Assembly: GCA_030710605.1 (NCBI GenBank)
Contig: CP092872.1
Span: 93,460,627-93,524,626 of the forward strand
Direction of reading: 5' to 3'
Length of the DNA stretch: 64,000 bases
From: Cordylochernes scorpioides
Taxonomy: Eukaryota > Arthropoda > Arachnida > Pseudoscorpiones > Chernetidae
The position numbers and the translations under genes are program-made. Positions within the stretch are counted from its first letter, which is position 1; every line of letters starts with the position of its first letter. Positions 1-64,000 of this stretch are shown here, in pieces. The notes beneath the pieces were generated by a model. It made no database searches, was not told the origin of the DNA, and saw nothing but the letters and a program-made list of their open reading frames with translations.

Positions 1-1165
1 TGTACTGCAAGTACACCACAGGTCTCCACGTGTAGACAGCGGGTTACGACAGCCTGTACTGTAAGTACACCACAGGTCTACACGTGTAGACAGCGGGTTA
101 CGACAGCCTGTACTGTAAGTACACCACAGGTCTACACGTGTAGACAGAGGGTTACGACAGCCTGTACTGTAAGTACACCACAGGTCTACACGTGTAGACA
201 GCGGGTTACGACAGCCTGTACTGTAAGTACACCACAGGTCTACACGTGTAGACAGCGGGTTACGACAGCCTGTACTGTAAGTACACCACAGGTCTCCACG
301 TGTAGACAGCGGGTTACGACAGCCTGTACTGTAAGTACACCACAGGTCTACACGTGTAGACAGCGGGTTACGACAGCCTTTACTGTAAGTACACCACAGG
401 TCTCCACGTGTAGACAGCGGGTTACGACAGCCTGTACTGTAAGTACACCACAGGTCTACACGTGTAGACAGCGGGTTACGACAGCCTGTACTGTAAGTAC
501 ACCACAGATCTACACGTGTAGACAGCGGGTTACGACAGCCTGTACTGTAAGTACACCACAGGTCTACACGTGTAGACAGAGGGTTACGACAGCCTGTACT
601 GTAAGTACACCACAGGTCTACACGTGTAGACAGCGGGTTACGACAGCCTGTACTGTAAGTACACCACAGGTCTACACGTGTAGACAGCGGGTTACGACAG
701 CCTGTACTGTAAGTACACCACAGGTCTACACGTGTAGACAGCGGGTTACGACAGCCTGTACTGTAAGTACACCACAGGTCTCCACGTGTAGACAGCGGGT
801 TACGACAGCCTGTACTGTAAGTACACCACAGGTCTCCACGTGTAAACAGAGGGTTACGACAGCCTGTACTGTAAGTACACCACAGGTCTACACGTGTAAA
901 CAGAGGGTTACGACAGCCTGTACTGTAAGTACACCACACGTCTACACGTGTAGACAGCGGGTTACGACAGCCTGTACTGTAAGTACACCACAGGTCTACA
1001 CGTGTAGACAGCGGGTTACGACAGCCTGTACTGTAAGTACACCACACGTCTACACGTGTAGACAGCGGGTTACGACAGCCTGCACTGTAAGTACACCACA
1101 GGTCTACACGTGTAGACAGCGGGTTACGACAGCCTGTACTGTAAGTACACCACACGTTTACACGA
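1..1165. repeat. 54-bp satellite array, about 21.5 monomers
   Basis: Head-to-tail monomers of 54 bp begin at bases 1, 55, 109 and so on; the array decays near 1155-1165. Copies differ at a few recurrent sites (CTACACG versus CTCCACG, CAGCGGG versus CAGAGGG, GTAGAC versus GTAAAC). Each typical monomer contains the perfect 14-bp palindrome TCTACACGTGTAGA with a central CACGTG, and a second inverted pair TGTACT/AGTACA. The left edge of the window cuts the array, so its full length is unknown. The reverse complement resembles the inner part of the SINE at 1941-2251. Confidence 0.97.
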
Positions 1166-1680
1166 TAAAGGCAAAACAACACGTGTTCGTATGGTTGGTC
1201 AAAAATATAAATAAAGGAATAATTCATTGTTTATTAAATAAATCACGACATTGAGAGAATAATAAAATATTAATGAATTATAGACAATATATTTTTGCAC
1301 CTATGATCAAATATAAATAAAATAATAAATCATTGATCAGTGAATAAACACGCCATATACAAATTACGAATTTATCTATATAAAATAATGAGAAGATTCT
1401 GAAATTATGCACAAAATATGTTCCCTGCCAAATATTTCAAAATGGTTTTATATGAAATTAAAAAAGTAGAAAATATTTCGAAATATACAGTAGAACCTTT
1501 CTACCTTCTTCAATTTTGTTATTTTCAAAATTAAAATTAAACAATGGAAAAAAAAAACTCGTTTAACGGATTTTCTGTGGACCTTTGAAATTCGTTTTAA
1601 AGAGATACTACTTTATTTAAAAAATAATAATAAAACACTTTATTTGTGTAACACTAATTCAAAATGAATATTTTGAATGA
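1166..1680. other. AT-rich stretch, no feature recognised
   Basis: Sequence between the satellite and the candidate exon. It is strongly AT-rich with stops in all frames, and I see no repeat family from elsewhere in the window. Confidence 0.5.
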
Positions 1681-1714
1681 ATATGCAAAATAGTCAAATC
1701 GATTTGTATACCAG

Positions 1715-1860
1715 CGTATGTAACTAGAGAAGAATTTTTTGACCTCAGGCCAGATGGGTTGAAAACAGAAGACAAAAAAGAAGTTGTTGATGTTGGCTTG
1801 GAGAATCGTCTGCCGTTTATATCCGGCGCCATTGTGATGGCAAACACACTGTCACATTAA
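1715..1860 (+). CDS. possible 3'-terminal coding exon, unknown protein
   Basis: An open frame runs from 1681 (after TGA at 1678-1680) to TAA at 1858-1860. From about 1715 the composition changes from AT-rich to balanced, protein-like codons: the translation contains TREEFFDLRPDGLKTED and ends LENRLPFISGAIVMANTLSH. A possible acceptor AG lies at 1713-1714, preceded by a weak pyrimidine tract, so the exon could be the last of a plus-strand gene whose upstream exons lie left of the satellite or were lost. I do not recognise the family. It could also be a relic of a transposon or retrocopied gene. There is no ATG-initiated version on this strand; the 62-codon frame on the opposite strand is its shadow. 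Confidence 0.33.
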
Positions 1861-1940
1861 CCTCTAGAATATAACAGTACAGTGTGTCTCAGACATTCAA
1901 TAGTTTTGGTAACCCTTGTTAAACACAACACTAACTAACT

Positions 1941-2251
1941 GGGGGTCGGTGTAAGGATGGTCAAAACCGTTGGTTTTCGACCGCTATGAACCGGATTCGA
2001 TTCCCGCATTGGGCACTTTTTTTCTGATTAAAAACAAATGCTCCAATGGCCCTCGATTCTTGCAAAAGTCCAACCCCACCAGCGAGTGCGAGTAACCGAA
2101 CTGGGCTCTAACACATTTGTAAGTGCAAAGTCGAACTGATTTTCACATGTGTAGACATGTGGTGCACTTACAGTAAAAAGCAGTCGCTAACTTCTACCCA
2201 CCATGATTACAATGGCCTGTACTACGTGTACAAGGGATAAGCAAAAAAAAA
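1941..2251 (+). mobile_element. full-length tRNA-derived SINE (call it SINE-A)
   Basis: The head (about 1941-2015) resembles a tRNA gene, with an A-box-like TGTAAGGATGG and a B box GGATTCGATTCCC, followed by a T run. The body runs to an A-rich tail at 2242-2251. The insertion is bracketed by ctaactaact (1931-1940) and ctaactac (2253-2260), a plausible target-site duplication. Other copies are at 11612-11910 (minus), 12186-12351 (plus, 5'-truncated) and in the tandem blocks at 13411-13790. LINE-dependent mobilisation is inferred from this structure. Confidence 0.88.
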
Positions 2252-2846
2252 CCTAACTACTACTGTTGTATTGTTATTTACATAGATCGGGAACATCTTC
2301 TTTGCTAGATGTCATTATAAATCTCCAGATGAGGGTTTTGTTGGATATGTAAATTTTCCATTTATATTCCTATATATTTCTATACCTATATTGAGAGTGA
2401 GAGAGTAGACACACACGTTTAAATTTGCATATATATTTTTTTTCTATAGATGAATGGAAACCCAGAATAGAGATAAAAATCTTTATTTTTACAACGTTTC
2501 GGTGATAAATAAAGAGTTTTATTTGATTTAGATGTCCATTCATATATAAATATGAATGCTCTATTCAAGGAAATTCCATTTTCAATAAATCTTTTTTACA
2601 TATTTCATATATATATTATACAAGACATGTGATAAGTTATAGTGGATTGTTAGAGACTGGTTTTACTGTAAGTGCTGCTATATATTTTTCTTTTTAAATC
2701 CTATATGTTCTCTTGTAGACAATTAACAATTAAAATAATTTTATTGACATCTTGTCAATACATGCAAAGTACACAGTCTGCACTCTATTTAAAAAAGATA
2801 ATATGCATTATTAGATATAGAAGATTCTTCTCAGTAAGATATGTAG
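2252..2846. other. AT-rich stretch with hammerhead-strand-like motif
   Basis: Mostly low-complexity AT sequence. Around 2492-2510 it has ACGTTTCGG, the reverse complement of a hammerhead GAAAC strand and the hallmark of Penelope-like terminal repeats, but no convincing partner CTGATGA strand. A weak short open frame at 2672-2854 looks like chance. Confidence 0.4.
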
Positions 2847-3067
2847 TGATTTAATAAAATGAAAGAAGACATGTTTCTTTAATCATTTAACGACGCAAGC
2901 TTTCGGGCAAAAACCCTTCAACAGGCAAGCTAAAGCATAAATACGACACTATGAACATGAAATAGTGTCGTATTTATGCTTTAGCTTGCCTGTTGAAGGG
3001 TTTTTACCCGAAAGCTTACGTCGTTAAATGATTAAAGAAACTTGTCTTCTTTCAATTTATTAAATCG
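2847..3067. mobile_element. fold-back element, 221-bp near-perfect palindrome
   Basis: Two arms of about 106 bp (2847-2952 and 2962-3067) are near-perfect reverse complements around a spacer of about 9 bp. Each arm holds the pattern CCTGTTGAAGGG, loop, CCCGAAAGCTT seen at several other sites in the window. In that pattern the two segments correspond in position to the CUGAUGA and GAAA strands of a hammerhead ribozyme, joined by a stem-II-like helix. The arms probably arose by inverted duplication of a Penelope-like terminal unit. Confidence 0.9.
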
Positions 3068-3186
3068 CTAAAATATGCATTATATACACTATGTACACAA
3101 TGGCGTCTCTGCCAGCGCTGCAGAGTTTGGTGGAGTTCTCTTGTTGAAGAACAAAGATGTCCGAAAGCTTAAGACAACGTTAATAA

Positions 3187-3375
3187 TATTGCCACGTGGA
3201 AAATTAGGGAAAACCAACTTCGGGATGAGACAACAATTTATTTCAGGCAAGAACAAACTATCAATGGTAGACAAAAGATAAACCACGAGGGAAATTTACA
3301 GAGTATCAAAATATAAACATAAAAATGACCAATCTGTTAATAAAAATAATAAAATTAATAAATACTTTGTTACAA
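3187..3375 (+). mobile_element. Helitron-related fragment
   Basis: The segment starting at the CCACGTGGAAAATTAGG region matches, in opposite orientation, the stretch at about 18430-18600. It also shares blocks (AAAATTAGG, CAATTTATTT, GACAAGA-like) with the interiors of the Helitrons at 5840-6524 and 7174-8013. It has no terminal CTAG hairpin, so it is an internal relic. Confidence 0.55.
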
Positions 3376-3469
3376 TATGGAAAGAAACTCATATCCAGAA
3401 ACCGTGGTATTGTTTAATCTATGGGTACTATGGAGGGATCAGGATATGTCTAATTTATTTTTAATATAA

Positions 3470-3625
3470 ATTTCATGTCATGACATATAAAAACATTAAG
3501 AGGTGAATGTTTCTTTTCACAAATAAATCAAACTTCTACTGTCCTTACTGCGATTAATAAATATAGGAAGGCTTAGCTCATCAGTGGTGAACCCTCCCAG
3601 CCGTTTCGCCAATTTAATCTACCAG
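3470..3625 (-). mobile_element. Penelope-like/SINE-like unit, family B
   Basis: On the minus strand this reads TTGGCGAAAC, a short hairpin, GGTTCACCACTGATGAGC, then CGCAGTAAGGACAGTAG and an AT-rich tail with ACATTCACCTC. The same module recurs at 5700-5790, 9811-9850, 11225-11370 and 34560-34625, with partial tails at 13217-13262 and 24960-25068. It carries both hammerhead core strings (GAAA and CTGATGA) flanked by complementary TGGC and GCCA, but the order is permuted and no stem I can form. Class assignment is therefore inferred. Confidence 0.6.
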
Positions 3626-3629
3626 ACCT

Positions 3630-4375
3630 ATTCTTTAGAACTCTAATACTGTATTGGATCATTCTGCTTTTATATGTAACACTGAAGGGTGGAATCTTAG
3701 AAATTATATTTAAGCAAACTATGGACAGTAGAATTACATTGAAATATGTCATATACATATGAAGATAATATATTGAGAAACAGAATATTTCAAAAGAAAA
3801 TGTTTTTTTAAAGCTACGTCTAAAATATAAGAACATAAATAAGCAAGTAGAGATAAGAACTGAAATATTCACACTTTAAATTCACTTTTCATTTTGATTT
3901 AAAAGCCGAGCAAATAAATTTGACCATATTCCAAAAAGCCTCTACAACAATTCTTAGAGGGATATCCCCTTCAAATAAATATCCCTCATATTTAGATACA
4001 TAATTCACTGAATTCTTGGCCGGAATTTCTTCTTCTTTTTTCAACTAAGAATTGCATTTCGAATTATCTTTTTTTTTTTCAGTTTCACAAAAATAATTTT
4101 ATATAGATATATGTTTGACACGTACAAATATATAGGAAAATATATCAATCAAAATTATCAAAAATATATTAGAAAAAATTATTTCATATATTATAAAAAA
4201 TTGTATAAAAAAGACACTATATCAAAACGATGTATTTTTAATCAACTCTCTAAGGAGAAAACGTAGTGACAACATTTCAATTATTAAATTTTATATTTAC
4301 AAAATTTTTAATAAAAACAAAAAATATGGTTATAAAATTCTATTTATGTGTGTGTATAGTTATATTAGATAATAA
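3630..4375. other. AT-rich stretch, no feature recognised
   Basis: Low-complexity AT sequence with homopolymer runs. The 99-codon minus-strand open frame at 3573-3872 is rich in F, I, L and S, overlaps the family B repeat at its C-terminal end, and has no protein-like features, so I do not call it. Confidence 0.5.
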
Positions 4376-4600
4376 AAATGCATATATTGGATTGAATAAA
4401 AGATTAATTTGCAATATTTCGGTTGGCTGAACGCCAACCTTTATCAAGGCATTACATTTTTTATATAAACAAACTAAGCGCCGCATAGTTTTATATATAA
4501 CACTATAATTAAAAAGGCATATATTGGATCAAAATATAATTTATTTTACCAATATTTCAGTTGGCTGAACGCCAACCTTTATCAAGGTATTATATCATAT
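4376..4600 (-). mobile_element. tandem Penelope-like terminal units, family G (GCATATATTGG)
   Basis: Two consecutive units of roughly 135 bp both start at GCATATATTGGAT and contain TTTC(G/A)GTTGGCTGAACGCC with AACCTTTATCAAGG. On the minus strand this reads CCTTGATAAAGGTTGGC, loop, GCCAACCGAAAT: a stem II flanked by degenerate hammerhead core strands (TTGATAA for CTGATGA, intact GAAA). Tandem terminal repeats with hammerhead motifs are typical of Penelope-like elements. Other members are at 24128-24459 and 29628-29720. Confidence 0.65.
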
Positions 4601-4616
4601 ATATATATATAATCTA

Positions 4617-4943
4617 CTAGACGGGTGACCCGGGCTTCGCCCCGGGATTGACCCGTGTGCATAACTACCCGAGTGATATTTATTTAGATAAGATTTTTTT
4701 TATAATTGTTTGTTATTAGCATTATCTATTTGTTTGCATCAGCATAATATAATCTAATCATTGATAGAGGGCGCTGTTCGTGAGCTAAGTAGAATAATTT
4801 GAATAAATAGTTTTAATAATTGATTTATATATTTTTAAAATAGCCTATCGTCTTTCCCGTATTTTCTTACCTATGTATGGAAATTTTGGTTTGAATTAGT
4901 GAACTACTGCGCATTTGTATATCGGACATACAAACAAACATTG

Positions 4944-5009
<66 letters not shown>

Positions 5010-5032
5010 TATATTTATATACATATATATAT
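4617..5032 (-). mobile_element. non-autonomous Helitron, family 2, 5' end decayed
   Basis: The minus-strand 3' end is CTAG (4617-4620), preceded by a GC-rich hairpin built from CCCGGG and GGGGCGAAGCCCGGG-type arms. The interior matches the complete copy at 17881-18238. The 5' end (ATCAATGTTTGTTTGTATGTCC on the minus strand) runs into a (TA)n expansion at about 4946-5007, so the TC terminus cannot be placed exactly. Confidence 0.85.
4946..5007. repeat. (TA)n microsatellite
   Basis: About 60 bp of uninterrupted TA repeats at the AT-rich 5' terminus of the Helitron at 4617. Confidence 0.95.
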
Positions 5033-5699
5033 AGTTACAAGTGTCTTAATTAAATTTTCAGAAATTTAACTTAGAATATATTAGCTATGGATTTAAAAAG
5101 AAGAAGAGAGTTTTAAAATATCAAAAGAAATAATAATTATTATTGAGATATTCACTGCAAATAGAGAAAGCTGTAAAAATAATTGAAACTATTTCCTTTT
5201 TGGAAATTTTAACAGGAGGATATTGATCTGTAAAAGTAATAAAGATCATATCTCCCGATAGATTAAGCTTAAGAACGATGCACCGTCTATTGAACGTCTC
5301 TGCAAAATAGCGGGATCGGGTCGGTGACAAAGCTACAACACTAACTTTGGTAAATTCAGAACTACCTGTAAACTAGGGTTATATATGACTCTCATCAATC
5401 TAAGAAACGGGCTTTGTTTTCAAGATAATCCACAAAAGGAGATTCTAGGAATTATCAGAATTTTTCAAAGAGAGGTTTAACTGGTAAAGTGGCTAGGACA
5501 ATTCTAAAGCTAAAATATAGATGGACATTTTGCTTGCAGAATATTGATATACAGAGGTTACCTCTCCCTTCAAAATAAACATGGACCTATCCGCTAGATT
5601 TGACTCGAGTCCGCTTGGTTGCAGAGAGAGTCAATAGATGGTGCCACAGAAATATCAAAGATGTACTCTATTAAAAGTTGCATATAGGACAAGAAAAAA
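5033..5699. other. unassigned stretch of moderate complexity
   Basis: Composition is less AT-skewed than its neighbours, and it ends in a family B repeat. It could be decayed retroelement coding sequence: stops interrupt every frame and I could not recognise a domain. The 69-codon minus-strand frame at 5121-5330 is not convincing. Confidence 0.35.
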
Positions 5700-5790
5700 A
5701 CCTCCCAGAAAAGGGTTCCCTACTGATGAGCCAAGCCCTCACAATATTTTTCATCGCAGTATGGACAGTAGAAATTTTATTTTATTTGAA
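5700..5790 (+). mobile_element. family B unit, degenerate
   Basis: It contains AGGGTTCCCTACTGATGAGC and ATCGCAGTATGGACAGTAG, as in the other family B copies. The TGGCGAAA strand is lost. Confidence 0.6.
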
Positions 5791-5839
5791 AAATAAACAT
5801 TGGTGTTTAAAGTATTTATTTCTTATATACATATTATAT

Positions 5840-6524
5840 TATATATATATATAATTGAATGTCTGTCTGTGTGTACTCTATAGATTCAAAAACCATACAT
5901 CCAATCGCCGTGAAATTTCGGGATATTATTAGGTATATCCCCAGGAAGGTTTTTGAAAAATAATTTCTTGAATATCTTGAATATCCTTAGAGTTATTTGC
6001 AGATTTGTAGATTTAACTCGCAAGCAGCGCCACCATTGCGACGATGATAACGAGTTTTTTTATCTATAAATTTTATTATCACTAAGTTTATTATCTTAAA
6101 GATTATTTATCAAAAGTAAGATTATCTCAGGATGACACGGCAATTTATTTGAGACAAGAATAATGATACAATTCAAGGCGAAGATACTATTCCTTTAACT
6201 TCCAATTACCGAGGGAACCAATTAATATTGATTTTATTCAACTTATCGAGTATTTTTCAAGGGACCGGGAAAAAATGCTCACTAGATAAAACGATGATTT
6301 TGTAATGTAGAAAATTAGGAAATACAAAATTCAGGATGACACGGCACACAGGGACCGGGAAAAAATGTTCACTTTATCGAGAGATTCAAATTTACGAGTT
6401 TCAAATTATCAAAATATATCTTTCTTTTTTTTTTATAAGTTTATAGAGAATTGTTTTAACAAATGTTCGTTAGACAAACCTTTACTCGGGTAAAACCTCG
6501 GGCGAAGCCGGGTACATCCGCTAG
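5840..6524 (+). mobile_element. non-autonomous Helitron, family 1
   Basis: The 5' end is the AT-rich leader followed by ATTGAATGTCTGTCTGT. The 3' end has a hairpin (CCTCGGGCGAAGCCGGG region, about 6497-6512) and stops at CTAG (6521-6524), followed by T, as expected for insertion between A and T. No Rep/helicase coding sequence is present. The inverted copy at 7174-8013 shares the interior. Confidence 0.9.
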
Positions 6525-6546
6525 TCTATATATATATATATATATA

Positions 6547-6790
6547 TGTTGTAATGTGTGGGGAGCCGACCTCGTCACAGTGGGCTCCTCATCGAACATA
6601 CAGCCACGGGCCAGAGTGGGAGCGCACTAGACTGAAAACAAATGAAAACCACACACATGGAACATGGTTACCTCAGTTCAGAGGGGGGAAGCACCCGGGA
6701 AGGTGAGAAAGGACTATGGAAAGTCCTATGGTCATAGTTAATGGGGAAACATGGCAACCTGGCTGCTGTCTTGTCTTCTCCCTATGCTCC

Positions 6791-6827
<37 letters not shown>

Positions 6828-7156
6828 GGCCCCTGCGCAAGGATGACACGCAAAATCGTGAAGCGTTCCTGTGGGCTCAGAAAGAACTCGACTTATATGC
6901 TAATGGTGACGTCAGAGAGAGCGGAATTTTTGGGCATCCGTGTCCAATCAAGGACTGGCCTGCTCGATTTTTTATGTTCTATTAGCTTCTTGGACAATGT
7001 CAATGATCTGTTATTCGACCTTACTGGATGCACAGCCCTTCTTTTCCGGTGGTAGATTTGATTGAGCATCATCTTGAAGTTACATCAGGCTTGGTGTTTC
7101 CATATAAAACATTCGTATGTACAACATTGTGTGTGCATAACAAATATAGTACGACA
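6547..7156. mobile_element. LTR-like 610-bp block between two Helitrons
   Basis: The block begins TGTTGTAATG and ends TAGTACGACA, so its ends are TG/CA with a short inverted match (TGTTGT versus ACGACA). It is flanked on both sides by TATATA, which could be a target duplication but is ambiguous in TA-rich DNA. Its GC content is much higher than the surroundings. A U6 snRNA fragment sits inside at 6791-6869. A solo LTR is one reading; a chimeric retrocopy is another. Only the part from 6932 on recurs, at 40766-40990. Confidence 0.42.
6791..6869 (+). pseudogene. U6 snRNA-derived fragment
   Basis: 79 nt match the conserved U6 core from TATACTAAAATTGG through the ACAGAGA box, GATTAGCATGG (AGC triad), the CCCTGCGCAAGGATGACACG region and GAAGCGTTCC. 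The only clear change is CAAAATCG for the usual CAAATTCG. The first 20 or so nt, with the 5' stem-loop, are absent and no terminal T run follows, so it is not a normal Pol III U6 gene. It is embedded in the LTR-like block, which suggests a template-switch chimera made during reverse transcription. Confidence 0.9.
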
Positions 7157-7173
7157 TATATATATATCGTATA

Positions 7174-8013
7174 CTAGCGGATGTGCCCGGCTTCGCCCGG
7201 GTTTTACCCGAGTGAATGTTTGTCTAACGAACATTTGTTAAAACAATTCTCTATAAACTTATAAAACGTACTCGGCTTCGCCCGGGTTTTACCCGAGTGA
7301 ATGTTTGTCTAACGAACATTTGCTAAAACAATTCTCTATAAACTTATAAAACGTACTCGGCTTCGCCCGGGGTTTTACCCGAGTAAAGGTTTGTCTAGCG
7401 AACATTTGTTAAAACAATTCTCTAAAAACTTATTTAAAAAAAAAAAAGATATATTTTGATAATTTGAAACTCGTAAATTTGAATCTCTCGATAAAGTGAA
7501 CATTTTTTCCCGGTCCCTGTGTGCCGTGTCATCCTGAATTTTGTCTTTCCTAATTTTCTACATTAGAAAATCATAGTTTTATCTAGTGAACATTTTTTCC
7601 TGGTCCCTTGAAAAATACTCGATAAGTTGAATAAAATCAATATTAATTGGTTCCCTCGGTAATTGGAAGTTAAAGGAATAGTATCTTCGCCTTGGAATTG
7701 TATCATTATTCTTGTTTCAAATAAATTGCCGTGTCATTCTGAGATAATCTTACTTTTGATAAATAATATTTAAGATAACAAACTTAGTGATAAGAAAACT
7801 TGTTATCATCGTCACAATGGGGGCGCTGCTTGCGAGTTAAATCTACAAATCTGCAAATAACTCTAAGGATATTCAAGATATTCATGAAATTATTTTTCAA
7901 AGACCTTCCCGGTGATATACCTAATAATATCCCAAAATTTCACGGCGATTGGATGTATGGTTTTTGAATCTATAGAGTACAGACAGACAGACATTCAATT
8001 TTATATATATAGA
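7174..8013 (-). mobile_element. non-autonomous Helitron, family 1, with triplicated 3' end
   Basis: The minus-strand 3' CTAG lies at 7174-7177 and the 5' TC at 8012-8013, followed on that strand by an AT leader and ATTGAATGTCTGTCTGTCTG. The 3' subterminal hairpin module (CGGCTTCGCCCGGG...) and the neighbouring AACGAACATTTG segment occur three times in tandem at 7174-7425, so the element is longer than its relative at 5840-6524. Confidence 0.92.
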
Positions 8014-8620
8014 TTTACTCTTCATTGTTGGCTTTTTATCTTACATTCATTCTTCATTGTTGGCTTTTTATATTACATTTACTATTCATTGTTGGCTTTT
8101 TATCTTACATTCACTCTTCATTGTTGGCTTTTTATCTTACATTCATTATTCATTGTTGGCTTTTTATATTACATTCACTCTTCATTGTTGGCATTTTATC
8201 TTACATTCATTCTTCATTGTTGGCTTTTTATATTACATTTACTCTTCATTCTTGGCTTTTTATCTTACATTCACTCTTCATTGTTGGCTTTTTATATCAT
8301 ATTTACTCTTCATTGTTGGCTTTTTATCTTGCATTCATTCTTCATTGTTGGCTTTTTATATTATATTTACTCTTCATTGTTGGCTTTTTATCTTACATTT
8401 ATTCTTCATTGTTGGCTTTTTATATTACATTTACTCTTTATTGTTGGCTTTTTATCTTACATTTATTCTTCATTGTTGGCTTTTTATATTACATTTACTC
8501 TTTATTGTTGGCTTTTTATCTTACATTCATTCTTCATTGTTGGCTTTTATATCATATTTACTCTTCATTGTTGGCTTTTTATCTTACATTCATTCTTCAT
8601 TGTTGGCTTTTTATATTATA
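8014..8620. repeat. 32-bp minisatellite, array 1 (about 19 units)
   Basis: Units contain TTCATTGTTGGCTTTTTAT. Two subtypes largely alternate (ATCTTACATTCATTC and ATATTACATTTACTC), giving a 64-bp higher-order unit. The array starts exactly at the 5' terminus of the Helitron at 7174-8013. The long overlapping open frames across it exist because the unit lacks stop codons; they are not genes. Confidence 0.97.
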
Positions 8621-8695
8621 TTCTGACCAAAATCTATCTGTGAACTTCACACAGTGAACTTCACACAGACAGAATAAGGCAATTATATAAGTAGA
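8621..8695. other. spacer between minisatellite arrays, possible Helitron 5' relic
   Basis: The spacer contains two GTGAACTTCACACAG repeats and a segment whose reverse complement reads TCTACTTATATAATTGCC then TTATTCTGTCTGTGTG. This looks like another Helitron 5' terminus, again directly abutting the second array. Confidence 0.4.
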
Positions 8696-9081
8696 TTTAC
8701 TCTTCTTTGTTGGCTTTTTATCTTACATTCATTCTTCATTGTTGGCTTTTTATATTACATTTACTATTCATTGTTGGCTTTTTATCTTACATTCACTCTT
8801 CATTGTTGGCTTTTTATCTTACATTCATTCTTCATTGTTGGCTTTTTATATTACATTTACTATTCTTTGTTGGCTTTTTATCTTACATTCACTCTTCATT
8901 GTTGGCTTTTCATCTTACATTTATTCTTCATTGTTGGCTTTTTATATTACATTCACTCTTCATTGTTGGCTTTTTATCTTACATTCATTCTTCATTGTTG
9001 GCTTTTTATATTACATTTACTCTTCATTGTTGGATTTTTATCTTACATTCACTTTTCATTGTTGGCTTTTTATATTATATT
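8696..9081. repeat. 32-bp minisatellite, array 2 (about 12 units)
   Basis: Same 32-bp unit and alternating subtypes as array 1. It starts with the same TTTACTCTTC junction next to the TAGA that ends the spacer. Confidence 0.97.
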
Positions 9082-9390
9082 TTTAGATTGAGATTATTAG
9101 CTAGTATGTAAAAAAATTAACTCTGTTGAAATTTAATTTTGTATTTATATATAAATAAAATTAACTCTGTTGATTTTTTTTTTTGTATTTAATCGATAAC
9201 AGCGAAGTTACGCATGTTAAAGTTAGGAAAAATATTTTGATGTTAAGCAAAACCTGCTCCATCTCGTTTTACATAAATGTTGAAAATTTGGTCGAAATTG
9301 ATGCATTGTAACGAAAGTTTTTAGCGAACACCACTTATGAAATTTCCATTTTATTAATATAGATTTTAAACTGTATGCAATTTTTGTATA

Positions 9391-9796
9391 TGTCACATAT
9401 CTTCCAAGTGTTCTGTCAGCTGGTGGCAGGGACATAGGGGAGGAAAAGCCAACGCCCAGCCCATGTGGAGCCTCCAGGGACTCTTTATAGACGACTCCTG
9501 AAAACAGGACAGGTATTGGCAGGGGGTTAGCAGATGTTCTAGAGGGTGGCCATCGGCAGGCGGCTTCGGTCTCACACACAGTCTCTCTCTCCATGTCTCG
9601 GTGATAAGCATCCAAGTTTGTGTCATGGCCTCTACCTCTGTCCCGTGGGCTGTACCCGATCACTCTCGGTGCTAACATCTAGCCCTGTCTCTGCTTCTTG
9701 TTGTCCGCGTGTGGGACGAACATCAACATTCGCCTCACGTACACGACTGCCAGTTTATCCATACATCGGCAGGATCACATTTGCAACAATATTACA
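9391..9796. mobile_element. candidate solo LTR, 406 bp
   Basis: A GC-rich insert in AT-rich DNA, starting TGTCACATATC and ending CAACAATATTACA (TGT...ACA), flanked by TATA on both sides as a possible 4-bp target duplication. It has a TATA-like CTCTTTATAGACG inside. No primer-binding site or coding region follows, so if the reading is right it is a solo LTR. Open frames across it (9223-9678 minus, 9546-9809 plus) lack recognisable domains, and one is broken by indels in copy 2. Confidence 0.45.
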
Positions 9797-9810
9797 TATA
9801 TATATATAAA

Positions 9811-9850
9811 TTGGCGAAACCCCTGTAAGGGTTCACCACTGATGAGCCAT
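9811..9850 (+). mobile_element. family B hammerhead-like module
   Basis: TTGGCGAAACCCC, a short loop, GGGTTCACCACTGATGAGCC. The hairpin AACCC/GGGTT is perfect. It recurs at 43639-43678. Confidence 0.6.
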
Positions 9851-10084
9851 GCCTTCCCAATAAAAACTTCTAACAGAGAAAAGGAATTTTCGCAAATATA
9901 TACAAATAGAATTAAAAACTCTTTGAATTATTTATCTACACACAGAAATCATTACTACTACTATACTAAGAATCCTTAACTAATTATAATAATTATAAGA
10001 TTAGTTAAGACAATAGTCTTCAGGCAAACAGTCACTCAGGGGAAGAACTAAGACAGAGCTTAGCGATTCAACACTCTATAGGAA

Positions 10085-10475
10085 CTATATATTTAACATA
10101 TATATATATTATAAATTTAAAAAATGATTTTTTTCTGCTGATTTTTGAATAACTTGAGGATTATACTATGTTAATGCAATCGTGGTTAAAAATCTTGAAA
10201 GTATGATAAAAATAGTAAAGATTAGAAATTGCTTTAATTGAGCTTATGGAATATAGAAAACATAATTTGAGAAAGATATGCCTGACTTGAGGTGTAAGAA
10301 TCTAAAAAAATGAAAAACATATTTACATAATGTACAAAAGATTTGAGCCGGCCATCGGGAAAAGACAACAATGAGTTTTTATAGGGGAAGTGTGACCTCT
10401 GGCGGTCGATTTAACAGAGTATTTGAATCTATGAAATATAATTTTTTAAATTATATAATATTTTAATTTAACATA
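10085..10475 (+). repeat. left member of an inverted repeat pair (about 390 bp)
   Basis: Matches 12735-13150 in opposite orientation with substantial divergence. Shared landmarks are TAATGTACAAAAGATTTGAG, GCCGGCCATCGGGA and GACCTCTGGCGGTCG. Either two independent insertions of one element, or the long inverted termini of one 3-kb element later invaded by SINEs and MITEs. Confidence 0.7.
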
Positions 10476-10942
10476 TATATATTAACTTCAACACACGATC
10501 AAATATACACAGAAACCAAATAGTATAAAACCGAGTTAATAATGAGTTAATTAGAGAAATCCACCGAAATAATTATAATAGTTATAAATATTTACAATAC
10601 ACACAAACTGTCAACAGTGAAATTCTCTCTGTTTGTCATCTAAATAACATACTTCCCAATTAGCCAACTGTTGCCAATTTTAATTATTACAAAAGAGCTA
10701 CATTGGTTTAATACAACTTAGTCTTTTGGTCTCTAATTAGATGCCTTAATTATATTATAGCGCTCTTACGTGAAATTGCACACATATTTTGATTTATATT
10801 TGCATATACATTGTTGCATAACAATTCACAGTTTTATCTATAAATGTTAGGATAAGGAACAATAATGTGTTAACTGATTGGAATTGACTTTCATGGAAGA
10901 CGGTTATTTATGTAGAAACAATGAATTAAATTGTTCTATATA

Positions 10943-11501
10943 CATTCATGGACAAAACTTGAGTGGAAAGTCTTTGATGCTACTAGTCGTCTTTTTTTTT
11001 TTTTAAGGAAACAGAGGAAATTTTGTTCACACTTCATTATCTCATGTGTCTTTAATAAAGATTACGGAAGAGCGATTGCTCGAAGCATATTATATATTTA
11101 TAATTGCATTTCATTCTGCTGTCTTCAAAGCTTTATGTCCATAGTTCATCTAAAATACCCATTCTAAGAGTCTAGCATCATCATCACTATAAAAGAAAGT
11201 TCTAAAAATGCAATAAAACAGCGGTATGGTAGATTAAACTGGCGAAACCGCTTAGAGGGTTCACCACTGATGAGCCAGGCCCTCCCATTAATTTTTCCAT
11301 TGCAGTAAGGGCGGTAGAAATTGTTTTATTTTATTTCAAAAGAATCATATCCGTCTATAATAGTTTCGAATTTTCATAACAGATGGCGCGTTAATGTATC
11401 ATAAAGATTATTGTGTATCAAATATCTTTCAAAGTTATTGTCTCAATCCCGATATATATGGTAAAAAGTACAACTTACTTAAGTTTTTTTCAATGAGGGT
11501 G
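10943..11501. mobile_element. Tc1/mariner-type MITE, family T, interrupted
   Basis: The ends are TA-CATTCATGGACAAAACTTGAG and CTTAAGTTTTTTTCAATGAGGGTG-TA, imperfect inverted termini with TA at the target. The outer parts align with the copy at 23506-23834. The middle (about 11225-11370) is a family B insertion. Confidence 0.7.
11225..11370 (+). mobile_element. family B unit nested in the family T MITE
   Basis: The best-preserved family B copy: CTGGCGAAACC, loop, GGGTTCACCACTGATGAGCC, then CATTGCAGTAAGGGCGGTAG. The stem-II-like TGGC/GCCA pair is intact. Its absence from the sibling MITE at 23506-23834 shows that it inserted later. Confidence 0.65.
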
Positions 11502-11611
11502 TATATAAATAATGCATAAATATAATAATGTATTGTTTTAATGCTTTTTTTTAAGGTGAGATATGCTTCTTTTGGTAAATGAGTATCATCCTCCCTCTCA
11601 ACAATAAAAGT

Positions 11612-11910
11612 CTCTTCTTCTTTTTTATCTCAAAGCCATGATAATCATGGTGGGTAGTTAGCGACTGCTTTTTCTGTAAGCGCACCACATGTCTACATAT
11701 GTGAAAAGCAGTTCGACTTTGCACTTACAAATGTGCCAGAGCCCCGTTTGGTTACTTGCACTCGCTGGTGGGGTTGGACTTTTGCAAGAATCGGGGGCCA
11801 TTGGAACTTTTTTTTTTTTTTAACAGAAAAAAAGTGTCCAATGCGGGAATCGAACCCGGGTCGTAGTGGTCGAAAACCAAACGGTTTAACCAGCCTTCCA
11901 CCGACCCCCA
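11612..11910 (-). mobile_element. SINE-A, full length, with 13-bp target duplication
   Basis: Minus-strand copy with a well-preserved tRNA-like head at the right end (B box GGGTTCGATTCCC; A-box region TGGAAGGCTGG). It is flanked by a perfect 13-bp duplication CAACAATAAAAGT at 11599-11611 and 11911-11923. This is the youngest-looking SINE copy and fixes the element boundaries. Confidence 0.93.
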
Positions 11911-12185
11911 CAACAATAAAAGTAATATATATCAATGTTAAAAGTGGGAATTCTAGAATATTTTTGCGTTGTAATACTCTGTTGTAATTTGTATATTGTT
12001 GTAGTATTGTCTATGCTAATTTACATATCTGCATATATATCACAGCTTTGTTGGATTGTTGTTGGCTAGCGTTTATTGGATAGGGCAGGTCGGCGTGAGC
12101 TGCTGGTGTAAATATAATTTTATCTCTTGTCTTTCCTTATTGTTTATTAATACCTTTAAGTAATAAAGGATCTTCATAAATGTGT

Positions 12186-12351
12186 GCAAGTAACCAAACG
12201 GGGCTCTGGCACATTTGTAAGTGCAAAGTCGAACTGATTTCCACATGTGTAGACATGTGTTGCACTTACAGTAAAAGCAGTCGCCTACTTCTACCCACCA
12301 TGATTATCATGGCCTGTACAACGTGTACTAGGGATAAGCAAAAAAAAAAAA
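12186..12351 (+). mobile_element. SINE-A, 5'-truncated copy
   Basis: Starts in the SINE body at GCAAGTAACCAAACGGGGCT and runs through GTGTAGACATGTG and the CATGATTATCATGG palindrome to GGGATAAGC plus an A run. The tRNA head is absent. It lies opposite in orientation to the SINE at 11612. Confidence 0.88.
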
Positions 12352-12359
12352 TTATCACA

Positions 12360-12734
12360 GCCATCTTTCTTTTTTACGAATCTATAATTTTCTCCCAACA
12401 ATAAACAATGTTACCAATGTACATAGAGTACATGTGTAGACAATATGGAAGAATCCACAAAAGCTCTATAACATCACTCAGATGTATGGCAGTACAAGAT
12501 GGTAGGATTATCTGCAGGAAACATTTCTTCTTCACAAAGCCTTTTGTCTGGGGATTTGGCAAAGTTTACAAACTCCTTGGGGAGGATTTTCCTTTTTAAT
12601 TGAAAACCTCAAAATATTAACTCACTCTGTGGTAAATTCGCAGATAAATCCAGTTATTGCATTTATATTGCAGTAACAAACTGAAAAATGTTGTATCAGA
12701 TAAATATATAACAATAACGTGCACATATAACAAT
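12360..12734. other. moderate-complexity stretch, no gene called
   Basis: A 63-codon plus-strand frame (12408-12599) looks mildly protein-like, but the second copy of the duplication has TGA in place of an AGA codon within it, so it is not a conserved gene. Confidence 0.4.
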
Positions 12735-13150
12735 ATGGTGATATATCCATATATATGTTATATAAAAATATTATTTTAAATTATAATTTCATAGATTCAA
12801 AAACATTGCTAAATCGACCGCCAGAGGTCACTCTTCCCCTATAAAAACTCGTTGTTGTTTTATCCCAATGGCCGGCTCAAAACCTTTGTACATTATGTAA
12901 ATAATCTTTTGTTTTTCCTTTATTCTACTCGCCTTAAACCAGGCATTACTTTTATTATATTATGTTTTTCATATATATTCCTTAGCTCAAATAAAGAAAT
13001 CTCTGATCAAGACTTTATATTTTCAAGATTATTATTCAACCACGACTGCGCCACCATAGCTTAATTCTCAAGATAACCAAAATCAAGATAATCACAACAA
13101 TTCCAAAATCAACAGAAAATCTCATTTCTATTCATTTTTATAAAATATAT
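12735..13150 (-). repeat. right member of the inverted repeat pair
   Basis: Reverse-oriented relative of 10085-10475, sharing CGACCGCCAGAGGTCA, the TATAAAAACTCGTTG region and GGCCGGCTC. Confidence 0.7.
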
Positions 13151-13410
13151 ATATAATAAATAAAACTATAATGTATAAATGTCTCTTTAAAAAAACTAAA
13201 TAAAACAAATTTCTATTTTTTTTTCATCGCAGTAAGAACAATAGAAAGTGTTGTGTTTTATTTGGTTTTTAAAAAAGAAAGATTCGTACTTTATGTTTTT
13301 ATTCCGTAACTATGTAAATATGTCTGGAAAATTATTCTTTGTTGATATGAAACATGACAATTTTTAATAAGGAAGTAAGGAATGAAATTTTTCGACTTAT
13401 AGTACATATA

Positions 13411-13726
13411 GTATAGACCATGGGCCATGATAATCATGGTGTATTGTAGTTTGAGACTGCTTTTACTATAAATACACCACATGTCTATACATCCAGAAGG
13501 CAGTTTGACTTTTGTGCTTACAAGTGTGCCAGAGCCCCGTTTGTTTACTTGCAGATTCTAGTAGGGCTGGACCTTATTAATATAGACCATGGGCCATGAT
13601 AATCATGGTGTATTGTAGTTTGAGACTGCTATTACTATAAATACACCACATGTCTATACATCCAGAAAGCAGTTAGACTTTTGCACTTACAAGTGTGCCA
13701 GAGCTCCGTTTGTTTACTTACAGTTT
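13411..13726 (-). repeat. tandemly duplicated SINE-A fragments, unit about 171 bp
   Basis: Two consecutive diverged SINE-A 3' segments both begin with ATAGACCATGGGCCATGATA, at about 13412 and 13583. Each contains the SINE landmarks ACACCACATGTCTA and GTGCCAGAGC. The second runs directly into the 821-bp tandem block. Confidence 0.8.
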
Positions 13727-14548
13727 CTAGTGGGGCTGGACTTTTTCAAAATTCGGAGGCCATTAGAGCTTTTTTTTTTTGTTTGTTAAAAAAAATAAGT
13801 GCGCAATAGTGTCTGTGACTGACGAAAATGTACTTTTTATACCTCTCGTCCCCAACCCCCTATATACCATTTGTATTTTTGAAATTCATCTATTAATCAA
13901 ACCCAGACGCGATATTGAAGTATTTGCGCCTATTACAGAAGAAACAAAGAAAAACAACAAATTAAAACTTAGAATGAAATATTTACAAACTTACATGTAT
14001 TAATCGACAGAATTCATAAAATGTATATAAACAAAGTGGTTAAGATGTAAGAGAGATATATTGTTAATCTTTCAAACTTTAATAATAATGTGTTATTCTT
14101 GAAAAGAAAATAATAAAATGATACTTTTTATGCAAAATTTATGCTTATTAATTAATATTAATAAAACTATGGAAGACTATGGACAATATCTATACATGGG
14201 GAGCATTAAATTTAACTTATTGACAACAATGGGCTAAAATGGAACACCTAATGGTAAAGAATAACATATGCAACAATGGTCAAATTTAAATAAAAATAAA
14301 TTATAATATCATAGAGAATATTCAAAAATTAATAATTTTAACGAAAATGTATTATAAAATATAAGCGCGCGTTTATTAATTTATTTTTATAAATTTGAAA
14401 TTTAAAAATAAATTTATTAATTTGAAAATATTGTGTTAAAAATACAGTTAAACCTGCCTATAGCGCCCCCTCTAAATAGCGCCTTTCTCTCTATAGCGCC
14501 CGATTTTAAACATTAAAATGTAAACATTTTACATTAAAAGTGATCTGT
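13727..14548. repeat. tandem duplication unit 1 (822 bp)
   Basis: Begins CTAGTGGGGCTGGAC (SINE-A derived) and ends within a pogo-type MITE at GATCTGT. It is almost identical to the next 821 bp; the only difference I noticed is one T in a homopolymer. It contains a short open frame repeated in unit 2, but no recognisable protein. Confidence 0.95.
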
Positions 14549-15369
14549 CTAGTGGGGCTGGACTTTTTCAAAATTCGGAGGCCATTAGAGCTTTTTTTTT
14601 TGTTTGTTAAAAAAAATAAGTGCGCAATAGTGTCTGTGACTGACGAAAATGTACTTTTTATACCTCTCGTCCCCAACCCCCTATATACCATTTGTATTTT
14701 TGAAATTCATCTATTAATCAAACCCAGACGCGATATTGAAGTATTTGCGCCTATTACAGAAGAAACAAAGAAAAACAACAAATTAAAACTTAGAATGAAA
14801 TATTTACAAACTTACATGTATTAATCGACAGAATTCATAAAATGTATATAAACAAAGTGGTTAAGATGTAAGAGAGATATATTGTTAATCTTTCAAACTT
14901 TAATAATAATGTGTTATTCTTGAAAAGAAAATAATAAAATGATACTTTTTATGCAAAATTTATGCTTATTAATTAATATTAATAAAACTATGGAAGACTA
15001 TGGACAATATCTATACATGGGGAGCATTAAATTTAACTTATTGACAACAATGGGCTAAAATGGAACACCTAATGGTAAAGAATAACATATGCAACAATGG
15101 TCAAATTTAAATAAAAATAAATTATAATATCATAGAGAATATTCAAAAATTAATAATTTTAACGAAAATGTATTATAAAATATAAGCGCGCGTTTATTAA
15201 TTTATTTTTATAAATTTGAAATTTAAAAATAAATTTATTAATTTGAAAATATTGTGTTAAAAATACAGTTAAACCTGCCTATAGCGCCCCCTCTAAATAG
15301 CGCCTTTCTCTCTATAGCGCCCGATTTTAAACATTAAAATGTAAACATTTTACATTAAAAGTGATCTGT
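14549..15369. repeat. tandem duplication unit 2 (821 bp)
   Basis: Second copy of the block. Where unit 1 jumps from GATCTGT to CTAGTGGGG, unit 2 continues GATCTGTCTATAGCACAC into the rest of the MITE, so this side carries the ancestral junction. CTA at the breakpoint is shared microhomology. Confidence 0.95.
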
Positions 15370-15443
15370 CTATAGCACACCCTCTCTATAGCACCCTATT
15401 TTGGTGAGTCCCAAGAGGGGGGCGCTATAGACAGGTTTAGCTG
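15266..15443. mobile_element. pogo-type MITE 1 (178 bp)
   Basis: Inverted termini CAGTTAAACCTGCCTATAGC and its near-complement GCTATAGACAGGTTTAGCTG, with TA on both sides (15264-15265, 15444-15445). A truncated second left end is at 14445-14548 because of the tandem duplication. Confidence 0.9.
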
Positions 15444-15861
15444 TATCATTTATTAACATTCTCTATATAATTAAGTAAAATTATCCAAAATATCTCCTAG
15501 CAGATTGTAGGAATTATATTGAATCATTTAATTCAAAATATACCACATGATACATTCCATTTCCAAAATACACGATTGCCATTGTATTTGGAAAACGTTT
15601 TAATATAATACTAATATCCAATATGTAAAATAGGTATTATTTCGAAAGAAAGATTTTAACCGTAAAAAATAAATAAATACAGTTGATTAGAACAACAAGA
15701 AATTAGTTAGCTATTTACGAAATGTAGAAAAAAATGGATGTAATATTATGTAAATAAAATGTAAATTGCTATTTAAAATAAGTTTAAAACCAAATGGTTC
15801 TATAGGTTAAATGTTTTTCTATACTTTACCTGAACCATAGTATTAGGTGATACTGTTTAAA
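15444..15861. other. AT-rich stretch, no feature recognised
   Basis: Low-complexity AT sequence between the MITE and the 27-bp minisatellite. Confidence 0.5.
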
Positions 15862-16193
15862 TATGGTCAAGTGTAAACGCCACGTCCATGTGGCCAAGTG
15901 TAGATTCCACGTCGAAATGGCCAAACGTAGACACCATGTCTATATGGCCAAGCGTAGACACCGTGTCTATATGGCCAAGCGTAGACACCGTGTCTATATG
16001 GCCAAGCGTAGACACCATGTCTATATGGCAAAGCGTTGACACCGTGTCTATATGGCCAAGCGTAGACACCGTGTCTATATGGCCAAGCATAGACGCCATG
16101 TCCATATGGCCAAACGTAGACACCGTGTCTATATGGCCAAGCATAGACGCCATGTCCATATGGCCAAACGTAGACACCATGCCTATATGGCCA
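15862..16193. repeat. 27-bp minisatellite, about 12 units
   Basis: Unit is ATGGCCAAGCGTAGACACCG plus TGTCTAT, with a near-palindromic TAGACAC/GTGTCTA core. Because 27 is divisible by 3, open frames run through on both strands, repeating 9-residue motifs such as GHIDTVSTL or WPYRHGVYA. I see no initiation context or non-repeat domain, so I do not call a protein. Confidence 0.96.
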
Positions 16194-17880
16194 AAAAAAA
16201 CCCACTTATTTAATTACAATATACAGTAGGAAATATTGGAAACCAATTTATGTTTATAACACAACAACAGCCTTTAGTTAAGACATTAAATTGGTATGCT
16301 AAAAAAATATCTTTAAAAAAATTGGTACCAAGATCCTGAAATAAATAAATTAAAAAAAAATAACGAAAAGGTCATGTTTATTCCGATAGATGGCGCAAGC
16401 CATCGACAACCTTCAACTACACGTTCAGAAGATACTTCTTTTTTCTTAATTATTTTTTAAGTTTTAAGGTATGTTTAGAAAAATCTAGAAAAAGAGAGAG
16501 TGGTTTAATCTATATGTAAATATAAAGAGATTTGAATATGTCATTGTGGAGGTTCAGAGGTAGAAAGTCAGCTCGCTCCGACCCCTATCACCCCCCACAA
16601 AGGCGCTATCTCCCCCACAGCTTTTCCCGGAAACCGATATGATTCATAGCTTCCAAAATTTCCCTATGAACTCCACTGGGAAATCAAACGGGATGATATC
16701 ATTCGAAACACTTTAAATACATAGAAAAGCCATTTTAAATACATATTACCATTTTAAAAGCAATAACCAGACTGTCTATGAGTCAAACTAAAAGCTTTTT
16801 TTTAAGCTGTGTTTTTTTTTTCTATTGTACAATAATAATTCTTTAAACATTTCAGAGGTCATATTTTAAAAGCCGTTTTTAAACCTTTTCACTTACCCAT
16901 GTTTCCATTTTGTTAATATAAATAATAAATTAAGAGTTTTGGCCTATTTATTTTACAGTTTTTTCTCGAATTGAAAATAATATTCTAATACTCTTGTGAA
17001 AGAATAATAAAAATATTTAAATTATAAACGCATTTTTCAGTTTTATATTATCAAATCTAAAATTATATATTTATAGAATCAAACGATAATTTTAATATTG
17101 GCGGGAAAATATATATTAGCATACGATTACATTTAGGCAAATATATTTGATAATTTTTTTAGTGCATGTTGATAAAAAATATTTTAAAAATCTCCAATAT
17201 ATATATATATTCTATAAAAATTTAAAAAACGTATATTTCAATATAAAATTGATGTTCTTTATATATATTTGTACATTTTTAAAAATATATATAAAGCAAT
17301 ATATATATTTATATATAGAAACAGTAAAAAAAAAGAAATCTAAAATATACTTTGTTATTTCCATAGAAAATACAGGTATATTTTCAATATATTTCCTATT
17401 TTAAAATAACATATTTATTTTACAAATAGAGTGCATACATTTTAAAAATAAAAAAGTCTCCTTTTTTAATTCCTTTTTAGCAAAATAAATAACAAATTCA
17501 ATTATATATTTTATATTTTGGAAATGTTATTTCAGAGCACAACTAGTTCAATTTATTTGGCACAATTTAAATCAAACGAAATGCGCACCGAGTATATCAA
17601 TTCTGTGAGCGTTTGGAAAAGAAAATAAATTGGTCTACGATTTTTTTTTTCTGTATTTGACCGCGTTCAATAGATCGAATATATTTCGTATTGGTTTATT
17701 GGAAATTAGAACTTGAGCAAATTTGTTTTTAATTGATTTTAAACAGAAAAATATTGATTTCAAATTATTTAGAAAATGTCAAGTGTAAGGTTTTAAATTG
17801 CTCCTTTTTTAGCTTAATAATCTATTGTAATACATTTACCGAAAATGATTAATATGTAAATATAATTTGATATAATAATA
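16194..17880. other. AT-rich region with a GC-richer patch
   Basis: At 16375-16440 it has a TTTATTCCGATAGATGGCGC motif shared with the inverted-repeat element at 19764-20180. At 16538-16642 a 34-codon open frame starting MSLWRFRGRKSARS lies in GC-richer DNA; I do not recognise it. The rest, including the 85-codon frame at 17147-17404, is low-complexity AT. Confidence 0.4.
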
Positions 17881-18238
17881 TCTATATATATAAAAATCAA
17901 TGTTTGTATGTTTGTTTGTTTGTATGTCCGGTATACAAATTCGCAGTAGTTCACTAATTCAAACCAGAATTTCCATACATAGGTAAAGAAATACGGGGAA
18001 GACGATAGGCTATTTTAAAAAATGTATAAATCAATTATTAAAACTATATATTCAAATTATTCTACTTAGCTCACGAACAGCGCCCTCTATCAAAGATTAG
18101 ATTATATTATGCTGATGCAAACAAATATATAATGCTAATAACAAACAATTATTTTAAAAAATCTTATCTAAATATATATCACTCGGGTAGATATGCACAC
18201 GGGTCAATCCCGGGGCGAAGCCCGGGTCACCCGTCTAG
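17881..18238 (+). mobile_element. complete non-autonomous Helitron, family 2 (358 bp)
   Basis: 5' TCTATATATA (TC terminus at 17881), 3' hairpin with arms around CCCGGGGCGAAGCCCGGG, and terminal CTAG at 18235-18238. Flanking bases are A (17880) and T (18239), as expected for A|T insertion. No coding capacity. Confidence 0.94.
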
Positions 18239-18429
18239 TCTTTAATAAAATAACGGATATGTATTAAGATATTTTATGTAATGTGTTATACTTCTGTTTG
18301 AATAATGTGTATTTATGAGGTTTATTTATGCATGGTATAGTTTCAATCAATTTTTATTTAGCTTTCAGCTTACAATATAGTACATAGCGGTTCAATGATA
18401 TTGTAGCAAAGTATTTATTATTTTATTTA

Positions 18430-18600
18430 ACAGAGTATCATTTTTATGTTTATATTTTGCTACTCTGTAAACTTCCCTCATTGCTTATCTTTTGTTTATC
18501 ATTTATAGTTTGTTCTTGCCTTAAATAAATTGCTGTGAAATCCTGATGTTTGTCTTTCCTAATTTTCCACGTGGCAATATATTTAACGATTTTTAAAATC
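18430..18600 (-). mobile_element. Helitron-related fragment
   Basis: Reverse-oriented relative of 3187-3375, sharing CCACGTGG, AAAATTAGGAAAGACAAAC-type sequence, AAGGCAAGAACAAACTAT and CAGAGTA. Confidence 0.6.
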
Positions 18601-19025
18601 GAGAGGAAACTTACCATTTTTATCAATAGATAAAAATCAACTTCATTGCAATGTAAAAAAAAAAGAAATTAATTTGACATTACTTATTTAATTTATAAAT
18701 AAAAGATACATTTTAAAAAGCTTTTATTTGAATGCACCAAAAAGGAAAAATATATATATATTTTGACTTTTGTCATTGAGCAATTAGGTGTATCTGAGTG
18801 AAAATAAAAGCGGCGGGGAATGATCATCATGAATTTCGAACCGAATGTGATTTAATACAAGTTTAATACTTGTATATAGCAACTAATTACAATTTTACAA
18901 GTATTTACTAAATTATAATCTTCCCCCGCAGTGGAAGCAAGTTAAATAAAAGTTTCTAAAAATCGACGTTTTTCTAAATAAGGTGAACATCATTTGTTAA
19001 AAATGTCAACTATACAAAAAAAGAA

Positions 19026-19095
19026 GTCGGTGGACAAGTGGGTAACACCTTCGATTCCCGACAGTCATAATCTGGGATTGAATCCCGCGTTAACA
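19026..19095 (+). pseudogene. tRNA-like sequence (SINE head or tRNA relic)
   Basis: GTCGGTGGACAAGTGGGTAA carries an A-box-like TGGACAAGTGG, and GGGATTGAATCCCGCG a degenerate B box. It resembles the SINE-A head but lacks the SINE body. Confidence 0.55.
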
Positions 19096-19165
19096 TTATG
19101 TTTAATATGTGAATAACCTTTACATTCACTAGTTTCAATTATCATAAACTAGGTTGCTCTTGTTG

Positions 19166-19307
19166 AGCGGTACCTAATAAAGTTATTTTGGTACCAACAA
19201 ATATATTTATGAATTACAAAGTAGATTTAGAAGGAGTACAAAGAGCCAAAAGGTATCCATTTAAATCTAAAATACTAATAATAACTTTTTAAAATGTTGA
19301 TATTAAT
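19166..19307 (+). repeat. 142-bp direct repeat, left copy
   Basis: Almost identical to 19587-19728 (start AGCGGTACCTAATAAAGTTA versus AGCGGTACCTAGTAAAGTTA). The two are separated by 279 bp of different sequence, so the arrangement resembles a miniature LTR element (TRIM) or a 421-bp-period duplication. Confidence 0.9.
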
Positions 19308-19586
19308 TCTTTTAAATGAGCAAAATATGCGTTAAAATGCGTCATATAGTTACGAGAAGATGATATTCATGTATCAAAATTGGCACCTCTCCCTTTAAAA
19401 ATGCAATAAAACATTTGGTGTATCAATCAGAGTACATTGATTTTGATTACAAAAAAATTGGTATTTCAGACGAAACTATATCATATCGTCTTATTACATA
19501 TTTAATATTTACGAACTAAAATAAATAGGTAAAAAATAGTAGAAAATATGATATTGTACTGGGATAAGAATCATAAATAAATGTTC

Positions 19587-19728
19587 AGCGGTACCTAGTA
19601 AAGTTATTTTGGAACCGACAAATATATTTATGAATTACAAAGTAGATTTAGAAGGAGTACAAAGAGCCAAAAGGTATCCATTTAAATCTAAAATACTAAT
19701 AATAACTTTTTAAAATGTTGATATTAAT
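19587..19728 (+). repeat. 142-bp direct repeat, right copy
   Basis: Right partner of 19166-19307. No clear TG/CA ends or primer-binding site are visible, so the LTR reading is unproven. Confidence 0.9.
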
Positions 19729-19763
19729 GTATTTAGAAAAAAGGGCATCTCCTTATCGGGCAA

Positions 19764-20180
19764 AACTGAAAGTTGCTGATGGTTTTCGCCATCTATCGAA
19801 ATAAATATAAACTATTCGTTAATTTTTTTTATTATTCCAGAAGTTGTCAAATGCCCTTTTTTTATTAATGAAGAAAAGCTAACCTCGTACGCGTTTAGGG
19901 TTGTTGGTCCTCATCATTTTGGTACTAGCTCTATCTCAGCGAACAAAGGAACTGGTCTTTGAGGCATCCTGAGAAATCAAGAAACAGGTATTTAAGGCCG
20001 GAAGGGCGTGTACAGCTTGCACCATACTGATGAGGGCCAACAGCCCGAAACGCGTACGTGGTTAGTTTTTCTTGATTAGTCAAGAATGGGTATTTGGTCA
20101 AATTGGTAACAAAAAAAAAATCAACGATTAGTCGATATTTATTCCGATGGATGGCGCAAGCCATCAGAAAACTTTTAGTT
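19764..20180. mobile_element. inverted-repeat element carrying two hammerhead-like modules
   Basis: The ends are imperfect inverted repeats of about 45 bp (AACTGAAAGTTGCTGATGG... and ...CCATCAGAAAACTTTTAGTT). Inside, CTAACCTCGTACGCGTTTAG (19879 on) and its inverted partner ending ACGCGTACGTGGTTAG (to 20065) face each other. A related fragment lies at 16375-16440. I read it as a Penelope-like terminal unit in fold-back form. Confidence 0.6.
20021..20065 (+). ncRNA. candidate minimal hammerhead ribozyme
   Basis: The sequence shows CTGATGA (20027-20033), a stem II GGGC/GCCC around CAACA, then GAAA (20047-20050), CGCG and TA. This is the full conserved core in type I order. Helix III would be very short (A-U, C-G, two-base loop), and helix I would pair ACCA with TGGT with imperfect inner pairs. 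Very short helix III is the known form in Penelope-like elements. Cleavage would follow the A in GTA. The inverted partner at 19879-19921 has ATGATGA and CTAAA instead and is likely dead. Confidence 0.5.
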
Positions 20181-20266
20181 GCACGCACAGCAGATGTATT
20201 TTTCTTAATTTATCCACCAGTACAATTTCACTTTTGTACTATTTTTCTAAATCAATAATATTGTTA

Positions 20267-20438
20267 CAGTCGAACTTGGATAATTCGAACCCCAAGGGAC
20301 CATAAAAAAATTCGAATTATCCAAAAATTCGAATTAAAAACGGAAATTATATATATAGGAAATTCTAGGGACCAAGATAAATATTCGAATTAAAGAGGTT
20401 TTCGAATTAAAGAAGTTCGAATTATCCAAGTTCTACTG
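20267..20438. mobile_element. pogo-type MITE 2 (172 bp)
   Basis: Inverted ends CAGTCGAACTTGGATAATTC and GAATTATCCAAGTTCTACTG, with TA on both sides. Confidence 0.9.
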
Positions 20439-20949
20439 TATTAAACTTTAATTTTTTTATACCTTGAAATTGGCTTATGCCCTTTTAACTGAAATATTAT
20501 TCAATTTAATTAATATTACATCCAATATATATTTGTCTTTTATATAAAGGAAACTTTAAAACGTTATTTTATAATAAAAAGCTTTATATATATGCACAGA
20601 GAAATAATATATAAATGATCTATATTAAAAGATATATATACATATATATTTAAACTCGAAAATGTCTTAATGTGTCATTTTTAATCAGCAGATTTCAGCT
20701 TTAAAGTGAATAAATTTTAAATAGCTCCAAATTTTGTTAAATATTCATGAAGCCTTATGATAAATTATTTCTCATTTATTTAAATTCAAATATTTCAAAT
20801 TTATAATCAAATATCGCGCGCCTCTTTTAATAAAAGATTTAATATAATATATGTCAAACCCTACTATATATTAATTGAAAAGCCCTGTACGATTTATAAA
20901 TGAATAAAATAAAGCATCAAGGGCTGCGTATCTTTATTATAATAAATAT

Positions 20950-20988
20950 ATACGAGCTTTCGGGCACATACGCCCTTCTACAGGAATT
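20950..20988 (-). mobile_element. Penelope-like hammerhead-type motif, family S
   Basis: On the minus strand: CCTGTAGAAGGGCG, loop, GCCCGAAAGCTCG. Stem II is intact and the left core strand is CTGTAGA instead of CTGATGA. The mariner at 21031 inserted just beside it. Confidence 0.5.
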
Positions 20989-21030
20989 AATGAAATAATA
21001 ATCCAACTAGTTTGAAATAAGCTTTATATA

Positions 21031-22334
21031 CAGGGTGTACCAGGTAAATTGGGACTAACTTTGACAGTCCATAAAACAAAAACTACTTGAGATTAAAAAC
21101 TTGTTTTTTTTTTCATTACGTAGCCATATTCATGTAAAATGCAACAGTACATGTGTGCGCAGTGTAGTGATGAAGAGTAACCGAGAATTTGAAAATCGAG
21201 CTGCCATCATCGTTGCTCTGCGCGCCGGAAGGAGCCCCAAAGAGATAGTGGATTTTCTTAAGTTGCCCAAAACCACTATTTATCGTGTCAAGAAGCAGTT
21301 TGATGAGGCCGACAGTAACAAAGAGGGGATAGCTACAAGGAAAAAGCACTCGCGTCGATCGGACAGGGTAAGAGGCGAAGAATTTGTCAAAAATGTCAAG
21401 GAGAAGATTGATGGAAACCCTGGGAAGAGCATGAGGGCCATAGCCAAGGAAATGGACGTTGGCTCTATGACAATTGTCAGAACTATCCATGAGGACCTTG
21501 GTCTCAAGTCTTATGCCCTTCGGAAAGGTCAGTTGCTGACTGAGAATATGAAGAATAACAGAAAAGGAAAGGCTGCTGCCCTCCTCAACAACCTGAAACA
21601 CGACTCTTTTGGCATGCTAAGGTTCTTCTCTGACGAAAAGAACTTTGACGTGGACCAAAAGGTAAATCCCAGGAATGATCGCTGGATCTGTAAAGACCCC
21701 TCAGAGATACCTGTCGTGATGCACACGAAATTTCCTGCCTCCGTAATGGTCCTTGGCGTTATCAGCAGTGAAGGTGATGTCATGCCTCCCCATTTCTTTG
21801 AGAAGGGCCTTAGGATGAACGCTGACACCTACATCAATGTTCTGGAGACCGTTGTGAAGCCTTGGATGGACATGGTGGCCGCAGGAAGGAAGTATGTCTT
21901 CCAACAGGACTCAGCTCCAGCCCATAAGGCAAAAAAGACACAATCGTGGCTGACACTTAACGTCCCTAGTCACTGGGGTCCTGATATTTGGCCCCCTAAC
22001 TCTCCAGATTGCAATCCCCTCGACTACTATGCATGGGGCGTTGTTGAGAGAGATGTCAACAAAGCTCCTCATACCACCATCCAGTCTGTCAAGAAAGCAG
22101 TTCACACGGTGATGACCCAAATGGACAAGGTCATCGTCGCCAAGGCCTGTGCTTCATTCCGCACTCGCCTCGAGACTGTTGTAGCTAATAATGGAAACTT
22201 CATTGAATAAATAAAAACTATATCCTTTTATCTACTACTGTGTCAAATTTCATTCGGATATTTTAATTTTTACTTGCAAAAAATTTCAGTTAAAATACCA
22301 TTGTTGAAATTCCCAATTTACCTGGTACACCCTG
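21031..22334 (+). mobile_element. complete mariner-like transposon (1304 bp)
   Basis: 24-bp perfect inverted ends, CAGGGTGTACCAGGTAAATT then GGGA, mirrored at 22311-22334. They are flanked by TA on both sides (21029-21030, 22335-22336). One uninterrupted transposase gene fills the interior. Perfect ends and an intact frame indicate recent activity. Confidence 0.97.
21170..22210 (+). CDS. mariner-family DD37D transposase, apparently intact
   Basis: Encodes a 346-residue cut-and-paste transposase that would bind the element's inverted ends in the nucleus and excise and reinsert it at TA. I start at the ATG at 21170 (MKSNREFENRAAIIVALRAG), which opens the N-terminal helix-turn-helix; the upstream ATG at 21101 would add 23 atypical residues. 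A first helix-turn-helix spans about residues 10-45 and a second about 88-110. Catalytic residues are D155 (FSDEKNF), D247 (QQDSAPAH) and D285 (NSPDCNPLDYYAWG), with 37 residues between the last two, hence DD37D. No frameshift or stop interrupts it and the length is normal for the family. Its balanced base composition contrasts with the AT-rich surroundings, which fits a recent arrival. DD37D defines the maT-type branch of mariner; I cannot place it further without a tree. Confidence 0.96.
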   Translation: MKSNREFENRAAIIVALRAGRSPKEIVDFLKLPKTTIYRVKKQFDEADSNKEGIATRKKHSRRSDRVRGEEFVKNVKEKIDGNPGKSMRAIAKEMDVGSMTIVRTIHEDLGLKSYALRKGQLLTENMKNNRKGKAAALLNNLKHDSFGMLRFFSDEKNFDVDQKVNPRNDRWICKDPSEIPVVMHTKFPASVMVLGVISSEGDVMPPHFFEKGLRMNADTYINVLETVVKPWMDMVAAGRKYVFQQDSAPAHKAKKTQSWLTLNVPSHWGPDIWPPNSPDCNPLDYYAWGVVERDVNKAPHTTIQSVKKAVHTVMTQMDKVIVAKACASFRTRLETVVANNGNFIE

Positions 22335-22336
22335 TA

Positions 22337-23505
22337 TAAATTTAAATGTAACGTGCATATCCACGATACACTTGTATATCAACTTGCAAGGTATCCCATC
22401 AGACATGTGATATCTCATACTGTGAATGAATTTTATATATCTACCTACTATATATCTACCTTTTTAAAATATAATTTTTATATATTATAATAACGTTAAA
22501 ATATATAAAGTTATATTTTTAGATAAGAAGCGATCAAATATAGAATTTCAAACGACTATTTAAAACCGTAAGCTATTACACTTGAGAAGCTAAACATATA
22601 ACTATATTTTTTTGAAAATAGAGCAATCCATAGATAAATATTTAATTAAAAAGGCATATATATAATATAACTATATATATAAATATTTCAAAATGATATT
22701 ATGTTTACAATATATATTTTAATATTCATAAGAAAAACTAATTTTCAATATAAATTAATTAAATAAACGCCAAATATGAGAGAGAAAGCGTTTTATTAAT
22801 GAAACAATTTTATATAAAGCCATAAAATAAAATATTTCAAAACGAAATATTGCAAAAATAAATATAAAGTTTAATTATTTCCCAAACTATTAACAATAAT
22901 AATTCCCTTCTAGAAGATAAAAAAAAAGTTTATTAAATTTTTATCAAATTCTAAAATAATTTATTTTTCGAATACAAACTCAGTTCGACCGTTATGCATA
23001 TTTTATAAGTGTTTCTAATTTCGTGTTAAAGTAAATATTTGCTTGGAAAATATTGTCTTTTAAGACACACTTTATTTTTTTTTAGAATACGAAAAAAAAA
23101 TGTAAATATTATGAATATAATCGTTTAAAATGTTTATATCACACAATTTTATTTTTCTACTATGTATATTTTATTAAATATTTTAAAATTTAAATCTTCA
23201 ATAGATTTTATAAATATATTTATATATATTCTGAAAGATTTTGTAAGCTTGTATATTTTTATAGATATGTGTATTTAATATATTAAAAGTTCTCCCTTTC
23301 AATATTAAACACGTTTATTTATGTTTTATGATTTAATAACTATATTTATTGATTGATATTGATATTTTAGTGCTTTTTTTTCAATTTTGAAACAATATTA
23401 CAATTCTCATTACAAAGTAGCATATATTAAAAGGTTTTGGAACATTTATTATGAATATTTTTATAGGTTTACCAATATAATCTACCAGATAGTTCAACTA
23501 GTTTA
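22337..23505. other. AT-rich region, no gene seen
   Basis: Very AT-rich with a GGCATATATA fragment of family G near 22650. The only open frames are short and low in complexity. Confidence 0.5.
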
Positions 23506-23834
23506 CACTCATGGACAAAACTTAAGGAAGTTGAACCTTTTAGCATGTATATCGGGATTCAGACAATATCTCTGAAAGATATTACAGTGACCTTTATTGA
23601 AGACACGCGAGATAACCAATATACACTCATAGACAAAACTTAAGTAAGTTGTACCTTTTAACATGTATATCGGGATTCAGACAATAACTCTGAAAGATAT
23701 TTGATACACAGTGAGCTTTATTGAAGACACACGAGATAACCAAGTGTGAACAAAATTGCCTCTGTCTCCTTCAAAAGAACAGACAACCCGCGAAATCAAA
23801 GACTATCCACTTCCTTAAGTTTTGTCAATGACTA
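23506..23834. mobile_element. Tc1/mariner-type MITE, family T, with internal tandem duplication
   Basis: Starts after TA with CACTCATGGACAAAACTTAAG and ends CTTAAGTTTTGTCAATGACTA before TA. The left 118 bp or so, including the terminus, is repeated (about 23503-23620 and 23621-23742), so the element has two left ends. It aligns with the copy at 10943-11501. Confidence 0.85.
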
Positions 23835-24127
23835 TATTTGGCTATGGTCAAAATCGACCAATCGACCGATTGAACACCAGAAATAGTTCAATTTAGGCCA
23901 CTTTTTTCTTGTATTTTTTTTACAAACCAATTATAATTGATCAATAGAAAAACGAAGAAAATATTCAATGCTAGTTTTTTCTGGGGAAAGCAAAGGTTCT
24001 TCATTATATTAAAATACTTTAAAAGGGTCAACATATGTTACTCTAATATACATATATTTATTTCTGTAAACCAACAACATTTCTTATATATACATATATT
24101 GAAGATTGAGCAATCCATAATTAAATC

Positions 24128-24459
24128 ATTAGATAGTAAAAAGGCATATATTGGATTGAATAAGAGATTTATTTGCTAATATATTCGGCTGGCTGAACGC
24201 CAACCTTTATCGACGCATTACATTTTTGTATACACAAACTCAGGCCGAATAGCGTTATAATATCGCAGTTGAAATCATTTAAAATAAAACAACCCACTTT
24301 GTATTTTAAATGATTTCAACTGTGATATTATAACACTATGCGGTGCTGTGTTTGTGTATACAAAAATGTAATGCGTCGATAAAGGTTGGCGTTCAGCCAA
24401 CCGAAATATTGGCAAATAAATCTTTTATTCAATCCAATATATGCCTTTTATTATCTAAT
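24128..24459. mobile_element. fold-back of family G units (332 bp)
   Basis: Two arms of about 155 bp, reverse complements around a spacer near 24294. Each carries GGCATATATTGGATTGAATA and the GGCTGAACGCCAACCTTTAT hairpin. On each arm the hammerhead-like core strands are degenerate (TCGATAA; GAAA or GAAT). Confidence 0.93.
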
Positions 24460-25700
24460 ATATATAAGAAACTATCTGACCAAAAATATATCTTTATTAT
24501 TAATCTATTTTTAATTAACGAAAGCTTTGATATTGAATAGCAAACGAACCTTTTTAAATCAGAAGAATCTTTTGAGATATTATCTTTACTATAATAAAAG
24601 ACATTAAATATAGCCATAAAAATGTAAATTTGTTATAGATTCTTAATATACAAGTGCTATAAAGATATGCATTTTAAGAGGTAGTTTTTTTTAAGGTATC
24701 ACGAAACTCAATGAGGAGTTATAAAAATATTCAATATAACATAAAACCTATCTGCGAAATAATAATTTATCATCATAAAGAGAAGGCTTGTGGGTTGGCG
24801 CCTTAGCTATATCTGTTTAGCATGCATGGCAGCATATGGCATTACCATGAAATTTTATGGATCGTGGGGGGCTTCTATTCTTAGAACAAATAATCAGAAT
24901 TTTTTTCCATTTCGCCATTTTATTTATTTGGTTTATTCTTCGATAGTTTTTAAGATAATTCTATTAATCCACATCTCTATATGTATAACAAATGAAAACA
25001 TTAAGACGTGAATGTTTCTTTTTCATAAATAAATCAAACTTCTACTGTCCTTACTGCAATGAAAATCCCTATATGTATATACGCTTATTCTGTACAAATA
25101 ATTTTAAAATCATTTTTTAGATCTCATTGATATATAAATTATCAATTTATACTTAATCCTTTTTAGAGATAAAGTCATAAAAAGTCATAATAATTTGTGA
25201 TTATATAAAAAAGTTGATATATTAATGGTTAACGTTTCAAAGACCCAAATCTTATAATAGATTATTCATATTGTTATTATTTTATAAAACATTTTTGGTA
25301 CGTACGTCGTCAAATTTAATTTTTTTCGAAATATTCTAATCCATAAATATATTGAAATAATAAAATACATAATATGTAAATTAAACATTATAAAAAAAGA
25401 AAATAATAAAAATTTAATGTATTTTTTTTTTGTGATAAAAAAAATCCATCTAATTATATTTGTATTAACGAAAAAAAAATAATTTAAATAAGCAACATTC
25501 GTAGAATAAAAAAAAAAGCAAGCGAGCGAGCCTGGGGACGTTGGTAACATCTGGAAAGGCACTAATTGCAGGGGTTTTGTAACAGGAGGGGTGTAAAATT
25601 TCTGAGCAAAATTTATTAAAACGATGCTCCAATCACTTTGCAGAGTTACAGCTGCGTGCAGGGCACAATCGACAGGAAATGGCGTGCGTGAAAGATGAAG
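24460..25700. other. AT-rich region with a family B tail and a GC-richer patch
   Basis: 24960-25068 is a minus-strand family B tail (CTACTGTCCTTACTGC). From about 25510 to 25740 GC content rises (GCAAGCGAGCGAGCCTGGGG, GCTGCGTGCAGGGCAC). This may be a relic exon or regulatory patch; frames are short and I assign no function. Confidence 0.4.
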
Positions 25701-25716
25701 TGTTTCTAAGCAACCG

Positions 25717-26170
25717 GTGATTCTGTGAAAATTAACAAAAGTTACGTAGAATTGCCCTTTTGTTCATCTGGCACCATTGACTTTATTTCGTTTGGTATTA
25801 TTTCCATTTTCTATTGTATAATTAACCCCCTTTTTTAAACAAAAAAAACTTCGTATGTATATAGTATAGAAGATGATTCTGTGAAATTAATTGTTTTATT
25901 TGACTTTTTTTTTAAACATCTGGCACCATTTGTTTATATTTCATTTTAGTTATACTTTTTTCTTCTCATTTGGTAATTTCAGACCTTTTTTTAGATTCGT
26001 AAAATGTGTATAACAGATGACGATTCTGTTGTGTTTTTTAAACATTTTATCTAAACATCTGACATTATTAAATGATATTTAATTATGCGTTACATTCTAT
26101 TGCCTTTTAATAGATTATTTTAAAAGAGAATCTTGGTTTATTTTGTGTTTGAAATCTCGTTCTACGAATA
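25717..26170. repeat. three decayed direct repeats of about 150 bp
   Basis: GATTCTGTGAAA- or GATTCTGTTG-type sequence followed by CATCTGGCACCATT (or CATCTGACATTATT) recurs with starts near 25717, 25871 and 26020, so an old tandem triplication is visible through heavy divergence. Confidence 0.6.
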
Positions 26171-27641
26171 TTTTAAAACATAGTTGATTCAATAATAGAG
26201 AAAGATATAATACTCTCTGATGTATATAGTTGTTCATTTGTTTTAAATAAATATTAAATTGATGTATATATTTGTTTAGTTATTTTGCATATTTTTCATC
26301 TGTGAATTAATCTTATAATTTGGTCTATGAAAATAAAAATATTGGACCAGTGACCAAAACAAAATGTAAATAGATCGCTTAATGTTATATAGTATAGTAT
26401 AGAGAATTGTTAGGCAGGATATATATTAAAATGTTATGCTTGTGTAATTTTAATCTTAATTAAATAAAAAATTATAAATTTAAATGTGTTATAAATCTTA
26501 AATACCAAGCATTAAAACACTCTCCAATCATTTATAATACCCTATTATTGTTTTGAAAATAGAGCAATACCCAAAATATTTCCATTTTTACTAATTTACT
26601 TATATTCAAATTACATATATACTTTTTGTCTCTCTTCAAGTGTAGAGAAAATTTGTACATAATATTTGTATGAGTAGGTTTGCTATTTGAAAAAATATCC
26701 TACAATTTAAGATAAAATTTATGCACATTACTTTAAAGATGTAAACTATAAATGATGTGAAAGAAATTAATATCACATTTAATATATATCATAGAATTAT
26801 AATGAATAATAATTTTGTAAATATAAATATTGAGAGATATATATATTTACATAACAAAATTCATTTATATCACTGATATAACATGTAAGGTATATAATAA
26901 CTTATATATTTTAATATAATCAGTTTTAAAATGTAAAATATGAAACAGAAATTGAGTCTCGGCTATACATATAGATGTAAAAGGATAAATATTTATATCA
27001 CTCAAGACTTATATGTAAATATGTAATCTAAATTAATCATCCAATAAACTGATTTTCGAATATAATTCAAAATATTCGTTGAAGTTATAGGAATTGAGAA
27101 TATATATATATGTTCTATACAGATGTATTTAAAGAATGGACATCTAACATTCTCATTGGACAAAGATAGACATTATTGAGAACGTATACCAAAAGAAAAT
27201 AATAATCGAGAATCTTCTATAAGAAAATATGGCGGTATTTGTTGTACCAAACGATTATTTCAGATACATCGGCTGCTTCTTTTATGGAATTACTTTTGGC
27301 GCGATATTCTAATAAGAAAAGCTCATATTTTGATATAACTATATAAGAAAAGAATATATTTTGATTATTATCAATTAATTCATTATGTTTGATATATTTT
27401 ATTATTTATTTGATCAGAAAGATGCTTAATTTCATTGAATCGGTGTTGAAAACGAGATAATATATTAAGAAGTTCCTCTGACAAATTTTGCAAATGAAGT
27501 TTAATATATAGTATTGTAACACGTATATTCTCTTTATTATTATTATTATACATTTTTGAGTTCTAAGAAAGTTTGTCTATATAAATAATAGGTATTGATC
27601 ATTCAACTCTTGATTATATATAAACGTTCTTCCGTGATTTA
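26171..27641. other. AT-rich region, no gene seen
   Basis: Low-complexity AT sequence with short random frames and one AAATATGGCGG motif near 27226. Confidence 0.5.
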
Positions 27642-27841
27642 TAATATTATAAAATAAATGAAGCTTCCACGGTTAAGTTTCTTGTGCAACTTTTTATTTT
27701 CAAGCTTTCGGATATTGTATTTATTATTAAGTTGTTAAAGTGATAATCCTGTTGAAGGACTGACAAGTCCGAAAGCTTGAAAATAAAAAGTTGGACAAGA
27801 AACTTAATCCTGGAAGCTTTATTTATTTTATAATAAATAAT
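27642..27841. mobile_element. fold-back of family S units (200 bp)
   Basis: Arms of about 75 bp pair across a central segment (GAAGCTTCCACGGTTAAG... with ...CTTAATCCTGGAAGCTT). The plus-strand right half reads CCTGTTGAAGGACTGACAAG then TCCGAAAGCTTG, a family S hammerhead-like hairpin. Confidence 0.85.
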
Positions 27842-29627
27842 AGGTATGTTTAAGATGTTAAATCCTCTTTTCAATATTTATATTTTCATATATTTCTAAT
27901 TTGACTCTATAAGTATTTCGGCCCTTTTAATCGGCGGAACTATTGAAGTAAAAATATTGTTCATATTCATCGAACATTAAATCTAGACTATATGTATAAA
28001 AAGTATATTATTTTATTTATATAAATATATAACGACAAAATTCATTTCAATTTACTTTTAGAAGTCTATTTTCTATAATTTATAGAGTTAACGTATATAA
28101 AAAATCTTAAATTTATACCATTATAGAGCTAAAATTTGATACCTATATTGTCTGTGAAAAATTAATATAAAGAATAACATATTTGACCCCTGACTATCTA
28201 TTTGCTTTACTGATACTAAAATGACTAATAAATAAAGTTAGAGTATTGATGTATCTCTATTTATTGATAAATATTTATATATTTATTTATCTCTTAATAA
28301 TTCATCATATGTTGACTACTGAAATAACATTTGAATGTATAATCACGCGAAAATAAAAATATATATATGGAAGTCATTTCTTAAAAGTTTAGACAAAAGT
28401 TATTTTACCTGAGATATTTAAAGTTTGCTAAGGATTTATATTTTTCAAATATATGCAAATATATGAGAAAGCGATTTTCTAAAATAACAAGAAAAGATAT
28501 TTATACATAGCGTATTATTTCAAAATTCAAAACATTAACGAATTTTTGCTAAAGGTTGCCGCAATAGAGTATACGAAATTTCTAAGATGGCGGCGTACCA
28601 TGAAATATCGGCTGCAATTTATTTTAGACATTTATTTTCACCACAAGTGGGGAGTCTTTTGATATTAATTTAAACAAAGAAATATATTTGAAAATAGATA
28701 GGATTTAAAATAATGAATTCATTCTATAATAAATATTAGTAATAAAAAATACAATAAATAAAATTCTATTTAAAAAAATAATAATATCGTCATATATTAT
28801 TTTTCAATACATTTTAATGTTATTATATAACTTTTAAAAAATAAGCTCTGAAAATAAATATTTTAAAAGGACCAAAATATCTATTAAACCTAGCCGCGTC
28901 TTTAAAAATATTTTTAAAACGAAAATTAAATTGAAGCGATATTATATTTTCTAACAAATTCAATTTTAATTATGATAAACAGCTCAGAATGATATTTTCT
29001 TTATAGAAAATGTGTTTTTTTTTCTCCATAAGAAAATAAATTTGATAAGTTGAAGATTAATGGAGTTAGCAATATAGACAAATTCTAATACCAAAATGGC
29101 AATATATTTTGAAACTTAGGGAAAAAAATCCGCTTGGAACTTTAATATAATGAAAAAATATCCATTTTATTTATTTCCCTTAGGAAATGGGAGAAATGGA
29201 GGTAAAATTGTGAAAAAATATGGCGACGTTTATACAGGTCGTCGTTCCATTTAATTTTTCTTTTGTAATTCATAGAATATTATAAATCATAGAATATTCA
29301 TATTTATTCTGTTATCATTTATATCCTTCTTTTTTATTTATATTGAAACTATTTTAATTATACTAAATCAATATAAAATTATTTGAATGTTTTTAAAAAT
29401 ATATTTATATTGTTTTTGATATAATTTAATTTAAATATAACCACAGATTTCTCGTGTCTAAGTAAACTAACTTTTTAATCGTCTGTTAAATATTCTGAAG
29501 AGATATTTAAGAGGTAATTATGAATCTTCTATAGATAGTATATAATATACAATATATATTTCTGATAATTTTATTATTACTTTGTCACACGCTATTAATA
29601 TTTAAAATATATATAAACACAATTTAT
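27842..29627. other. AT-rich region with YY1-like motifs
   Basis: No gene is visible. AAGATGGCGGCG at about 28586 and ATATGGCGACG at about 29214 are GC-rich islands in very AT-rich DNA. Confidence 0.45.
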
Positions 29628-29720
29628 AATTAAATAGGCATATATTGGATCATAAAATAATTTATTTACTAATATTTCAGTTAGCTGAACGCCAACCTTT
29701 TTCAAGATTCAAAAACGCAT
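29628..29720 (-). mobile_element. family G unit
   Basis: GGCATATATTGGATCATAAA followed by TTTCAGTTAGCTGAACGCC and AACCTTTTTCAAG; same hairpin as at 4376-4600, more degenerate. Confidence 0.6.
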
Positions 29721-30530
29721 TTATGTAAACAGCAAACTATATATACCTTTTATCCACTATTAGTCTTTTTAATTAAAGATCTATTAATCTATAAATTAAT
29801 ATATTAATAAGCTATATTTTCAAATATATATTTCTAAACATATTAAAAATCAGCTAATGAGTATTATTTTGATATAATTGTGATTAAATAAAAACGAATA
29901 AGTTTAATGAATAAAAATATTCGGCATCTTTTCATAGGTCTGCCATAAAAACATATAATATATGCAAATGTATTTATATTCCTTGAAGATTTCCCTGTAT
30001 ATCGAGAAACGATAGCCTACTTAAATTTTCTCGGTCCATGGTCACGCAAAACTAAATTATTTTCGCAGAGCTACGCTGAAGTATCTATTTTTAGGTTTAA
30101 TTTGGCGTGAGCGTATAAAGAAAAATATTTTAATATACTTCTAGGCCATGTTTTTGATTATAAATTAGATAGAGGTTTGTTTTTATCGCGAGTTTATCTA
30201 ACTTTTACATAATTTTGATAACAAAATATTAGCTTAACACTATATTTGTTGTTGAACATAAACAAATCAGCTATGAATATTACATATTGGTGTTTTATTC
30301 ATAATTGATAGTCAATATATTCGCCTTTAATGCATATAAATATTAATCAGTTCCATATTTTACTACAAATATAAACATTATATGTTGATGTTGGATTTAA
30401 ATAGAATATAAAATTTGATGAAAATATGAATTATTTGATAATGTGTGCTAGTATATTGTTCCGCATTGTCTTTTAGTAAAAGATAGATTTAATATTTGTG
30501 TTTTTATATATGTATATATATATATGAATA
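29721..30530. other. AT-rich region, no gene seen
   Basis: Nothing recognisable. Duplicate coverage in this window ends inside it at 30184. Confidence 0.5.
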
Positions 30531-30532
30531 TA

Positions 30533-30758
30533 CAGTAAACTCTCCTATAACGCGATTAACGTGTTCCGTGTTGTATGATATCGCGTTATAGGAATTCGCG
30601 ATGTACGAATTAAAACTTGTATAACGCGAATGTTGTTAAGGTAAATTGTTTTATTTTATAACGCGTTATACGAAAATTCGCGTTGTATAAATAAATTTGT
30701 CGCAATTTTTTTAATCGAAATCGCGTTGTAAAAACTCGCGTTATAGGAGAGTCTACTG
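30533..30758. mobile_element. pogo-type MITE 3 (226 bp)
   Basis: Inverted ends CAGTAAACTCTCCTATAACG and CGTTATAGGAGAGTCTACTG with flanking TA. The inside repeats CGCGTTATA/TATAACGCG several times on both strands, unusually CpG-rich for this region. Confidence 0.92.
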
Positions 30759-30935
30759 TACTGGGTTTTTAAATTGAGCAATAAATTAAAAGAAACAATC
30801 AATATCTTTCATTATCTAAGCTTTCTTATTGAATATCTTTGATTAATGTAATATTGTATATAGAAATGGTTTATAAAATGTTATATGAATTAAATAATGC
30901 AACAGGATTCTGAAGATGAATTTTTTTTTTTCATT

Positions 30936-31058
30936 TTTTATTAACACAATGTCAAGCTTTCGGACATCTCTGCCCTTTTACATAGCGTCTTATTCGTTTT
31001 TATGTACTCATGTAGAAGGGCAGAGATGTCCGAAAGCTTGAGATTACATTAATAAAAT
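30936..31058. mobile_element. fold-back of family S units (123 bp)
   Basis: Arms of about 47 bp around a 28-bp spacer. The right arm reads GTAGAAGGGCAGAGATGTCC then GAAAGCTTGAG, the left arm its near-complement. Confidence 0.88.
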
Positions 31059-31274
31059 TGAAAATAAACTATCTCAAAAATCTGTTGTATTATTTAATTT
31101 ATAATACAATATAATATAATGCGGCCTGTGATTGTAAAACGACATATGAAATACTATCCCGCATTCAGCGAAAATTCATAATTTATTTCAAGGAGAAATA
31201 ACGATTATTTCTACCTTTTGGATAAGGTATGAAAGGGTGAATTGTGAAGAGTAATGATAAACGGAAAAATAAAA

Positions 31275-31333
31275 GTGTCCAGGGATGGGAATCGAACCCA
31301 AAGTGTTCCGCTTACCGGGCAGATGCCATGTCC
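31275..31333 (-). pseudogene. tRNA-like 3' half (SINE-A head relic)
   Basis: Minus strand carries GGTAAGCGG, an intact B box/T arm TGGGTTCGATTCCCA and CCCTGGACACTTTTATTTTT, matching the SINE-A head and its following T run. The D-arm side is incomplete and no SINE body follows. Confidence 0.6.
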
Positions 31334-32382
31334 ATTATTTAATTAATATCCAGGAGATTTAAATCAACCGAAATTTTATATGAAAAGAAAAATTAAGGTC
31401 AAAATTTTCATATAATTTATTAGATTTATATGCGTTATAAGACTATAATTTTCTATATTATTCATTAGATGAATTATCAACTATTAGATACTTTTCCCTA
31501 AAATATTTAGTACGCGCAAACGATATTTTGAATATCTTTAACATTTAAAAAAAAATATTGGTAAACTGCCCACCATATATTTACTAAATAGAGTGACATT
31601 TTGTCATATATTTGCTATTTTATATAAATATTTGAAACTATTCCACATAAAGTATAATAATTAACATCATTTCTTTTTACATCATTTGTCGTTTTTCTTT
31701 TAAACTAAAGAATCATATGACGATTTTTTTTTCACATTGAGTGTTTTATATATTTATTTTAAAATATAATGATAAGTTAATAGACACACTAGTAAGATAA
31801 ATAAATATATATAAGGGTAATATAATAATTTTAAAAAAGTCAATTGTATAGAAATTTGCATGCAGGGTATGTAATAAAGTGCTAAAAATTCACATCTGGA
31901 CCATTATCAAAATGTTATCCGTTATATATGTCTATCTATATATTGACATAATTTAACTATTACCTTTATGTTAACTATTACCATTTTTCTAGTCTTTATC
32001 CGAATTTTGTTAAACAATTTATTTTTTATCGAAACATATTTGAATAACGTGAGACAAACTATAACTCTAATCATCATATATTTGACGATTGTAGATTTCT
32101 AAATCAAAATATATTTGCATATTTAAATAATCTTTTGATAAATAAATTGTTACAATTTATTTGTATAATATAAAGAATGCATATAAAAATAATATTATGA
32201 ATGCCTTTTATCAAATTAATCAAGCAATTAATCAAAAAGTATTGGTAGTTTTAAGTTTCACGCTTTATAAATATCGTTTGATTTCTTTATAAAGTATTCA
32301 AACCCGGACTGAAGACTATGTAATTAAGGTGTTTATGAAACTAAAAGAAAATGTAGATTAGTGGACCACATACCACAGAGTA
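31334..32382. other. AT-rich region, no gene seen
   Basis: Low-complexity AT sequence without repeats shared elsewhere in the window. Confidence 0.5.
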
Positions 32383-32565
32383 CAAGGTCGTCTGTCTGTA
32401 AATGAATTTCACACTCGGCCGCCCCTTAAGTACGTGCATGTTCCGCTAGCACTTACCACCCTTCAAGATGGCGGTGGCTACTGAGGGAACCATCGTCTGC
32501 CCGCATTCTTTTCGCACCCCTCCCCCCCTCGTCTGATTATACCGCGTCTGCTTCGTATTTCACGC
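32383..32565 (-). promoter_or_regulatory. GC-rich island, candidate minus-strand promoter
   Basis: A CpG-containing island stands out from about 75 percent AT DNA. On the minus strand, in order, it shows a TATA-like GCGGTATAATCAG (about 32533-32545), a G-rich stretch, an ATG in a strong context (ACGATGG, ATG at 32491-32493), a YY1-like CGCCATCTTG, and a consensus splice donor GTAAGT at 32451-32456. Transcription would run leftward. Confidence 0.35.
32457..32493 (-). CDS. candidate first coding exon, very short
   Basis: From the ATG at 32491-32493 the minus strand reads MVPSVATAILKG and then meets the donor G|GTAAGT at 32457/32456. The initiation context and the perfect donor are the only support; no downstream exon could be linked in the AT-rich DNA to the left. 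The opposite strand has a competing short frame starting ATGGCGGTGGCT at 32468 that ends after 22 codons. An untranslated first exon is equally possible. Confidence 0.22.
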
Positions 32566-34231
32566 GAATATTTTAGCGTACAAAGAACATTTTAAAATTA
32601 CTTTTTTTTACAAATCGGGATATCTACGTATCATTTATCGTTTGGTTATTTTTAATTCCATCTGCTATTGTTTGAAATTTGATATTCCAACAACTATTTA
32701 AAAATAAAGCTATTTTAACAGAAACCTTTACGTTATCAAAGTAAACAAGAAAGCAGATATTTGTGTACAAATAATTTTTATTTAAAAAAATAAAAATTGA
32801 GCACTGAAATAAGAACACTATTAAAATATTGATTATTATATATATTTTAACCTTTTCTTTTCAGATATATCGTTATCAGCAATTACGAGATATTTATGCA
32901 ATTAGAAACAATTTCATAATTTAAAGGTATTGATAAAAAATATCGGAATCTTCACACTGGAAACAATTTTTTAATTGTTATTTATATCGTTTCGTCTCTA
33001 TTTGCATATTGTTTGAGATAGCATACTCAATTTAGTGCGTATAACTCTCTAAATTCCATTAGATTTAAAATGATTCGGTTTAATTTTCAAACCAAAAGAT
33101 AAAATATTCAAATCACGTTCCGTACAACGAAAATACCACTTTATATATATACCATATACATAAAATATTTTAATGGATGATATAACTTATATAATATGCA
33201 ATAAATCTAATTTAAAAATGGTAAAATTCTATTTTTAAAAATGCAGACGACTTAGCAAGTGGCCGCCATTTTACGTCCTATTTCTACAACGCTAAAATAA
33301 GAACAAGGTTTTTGTTAAAGCGCGGGTTATTTTTTTATTCATCAACCTTAGACAATAGAAACTTTGACAATTATTCGCATACTAGGTTAATTTATTATTT
33401 AAATTAACCCAAATTATATTTTTAATTTAAAAATATATTTACATCCCATTTCAAGGATAACTATACTTATATTTATTAATCCTTTTCGTGCTCACTGTAC
33501 TATTTATTTATATATATTTTAAGTTATTAAACTATTTTAAATTTCTTTTTGGGGAATAATATATAGTTTAAAGAGAAGAAAATTTCAAATTTTGGCAGGC
33601 ATATTTTAATAATTTTATGAATATTCAGGTATTGAATTTTCTATTTATTATACGTTTTTTTTTATATTTATTGTGACAAACTTTTTCAAAATTAAAAATA
33701 ATATAAAATTATTCAAATAGATTATATCTCTTGCCAAACGTTTCTTTCAAATAACCTTTTGTGTGCGTAAGGTTTTAATCTCTATTTAAAATAATAAAAG
33801 TTAACAGTATAAAATAAGTAAACCAAAAATATATATTTGAATATATATATTGTTGTATTGTTTGTTTTATAGATTGTTTTGAACCAATATATGCCTTTTT
33901 ATTTAAATATTGTTTTATATGCGCGTGTAGTTTGATCTTATTCACAGAGAGAATAGAAAAAGCAACTATATTAATTTATATACTGATAAAATATATGTCT
34001 ATGGGAATACGCCTATATTATATCTATGTTTATATTGTCTAGTTATGTATTTTAATCTTTAATATAAATGTATTGGATTGCGCTCAAACTTTTGAGGCAA
34101 AACTAGCATAAATGCAAACTATGCGTAAGTTAATTCACACTTGTTTATAAACTTTTCGAATATTAGAATAGATATTTTGAAAAAATAAATGGGAAATTAA
34201 TATCTTTGAAATTAATATCTTATACATTGTT
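32566..34231. other. AT-rich region with one YY1-like motif and a family G relic
   Basis: GGCCGCCATTTTACG at about 33260 is a reverse YY1-like site. 33885-33905 holds CCAATATATGCCTTTTT, a fragment of family G. No gene is seen. Confidence 0.4.
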
Positions 34232-34315
34232 GAGCTCTACTCATCCCCAGCAGACATCATCAAAAGTCTCAATCTGTACAGGCTTGATACCATGATGATT
34301 GTTGAATGGAGATAA
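34232..34315 (+). pseudogene. possible 3' tail of a non-LTR retrotransposon
   Basis: A 27-codon frame (ELYSSPADIIKSLNLYRLDT then MMIVEWR and TAA) is followed at once by GAAAGAAGAAGAAAAT. This resembles a LINE C-terminus, short UTR and A-rich tail. Too short to classify. Confidence 0.3.
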
Positions 34316-34559
34316 GAAAGAAGAAGAAAATATCTTTATATGATTATCGTTTTAATTATAATATCGCGTTATAAAAGAATTTTTAATTTTGAAATAATTT
34401 TCCCCATGTGTAAATATACCTATTTGTTTTCATTTTTGAATTTCAAAAGGAATATATGCAAATCACAGAAGCACCATGCAATATTTTCGTTAAACATAAT
34501 CACTTTAAGAATAAATATTTAACTACAGACTATTCAAGCAGACTAAACAATAACTTAGT

Positions 34560-34625
34560 TGTAGCTATCTGGTAAATTAGCAAAATCGCTGAGAAAATTC
34601 ACCAATGATGAGCCAAGTCTTTCAA
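34560..34625 (+). mobile_element. family B unit, degenerate
   Basis: TTAGCAAAATCGCTGAGAAA then ATTCACCAATGATGAGCCAA: both core strands are mutated relative to 11240-11279. Confidence 0.5.
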
Positions 34626-37600
34626 ATTCGGTTCATTAATTAAAGTAATTCGTAATTCATTTTAAAAAACAGGAATATCATTGAATATATGCATCATCTA
34701 AAAGGATTATATTTTTAAAATATTTAATTCATTTAGTTAACAATTTTTAAAAGTTTATATTGTGTATCAATTCCGCTGGCAAATGAAAATTTACATATTT
34801 ACGAGAAAAGTATTATATTGGTTATTATAGCGACATAAAAGCGCTAGTTTATCATTATTACTAATATATATTTTTAAATAAAGATAAAATATATTTTTCT
34901 CTTTGAAACACAAGGTAATAAGACCAAATCTAAATAAATAGTGTGTGACGTTTCGGTAACAGCGTTTTAATCATCATAAGATAAAAGTACTGAATCCTAT
35001 TTAGATTTGCATATATTCTCTTTTACTAACCATATTTATCAACTCAAAAGAGACTATAGCCGCTATATGCAATTTAAGCGTAACAAGAAAAATTTACTTT
35101 GAAATATTTACCAAACGAATTATAAAATAATGTTGCCATTTTGGAGTTAAAAATGAAAACTAAATTAAAATTGTTTTCCTAATAATTTAGTAAGGTCATA
35201 AATCAAAATGTATGACAATTTTTAAATTAGTTTACAAGAAATTTAAACATTTAAACCACGGATGGCACTAAGACAAATTGTTTTTCATAATTCATCTGGC
35301 TTTTAAAATTCCCCAAACTTTTTTTCTTTCTCTTACCGGCGCTAAATATAAAATATTCAATATATATAACTTATTAAAATAATAAAATATTTAGAACAAA
35401 ATTTTATATATCTCTCTTTTAGAGTTTAGTAAGAATGTAATTTTAATTCATTAAGAACATTTTTTATTTTATTAGCGCGACATTTAAAAAATATTTTAAT
35501 AAAAACATTTTCTAATTTGATGTTTTCATAAGAGTTTTTTTAGACTATAATAGAACATTTTAAAGTTTTAAAACGATATTTTAATATTTAAAAACAATGA
35601 TTTGAAGTTTAAAATTGGAATTAAAAAGTTTTAAACCGGCCTTTAAAGTTTAAAACTACATATTAACATGAAGAAAACAAGTTAAATAATAAAAATATAT
35701 TTGAAATTTGACTATTGAAACATTCCTATCTTGTATTTCTTCTATTTTGCGATTTCTTCTATCTGCTTATGTTGTTGCTTATTTGTTTAATGTATATGTT
35801 TATTAAATGCTCTTTTCTTAATTGTTTATTTTCTTTTTGACAATTATGTTACCTACTCTACTACAATTATTGTAAATAGTTTACGCGCAATTATCCAGAT
35901 AGGATATAGCATGTCTTATTTGCAAATGGTAATTAAAAAAATCTTATAATTCTTTTCCCTCAGATAAATACAAAATTTTATGAAGTAGATATCGGAGATT
36001 GGCGTATTTATGAATTTTAATTCTATTAAATAGAAATATTTAACGTTATTTATTTTAAATTTTAATTAATACAACGAGAAGCTTTCGAATATTTCCTTTT
36101 TTTCTGCTCAATCATAAATTTAAAAAAATAAAATTGGAAATAAATAGTATATTATATCTTTTAAAATCAATATACACTTGTAGATCCTAAATTACCTAAA
36201 ATCGTAAAAATAAATCGCTTCTGAATGCTAAATAAAGTCATACTTAGTGCTATATCTATTTAAATGAATTTAAAGAAATAAAATGGATAAAAATGTTGAA
36301 AATAGGATAGCTTAAGTTTGAAAAAATTCAATAAAAAGAAAAGTTATTTTCCACTTAAAGTCAAAATGTTATCTAATTTCAAACACTAAGTTGTTTCATA
36401 TTTTAAAATTCTATTTTATTACATCAATATGTAGATTAAAAATTTTAGAAAGTCGCGCTTTTAAGCATTATAACTTTCTTAATAAATTTCAAAATATAAT
36501 TATTAAACTTTAAGATGTTGATGTTAGTCTAAAAAAACCGCGTTATTAACTATAAAATGTCATCTTTGAAGTGCAAAACCTTTCTATATGCATCAAAAAT
36601 GTCTTTAATAAATTTAATTAATGACGTTTTTCTAGTGTATGCGTTTATATTCATCGATATTTTAATAAAATAGGTTAAATGTTTAATAATAATTTAATGA
36701 AGTAACAATATAATTATAAAATATATCTACAATATTAAATTAGATATTTAAACTATCTTTCCAAATTTATTGTTTATTCTTGTAAGTTATTTCTTAAATA
36801 GATTTTTTTATATATAACAAAAGCTTTTTAGGTATAATTCTTGTTAATCGTTATAAATCTAATATATTTCTGAAATAATTTTGAAAATAGAGCTGAAAAT
36901 TACTTATATATTATTCAATATTGAATTATATTATACCAAACGATTATTAAATAATGCATACCCCTTTTTTAAACGCATTAAATATATTACTTTTTATCTT
37001 TTAATTGACATTATCATTTAGTATTGAAGAAGAAAATAAGATCATGAAATCATGTCATAACATCGTTTTTTACAATATTGTGAGCTTCAAATATCGTACA
37101 TTATTGCAGAATACACTTTTTAAATCCTAACTTTATTTAACAAAATAAAATTTAACGTGTAAAATTATTTAGGCGCGTATTTGTTATTTTGAATCTATTT
37201 TTATTTTGAAATTAGAAAAATGTGTTAAATATAAAGATCGATAAAAGTTATTTTAAACACATTTGAGAGAAAGAAATTATACTATTACTTGAGGTAAATA
37301 AAATACCTATATATACATTTTAAACATTCTAATACTTTTAAACATTTTAATACATTCTATAATATAGAATTACTAAGAAATACATTACAACTTTATTAAT
37401 AAATATACGCATAAATAATCTAAGTTGTAATATTGGTCAAATCATAAAAAATATTTTTGCGGATCTTTTGGAAATTTCTATTACATTAATAGTTGAAAAT
37501 ATTTTGCAGCTAAAAGTTTAAACGCGTACTTTAATAAAATATTACATTATTTTTAACATTGAAAAAATTCGTATAAGTAATTTATACGAATATTTATTTA

Positions 37601-38105
37601 AATGATTAATTCGTAAAGTGAAATTATTTTATTATTAAAAATACTTTAAACCACAAGTATATTTTCCTATTTGAAAATTAATAACCAATTTGTTTACTCT
37701 CTTTACCATTTTGCATATAGCTAGTTATATCCGATATGATTTTGCACACCATACACTTTTAAAACTTATTAATAATTTATAGCACTATTGTATATCTTTA
37801 AAGAAACATTATATTCAACTATATCACCAATATAATAAATATATTCTAATTGAATTTTTAAATAATCTCAATTGTAAAGCATAATTGATTGTAAAATATA
37901 TAGGCAATATATTTTTTTACTAATTTGATTGGTTTAAATTAAATTAGTATGCTTACAATAAATTTATTTTAAGATAATGTAGTTTCCTGTACATATGTAT
38001 GTTTAGATATCTAATATGGATATTTTACTATTCTCTCTTTCTGACGCCAGTGTTTTTAACGAGACAGCGCATTTTGTTATTATAGTTGAATATAGTTCAA
38101 TTACA
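34626..38105. other. long AT-rich region, no gene seen
   Basis: About 3.5 kb of AT-rich sequence. 34920-34990 holds GACGTTTCGG with a distant AATCATCATAAG, a decayed Penelope-type hammerhead pair. 36070-36090 has GAAGCTTTCG. No coding signal. Confidence 0.45.
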
Positions 38106-38620
38106 AGTAAAGGATATGAAGCGTACGAGGATACTTTTCTTTTAAACTTTAATGAAGATTCAAGCTTATCGTACAACATATTAGACAAACGGGACATTCT
38201 TTTAACACATCCCAACCACAAGCATATTACTCTAATATCAACAGCAAATTTAAAAGATTAGTCGTCGAGGCGTTGCTCTCTTTGAAATACAATAGTATCA
38301 ACCGACATATAGAGATTCCTGATGCATATAAAGCAATATTTCCATAAATTGTGTACCATAGTTGCCCTATGCCAGTTTGATTTACTTTGAAAAGTCTCAA
38401 CTTAGCAGATTTATTCAATGTATCATAGTCTGGGTCGCGTGGATGTGAGATTTATTCACGCGTTACAAGATCAATAGAGATACCATTTTTGTTAACAAAC
38501 GTTACTTTTTGAAAATGTTTTTCTATAATTTCCTGTAGAAGGGCTGTTTTCGCCCGAAAGCTTGAATCTTCATTAAAGTTTAAAAGAAAAGTATCCTCGT
38601 ACGCTTCATATCCTTTACTT
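38106..38620. mobile_element. inverted-repeat pair with family S motif (62-bp arms)
   Basis: AAGTAAAGGATATGAAGCGT... (38106-38167) recurs inverted at 38558-38620 with near-perfect match. The sequence between (390 bp) is less AT-rich and includes CCTGTAGAAGGGCTGTTTTC then GCCCGAAAGCTTG at 38531-38562, a family S hammerhead-like hairpin. Overlapping 63- to 81-codon frames are visible but not recognised. Confidence 0.7.
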
Positions 38621-40521
38621 ATACTTATCAGAGGATTCCAACTTTATATGTATAGTTCAATTACCAATATTATTAATTATTATAACTCTAATTTAATATA
38701 AAACATAACCTTTAACATATATTCTATTTTATCTTTTTAAAATGTTTTTCTCGCTTTCCTTTCCACCATTATATGTTTCAAAAAATGTATTTTTATATAT
38801 AATAAAGAAAGAGAAAACTCAATTATTTTTCACATAACCTTTTTTATTATTATTTATTATTATTATTATTTTGTACATCCTCATACAAAAAGTCGTGTTG
38901 TATTTTAAACATCACAGTGAATTATTTAGATTATTTACATTCTACATCTGTACATATATTTTACAAGGAGATTGTCAAATATTTTTCTTTTTTTTTTAAA
39001 TCGTTGATAAAGTGAAGTATTTAAAGAAATATGTTTTTTTTTTAAAGAAATGATGAAATAGAATTTTAAAAAAATTTGATGTAATTTTTTATGAGAATTT
39101 AATTTTGGAATAAATTGCTTTATATGTTAATCTTCTCTTAAAATAGCGAAGAAAATTTTTACAATTTAGGTGCAGACGAAGTTTTTGATAAAGTATTTTT
39201 ATATCAAAAATAGAAGTGAAGCCTTAAACTAAAATCAATCTCTTTTGTTAATAAAAATTTATGCTCAACATTTATTTAATTTTTATTTAACAATAAATAT
39301 TTAGTGCTTTATAACAACAATAAAATTATATTCTTTCTTTATAAATATACACTAATATCTTTTTTTTTTAATTAGTAAAAAAAATTCTTAATTAAATTAT
39401 ATAATATGATACTAGAAGAAATTAAGATTAATGGATTCTATAACTTCAAAATTATATCTTATGAAAGAAAAAAGAATCAAGAAATAATGTTATTGCCTTT
39501 GTAGAAATATCTTTTGCTTTCTTTTTTTTTTTTTTAATATTAAAATAAAAATCCAGAGTTTAATAATGGGAACCTAGACTATATATTTTTAATAGTTTAT
39601 TATGAAAATAGCGCACTCTATGTTTTAGAAAAATAAATTAAATTCGTTAAGTATTTTAATTAAAAGCTTTTCAGCGCTTTCACAAAAATCCAAAATATGC
39701 TTTATTTGAATATAAAAACCCTGTAGGAATTTCTGTATTTTTATTTCTATTTGACCCTAGAGTATTTTATAGAAAATAAATTCTCCGAAATAATAATAAA
39801 ATGATTAATAATATTAATAGTTAAAGGTACTAATATATATATTATTATAAAACAAAATAATTTTAACGTAAATAGATACTTATATTAAGTATTATTAATT
39901 AAAATTATCGTTTGATAAGTAAGAAATGTATTGAGTGAATACGAAAGCATCTATATTAAATATCTTGAATTAAGCTATACGTAGAGGAATAATTTAAAAA
40001 TAAATATTTTAAAGTTAATAAAGATTAGAAAGATAATTCTTTTTATAATTCGTTTATGCGTGTTAAAAGCACATATAAATCACTTTAAAAAACATTTATA
40101 TTTTCTCTATATTTTTTTTATACAAGAAAACATATAATTTCATAAAAATATATTTCCTACAGAGTTCTAAAAATTTCTATATATTTTTTTTTTCAAAGAC
40201 TAGATTCCCATTAAAGTTAACTCTGAATATTGATATGCGCTAAAACTTAAAATTATATTTATTACGGAGATTTTATTTTTTAAAAAAGATCACAGGATAT
40301 TCCTAGCATTTATATATTTTAAAAAAGAAGTATACTTTTTTTTTTAAATCTTTTTTTTTTTCGAATGTATTATTTTGTTTGTTTTTATAAATTAGATCTA
40401 ATCTACACTCTATATACATTGGCAGAAAATGAAATAAAAGAGGAAATAAATACATTAGAGAGAGAGAAAAAAAAAAGATTTTTAAAAAAATACTCACAGT
40501 TTGACTTAGAATGATACTTTT
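38621..40521. other. AT-rich DNA, probable 3' flank/UTR of the Toll fragment
   Basis: No gene is visible. Lying directly downstream of the minus-strand Toll stop codon, it should contain that gene's 3' UTR. AATAAA on the minus strand at about 40271-40276 is a possible polyadenylation signal among several in this AT-rich stretch. Confidence 0.45.
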
Positions 40522-40665
40522 TTAGATGTGCACAGCAACCATGTCAGTTCGACTTCTCTCTCTTGGGCAGACATCAGGCATTTCGTACTTTAACTTCTCC
40601 CAAAAGCCTTTTTCACCCCATCGTAGAAGAGTACAGGCTTTTAACCATAGACGTATGTCAGGATC
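40522..40665 (-). CDS. Toll-family receptor, C-terminal end of TIR domain (partial)
   Basis: The minus strand encodes 47 residues and a stop (TAA as tta at 40522-40524): DPDIRLWLKACTLLRWGEKG, FWEKLKYEMPDVCP, RERSRTDMVAVHI. This matches the end of a Toll/TLR TIR domain: the DP(D/E)I(K/R)LYLK segment, the LKWG-type turn, and box 3 FWEKLRYALPD with its invariant FW. Toll receptors are single-pass membrane proteins whose cytoplasmic TIR domain recruits MyD88-type adaptors in innate immunity and development. Composition is balanced, unlike the AT-rich DNA to the left. The rest of the gene (leucine-rich repeats, membrane segment, TIR boxes 1 and 2) would lie to the right on this strand, but the assembly gap starts at 40666. 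I cannot tell which Toll subgroup it is. Confidence 0.88.
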   Translation of the reverse strand, partial: DPDIRLWLKACTLLRWGEKGFWEKLKYEMPDVCPRERSRTDMVAVHI

Positions 40666-40765
40666 NNNNNNNNNNNNNNNNNNNNNNNNNNNNNNNNNNN
40701 NNNNNNNNNNNNNNNNNNNNNNNNNNNNNNNNNNNNNNNNNNNNNNNNNNNNNNNNNNNNNNNNN
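40666..40765. other. assembly gap, exactly 100 N
   Basis: A round-number N run, the usual placeholder for a scaffold join of unknown size. It interrupts the Toll gene on one side and an LTR-like block on the other. Confidence 0.99.
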
Positions 40766-41007
40766 GGGCATCCGTGTCCAATCAAGGACTGGCCTGCTCG
40801 ATTTTTTATGTTCTATTAGCTTCTTGGACAATGTCAATGATCTGTTATTCGACCTTACTGGATGCACAGCCCTTCTTTTCCGGTGGTAGATTTGATTGAG
40901 CATCATCTTGAAGTTACATCAGGCTTGGTGTTTCCATATAAAACATTCGTATGTACAACATTGTGTGTGCATAACAAATATAGTACGACATATATATATA
41001 TCGTATA

Positions 41008-41844
41008 CTAGCGGATGTGCCCGGCTTCGCCCGGGTTTTACCCGAGTGAATGTTTGTCTAACGAACATTTGTTAAAACAATTCTCTATAAACTTATAAAA
41101 CGTACTCGGCTTCGCCCGGGTTTTACCCGAGTGAATGTTTGTCTAACGAACATTTGCTAAAACAATTCTCTATAAACTTATAAAACGTACTCGGCTTCGC
41201 CCGGGGTTTTACCGAGTAAAGGTTTGTCTAGCGAACATTTGTTAAAACAATTCTCTAAAAACTTATTTAAAAAAAAAAAAGATATATTTGATAATTTGAA
41301 ACTCGTAAATTGAATCTCTCGATAAAGTGAACATTTTTTTCCCGGTCCCTGTGTGCCGTGTCATCCTGAATTTTGTCTTTCCTAATTTTCTACATTAGAA
41401 AATCATAGTTTTATCTAGTGAACATTTTTTCCTGGTCCCTTGAAAAATACTCGATAAGTTGAATAAAATCAATATTAATTGGTTCCCTCGGTAATTGGAA
41501 GTTAAAGGAATAGTATCTTCGCCTTGGAATTGTATCATTATTCTTGTTTCAAATAAATTGCCGTGTCATTCTGAGATAATCTTACTTTTGATAAATAATA
41601 TTTAAGATAACAAACTTAGTGATAAGAAAACTTGTTATCATCGTCACAATGGGGGCGCTGCTTGCGAGTTAAATCTACAAATCTGCAAATAACTCTAAGG
41701 ATATTCAAGATATTCATGAAATTATTTTTCAAAGACCTTCCCGGTGATATACCTATAATATCCCAAAATTTCACGGCGATTGGATGTATGGTTTTTGAAT
41801 CTATAGAGTACAGACAGACAGACATTCAATTTTATATATATAGA
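41008..41844 (-). mobile_element. Helitron family 1, copy 2
   Basis: Counterpart of 7174-8013, with three single-base losses and a few other small indels relative to copy 1, including one C lost from the ACCCGAG hairpin region. Confidence 0.92.
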
Positions 41845-42454
41845 TTTACTCTTCATTGTTGGCTTTTTATCTTACATTCATTCTTCATTGTTGGCTTTTT
41901 ATTACATTTACTATTCATTGTTGGCTTTTTATCTTACATTCACTCTTCATTGTTGGCTTTTTATCTTACATTCATTATTCATTGTTGGCTTTTTATATTA
42001 CATTCACTTCATCTTCTACTTGTTGGCATTTTATCTTACATTCATTCTTCATTGTTGGCTTTTTATATTACATTTACTCTTCATTCTTGGCTTTTTATCT
42101 TACATTCACTCTTCATTGTTGGCTTTTTATATCATATTTACTCTTCATTGTTGGCTTTTTATCTTGCATTCATTCTTCATTGTTGGCTTTTTATATTATA
42201 TTTACTCTTCATTGTTGGCTTTTTATCTTACATTTATTCTTCATTGTTGGCTTTTTATATTACATTTACTCTTTATTGTTGGCTTTTTATCTTACATTTA
42301 TTCTTCATTGTTGGCTTTTTATATTACATTTACTCTTTATTGTTGGCTTTTTATCTTACATTCATTTTCATTGTTGGCTTTTATATCATATTTACTCTTC
42401 ATTGTTGGCTTTTTATCTTACATTCATTCTTCATTGTTGGCTTTTTATATTATA
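41845..42454. repeat. 32-bp minisatellite array 1, copy 2
   Basis: Counterpart of 8014-8620. It has several unit-disrupting changes not seen in copy 1, such as CACTTCATCTTCTACTTG for CACTCTTCATTG near 42005. Confidence 0.96.
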
Positions 42455-42529
42455 TTCTGACCAAAATCTATCTGTGAACTTCACACAGTGAACTTCACAC
42501 AGACAGAATAAGGCAATTATATAAGTAGA

Positions 42530-42914
42530 TTTACTCTTCTTTGTTGGCTTTTTATCTTACATTCATTCTTCATTGTTGGCTTTTTATATTACATTTACTA
42601 TTCATTGTTGGCTTTTTATCTTACATTCACTCTTCATTGTTGGCTTTTTATCTTACATTCATTCTTCATTGTTGGCTTTTTATATTACATTTACTATTTT
42701 GTTGGCTTTTTATCTTACATTCACTCTTCATTGTTGGCTTTTCATCTTACATTTATTCTTCATTGTTGGCTTTTTATATTACATTCACTCTTCATTGTTG
42801 GCTTTTTATCTTACATTCATTCTTCATTGTTGGCTTTTTATATTACATTTACTCTTCATTGTTGGATTTTTATCTTACATTCACTTTTCATTGTTGGCTT
42901 TTTATATTATATTT
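42530..42914. repeat. 32-bp minisatellite array 2, copy 2
   Basis: Counterpart of 8696-9081 with small deletions, for example near 42697. Confidence 0.96.
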
Positions 42915-43222
42915 TTAGATTGAGATTATTAGCTAGTATGTAAAAAAATTAACTCTGTTGAAATTTAATTTTGTATTTATATATAAATAAAATTAACTCT
43001 GTTGATTTTTTTTTTTGTATTTAATCGATAACAGCGAAGTTACGCATGTTAAAGTTAGGAAAAATATTTTGATGTTAAGCAAAACCTGCTCCATCTCGTT
43101 TTACATAAATGTTGAAAATTTGGTCGAAATTGATGCATTGTAACGAAAGTTTTTAGCGAACACCACTTATGAAATTTCCATTTTATTAATATAGATTTTA
43201 AACTGTATGCAATTTTTGTATA

Positions 43223-43626
43223 TGTCACATATCTTCCAAGTGTTCTGTCAGCTGGTGGCAGGGACATAGGGGAGGAAAAGCCAACGCCCAGCCCATGTGG
43301 AGCCTCCAGGGACTCTTATAGACGACTCCTGAAAACAGGACAGGTATTGGCAGGGGTTAGCAGATGTTCTAGAGGGTGGCCATCGGCAGGCGGCTTCGGT
43401 CTCACACACAGTCTCTCTCTCCATGTCTCGGTGATAAGCATCCAAGTTTGTGTCATGGCCTCTACCTCTGTCCCGTGGGCTGTACCCGATCACTCTCGGT
43501 GCTAACATCTAGCCCTGTCTCTGCTTCTTGTTGTCCGCGTGTGGGACGAACATCAACATTCGCCTCACGTACACGACTGCCAGTTTATCCATACATCGGC
43601 AGGATCACATTTGCAACAATATTACA
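43223..43626. mobile_element. candidate solo LTR, copy 2
   Basis: Counterpart of 9391-9796; two single-base deletions near 43316 and 43356 break the frames seen in copy 1. Confidence 0.45.
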
Positions 43627-43638
43627 TATATATATAAA

Positions 43639-43678
43639 TTGGCGAAACCCCTGTAAGGGTTCACCACTGATGAGCCAT
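43639..43678 (+). mobile_element. family B module, copy 2
   Basis: Counterpart of 9811-9850. Confidence 0.6.
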
Positions 43679-43942
43679 GCCTTCCCAATAAAAACTTCTA
43701 ACAGAGAAAAGGAATTTTCGCAATATATACAAATAGAATTAAAAACTCTTTGAATTATTTATCTACACACAGAAATCATTACTACTACTATACTAAGAAT
43801 CCTTAACTAATTATAATAATTATAAGATTAGTTAAGACAATAGTCTTCAGGCAAACAGTCACTCAGGGGAAGAACTAAGACAGAGCTTAGCGATTCAACA
43901 CTCTATAGGAACTATATTTAACATATATATATTATAAATTTA

Positions 43943-44290
43943 AAAATGATTTTTTTCTGCTGATTTTTGAATAACTTGAGGATTATACTATGTTAATGCA
44001 ATCGTGGTTAAAAATCTTGAAAGTATGATAAAAATAGTAAAGATTAGAAATTGCTTTAATTGAGCTTATGGAATATAGAAAACATAATTTGAGAAAGATA
44101 TGCCTGACTTGAGGTGTAAGAATCTAAAAAAATGAAAAACATATTTACATAATGTACAAAAGATTTGAGCCGGCCATCGGGAAAAGACAACAATGAGTTT
44201 TTATAGGGGAAGTGTGACCTCTGGCGGTCGATTTAACAGAGTATTTGAATCTATGAAATATAATTTTTTAAATTATATAATATTTTAATT
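43943..44290 (+). repeat. inverted repeat pair, left member, copy 2
   Basis: Counterpart of 10085-10475; edges approximate. Confidence 0.65.
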
Positions 44291-44762
44291 TAACATATAT
44301 ATTAACTTCAACACACGATCAAATATACACAGAAACCAAATAGTATAAAACCGAGTTAATAATGAGTTAATTAGAGAAATCCACCGAAATAATTATAATA
44401 GTTATAAATATTTACAATACACACAAACTGTCAACAGTGAAATTCTCTCTGTTTGTCATCTAAATAACATACTTCCCAATTAGCCAACTGTTGCCAATTT
44501 TAATTATTACAAAAGAGCTACATTGGTTTAATACAACTTAGTCTTTTGGTCTCTAATTAGATGCCTTAATTATATTATAGCGCTCTTACGTGAAATTGCA
44601 CACATATTTTGATTTATATTTGCATATACATTGTTGCATAACAATTCACAGTTTTATCTATAAATGTTAGGATAAGGAACAATAATGTGTTAACTGATTG
44701 GAATTGACTTTCATGGAAGACGGTTATTTATGTAGAAACAATGAATTAAATTGTTCTATATA

Positions 44763-45317
44763 CATTCATGGACAAAACTTGAGTGGAAAGTCTTTGATGC
44801 TACTAGTCGTCTTTTTTTTTTTTTAAGGAAACAGAGGAAATTTTGTTCACACTTCATTATCTCATGTGTCTTTAATAAGATTACGGAAGAGCGATTGCTC
44901 GAAGCATATATATTTATAATTGCATTTCATTCTGCTGTCTTCAAAGCTTTATGTCCATAGTTCATCTAAAATACCCATTCTAAGAGTCTAGCATCATCAT
45001 CACTATAAAAGAAAGTTCTAAAAATGCAATAAAACAGCGGTATGGTAGATTAAACTGGCGAAACCGCTTAGAGGGTTCACCACTGATGAGCCAGGCCCTC
45101 CCATTAATTTTTCCATTGCAGTAAGGGCGGTAGAAATTGTTTTATTTTATTTCAAAAGAATCATATCCGTCTATAATAGTTTCGAATTTTCATAACAGAT
45201 GGCGCGTTAATGTATCATAAAGATTATTGTGTATCAAATATCTTTCAAAGTTATTGTCTCAATCCCGATTATATGGTAAAAAGTACAACTTACTTAAGTT
45301 TTTTTCAATGAGGGTGT
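44763..45317. mobile_element. family T MITE with nested family B, copy 2
   Basis: Counterpart of 10943-11501. The nested family B hairpin is at 45056-45093. Confidence 0.7.
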
Positions 45318-45424
45318 TATAAATAATGCATAAATATAATAATGTATTGTTTTAATGCTTTTTTTTAAGGTGAGATATGCTTCTTTTGGTAATGAGTATC
45401 ATCCTCCCTCTCAACAATAAAAGT

Positions 45425-45725
45425 CTCTTCTTCTTTTTTATCTCAAAGCCATGATATTCATGGTGGGTAGTTAGCGACTGCTTTTTCTGTAAGCGCACCA
45501 CATGTCTACATATGTGAAAAGCAGTTCGACTTTGCACTTACAAATGTGCCCAGTGCCCCGTTTGGTTACTTGCACTCGCTGGTGGGGTTGGACTTTTTGC
45601 AAGAATCGGGGGCCATTGGAACTTTTTTTTTTTTTTAACAGAAAAAAAGTGTCCAATGCGGGAATCGAACCCGGGTCGTAGTGGTCGAAAACCAAACGGT
45701 TTAACCAGCCTTCCACCGACCCCCA
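45425..45725 (-). mobile_element. SINE-A full length, copy 2
   Basis: Counterpart of 11612-11910, with the same 13-bp target duplication at 45412-45424 and 45726-45738. Confidence 0.92.
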
Positions 45726-46000
45726 CAACAATAAAAGTAATATATATCAATGTTAAAAGTGGGAATTCTAGAATATTTTTGCGTTGTAATACTCTGTTGT
45801 AATTTGTATATTGTTGTAGTATTGTCTATGCTAATTTACATATCTGCATATATATCACAGCTTTGTTGGATTGTTGTTGGCTAGCGTTTATTGAATAGGG
45901 CAGGTCGGCGTGAGCTGCTGGTGTAAATATAATTTTATCTCTTGTCTTTCCTTATTGTTTATTAATACCTTTAAGTAATAAAGGATCTTCATAAATGTGT

Positions 46001-46166
46001 GCAAGTAACCAAACGGGGCTCTGGCACATTTGTAAGTGCAAAGTCGAACTGATTTCCACATGTGTAGACATGTGTTGCACTTACAGTAAAAGCAGTCGCC
46101 TACTTCTACCCACCATGATTATCATGGCCTGTACAACGTGTACTAGGGATAAGCAAAAAAAAAAAA
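46001..46166 (+). mobile_element. SINE-A 5'-truncated, copy 2
   Basis: Counterpart of 12186-12351. Confidence 0.87.
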
Positions 46167-46554
46167 TTATCACAGCCATCTTTCTTTTTTACGAATCTAT
46201 AATTTTCTCCCAACAATAAACAATGTTACCAATGTACATAGAGTACATGTGTAGACAATATGGAAGAATCCACAAAAGCTCTATAACATCACTCTGATGT
46301 ATGGCAGTACAAGATGGTAGGATTATCTGCAGGAAACATTTCTTCTTCACAAAGCCTTTTGTCTGGGGATTTGGCAAAGTTTACAAACTCCTTGGGGAGG
46401 ATTTTCCTTTTTAATTTGAAAAACCTCAAATATTAACTCACTCTGTGGTAAATTCGCAGATAAATCCAGTTATTGCATTTATATTGCAGTAACAAACTGA
46501 AAAATGTTGTATCAGATAAATATATAACATTAACGTGCACATATAACAATATGG

Positions 46555-46970
46555 TGATATATCCATATATATGTTATATAAAAATATTATTTTAAATTAT
46601 AATTTCATAGATTCAAAAACATTGCTAAATTCGACCGCCAGAGGTCACTCTTCCCCTATAAAAACTCGTTGTTGTTTTATCCCAATGGCCGGCTCAAAAC
46701 CTTTGTACATTATGTAAATAATCTTTTGTTTTTCCTTTATTCTACTCGCCTTAAACCAGGCATTACTTTTATTATATTATGTTTTTCATATATATTCCTT
46801 AGCTCAAATAAAGAAATCTCTGATCAAGGACTTTATATTTTCAAGATTATTATTCAACCACGACTGCGCCACCATAGCTTAATTCTCAAGATAACCAAAT
46901 CAAGATAATCACAACAATTCCAAAATCAACAGAAAAATCTCATTTCTATTCATTTTTATAAAATATATAT
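46555..46970 (-). repeat. inverted repeat pair, right member, copy 2
   Basis: Counterpart of 12735-13150; edges approximate. Confidence 0.65.
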
Positions 46971-47228
46971 ATAATAAATAAAACTATAATGTATAAATGT
47001 CTCTTTAAAAAAACTAAATAAAACAAATTTCTATTTTTTTTTCATCGCAGTAAGAACAATAGAAAGTGTTGTGTTTTATTTGGTTTTTAAAAAAGAAAGA
47101 TTCGTACTTTATGTTTTTATTCCGTAACTATGTAAATATGTCTGGAAAATTATTCTTTGTTGATATGAAACATGACAATTTTTAATAAGGAAGTAAGGAA
47201 TGAAATTTTTCGACTTATAGTACATATA

Positions 47229-47545
47229 GTATAGACCATGGGCCATGATAATCATGGTGTATTGTAGTTTGAGACTGCTTTTACTATAAATACACCACAT
47301 GTCTATACATCCAGAAGGCAGTTTGACTTTTGTGCTTACAAGTGTGCCAGAGCCCCGTTTGTTTACTTGCAGATTCTAGTAGGGCTGGACCTTATTAATA
47401 TAGACCATGGGCCATGATAATCATGGTGTATTGTAGTTTTGAGACTGCTATTACTATAAATACACCACATGTCTATACATCCAGAAAGCAGTTAGACTTT
47501 TGCACTTACAAGTGTGCCAGAGCTCCGTTTGTTTACTTACAGTTT
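47229..47545 (-). repeat. tandem SINE-A fragments, copy 2
   Basis: Counterpart of 13411-13726. Confidence 0.8.
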
Positions 47546-49191
47546 CTAGTGGGGCTGGACTTTTTCAAAATTCGGAGGCCATTAGAGCTTTTTTTTTTTG
47601 TTTGTTAAAAAAAATAAGTGCGCAATAGTGTCTGTGACTGACGAAAATGTACTTTTTATACCTCTCGTCCCCAACCCCCTATATACCATTTGTATTTTTG
47701 AAATTCATCTATTAATCAAACCCAGACGCGATATTGAAGTATTTGCGCCTATTACAGAAGAAACAAAGAAAAACAACAAATTAAAACTTAGAATGAAATA
47801 TTTACAAACTTACATGTATTAATCGACAGAATTCATAAAATGTATATAAACAAAGTGGTTAAGATGTAAGAGAGATATATTGTTAATCTTTCAAACTTTA
47901 ATAATAATGTGTTATTCTTGAAAAGAAAATAATAAAATGATACTTTTTATGCAAAATTTATGCTTATTAATTAATATTAATAAAACTATGGAAGACTATG
48001 GACAATATCTATACATGGGGAGCATTAAATTTAACTTATTGACAACAATGGGCCTAAAATGGAACACCTAATGGTAAAGAATAACATATGCAACAATGGT
48101 CAAATTTAAATAAAAATAAATTATAATATCATAGAGAATATTCAAAAATTAATAATTTTAACGAAAATGTATTATAAAATATAAGCGCGCGTTTATTAAT
48201 TTATTTTTATAAATTTGAAATTTAAAAATAAATTTATTAATTTGAAAATATTGTGTTAAAAATACAGTTAAACCTGCCTATAGCGCCCCCTCTAAATAGC
48301 GCCTTTCTCTCTATAGCGCCCGATTTTAAACATTAAAATGTAAACATTTTACATTAAAAGTGATCTGTCTAGTGGGGCTGGACTTTTTCAAAATTCGGAG
48401 GCCATTAGAGCTTTTTTTTTTTGTTTGTTAAAAAAAATAAGTGCGCAATAGTGTCTGTGACTGACGAAAATGTACTTTTTATACCTCTCGTCCCCAACCC
48501 CCTATATACCATTTGTATTTTTGAAATTCATCTATTAATCAAACCCAGACGCGATATTGAAGTATTTGCGCCTATTACAGAAGAAACAAAGAAAAACAAC
48601 AAATTAAAACTTAGAATGAAATATTTACAAACTTACATGTATTAATCGACAGAATTCATAAAATGTATATAAACAAAGTGGTTAAGATGTAAGAGAGATA
48701 TATTGTTAATCTTTCAAACTTTAATAATAATGTGTTATTCTTGAAAAGAAAATAATAAAATGATACTTTTTATGCAAAATTTATGCTTATTAATTAATAT
48801 TAATAAAACTATGGAAGACTATGGACAATATCTATACATGGGGAGCATTAAATTTAACTTATTGACAACAATGGGCTAAAATGGAACACCTAATGGTAAA
48901 GAATAACATATGCAACAATGGTCAAATTTAAAATAAAAATAAATTATAATATCATAGAGAATATTCAAAAATTAATAATTTTAACGAAAATGTATTATAA
49001 AATATAAGCGCGCGTTTATTAATTTATTTTTATAAATTTGAAATTTAAAAATAAATTTATTAATTTGAAAATATTGTGTTAAAAATACAGTTAAACCTGC
49101 CTATAGCGCCCCCTCTAAATAGCGCCTTTCTCTCTATAGCGCCCGATTTTAAACATTAAAATGTAAACATTTTACATTAAAAGTGATCTGT
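47546..49191. repeat. tandem duplication (two 823-bp units), copy 2
   Basis: Units at 47546-48368 and 48369-49191 correspond to 13727-15369. The tandem duplication therefore predates the large duplication or haplotype split. Confidence 0.94.
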
Positions 49192-49265
49192 CTATAGCAC
49201 ACCCTCTCTATAGCACCCTATTTTGGTGAGTCCCAAGAGGGGGGCGCTATAGACAGGTTTAGCTG
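49088..49265. mobile_element. pogo-type MITE 1, copy 2
   Basis: Counterpart of 15266-15443, with TA flanks. Confidence 0.9.
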
Positions 49266-49683
49266 TATCATTTATTAACATTCTCTATATAATTAAGTAA
49301 AATTATCCAAAATATCTCCTAGCAGATTGTAGGAATTATATTGAATCATTTAATTCAAAATATACCACATGATACATTCCATTTCCAAAATACACGATTG
49401 CCATTGTATTTGGAAAACGTTTTAATATAATACTAATATCCAATATGTAAAATAGGTATTATTTCGAAAGAAAGATTTTAACCGTAAAAAATAAATAAAT
49501 ACAGTTGATTAGAACAACAAGAAATTAGTTAGCTATTTACGAAATGTAGAAAAAAATGGATGTAATATTATGTAAATAAAATGTAAATTGCTATTTAAAA
49601 TAAGTTTAAAACCAAATGGTTCTATAGGTTAAATGTTTTTCTATACTTTACCTGAACCATAGTATTAGGTGATACTGTTTAAA

Positions 49684-50015
49684 TATGGTCAAGTGTAAAC
49701 GCCACGTCCATGTGGCCAAGTGTAGATTCCACGTCGAAATGGCCAAACGTAGACACCATGTCTATATGGCCAAGCGTAGACACCGTGTCTATATGGCCAA
49801 GCGTAGACACCGTGTCTATATGGCCAAGCGTAGACACCATGTCTATATGGCAAAGCGTTGACACCGTGTCTATATGGCCAAGCGTAGACACCGTGTCTAT
49901 ATGGCCAAGCATAGACGCCATGTCCATATGGCCAAACGTAGACACCGTGTCTATATGGCCAAGCATAGACGCCATGTCCATATGGCCAAACGTAGACACC
50001 ATGCCTATATGGCCA
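49684..50015. repeat. 27-bp minisatellite, copy 2
   Basis: Same unit number and same order of unit variants as 15862-16193. Confidence 0.96.
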
Positions 50016-51699
50016 AAAAAAACCCACTTATTTAATTACAATATACAGTAGGAAATATTGGAAACCAATTTATGTTTATAACACAACAACAGCCTTTAGT
50101 TAAGACATTAAATTGGTATGCTAAAAAAATATCTTTAAAAAAATTGGTACCAAGATCCTGAAATAAATAAATTAAAAAAAAATAACGAAAAGGTCATGTT
50201 TATTCCGATAGATGGCGCAAGCCATCGACAACCTTCAACTACACGTTCAGAAGATACTTCTTTTTTCTTAATTATTTTTTAAGTTTTAAGGTATGTTTAG
50301 AAAAATCTAGAAAAAGAGAGAGTGGTTTAATCTATATGTAAATATAAAGAGATTTGAATATGTCATTGTGGAGGTTCAGAGGTAGAAAGTCAGCTCGCTC
50401 CGACCCCTATCACCCCCCACAAAGGCGCTATCTCCCCCACAGCTTTTCCCGGAAACCGATATGATTCATAGCTTCCAAAATTTCCCTATGAACTCCACTG
50501 GGAAATCAAACGGGATGATATCATTCGAAACACTTTAAATACATAGAAAAGCCATTTTAAATACATATTACCATTTTAAAAGCAATAACCAGACTGTCTA
50601 TGAGTCAAACTAAAAGCTTTTTTTTAAGCTGTGTTTTTTTTTTCTATTGTACAATAATAATTCTTTAAACATTTCAGAGGTCATATTTTAAAAGCCGTTT
50701 TTAAACCTTTTCACTTACCCATGTTTCCATTTTGTTAATATAAATAATAAATTAAGAGTTTTGGCCTATTTATTTTACAGTTTTTTCTCGAATTGAAAAT
50801 AATATTCTAATACTCTTGTGAAAGAATAATAAAAATATTTAAATTATAAACGCATTTTTCAGTTTTATATTATCAAATCTAAAATTATATATTTATAGAA
50901 TCAAACGATAATTTTAATATTGGCGGGAAAATATATATTAGCATACGATTACATTTAGGCAAATATATTTGATAATTTTTTTAGTGCATGTTGATAAAAA
51001 ATATTTTAAAAATCTCCAATATATATATATATTCTATAAAAATTTAAAAAACGTATATTTCAATATAAAATTGATGTTCTTTATATATATTTGTACATTT
51101 TTAAAAATATATATAAAGCAATATATATATTTATATATAGAAACAGTAAAAAAAAAGAAATCTAAAATATACTTTGTTATTTCCATAGAAAATACAGGTA
51201 TATTTTCAATATATTTCTATTTTAAAATAACATATTTATTTTACAAATAGAGTGCATACATTTTAAAAATAAAAAAGTCTCCTTTTTAATTCCTTTTTAG
51301 CAAAATAATAACAAATTCAATTATATATTTTATATTTTGGAAATGTTATTTCAGAGCACAACTAGTTCAATTTATTTGGCACAATTTAAATCAAACGAAA
51401 TGCGCACCGAGTATATCAATTCTGTGAGCGTTTGGAAAAGAAAATAAATTGGTCTACGATTTTTTTTTTCTGTATTTGACCGCGTTCAATAGATCGAATA
51501 TATTTCGTATTGGTTTATTGGAAATTAGAACTTGAGCAAATTTGTTTTTAATTGATTTTAAACAGAAAAATATTGATTTCAAATTATTTAGAAAATGTCA
51601 AGTGTAAGGTTTTAAATTGCTCCTTTTTTAGCTTAATAATCTATTGTAATACATTTACCGAAAATGATTAATATGTAAATATAATTTGATATAATAATA

Positions 51700-52057
51700 T
51701 CTATATATATAAAAATCAATGTTTGTATGTTTGTTTGTTTGTATGTCCGGTATACAAATTCGCAGTAGTTCACTAATTCAAACCAGAATTTCCATACATA
51801 GGTAAAGAAATACGGGGAAGACGATAGGCTATTTTAAAAAATGTATAAATCAATTATTAAAACTATATATTCAAATTATTCTACTTAGCTCACGAACAGC
51901 GCCCTCTATCAAAGATTAGATTATATTATGCTGATGCAAACAAATATATAATGCTAATAACAAACAATTATTTTAAAAAATCTTATCTAAATATATATCA
52001 CTCGGGTAGATATGCACACGGGTCAATCCCGGGGCGAAGCCCGGGTCACCCGTCTAG
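51700..52057 (+). mobile_element. complete Helitron family 2, copy 2
   Basis: Counterpart of 17881-18238; TC and CTAG ends preserved. Confidence 0.94.
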
Positions 52058-52843
52058 TCTTTAATAAAATAACGGATATGTATTAAGATATTTTATGTAA
52101 TGTGTTATACTTCTGTTTGAATAATGTGTATTTATGAGGTTTATTTATGCATGGTATAGTTTCAATCAATTTTTATTTAGCTTTCAGCTTACAATATAGT
52201 ACATAGCGGTTCAATGATATTGTAGCAAAGTATTTATTATTTTATTTAACAGAGTATCATTTTTATGTTTATATTTTGCTACTCTGTAAACTTCCCTCAT
52301 TGCTTATCTTTTGTTTATCATTTATAGTTTGTTCTTGCCTTAAATAAATTGCTGTGAAATCCTGATGTTTGTCTTTCCTAATTTTCCACGTGGCAATATA
52401 TTTAACGATTTTTAAAATCGAGAGGAAACTTACCATTTTTATCAATAGATAAAAATCAACTTCATTGCAATGTAAAAAAAAAGAAATTAATTTGACATTA
52501 CTTATTTAATTTATAAATAAAAGATACATTTTAAAAAGCTTTTATTTGAATGCACCAAAAAGGAAAAATATATATATATTTTGACTTTTGTCATTGAGCA
52601 ATTAGGTGTATCTGAGTGAAAATAAAAGCGGCGGGGAATGATCATCATGAATTTCGAACCGAATGTGATTTAATACAAGTTTAATACTTGTATATAGCAA
52701 CTAATTACAATTTTACAAGTATTTACTAAATTATAATCTTCCCCCGCAGTGGAAGCAAGTTAAATAAAAGTTTCTAAAAATCGACGTTTTTCTAAATAAG
52801 GTGAACATCATTTGTTAAAAATGTCAACTATACAAAAAAAGAA

Positions 52844-52913
52844 GTCGGTGGACAAGTGGGTAACACCTTCGATTCCCGACAGTCATAATCTGGGATTGAA
52901 TCCCGCGTTAACA
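52844..52913 (+). pseudogene. tRNA-like sequence, copy 2
   Basis: Counterpart of 19026-19095. Confidence 0.55.
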
Positions 52914-52983
52914 TTATGTTTAATATGTGAATAACCTTTACATTCACTAGTTTCAATTATCATAAACTAGGTTGCTCTTGTTG

Positions 52984-53547
52984 AGCGGTACCTAATAAAG
53001 TTATTTTGGTACCAACAAATATATTTATGAATTACAAAGTAGATTTAGAAGGAGTACAAAGAGCCAAAAGGTATCCATTTAAATCTAAAATACTAATAAT
53101 AACTTTTTAAAATGTTGATATTAATTCTTTTAAATGAGCAAAATATGCGTTAAAATGCGTCATATAGTTACGAGAAGATGATATTCATGTATCAAAATTG
53201 GCACCTCTCCCTTTAAAAATGCAATAAAACATTTGGTGTATCAATCAGAGTACATTGATTTTGATTACAAAAAAATTGGTATTTCAGACGAAACTATATC
53301 ATATCGTCTTATTACATATTTAATATTTACGAACTAAAATAAATAGGTAAAAAATAGTAGAAAATATGATATTGTACTGGGATAAGAATCATAAATAAAT
53401 GTTCAGCGGTACCTAGTAAAGTATTTTGGAACCGACAAATATATTTATGAATTACAAAGTAGATTTAGAAGGAGTACAAAGAGCCAAAAGGTATCCATTT
53501 AAATCTAAAATACTAATAATAACTTTTTAAAATGTTGATATTAATGT
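52984..53547 (+). repeat. pair of 142-bp direct repeats, copy 2
   Basis: Counterpart of 19166-19728; the right repeat has lost one T (AAAGTATTTTGG). Confidence 0.88.
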
Positions 53548-53579
53548 ATTTAGAAAAAAGGGCATCTCCTTATCGGGCA

Positions 53580-53997
53580 AAACTGAAAGTTGCTGATGGT
53601 TTTCGCCATCTATCGAAATAAATATAAACTATTCGTTAATTTTTTTTATTATTCCAGAAGTTGTCAAATGCCCTTTTTTTATTAATGAAGAAAAGCTAAC
53701 CTCGTACGCGTTTAGGGTTGTTGGTCCTCATCATTTTGGTACTAGCTCTATCTCAGCGAACAAAGGAACTGGTCTTTGAGGCATCCTGAGAAATCAAGAA
53801 ACAGGTATTTAAGGCCGGAAGGGCGTGTACAGCTTGCACCATACTGATGAGGGCCAACAGCCCGAAACGCGTACGTGGTTAGTTTTTCTTGATTAGTCAA
53901 GAATGGGTATTTGGTCAAATTGGTAACAAAAAAAAAATCAACGATTAGTCGATATTTATTCCGATGGATGGCGCAAGCCATCAGAAAACTTTTAGTT
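53580..53997. mobile_element. inverted-repeat element with hammerhead-like modules, copy 2
   Basis: Counterpart of 19764-20180. Confidence 0.6.
53838..53882 (+). ncRNA. candidate hammerhead ribozyme, copy 2
   Basis: Same bases as 20021-20065 as far as I can see, with CTGATGA, GGGC/GCCC and GAAA intact. Confidence 0.5.
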
Positions 53998-54083
53998 GCA
54001 CGCACAGCAGATGTATTTTTCTTAATTTATCCACCAGTACAATTTCACTTTTGTACTATTTTTCTAAATCAATAATATTGTTA

Positions 54084-54255
54084 CAGTCGAACTTGGATAA
54101 TTCGAACCCCAAGGGACCATAAAAAAATTCGAATTATCCAAAAATTCGAATTAAAAACGGAAATTATATATATAGGAAATTCTAGGGACCAAGATAAATA
54201 TTCGAATTAAAGAGGTTTTCGAATTAAAGAAGTTCGAATTATCCAAGTTCTACTG
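54084..54255. mobile_element. pogo-type MITE 2, copy 2
   Basis: Counterpart of 20267-20438. Confidence 0.9.
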
Positions 54256-54846
54256 TATTAAACTTTAATTTTTTTATACCTTGAAATGGCTTATGCCCTT
54301 TTAACTGAAATATTATTCAATTTAATTAATATTACATCCAATATATATTTGTCTTTTATATAAAGGAAACTTTAAAACGTTATTTTATAATAAAAAGCTT
54401 TATATATATGCACAGAGAAATAATATATAAATGATCTATATTAAAAGATATATATACATATATATTTAAACTCGAAAATGTCTTAATGTGTCATTTTTAA
54501 TCAGCAGATTTCAGCTTTAAAGTGAATAAATTTTAAATAGCTCCAAATTTTGTTAAATATTCATGAAGCCTTATGATAAATTATTTCTCATTTATTTAAA
54601 TTCAAATATTTCAAATTTATAATCAAATATCGCGCGCCTCTTTTAATAAAAGATTTAATATAATATATGTCAAACCCTACTATATATTAATTGAAAAGCC
54701 CTGTACGATTTATAAATGAATAAAATAAAGCATCAAGGGCTGCGTATCTTTATTATAATAAATATATACGAGCTTTCGGGCACATACGCCCTTCTACAGG
54801 AATTAATGAAATAATAATCCAACTAGTTTGAAATAAGCTTTATATA

Positions 54847-56150
54847 CAGGGTGTACCAGGTAAATTGGGACTAACTTTGACAGTCCATAAAACAAAAACT
54901 ACTTGAGATTAAAAACTTGTTTTTTTTTTCATTACGTAGCCATATTCATGTAAAATGCAACAGTACATGTGTGCGCAGTGTAGTGATGAAGAGTAACCGA
55001 GAATTTGAAAATCGAGCTGCCATCATCGTTGCTCTGCGCGCCGGAAGGAGCCCCAAAGAGATAGTGGATTTTCTTAAGTTGCCCAAAACCACTATTTATC
55101 GTGTCAAGAAGCAGTTTGATGAGGCCGACAGTAACAAAGAGGGGATAGCTACAAGGAAAAAGCACTCGCGTCGATCGGACAGGGTAAGAGGCGAAGAATT
55201 TGTCAAAAATGTCAAGGAGAAGATTGATGGAAACCCTGGGAAGAGCATGAGGGCCATAGCCAAGGAAATGGACGTTGGCTCTATGACAATTGTCAGAACT
55301 ATCCATGAGGACCTTGGTCTCAAGTCTTATGCCCTTCGGAAAGGTCAGTTGCTGACTGAGAATATGAAGAATAACAGAAAAGGAAAGGCTGCTGCCCTCC
55401 TCAACAACCTGAAACACGACTCTTTTGGCATGCTAAGGTTCTTCTCTGACGAAAAGAACTTTGACGTGGACCAAAAGGTAAATCCCAGGAATGATCGCTG
55501 GATCTGTAAAGACCCCTCAGAGATACCTGTCGTGATGCACACGAAATTTCCTGCCTCCGTAATGGTCCTTGGCGTTATCAGCAGTGAAGGTGATGTCATG
55601 CCTCCCCATTTCTTTGAGAAGGGCCTTAGGATGAACGCTGACACCTACATCAATGTTCTGGAGACCGTTGTGAAGCCTTGGATGGACATGGTGGCCGCAG
55701 GAAGGAAGTATGTCTTCCAACAGGACTCAGCTCCAGCCCATAAGGCAAAAAAGACACAATCGTGGCTGACACTTAACGTCCCTAGTCACTGGGGTCCTGA
55801 TATTTGGCCCCCTAACTCTCCAGATTGCAATCCCCTCGACTACTATGCATGGGGCGTTGTTGAGAGAGATGTCAACAAAGCTCCTCATACCACCATCCAG
55901 TCTGTCAAGAAAGCAGTTCACACGGTGATGACCCAAATGGACAAGGTCATCGTCGCCAAGGCCTGTGCTTCATTCCGCACTCGCCTCGAGACTGTTGTAG
56001 CTAATAATGGAAACTTCATTGAATAAATAAAAACTATATCCTTTTATCTACTACTGTGTCAAATTTCATTCGGATATTTTAATTTTTACTTGCAAAAAAT
56101 TTCAGTTAAAATACCATTGTTGAAATTCCCAATTTACCTGGTACACCCTG
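54847..56150 (+). mobile_element. complete mariner-like transposon, copy 2
   Basis: Counterpart of 21031-22334 with the same TA flanks, so it was duplicated with its surroundings and not independently inserted. Confidence 0.97.
54986..56026 (+). CDS. mariner DD37D transposase, copy 2
   Basis: Encodes the same 346-residue protein as 21170-22210, with no amino-acid difference: D155, D247 and D285 are present and the frame is uninterrupted. As flanks and TA target match copy 1, this is not a second transposition event. It is either the other allele or the tandem partner of the same locus. Confidence 0.96.
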   Translation: MKSNREFENRAAIIVALRAGRSPKEIVDFLKLPKTTIYRVKKQFDEADSNKEGIATRKKHSRRSDRVRGEEFVKNVKEKIDGNPGKSMRAIAKEMDVGSMTIVRTIHEDLGLKSYALRKGQLLTENMKNNRKGKAAALLNNLKHDSFGMLRFFSDEKNFDVDQKVNPRNDRWICKDPSEIPVVMHTKFPASVMVLGVISSEGDVMPPHFFEKGLRMNADTYINVLETVVKPWMDMVAAGRKYVFQQDSAPAHKAKKTQSWLTLNVPSHWGPDIWPPNSPDCNPLDYYAWGVVERDVNKAPHTTIQSVKKAVHTVMTQMDKVIVAKACASFRTRLETVVANNGNFIE

Positions 56151-57321
56151 TATAAATTTAAATGTAACGTGCATATCCACGATACACTTGTATATCAACT
56201 TGCAAGGTATCCCATCAGACATGTGATATCTCATACTGTGAATGAATTTTATATATCTACCTACTATATATCTACCTTTTTAAAATATAATTTTTATATA
56301 TTATAATAACGTTAAAATATATAAAGTTATATTTTTAGATAAGAAGCGATCAAATATAGAATTTCAAACGACTATTTAAAACCGTAAGCTATTACACTTG
56401 AGAAGCTAAACATATAACTATATTTTTTTGAAAATAGAGCAATCCATAGATAAATATTTAATTAAAAAGGCATATATATAATATAACTATATATATAAAT
56501 ATTTCAAAATGATATTATGTTTACAATATATATTTTAATATTCATAAGAAAAACTAATTTTCAATATAAATTAATTAAATAAACGCCAAATATGAGAGAG
56601 AAAGCGTTTTATTAATGAAACAATTTTATATAAAGCCATAAAATAAAATATTTCAAAACGAAATATTGCAAAAATAAATATAAAGTTTAATTATTTCCCA
56701 AACTATTAACAATAATAATTCCCTTCTAGAAGATAAAAAAAAAGTTTATTAAATTTTTATCAAATTCTAAAATAATTTATTTTTCGAATACAAACTCAGT
56801 TCGACCGTTATGCATATTTTATAAGTGTTTCTAATTTCGTGTTAAAGTAAATATTTGCTTGGAAAATATTGTCTTTTAAGACACACTTTATTTTTTTTTA
56901 GAATACGAAAAAAAAATGTAAATATTATGAATATAATCGTTTAAAATGTTTATATCACACAATTTTATTTTTCTACTATGTATATTTTATTAAATATTTT
57001 AAAATTTAAATCTTCAATAGATTTTATAAATATATTTATATATATTCTGAAAGATTTTGTAAGCTTGTATATTTTTATAGATATGTGTATTTAATATATT
57101 AAAAGTTCTCCCTTTCAATATTAAACACGTTTATTTATGTTTTATGATTTAATAACTATATTTATTGATTGATATTGATATTTTAGTGCTTTTTTTTCAA
57201 TTTTGAAACAATATTACAATTCTCATTACAAAGTAGCATATATTAAAAGGTTTTGGAACATTTATTATGAATATTTTTATAGGTTTACCAATATAATCTA
57301 CCAGATAGTTCAACTAGTTTA

Positions 57322-57650
57322 CACTCATGGACAAAACTTAAGGAAGTTGAACCTTTTAGCATGTATATCGGGATTCAGACAATATCTCTGAAAGATATTA
57401 CAGTGACCTTTATTGAAGACACGCGAGATAACCAATATACACTCATAGACAAAACTTAAGTAAGTTGTACCTTTTAACATGTATATCGGGATTCAGACAA
57501 TAACTCTGAAAGATATTTGATACACAGTGAGCTTTATTGAAGACACACGAGATAACCAAGTGTGAACAAAATTGCCTCTGTCTCCTTCAAAAGAACAGAC
57601 AACCCGCGAAATCAAAGACTATCCACTTCCTTAAGTTTTGTCAATGACTA
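57322..57650. mobile_element. family T MITE, copy 2
   Basis: Counterpart of 23506-23834, including the internal duplication. Confidence 0.85.
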
Positions 57651-57943
57651 TATTTGGCTATGGTCAAAATCGACCAATCGACCGATTGAACACCAGAAAT
57701 AGTTCAATTTAGGCCACTTTTTTCTTGTATTTTTTTTACAAACCAATTATAATTGATCAATAGAAAAACGAAGAAAATATTCAATGCTAGTTTTTTCTGG
57801 GGAAAGCAAAGGTTCTTCATTATATTAAAATACTTTAAAAGGGTCAACATATGTTACTCTAATATACATATATTTATTTCTGTAAACCAACAACATTTCT
57901 TATATATACATATATTGAAGATTGAGCAATCCATAATTAAATC

Positions 57944-58275
57944 ATTAGATAGTAAAAAGGCATATATTGGATTGAATAAGAGATTTATTTGCTAATATAT
58001 TCGGCTGGCTGAACGCCAACCTTTATCGACGCATTACATTTTTGTATACACAAACTCAGGCCGAATAGCGTTATAATATCGCAGTTGAAATCATTTAAAA
58101 TAAAACAACCCACTTTGTATTTTAAATGATTTCAACTGTGATATTATAACACTATGCGGTGCTGTGTTTGTGTATACAAAAATGTAATGCGTCGATAAAG
58201 GTTGGCGTTCAGCCAACCGAAATATTGGCAAATAAATCTTTTATTCAATCCAATATATGCCTTTTATTATCTAAT
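57944..58275. mobile_element. family G fold-back, copy 2
   Basis: Counterpart of 24128-24459. Confidence 0.93.
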
Positions 58276-59532
58276 ATATATAAGAAACTATCTGACCAAA
58301 AATATATCTTTATTATTAATCTATTTTTAATTAACGAAAGCTTTGATATTGAATAGCAAACGAACCTTTTTAAATCAGAAGAATCTTTTGAGATATTATC
58401 TTTACTATAATAAAAGACATTAAATATAGCCATAAAAATGTAAATTTGTTATAGATTCTTAATATACAAGTGCTATAAAGATATGCATTTTAAGAGGTAG
58501 TTTTTTTTAAGGTATCACGAAACTCAATGAGGAGTTATAAAAATATTCAATATAACATAAAACCTATCTGCGAAATAATAATTTATCATCATAAAGAGAA
58601 GGCTTGTGGGTTGGCGCCTTAGCTATATCTGTTTAGCATGCATGGCAGCATATGGCATTACCATGAAATTTTATGGATCGTGGGGGGCTTCTATTCTTAG
58701 AACAAATAATCAGAATTTTTTTCCATTTCGCCATTTTATTTATTTGGTTTATTCTTCGATAGTTTTTAAGATAATTCTATTAATCCACATCTCTATATGT
58801 ATAACAAATGAAAACATTAAGACGTGAATGTTTCTTTTTCATAAATAAATCAAACTTCTACTGTCCTTACTGCAATGAAAATCCCTATATGTATATACGC
58901 TTATTCTGTACAAATAATTTTAAAATCATTTTTTAGATCTCATTGATATATAAATTATCAATTTATACTTAATCCTTTTTAGAGATAAAGTCATAAAAAG
59001 TCATAATAATTTGTGATTATATAAAAAAGTTGATATATTAATGGTTAACGTTTCAAAGACCCAAATCTTATAATAGATTATTCATATTGTTATTATTTTA
59101 TAAAACATTTTTGGTACGTACGTCGTCAAATTTAATTTTTTTCGAAATATTCTAATCCATAAATATATTGAAATAATAAAATACATAATATGTAAATTAA
59201 ACATTATAAAAAAAGAAAATAATAAAAATTTAATGTATTTTTTTTTTGTGATAAAAAAAATCCATCTAATTATATTTGTATTAACGAAAAAAAAATAATT
59301 TAAATAAGCAACATTCGTAGAATAAAAAAAAAAGCAAGCGAGCGAGCCTGGGGACGTTGGTAACATCTGGAAAGGCACTAATTGCAGGGGTTTTGTAACA
59401 GGAGGGGTGTAAAATTTCTGAGCAAAATTTATTAAAACGATGCTCCAATCACTTTGCAGAGTTACAGCTGCGTGCAGGGCACAATCGACAGGAAATGGCG
59501 TGCGTGAAAGATGAAGTGTTTCTAAGCAACCG

Positions 59533-59986
59533 GTGATTCTGTGAAAATTAACAAAAGTTACGTAGAATTGCCCTTTTGTTCATCTGGCACCATTGACTTT
59601 ATTTCGTTTGGTATTATTTCCATTTTCTATTGTATAATTAACCCCCTTTTTTAAACAAAAAAAACTTCGTATGTATATAGTATAGAAGATGATTCTGTGA
59701 AATTAATTGTTTTATTTGACTTTTTTTTTAAACATCTGGCACCATTTGTTTATATTTCATTTTAGTTATACTTTTTTCTTCTCATTTGGTAATTTCAGAC
59801 CTTTTTTTAGATTCGTAAAATGTGTATAACAGATGACGATTCTGTTGTGTTTTTTAAACATTTTATCTAAACATCTGACATTATTAAATGATATTTAATT
59901 ATGCGTTACATTCTATTGCCTTTTAATAGATTATTTTAAAAGAGAATCTTGGTTTATTTTGTGTTTGAAATCTCGTTCTACGAATA
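59533..59986. repeat. three decayed 150-bp repeats, copy 2
   Basis: Counterpart of 25717-26170. Confidence 0.6.
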
Positions 59987-61457
59987 TTTTAAAACATAGT
60001 TGATTCAATAATAGAGAAAGATATAATACTCTCTGATGTATATAGTTGTTCATTTGTTTTAAATAAATATTAAATTGATGTATATATTTGTTTAGTTATT
60101 TTGCATATTTTTCATCTGTGAATTAATCTTATAATTTGGTCTATGAAAATAAAAATATTGGACCAGTGACCAAAACAAAATGTAAATAGATCGCTTAATG
60201 TTATATAGTATAGTATAGAGAATTGTTAGGCAGGATATATATTAAAATGTTATGCTTGTGTAATTTTAATCTTAATTAAATAAAAAATTATAAATTTAAA
60301 TGTGTTATAAATCTTAAATACCAAGCATTAAAACACTCTCCAATCATTTATAATACCCTATTATTGTTTTGAAAATAGAGCAATACCCAAAATATTTCCA
60401 TTTTTACTAATTTACTTATATTCAAATTACATATATACTTTTTGTCTCTCTTCAAGTGTAGAGAAAATTTGTACATAATATTTGTATGAGTAGGTTTGCT
60501 ATTTGAAAAAATATCCTACAATTTAAGATAAAATTTATGCACATTACTTTAAAGATGTAAACTATAAATGATGTGAAAGAAATTAATATCACATTTAATA
60601 TATATCATAGAATTATAATGAATAATAATTTTGTAAATATAAATATTGAGAGATATATATATTTACATAACAAAATTCATTTATATCACTGATATAACAT
60701 GTAAGGTATATAATAACTTATATATTTTAATATAATCAGTTTTAAAATGTAAAATATGAAACAGAAATTGAGTCTCGGCTATACATATAGATGTAAAAGG
60801 ATAAATATTTATATCACTCAAGACTTATATGTAAATATGTAATCTAAATTAATCATCCAATAAACTGATTTTCGAATATAATTCAAAATATTCGTTGAAG
60901 TTATAGGAATTGAGAATATATATATATGTTCTATACAGATGTATTTAAAGAATGGACATCTAACATTCTCATTGGACAAAGATAGACATTATTGAGAACG
61001 TATACCAAAAGAAAATAATAATCGAGAATCTTCTATAAGAAAATATGGCGGTATTTGTTGTACCAAACGATTATTTCAGATACATCGGCTGCTTCTTTTA
61101 TGGAATTACTTTTGGCGCGATATTCTAATAAGAAAAGCTCATATTTTGATATAACTATATAAGAAAAGAATATATTTTGATTATTATCAATTAATTCATT
61201 ATGTTTGATATATTTTATTATTTATTTGATCAGAAAGATGCTTAATTTCATTGAATCGGTGTTGAAAACGAGATAATATATTAAGAAGTTCCTCTGACAA
61301 ATTTTGCAAATGAAGTTTAATATATAGTATTGTAACACGTATATTCTCTTTATTATTATTATTATACATTTTTGAGTTCTAAGAAAGTTTGTCTATATAA
61401 ATAATAGGTATTGATCATTCAACTCTTGATTATATATAAACGTTCTTCCGTGATTTA

Positions 61458-61657
61458 TAATATTATAAAATAAATGAAGCTTCCACGGTTAAGTTTCTTG
61501 TGCAACTTTTTATTTTCAAGCTTTCGGATATTGTATTTATTATTAAGTTGTTAAAGTGATAATCCTGTTGAAGGACTGACAAGTCCGAAAGCTTGAAAAT
61601 AAAAAGTTGGACAAGAAACTTAATCCTGGAAGCTTTATTTATTTTATAATAAATAAT
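61458..61657. mobile_element. family S fold-back, copy 2
   Basis: Counterpart of 27642-27841. Confidence 0.85.
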
Positions 61658-63442
61658 AGGTATGTTTAAGATGTTAAATCCTCTTTTCAATATTTATATT
61701 TTCATATATTTCTAATTTGACTCTATAAGTATTTCGGCCCTTTTAATCGGCGGAACTATTGAAGTAAAAATATTGTTCATATTCATCGAACATTAAATCT
61801 AGACTATATGTATAAAAAGTATATTATTTTATTTATATAAATATATAACGACAAAATTCATTTCAATTTACTTTTAGAAGTCTATTTTCTATAATTTATA
61901 GAGTTAACGTATATAAAAAATCTTAAATTTATACCATTATAGAGCTAAAATTTGATACCTATATTGTCTGTGAAAAATTAATATAAAGAATAACATATTT
62001 GACCCCTGACTATCTATTTGCTTTACTGATACTAAAATGACTAATAAATAAAGTTAGAGTATTGATGTATCTCTATTTATTGATAAATATTTATATATTT
62101 ATTTATCTCTTAATAATTCATCATATGTTGACTACTGAAATAACATTTGAATGTATAATCACGCGAAAATAAAAATATATATATGGAAGTCATTTCTTAA
62201 AAGTTTAGACAAAAGTTATTTTACCTGAGATATTTAAAGTTTGCTAAGGATTTATATTTTTCAAATATATGCAAATATATGAGAAAGCGATTTTCTAAAA
62301 TAACAAGAAAAGATATTTATACATAGCGTATTATTTCAAAATTCAAAACATTAACGAATTTTTGCTAAAGGTTGCCGCAATAGAGTATACGAAATTTCTA
62401 AGATGGCGGCGTACCATGAAATATCGGCTGCAATTTATTTTAGACATTTATTTTCACCACAAGTGGGGAGTCTTTTGATATTAATTTAAACAAAGAAATA
62501 TATTTGAAAATAGATAGGATTTAAAATAATGAATTCATTCTATAATAAATATTAGTAATAAAAAATACAATAAATAAAATTCTATTTAAAAAAATAATAA
62601 TATCGTCATATATTATTTTTCAATACATTTTAATGTTATTATATAACTTTTAAAAATAAGCTCTGAAAATAAATATTTTAAAAGGACCAAAATATCTATT
62701 AAACCTAGCCGCGTCTTTAAAAATATTTTTAAAACGAAAATTAAATTGAAGCGATATTATATTTTCTAACAAATTCAATTTTAATTATGATAAACAGCTC
62801 AGAATGATATTTTCTTTATAGAAAATGTGTTTTTTTTTTCTCCATAAGAAAATAAATTTGATAAGTTGAAGATTAATGGAGTTAGCAATATAGACAAATT
62901 CTAATACCAAAATGGCAATATATTTTGAAACTTAGGGAAAAAAATCCGCTTGGAACTTTAATATAATGAAAAAATATCCATTTTATTTATTTCCCTTAGG
63001 AAATGGGAGAAATGGAGGTAAAATTGTGAAAAAATATGGCGACGTTTATACAGGTCGTCGTTCCATTTAATTTTTCTTTTGTAATTCATAGAATATTATA
63101 AATCATAGAATATTCATATTTATTCTGTTATCATTTATATCCTTCTTTTTTATTTATATTGAAACTATTTTAATTATACTAAATCAATATAAAATTATTT
63201 GAATGTTTTTAAAAATATATTTATATTGTTTTTGATATAATTTAATTTAAATATAACCACAGATTTCTCGTGTCTAAGTAAACTAACTTTTTAATCGTCT
63301 GTTAAATATTCTGAAGAGATATTTAAGAGGTAATTATGAATCTTCTATAGATAGTATATAATATACAATATATATTCTGATAATTTTATTATTACTTTGT
63401 CACACGCTATTAATATTTAAAATATATATAAACACAATTTAT

Positions 63443-63535
63443 AATTAAATAGGCATATATTGGATCATAAAATAATTTATTTACTAATATTTCAGTTAGC
63501 TGAACGCCAACCTTTTTCAAGATTCAAAAACGCAT
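63443..63535 (-). mobile_element. family G unit, copy 2
   Basis: Counterpart of 29628-29720. Confidence 0.6.
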
Positions 63536-64000
63536 TTATGTAAACAGCAAACTATATATACCTTTTATCCACTATTAGTCTTTTTAATTAAAGATCTATT
63601 AATCTATAAATTAATATATTAATAAGCTATATTTTCAAATATATATTTCTAAACATATTAAAAATCAGCTAATGAGTATTATTTTGATATAATTGTGATT
63701 AAATAAAAACGAATAAGTTTAATGAATAAAAATATTCGGCATCTTTTCATAGGTCTGCCATAAAAACATATAATATATGCAAATGTATTTATATTCCTTG
63801 AAGATTTCCCTGTATATCGAGAAACGATAGCCTACTTAAATTTTCTCGGTCCATGGTCACGCAAAACTAAATTATTTTCGCCAGAGCTACGCTGAAGTAT
63901 CTATTTTTAGGTTTAATTTGGCGTGAGCGTATAAAGAAAAATATTTTAATATACTTCTAGGCCATGTTTTTGATTATAAATTAGATAGAGGTTTGTTTTT

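What the first reader, a model, noticed from the sequence alone, without database searches (positions are those of the whole stretch)
6932..64000. Direct duplication of at least 23 kb on both sides of a 100-N gap: probable false (haplotig) duplication
40766-64000 repeats 6932-30184 base for base with the same nested elements, breakpoints and mariner TA site. Copy 2 begins at the first base after a placeholder gap. Indels, mainly in homopolymers and TA runs, crowd the first 6-7 kb of copy 2 next to the contig end and almost vanish from the mariner onward. That gradient fits low consensus quality at a contig tip better than biological divergence.
Basis: partly seen in the sequence, partly recalled or inferred. 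Interest (0 to 1): 0.72.

Follow-up and report, generated by a model that had tools for sequence, protein, structure and literature searches.

The report
Redundant contig mistaken for duplication
The repeated 34 kb is most likely not a real duplication: a short, error-rich extra contig repeats the ends of two other contigs, and it shows that those two belong together although the assembly places them about one megabase apart, cutting an immune-receptor gene in two.

Summary
6932-40665 equals 40766-74493 (33,734 vs 33,728 bp, 99.70%); copy 1 ends on the last base before the 100-N gap, copy 2 starts on the first base after it. Copy 2 opens a 76,685-bp contig, "B" (40766-117450). The rest of B matches, inverted, the end of contig "D" on the same chromosome (C10:92486308-92529188, 99.22%). 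D ends at its own 100-N gap, at the base that is next to window 40665 on B. So all of B is redundant, and the ends of A and D abut exactly. A Toll gene reads in frame across D|A (666 + 47 codons), and a paralogue aligns through the join with no gap there. B and A+D differ chiefly by short indels; isolated substitutions number 11, of which 10 are transversions. That looks like sequencing error, not a second haplotype or an old duplication. Best reading: a homotype false duplication (under-collapsed contig), with a wrongly cut contig and a misoriented block of about 0.97 Mb. Known artefact class; low biological interest. No reads or Hi-C data were available.

The parts
6932..40665 (+). Copy 1: last 33,734 bases of contig A, ending on the last base before the gap
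40666..40765 (.). 100-N placeholder gap between contig A and contig B
40766..64000 (+). Copy 2 (part inside the window): start of contig B. Copy 2 goes on to 74493 and contig B to 117450, outside the window
40522..40665 (-). Last 47 codons plus stop of a Toll/TIR gene, cut by the end of contig A. The preceding 666 open codons end at G000:C10:92529188 (contig D)
21065..22207 (+). Transposase-like frame (HTH and DDE_3 matches), 381 codons open, in copy 1
54881..56023 (+). The same frame in copy 2, inside the 8.4-kb stretch without differences between the copies

Best explanation
There is one locus, not two. Contig B (40766-117450) is a redundant, poorly polished contig from the same haplotype that the assembler failed to collapse onto contig A+D. 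A and D are in truth neighbours (A's last base followed by D's last base on the other strand). They were cut apart inside a Toll exon, and the 972-kb block between the two gaps (C10:92529289-93501291) was scaffolded in the wrong orientation, with B placed beside A. Shown: full redundancy of B, the base-exact abutment of A and D on B, and the frame running through the join. Inferred: that the cut was made after contig assembly, that the block (not D) is the misoriented piece, and, least certain (perhaps 0.4), that B caused the cut. B could do so because reads that map equally well to B and A+D leave a dip in unique Hi-C coverage over B's span, where a scaffolder may break contigs.
For: (1) The repeat meets both sides of the gap to the base. 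(2) The remaining 42,957 bp of B match contig D, inverted, in one alignment; D ends at a 100-N gap at exactly the base adjacent to A's end on B, and D runs on past B's right tip without a gap in the 5.3 kb held there. Two separate contig ends coinciding to the base is not expected from a real duplication. (3) The Toll frame: 666 open codons up to D's last base, continued in frame by 47 codons and a stop in A. The paralogue L021 aligns through the join with no gap at it (nearest gap 18 residues before); L022 and L023 also align through it, their nearest gap being 1 residue, four residues before the join. (4) Nature of the differences: 7+23 mismatches against 82+200 gap openings, the two BLAST runs having different gap costs; 11 isolated substitutions, 1 transition and 10 transversions; 133 of 226 single-event indels in homopolymer runs of 3 or more. 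(5) B's Toll is broken into several frames where D is open for 666 codons; at both differences in the last 60 bases of A, A keeps the frame and B has a stop. (6) Controls: the contig ends not covered by B (start of the block at 92529289, start of the next contig at window 117551) are matched at full length only by themselves among the scored candidates (lists capped), whereas pieces of A/B and of B/D have two full-length matches. (7) Published marks of homotype false duplications: copies separated by a gap, differing consensus quality, lack of haplotype variants (PMC8081667, PMC9516828, passages seen).
Against: No reads, depth, k-mer counts or Hi-C map could be examined, so the artefact is inferred from sequence alone. 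A and D are not error-free: in an 826-bp tandem repeat where four units can vote, B is the odd one out at 2 of 3 sites and A at 1 of 3, and D's Toll copy changes frame twice upstream. The excess of bases in B over A at repeat offsets 22-30 kb (18 clusters against 5) is not explained, nor is the 8.4-kb stretch without differences, except by assuming uneven polishing. The Pfam TIR match did not extend over the join. The causal link from B to the cut is a hypothesis.
Confidence: 0.9

Rival explanations
1. Haplotig (heterotype false duplication): B is the other parental haplotype, left in the primary assembly.
For: B is contained in the primary sequence and sits next to it across a gap, as haplotigs do.
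Against: 11 isolated substitutions in 76.7 kb, 1 of 11 a transition; an 8.4-kb stretch without any difference; frame breaks in B where D is open. Real alleles differ mainly by substitutions (general knowledge).
Confidence: 0.06
2. A true, very recent tandem duplication of 33.7 kb, with the assembly broken exactly at the junction.
For: The geometry copy 1 | gap | copy 2 alone would also fit.
Against: B's remainder is itself a copy of another contig end, and the A and D ends abut to the base within a coding frame. A real duplication would have to involve two places 0.97 Mb apart, both ending exactly at assembly gaps. The differences are error-like.
Confidence: 0.02
3. A heterozygous inversion of about 0.97 Mb with a breakpoint inside the Toll gene: B carries one arrangement, the A...D placement the other.
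For: Flipping C10:92529289-93501291 alone would restore the A|D adjacency seen in B.
Against: No sequenced base crosses either breakpoint in the assembled arrangement; both are 100-N gaps. A and D abut with no base lost or gained, and the assembled arrangement breaks the gene. B has few haplotype-type variants.
Confidence: 0.02

Closest known systems
Homotype false duplication, under-collapsed sequence type (Rhie et al. 2021, PMC8081667; Ko et al. 2022, PMC9516828; passages seen)
   Same: Same locus assembled twice; copies split by an assembly gap; one copy of poorer consensus quality; hardly any haplotype-type variants in the sequence; gene content falsely duplicated.
   Different: Here the redundant contig bridges two contig ends that the scaffold keeps 0.97 Mb apart, so it also exposes a wrong cut and a probable misorientation.
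Homotype false duplication by dovetail overlap at contig boundaries (same sources)
   Same: Direct repeat with a gap between, starting and ending at the contig tips.
   Different: B is wholly contained in A+D rather than only overlapping A, and D continues beyond it.
Scaffold inversion or wrong contig break by Hi-C scaffolders (YaHS PMC9848053, instaGRAAL PMC7386250; passages seen)
   Same: YaHS breaks contigs at positions lacking Hi-C coverage; flipped bins and relocations are described errors of instaGRAAL.
   Different: Which scaffolder made this assembly is unknown. The cut lies directly after a GATC, as a tool that works in restriction fragments could leave, but this is a single case seen after the fact.

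Membership tests
Homotype false duplication | Assembly gap between the copies | tested here: met
   40666-40765, 100 N, flush with both copies
Homotype false duplication | No haplotype-specific variants in the reads | tested here: inconclusive
   Sequence proxy only: 11 isolated substitutions, 1 transition and 10 transversions, in 76.7 kb. No reads were available.
Homotype false duplication | Differing consensus quality between copies | tested here: met
   B's Toll is broken into several frames, D's is open for 666 codons; 133 of 226 single-event indels lie in homopolymer runs of 3 or more
Homotype false duplication | Read depth below haploid level or k-mer copy-number anomaly | not testable with these tools
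   No reads held
Heterotype false duplication (haplotig) | Substitution-rich allelic divergence between the copies | tested here: not met
   30 BLAST mismatches against 282 gap openings; 11 isolated substitutions
Heterotype false duplication (haplotig) | Haplotype k-mers at half depth | not testable with these tools
   No reads held
True segmental or tandem duplication | A sequenced junction between the copies | tested here: not met
   Only Ns at 40666-40765
Scaffold misorientation | An adjacency supported by contiguous sequence that the scaffold contradicts | tested here: met
   B and the Toll frame join A's end to D's end; the scaffold puts them 972 kb apart
Scaffold misorientation | Hi-C contact pattern of an inversion | not testable with these tools
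   No Hi-C data held

The most novel reading that the evidence does not exclude
A real heterozygous inversion of about 0.97 Mb, with one breakpoint in the TIR-coding exon of a Toll receptor gene, segregates in this animal; contig B records the uninverted arrangement and the scaffold the inverted one.
Probability: 0.02. Interest if true: 0.5.

Novelty: not a real feature. Interest (0 to 1): 0.15.

Why it matters
It matters for users of this assembly. About 77 kb, with at least one transposase-like frame, is counted twice. One Toll gene is present as a better-preserved fragment at 92.53 Mb, a separate tail at 93.50 Mb and a frame-broken second copy at 93.53 Mb. A block of about 0.97 Mb is probably backwards. 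It also shows how a small redundant contig can reveal, and may cause, a larger scaffold error: checking whether a short gap-flanked contig matches two distant contig ends would find such cases.

Tried and rejected
Rejected: a simple dovetail overlap of A and B. This was my reading, because the differences looked U-shaped towards both tips; it fell when the rest of B proved redundant with D.

Rejected: decay confined to a contig tip. B differs from A+D over most of its 76.7 kb, with clean patches.

Uninformative: Pfam TIR on the joined protein did not extend over the join (PF01582 profile 2-92 of 179 with or without the 47 A-side residues; the 47 alone match nothing). The paralogue alignment did.

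Uninformative: the gap after B (117451-117550) shows no near-identical overlap between B and the next contig over the 6.4 kb held; the matches are short and repeat-like, the longest 511 bp at 92%.

Limits: the MAFFT-based census misaligns tandem arrays near 42.0-42.9, 49.8 and 87.0 kb (paired large indels that cancel), so its total of 277 clusters is approximate; BLAST figures are quoted for rates. The count of 11 isolated substitutions left out 170 further substitution columns of that census that lie within 20 bp of another difference; BLAST counts 30 mismatches in all. The species, assembler and scaffolder are unknown. The GATC observation (cut directly after GATC; sites 1 per 526 bp) was made after the fact and is weak. 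One paper search found nothing.

Full report
What was checked. The window is G000:C10:93460627-93524626 of a 2.62-Gb genome in 24 chromosome-scale sequences. It holds one gap, 40666-40765, of 100 N. Self-alignment gives 6932-30184 = 40766-64000 at 99.73%. With neighbouring sequence added the repeat is 6932-40665 = 40766-74493, 33,778 columns, 99.70%, 7 mismatches, 82 gap openings. The first copy ends on the last base before the gap and the second starts on the first base after it. A 1-kb piece has two full-length matches in the genome, these two; the other listed rows are partial, and only the best 40 of 6894 candidates were scored. A query across 6932 matches the second place only from base 6932 on.

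What contig B is. B runs from 40766 to 117450 (76,685 bp), where the next 100-N gap lies. Right of 74493 it holds a Toll gene on the minus strand: leucine-rich repeats and a TIR domain. Solved structures matched by D's 666-codon frame include a TIR domain-containing protein (top row) and Toll-like receptors. A genome search found a second, nearly identical Toll locus on the same chromosome at 92.53 Mb, inverted. Its match to B stops exactly at window 74494, where that locus, contig D, meets a 100-N gap at 92529189-92529288. Fetching D showed one alignment over all the rest of B: 74494-117450 to 92529188-92486308, 43,076 columns, 99.22%, 23 mismatches, 200 gap openings. D continues past B's right tip without a gap in the 5.3 kb held there. 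B is therefore wholly redundant: its left 33.7 kb with the end of A and its right 43 kb with the end of D.

A and D are neighbours. On B, A's last base and D's last base are adjacent, with nothing lost or overlapping. The Toll frame supports it without B: D's last 666 codons are open to its final base, and A continues in the same frame with 47 codons and a stop. The paralogue at C10:96.13 Mb (L021, open frame of 1199 codons) aligns through this join with no gap at it; its nearest gap is 18 residues before. Two paralogues on C5 (L022, L023) also align through it, their nearest gap being 1 residue, four residues before the join. The Pfam TIR model did not extend over the join and so says nothing. 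In the scaffold the two ends are 972 kb apart (92529188 and 93501291). Flipping the block 92529289-93501291 would bring them together, so a misorientation is the simplest reading; the sequence cannot say whether the block or D is the piece to turn.

Nature of the differences. Over all of B the differences are mostly short indels: 243 of 277 clusters in the MAFFT census, which is approximate in tandem arrays. Of 226 single-event indels, 133 lie in homopolymer runs of at least 3. There are 11 substitutions more than 20 bp from any other difference, 1 transition and 10 transversions; 170 substitution columns nearer to another difference were left out of this count, many of them in misaligned arrays, and BLAST counts 30 mismatches in all. 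This is unlike alleles or old duplicates. In the Toll gene B changes frame repeatedly while D is open for 666 codons; D itself changes frame twice further upstream. In the last 60 bases of A, A keeps the frame and B has a stop. In an 826-bp tandem repeat where four units can be compared, B is the odd one out at 2 of 3 sites and A at 1 of 3. So B is the poorer copy, but A and D are not perfect. The clean stretch of 8.4 kb (54287-62652) and the patchiness elsewhere suggest uneven polishing (inference).

Mechanism. Best reading: an under-collapsed contig from error-rich reads of the same haplotype, the 'homotype' false duplication of Rhie et al. 2021 (PMC8081667, passages) and Ko et al. 2022 (PMC9516828, passages). 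Between them they name gaps between copies, differing consensus quality and absence of haplotype k-mers as marks; the k-mer mark could not be tested. A further step is proposed but not shown. The cut between A and D lies inside B's span, 33.7 kb from one end and 43 kb from the other, in coding sequence that occurs at full length only in B and D among the scored matches. Reads that map equally to B and A+D would lower unique Hi-C coverage there, and YaHS, for one, breaks contigs at positions lacking Hi-C coverage (PMC9848053, passages). The cut lies directly after a GATC (sites 1 per 526 bp), which a tool working in restriction fragments could leave (instaGRAAL, PMC7386250, passages); one case is weak evidence. 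By contrast the other end of the block starts in a satellite of about 41 bp found on many chromosomes, a natural place for a contig to end.

Rivals. A haplotig is disfavoured by the small number of allele-like substitutions. A true tandem duplication is disfavoured because B joins two contig ends that both stop at gaps to the base. A heterozygous inversion is not excluded, but no sequenced base supports the assembled arrangement.

Verdict. It is, on sequence evidence, an assembly artefact of a known class with a linked scaffold error. Interest is low for biology and practical for users of the assembly.

Noticed in passing
G000:C10:92529289-93501291 (window coordinate 40665 is its right end): Block of about 972 kb that is probably misoriented in the scaffold, since its right end abuts the contig end at 92529188 on contig B.
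   Followed up: partly
window -2774 to 1164 (continues left of the window): Tandem array of a 54-bp unit, about 97% alike; a similar stretch of 835 bp lies inverted at 105842-106676.
   Followed up: no
13726-15372 and its copy 47545-49194: A unit of about 826 bp in two tandem copies that differ at one place in copy 1 (99.9%), perhaps a young duplication or a further artefact.
   Followed up: partly
G000:C5:25.36-25.65 Mb and 30.18-30.56 Mb; also C16 and C20: Clusters of TIR/Toll-like frames: 31 of the 49 match rows of the genome search lie on C5, 7 on C16, 3 on C20. Real expansion or further false copies was not tested.
   Followed up: no
G000:C10:92529289 onward: Contig start in a satellite of about 41 bp that recurs on many chromosomes.
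   Followed up: no
119661-122494 (right of the window, L014:5661-8494): Reverse transcriptase and RNase H frames in the contig after B.
   Followed up: no
5842-6515 against 7353-8011: Inverted repeat, about 93.6% alike, straddling the start of the duplicated stretch. Not needed for the explanation.
   Followed up: no
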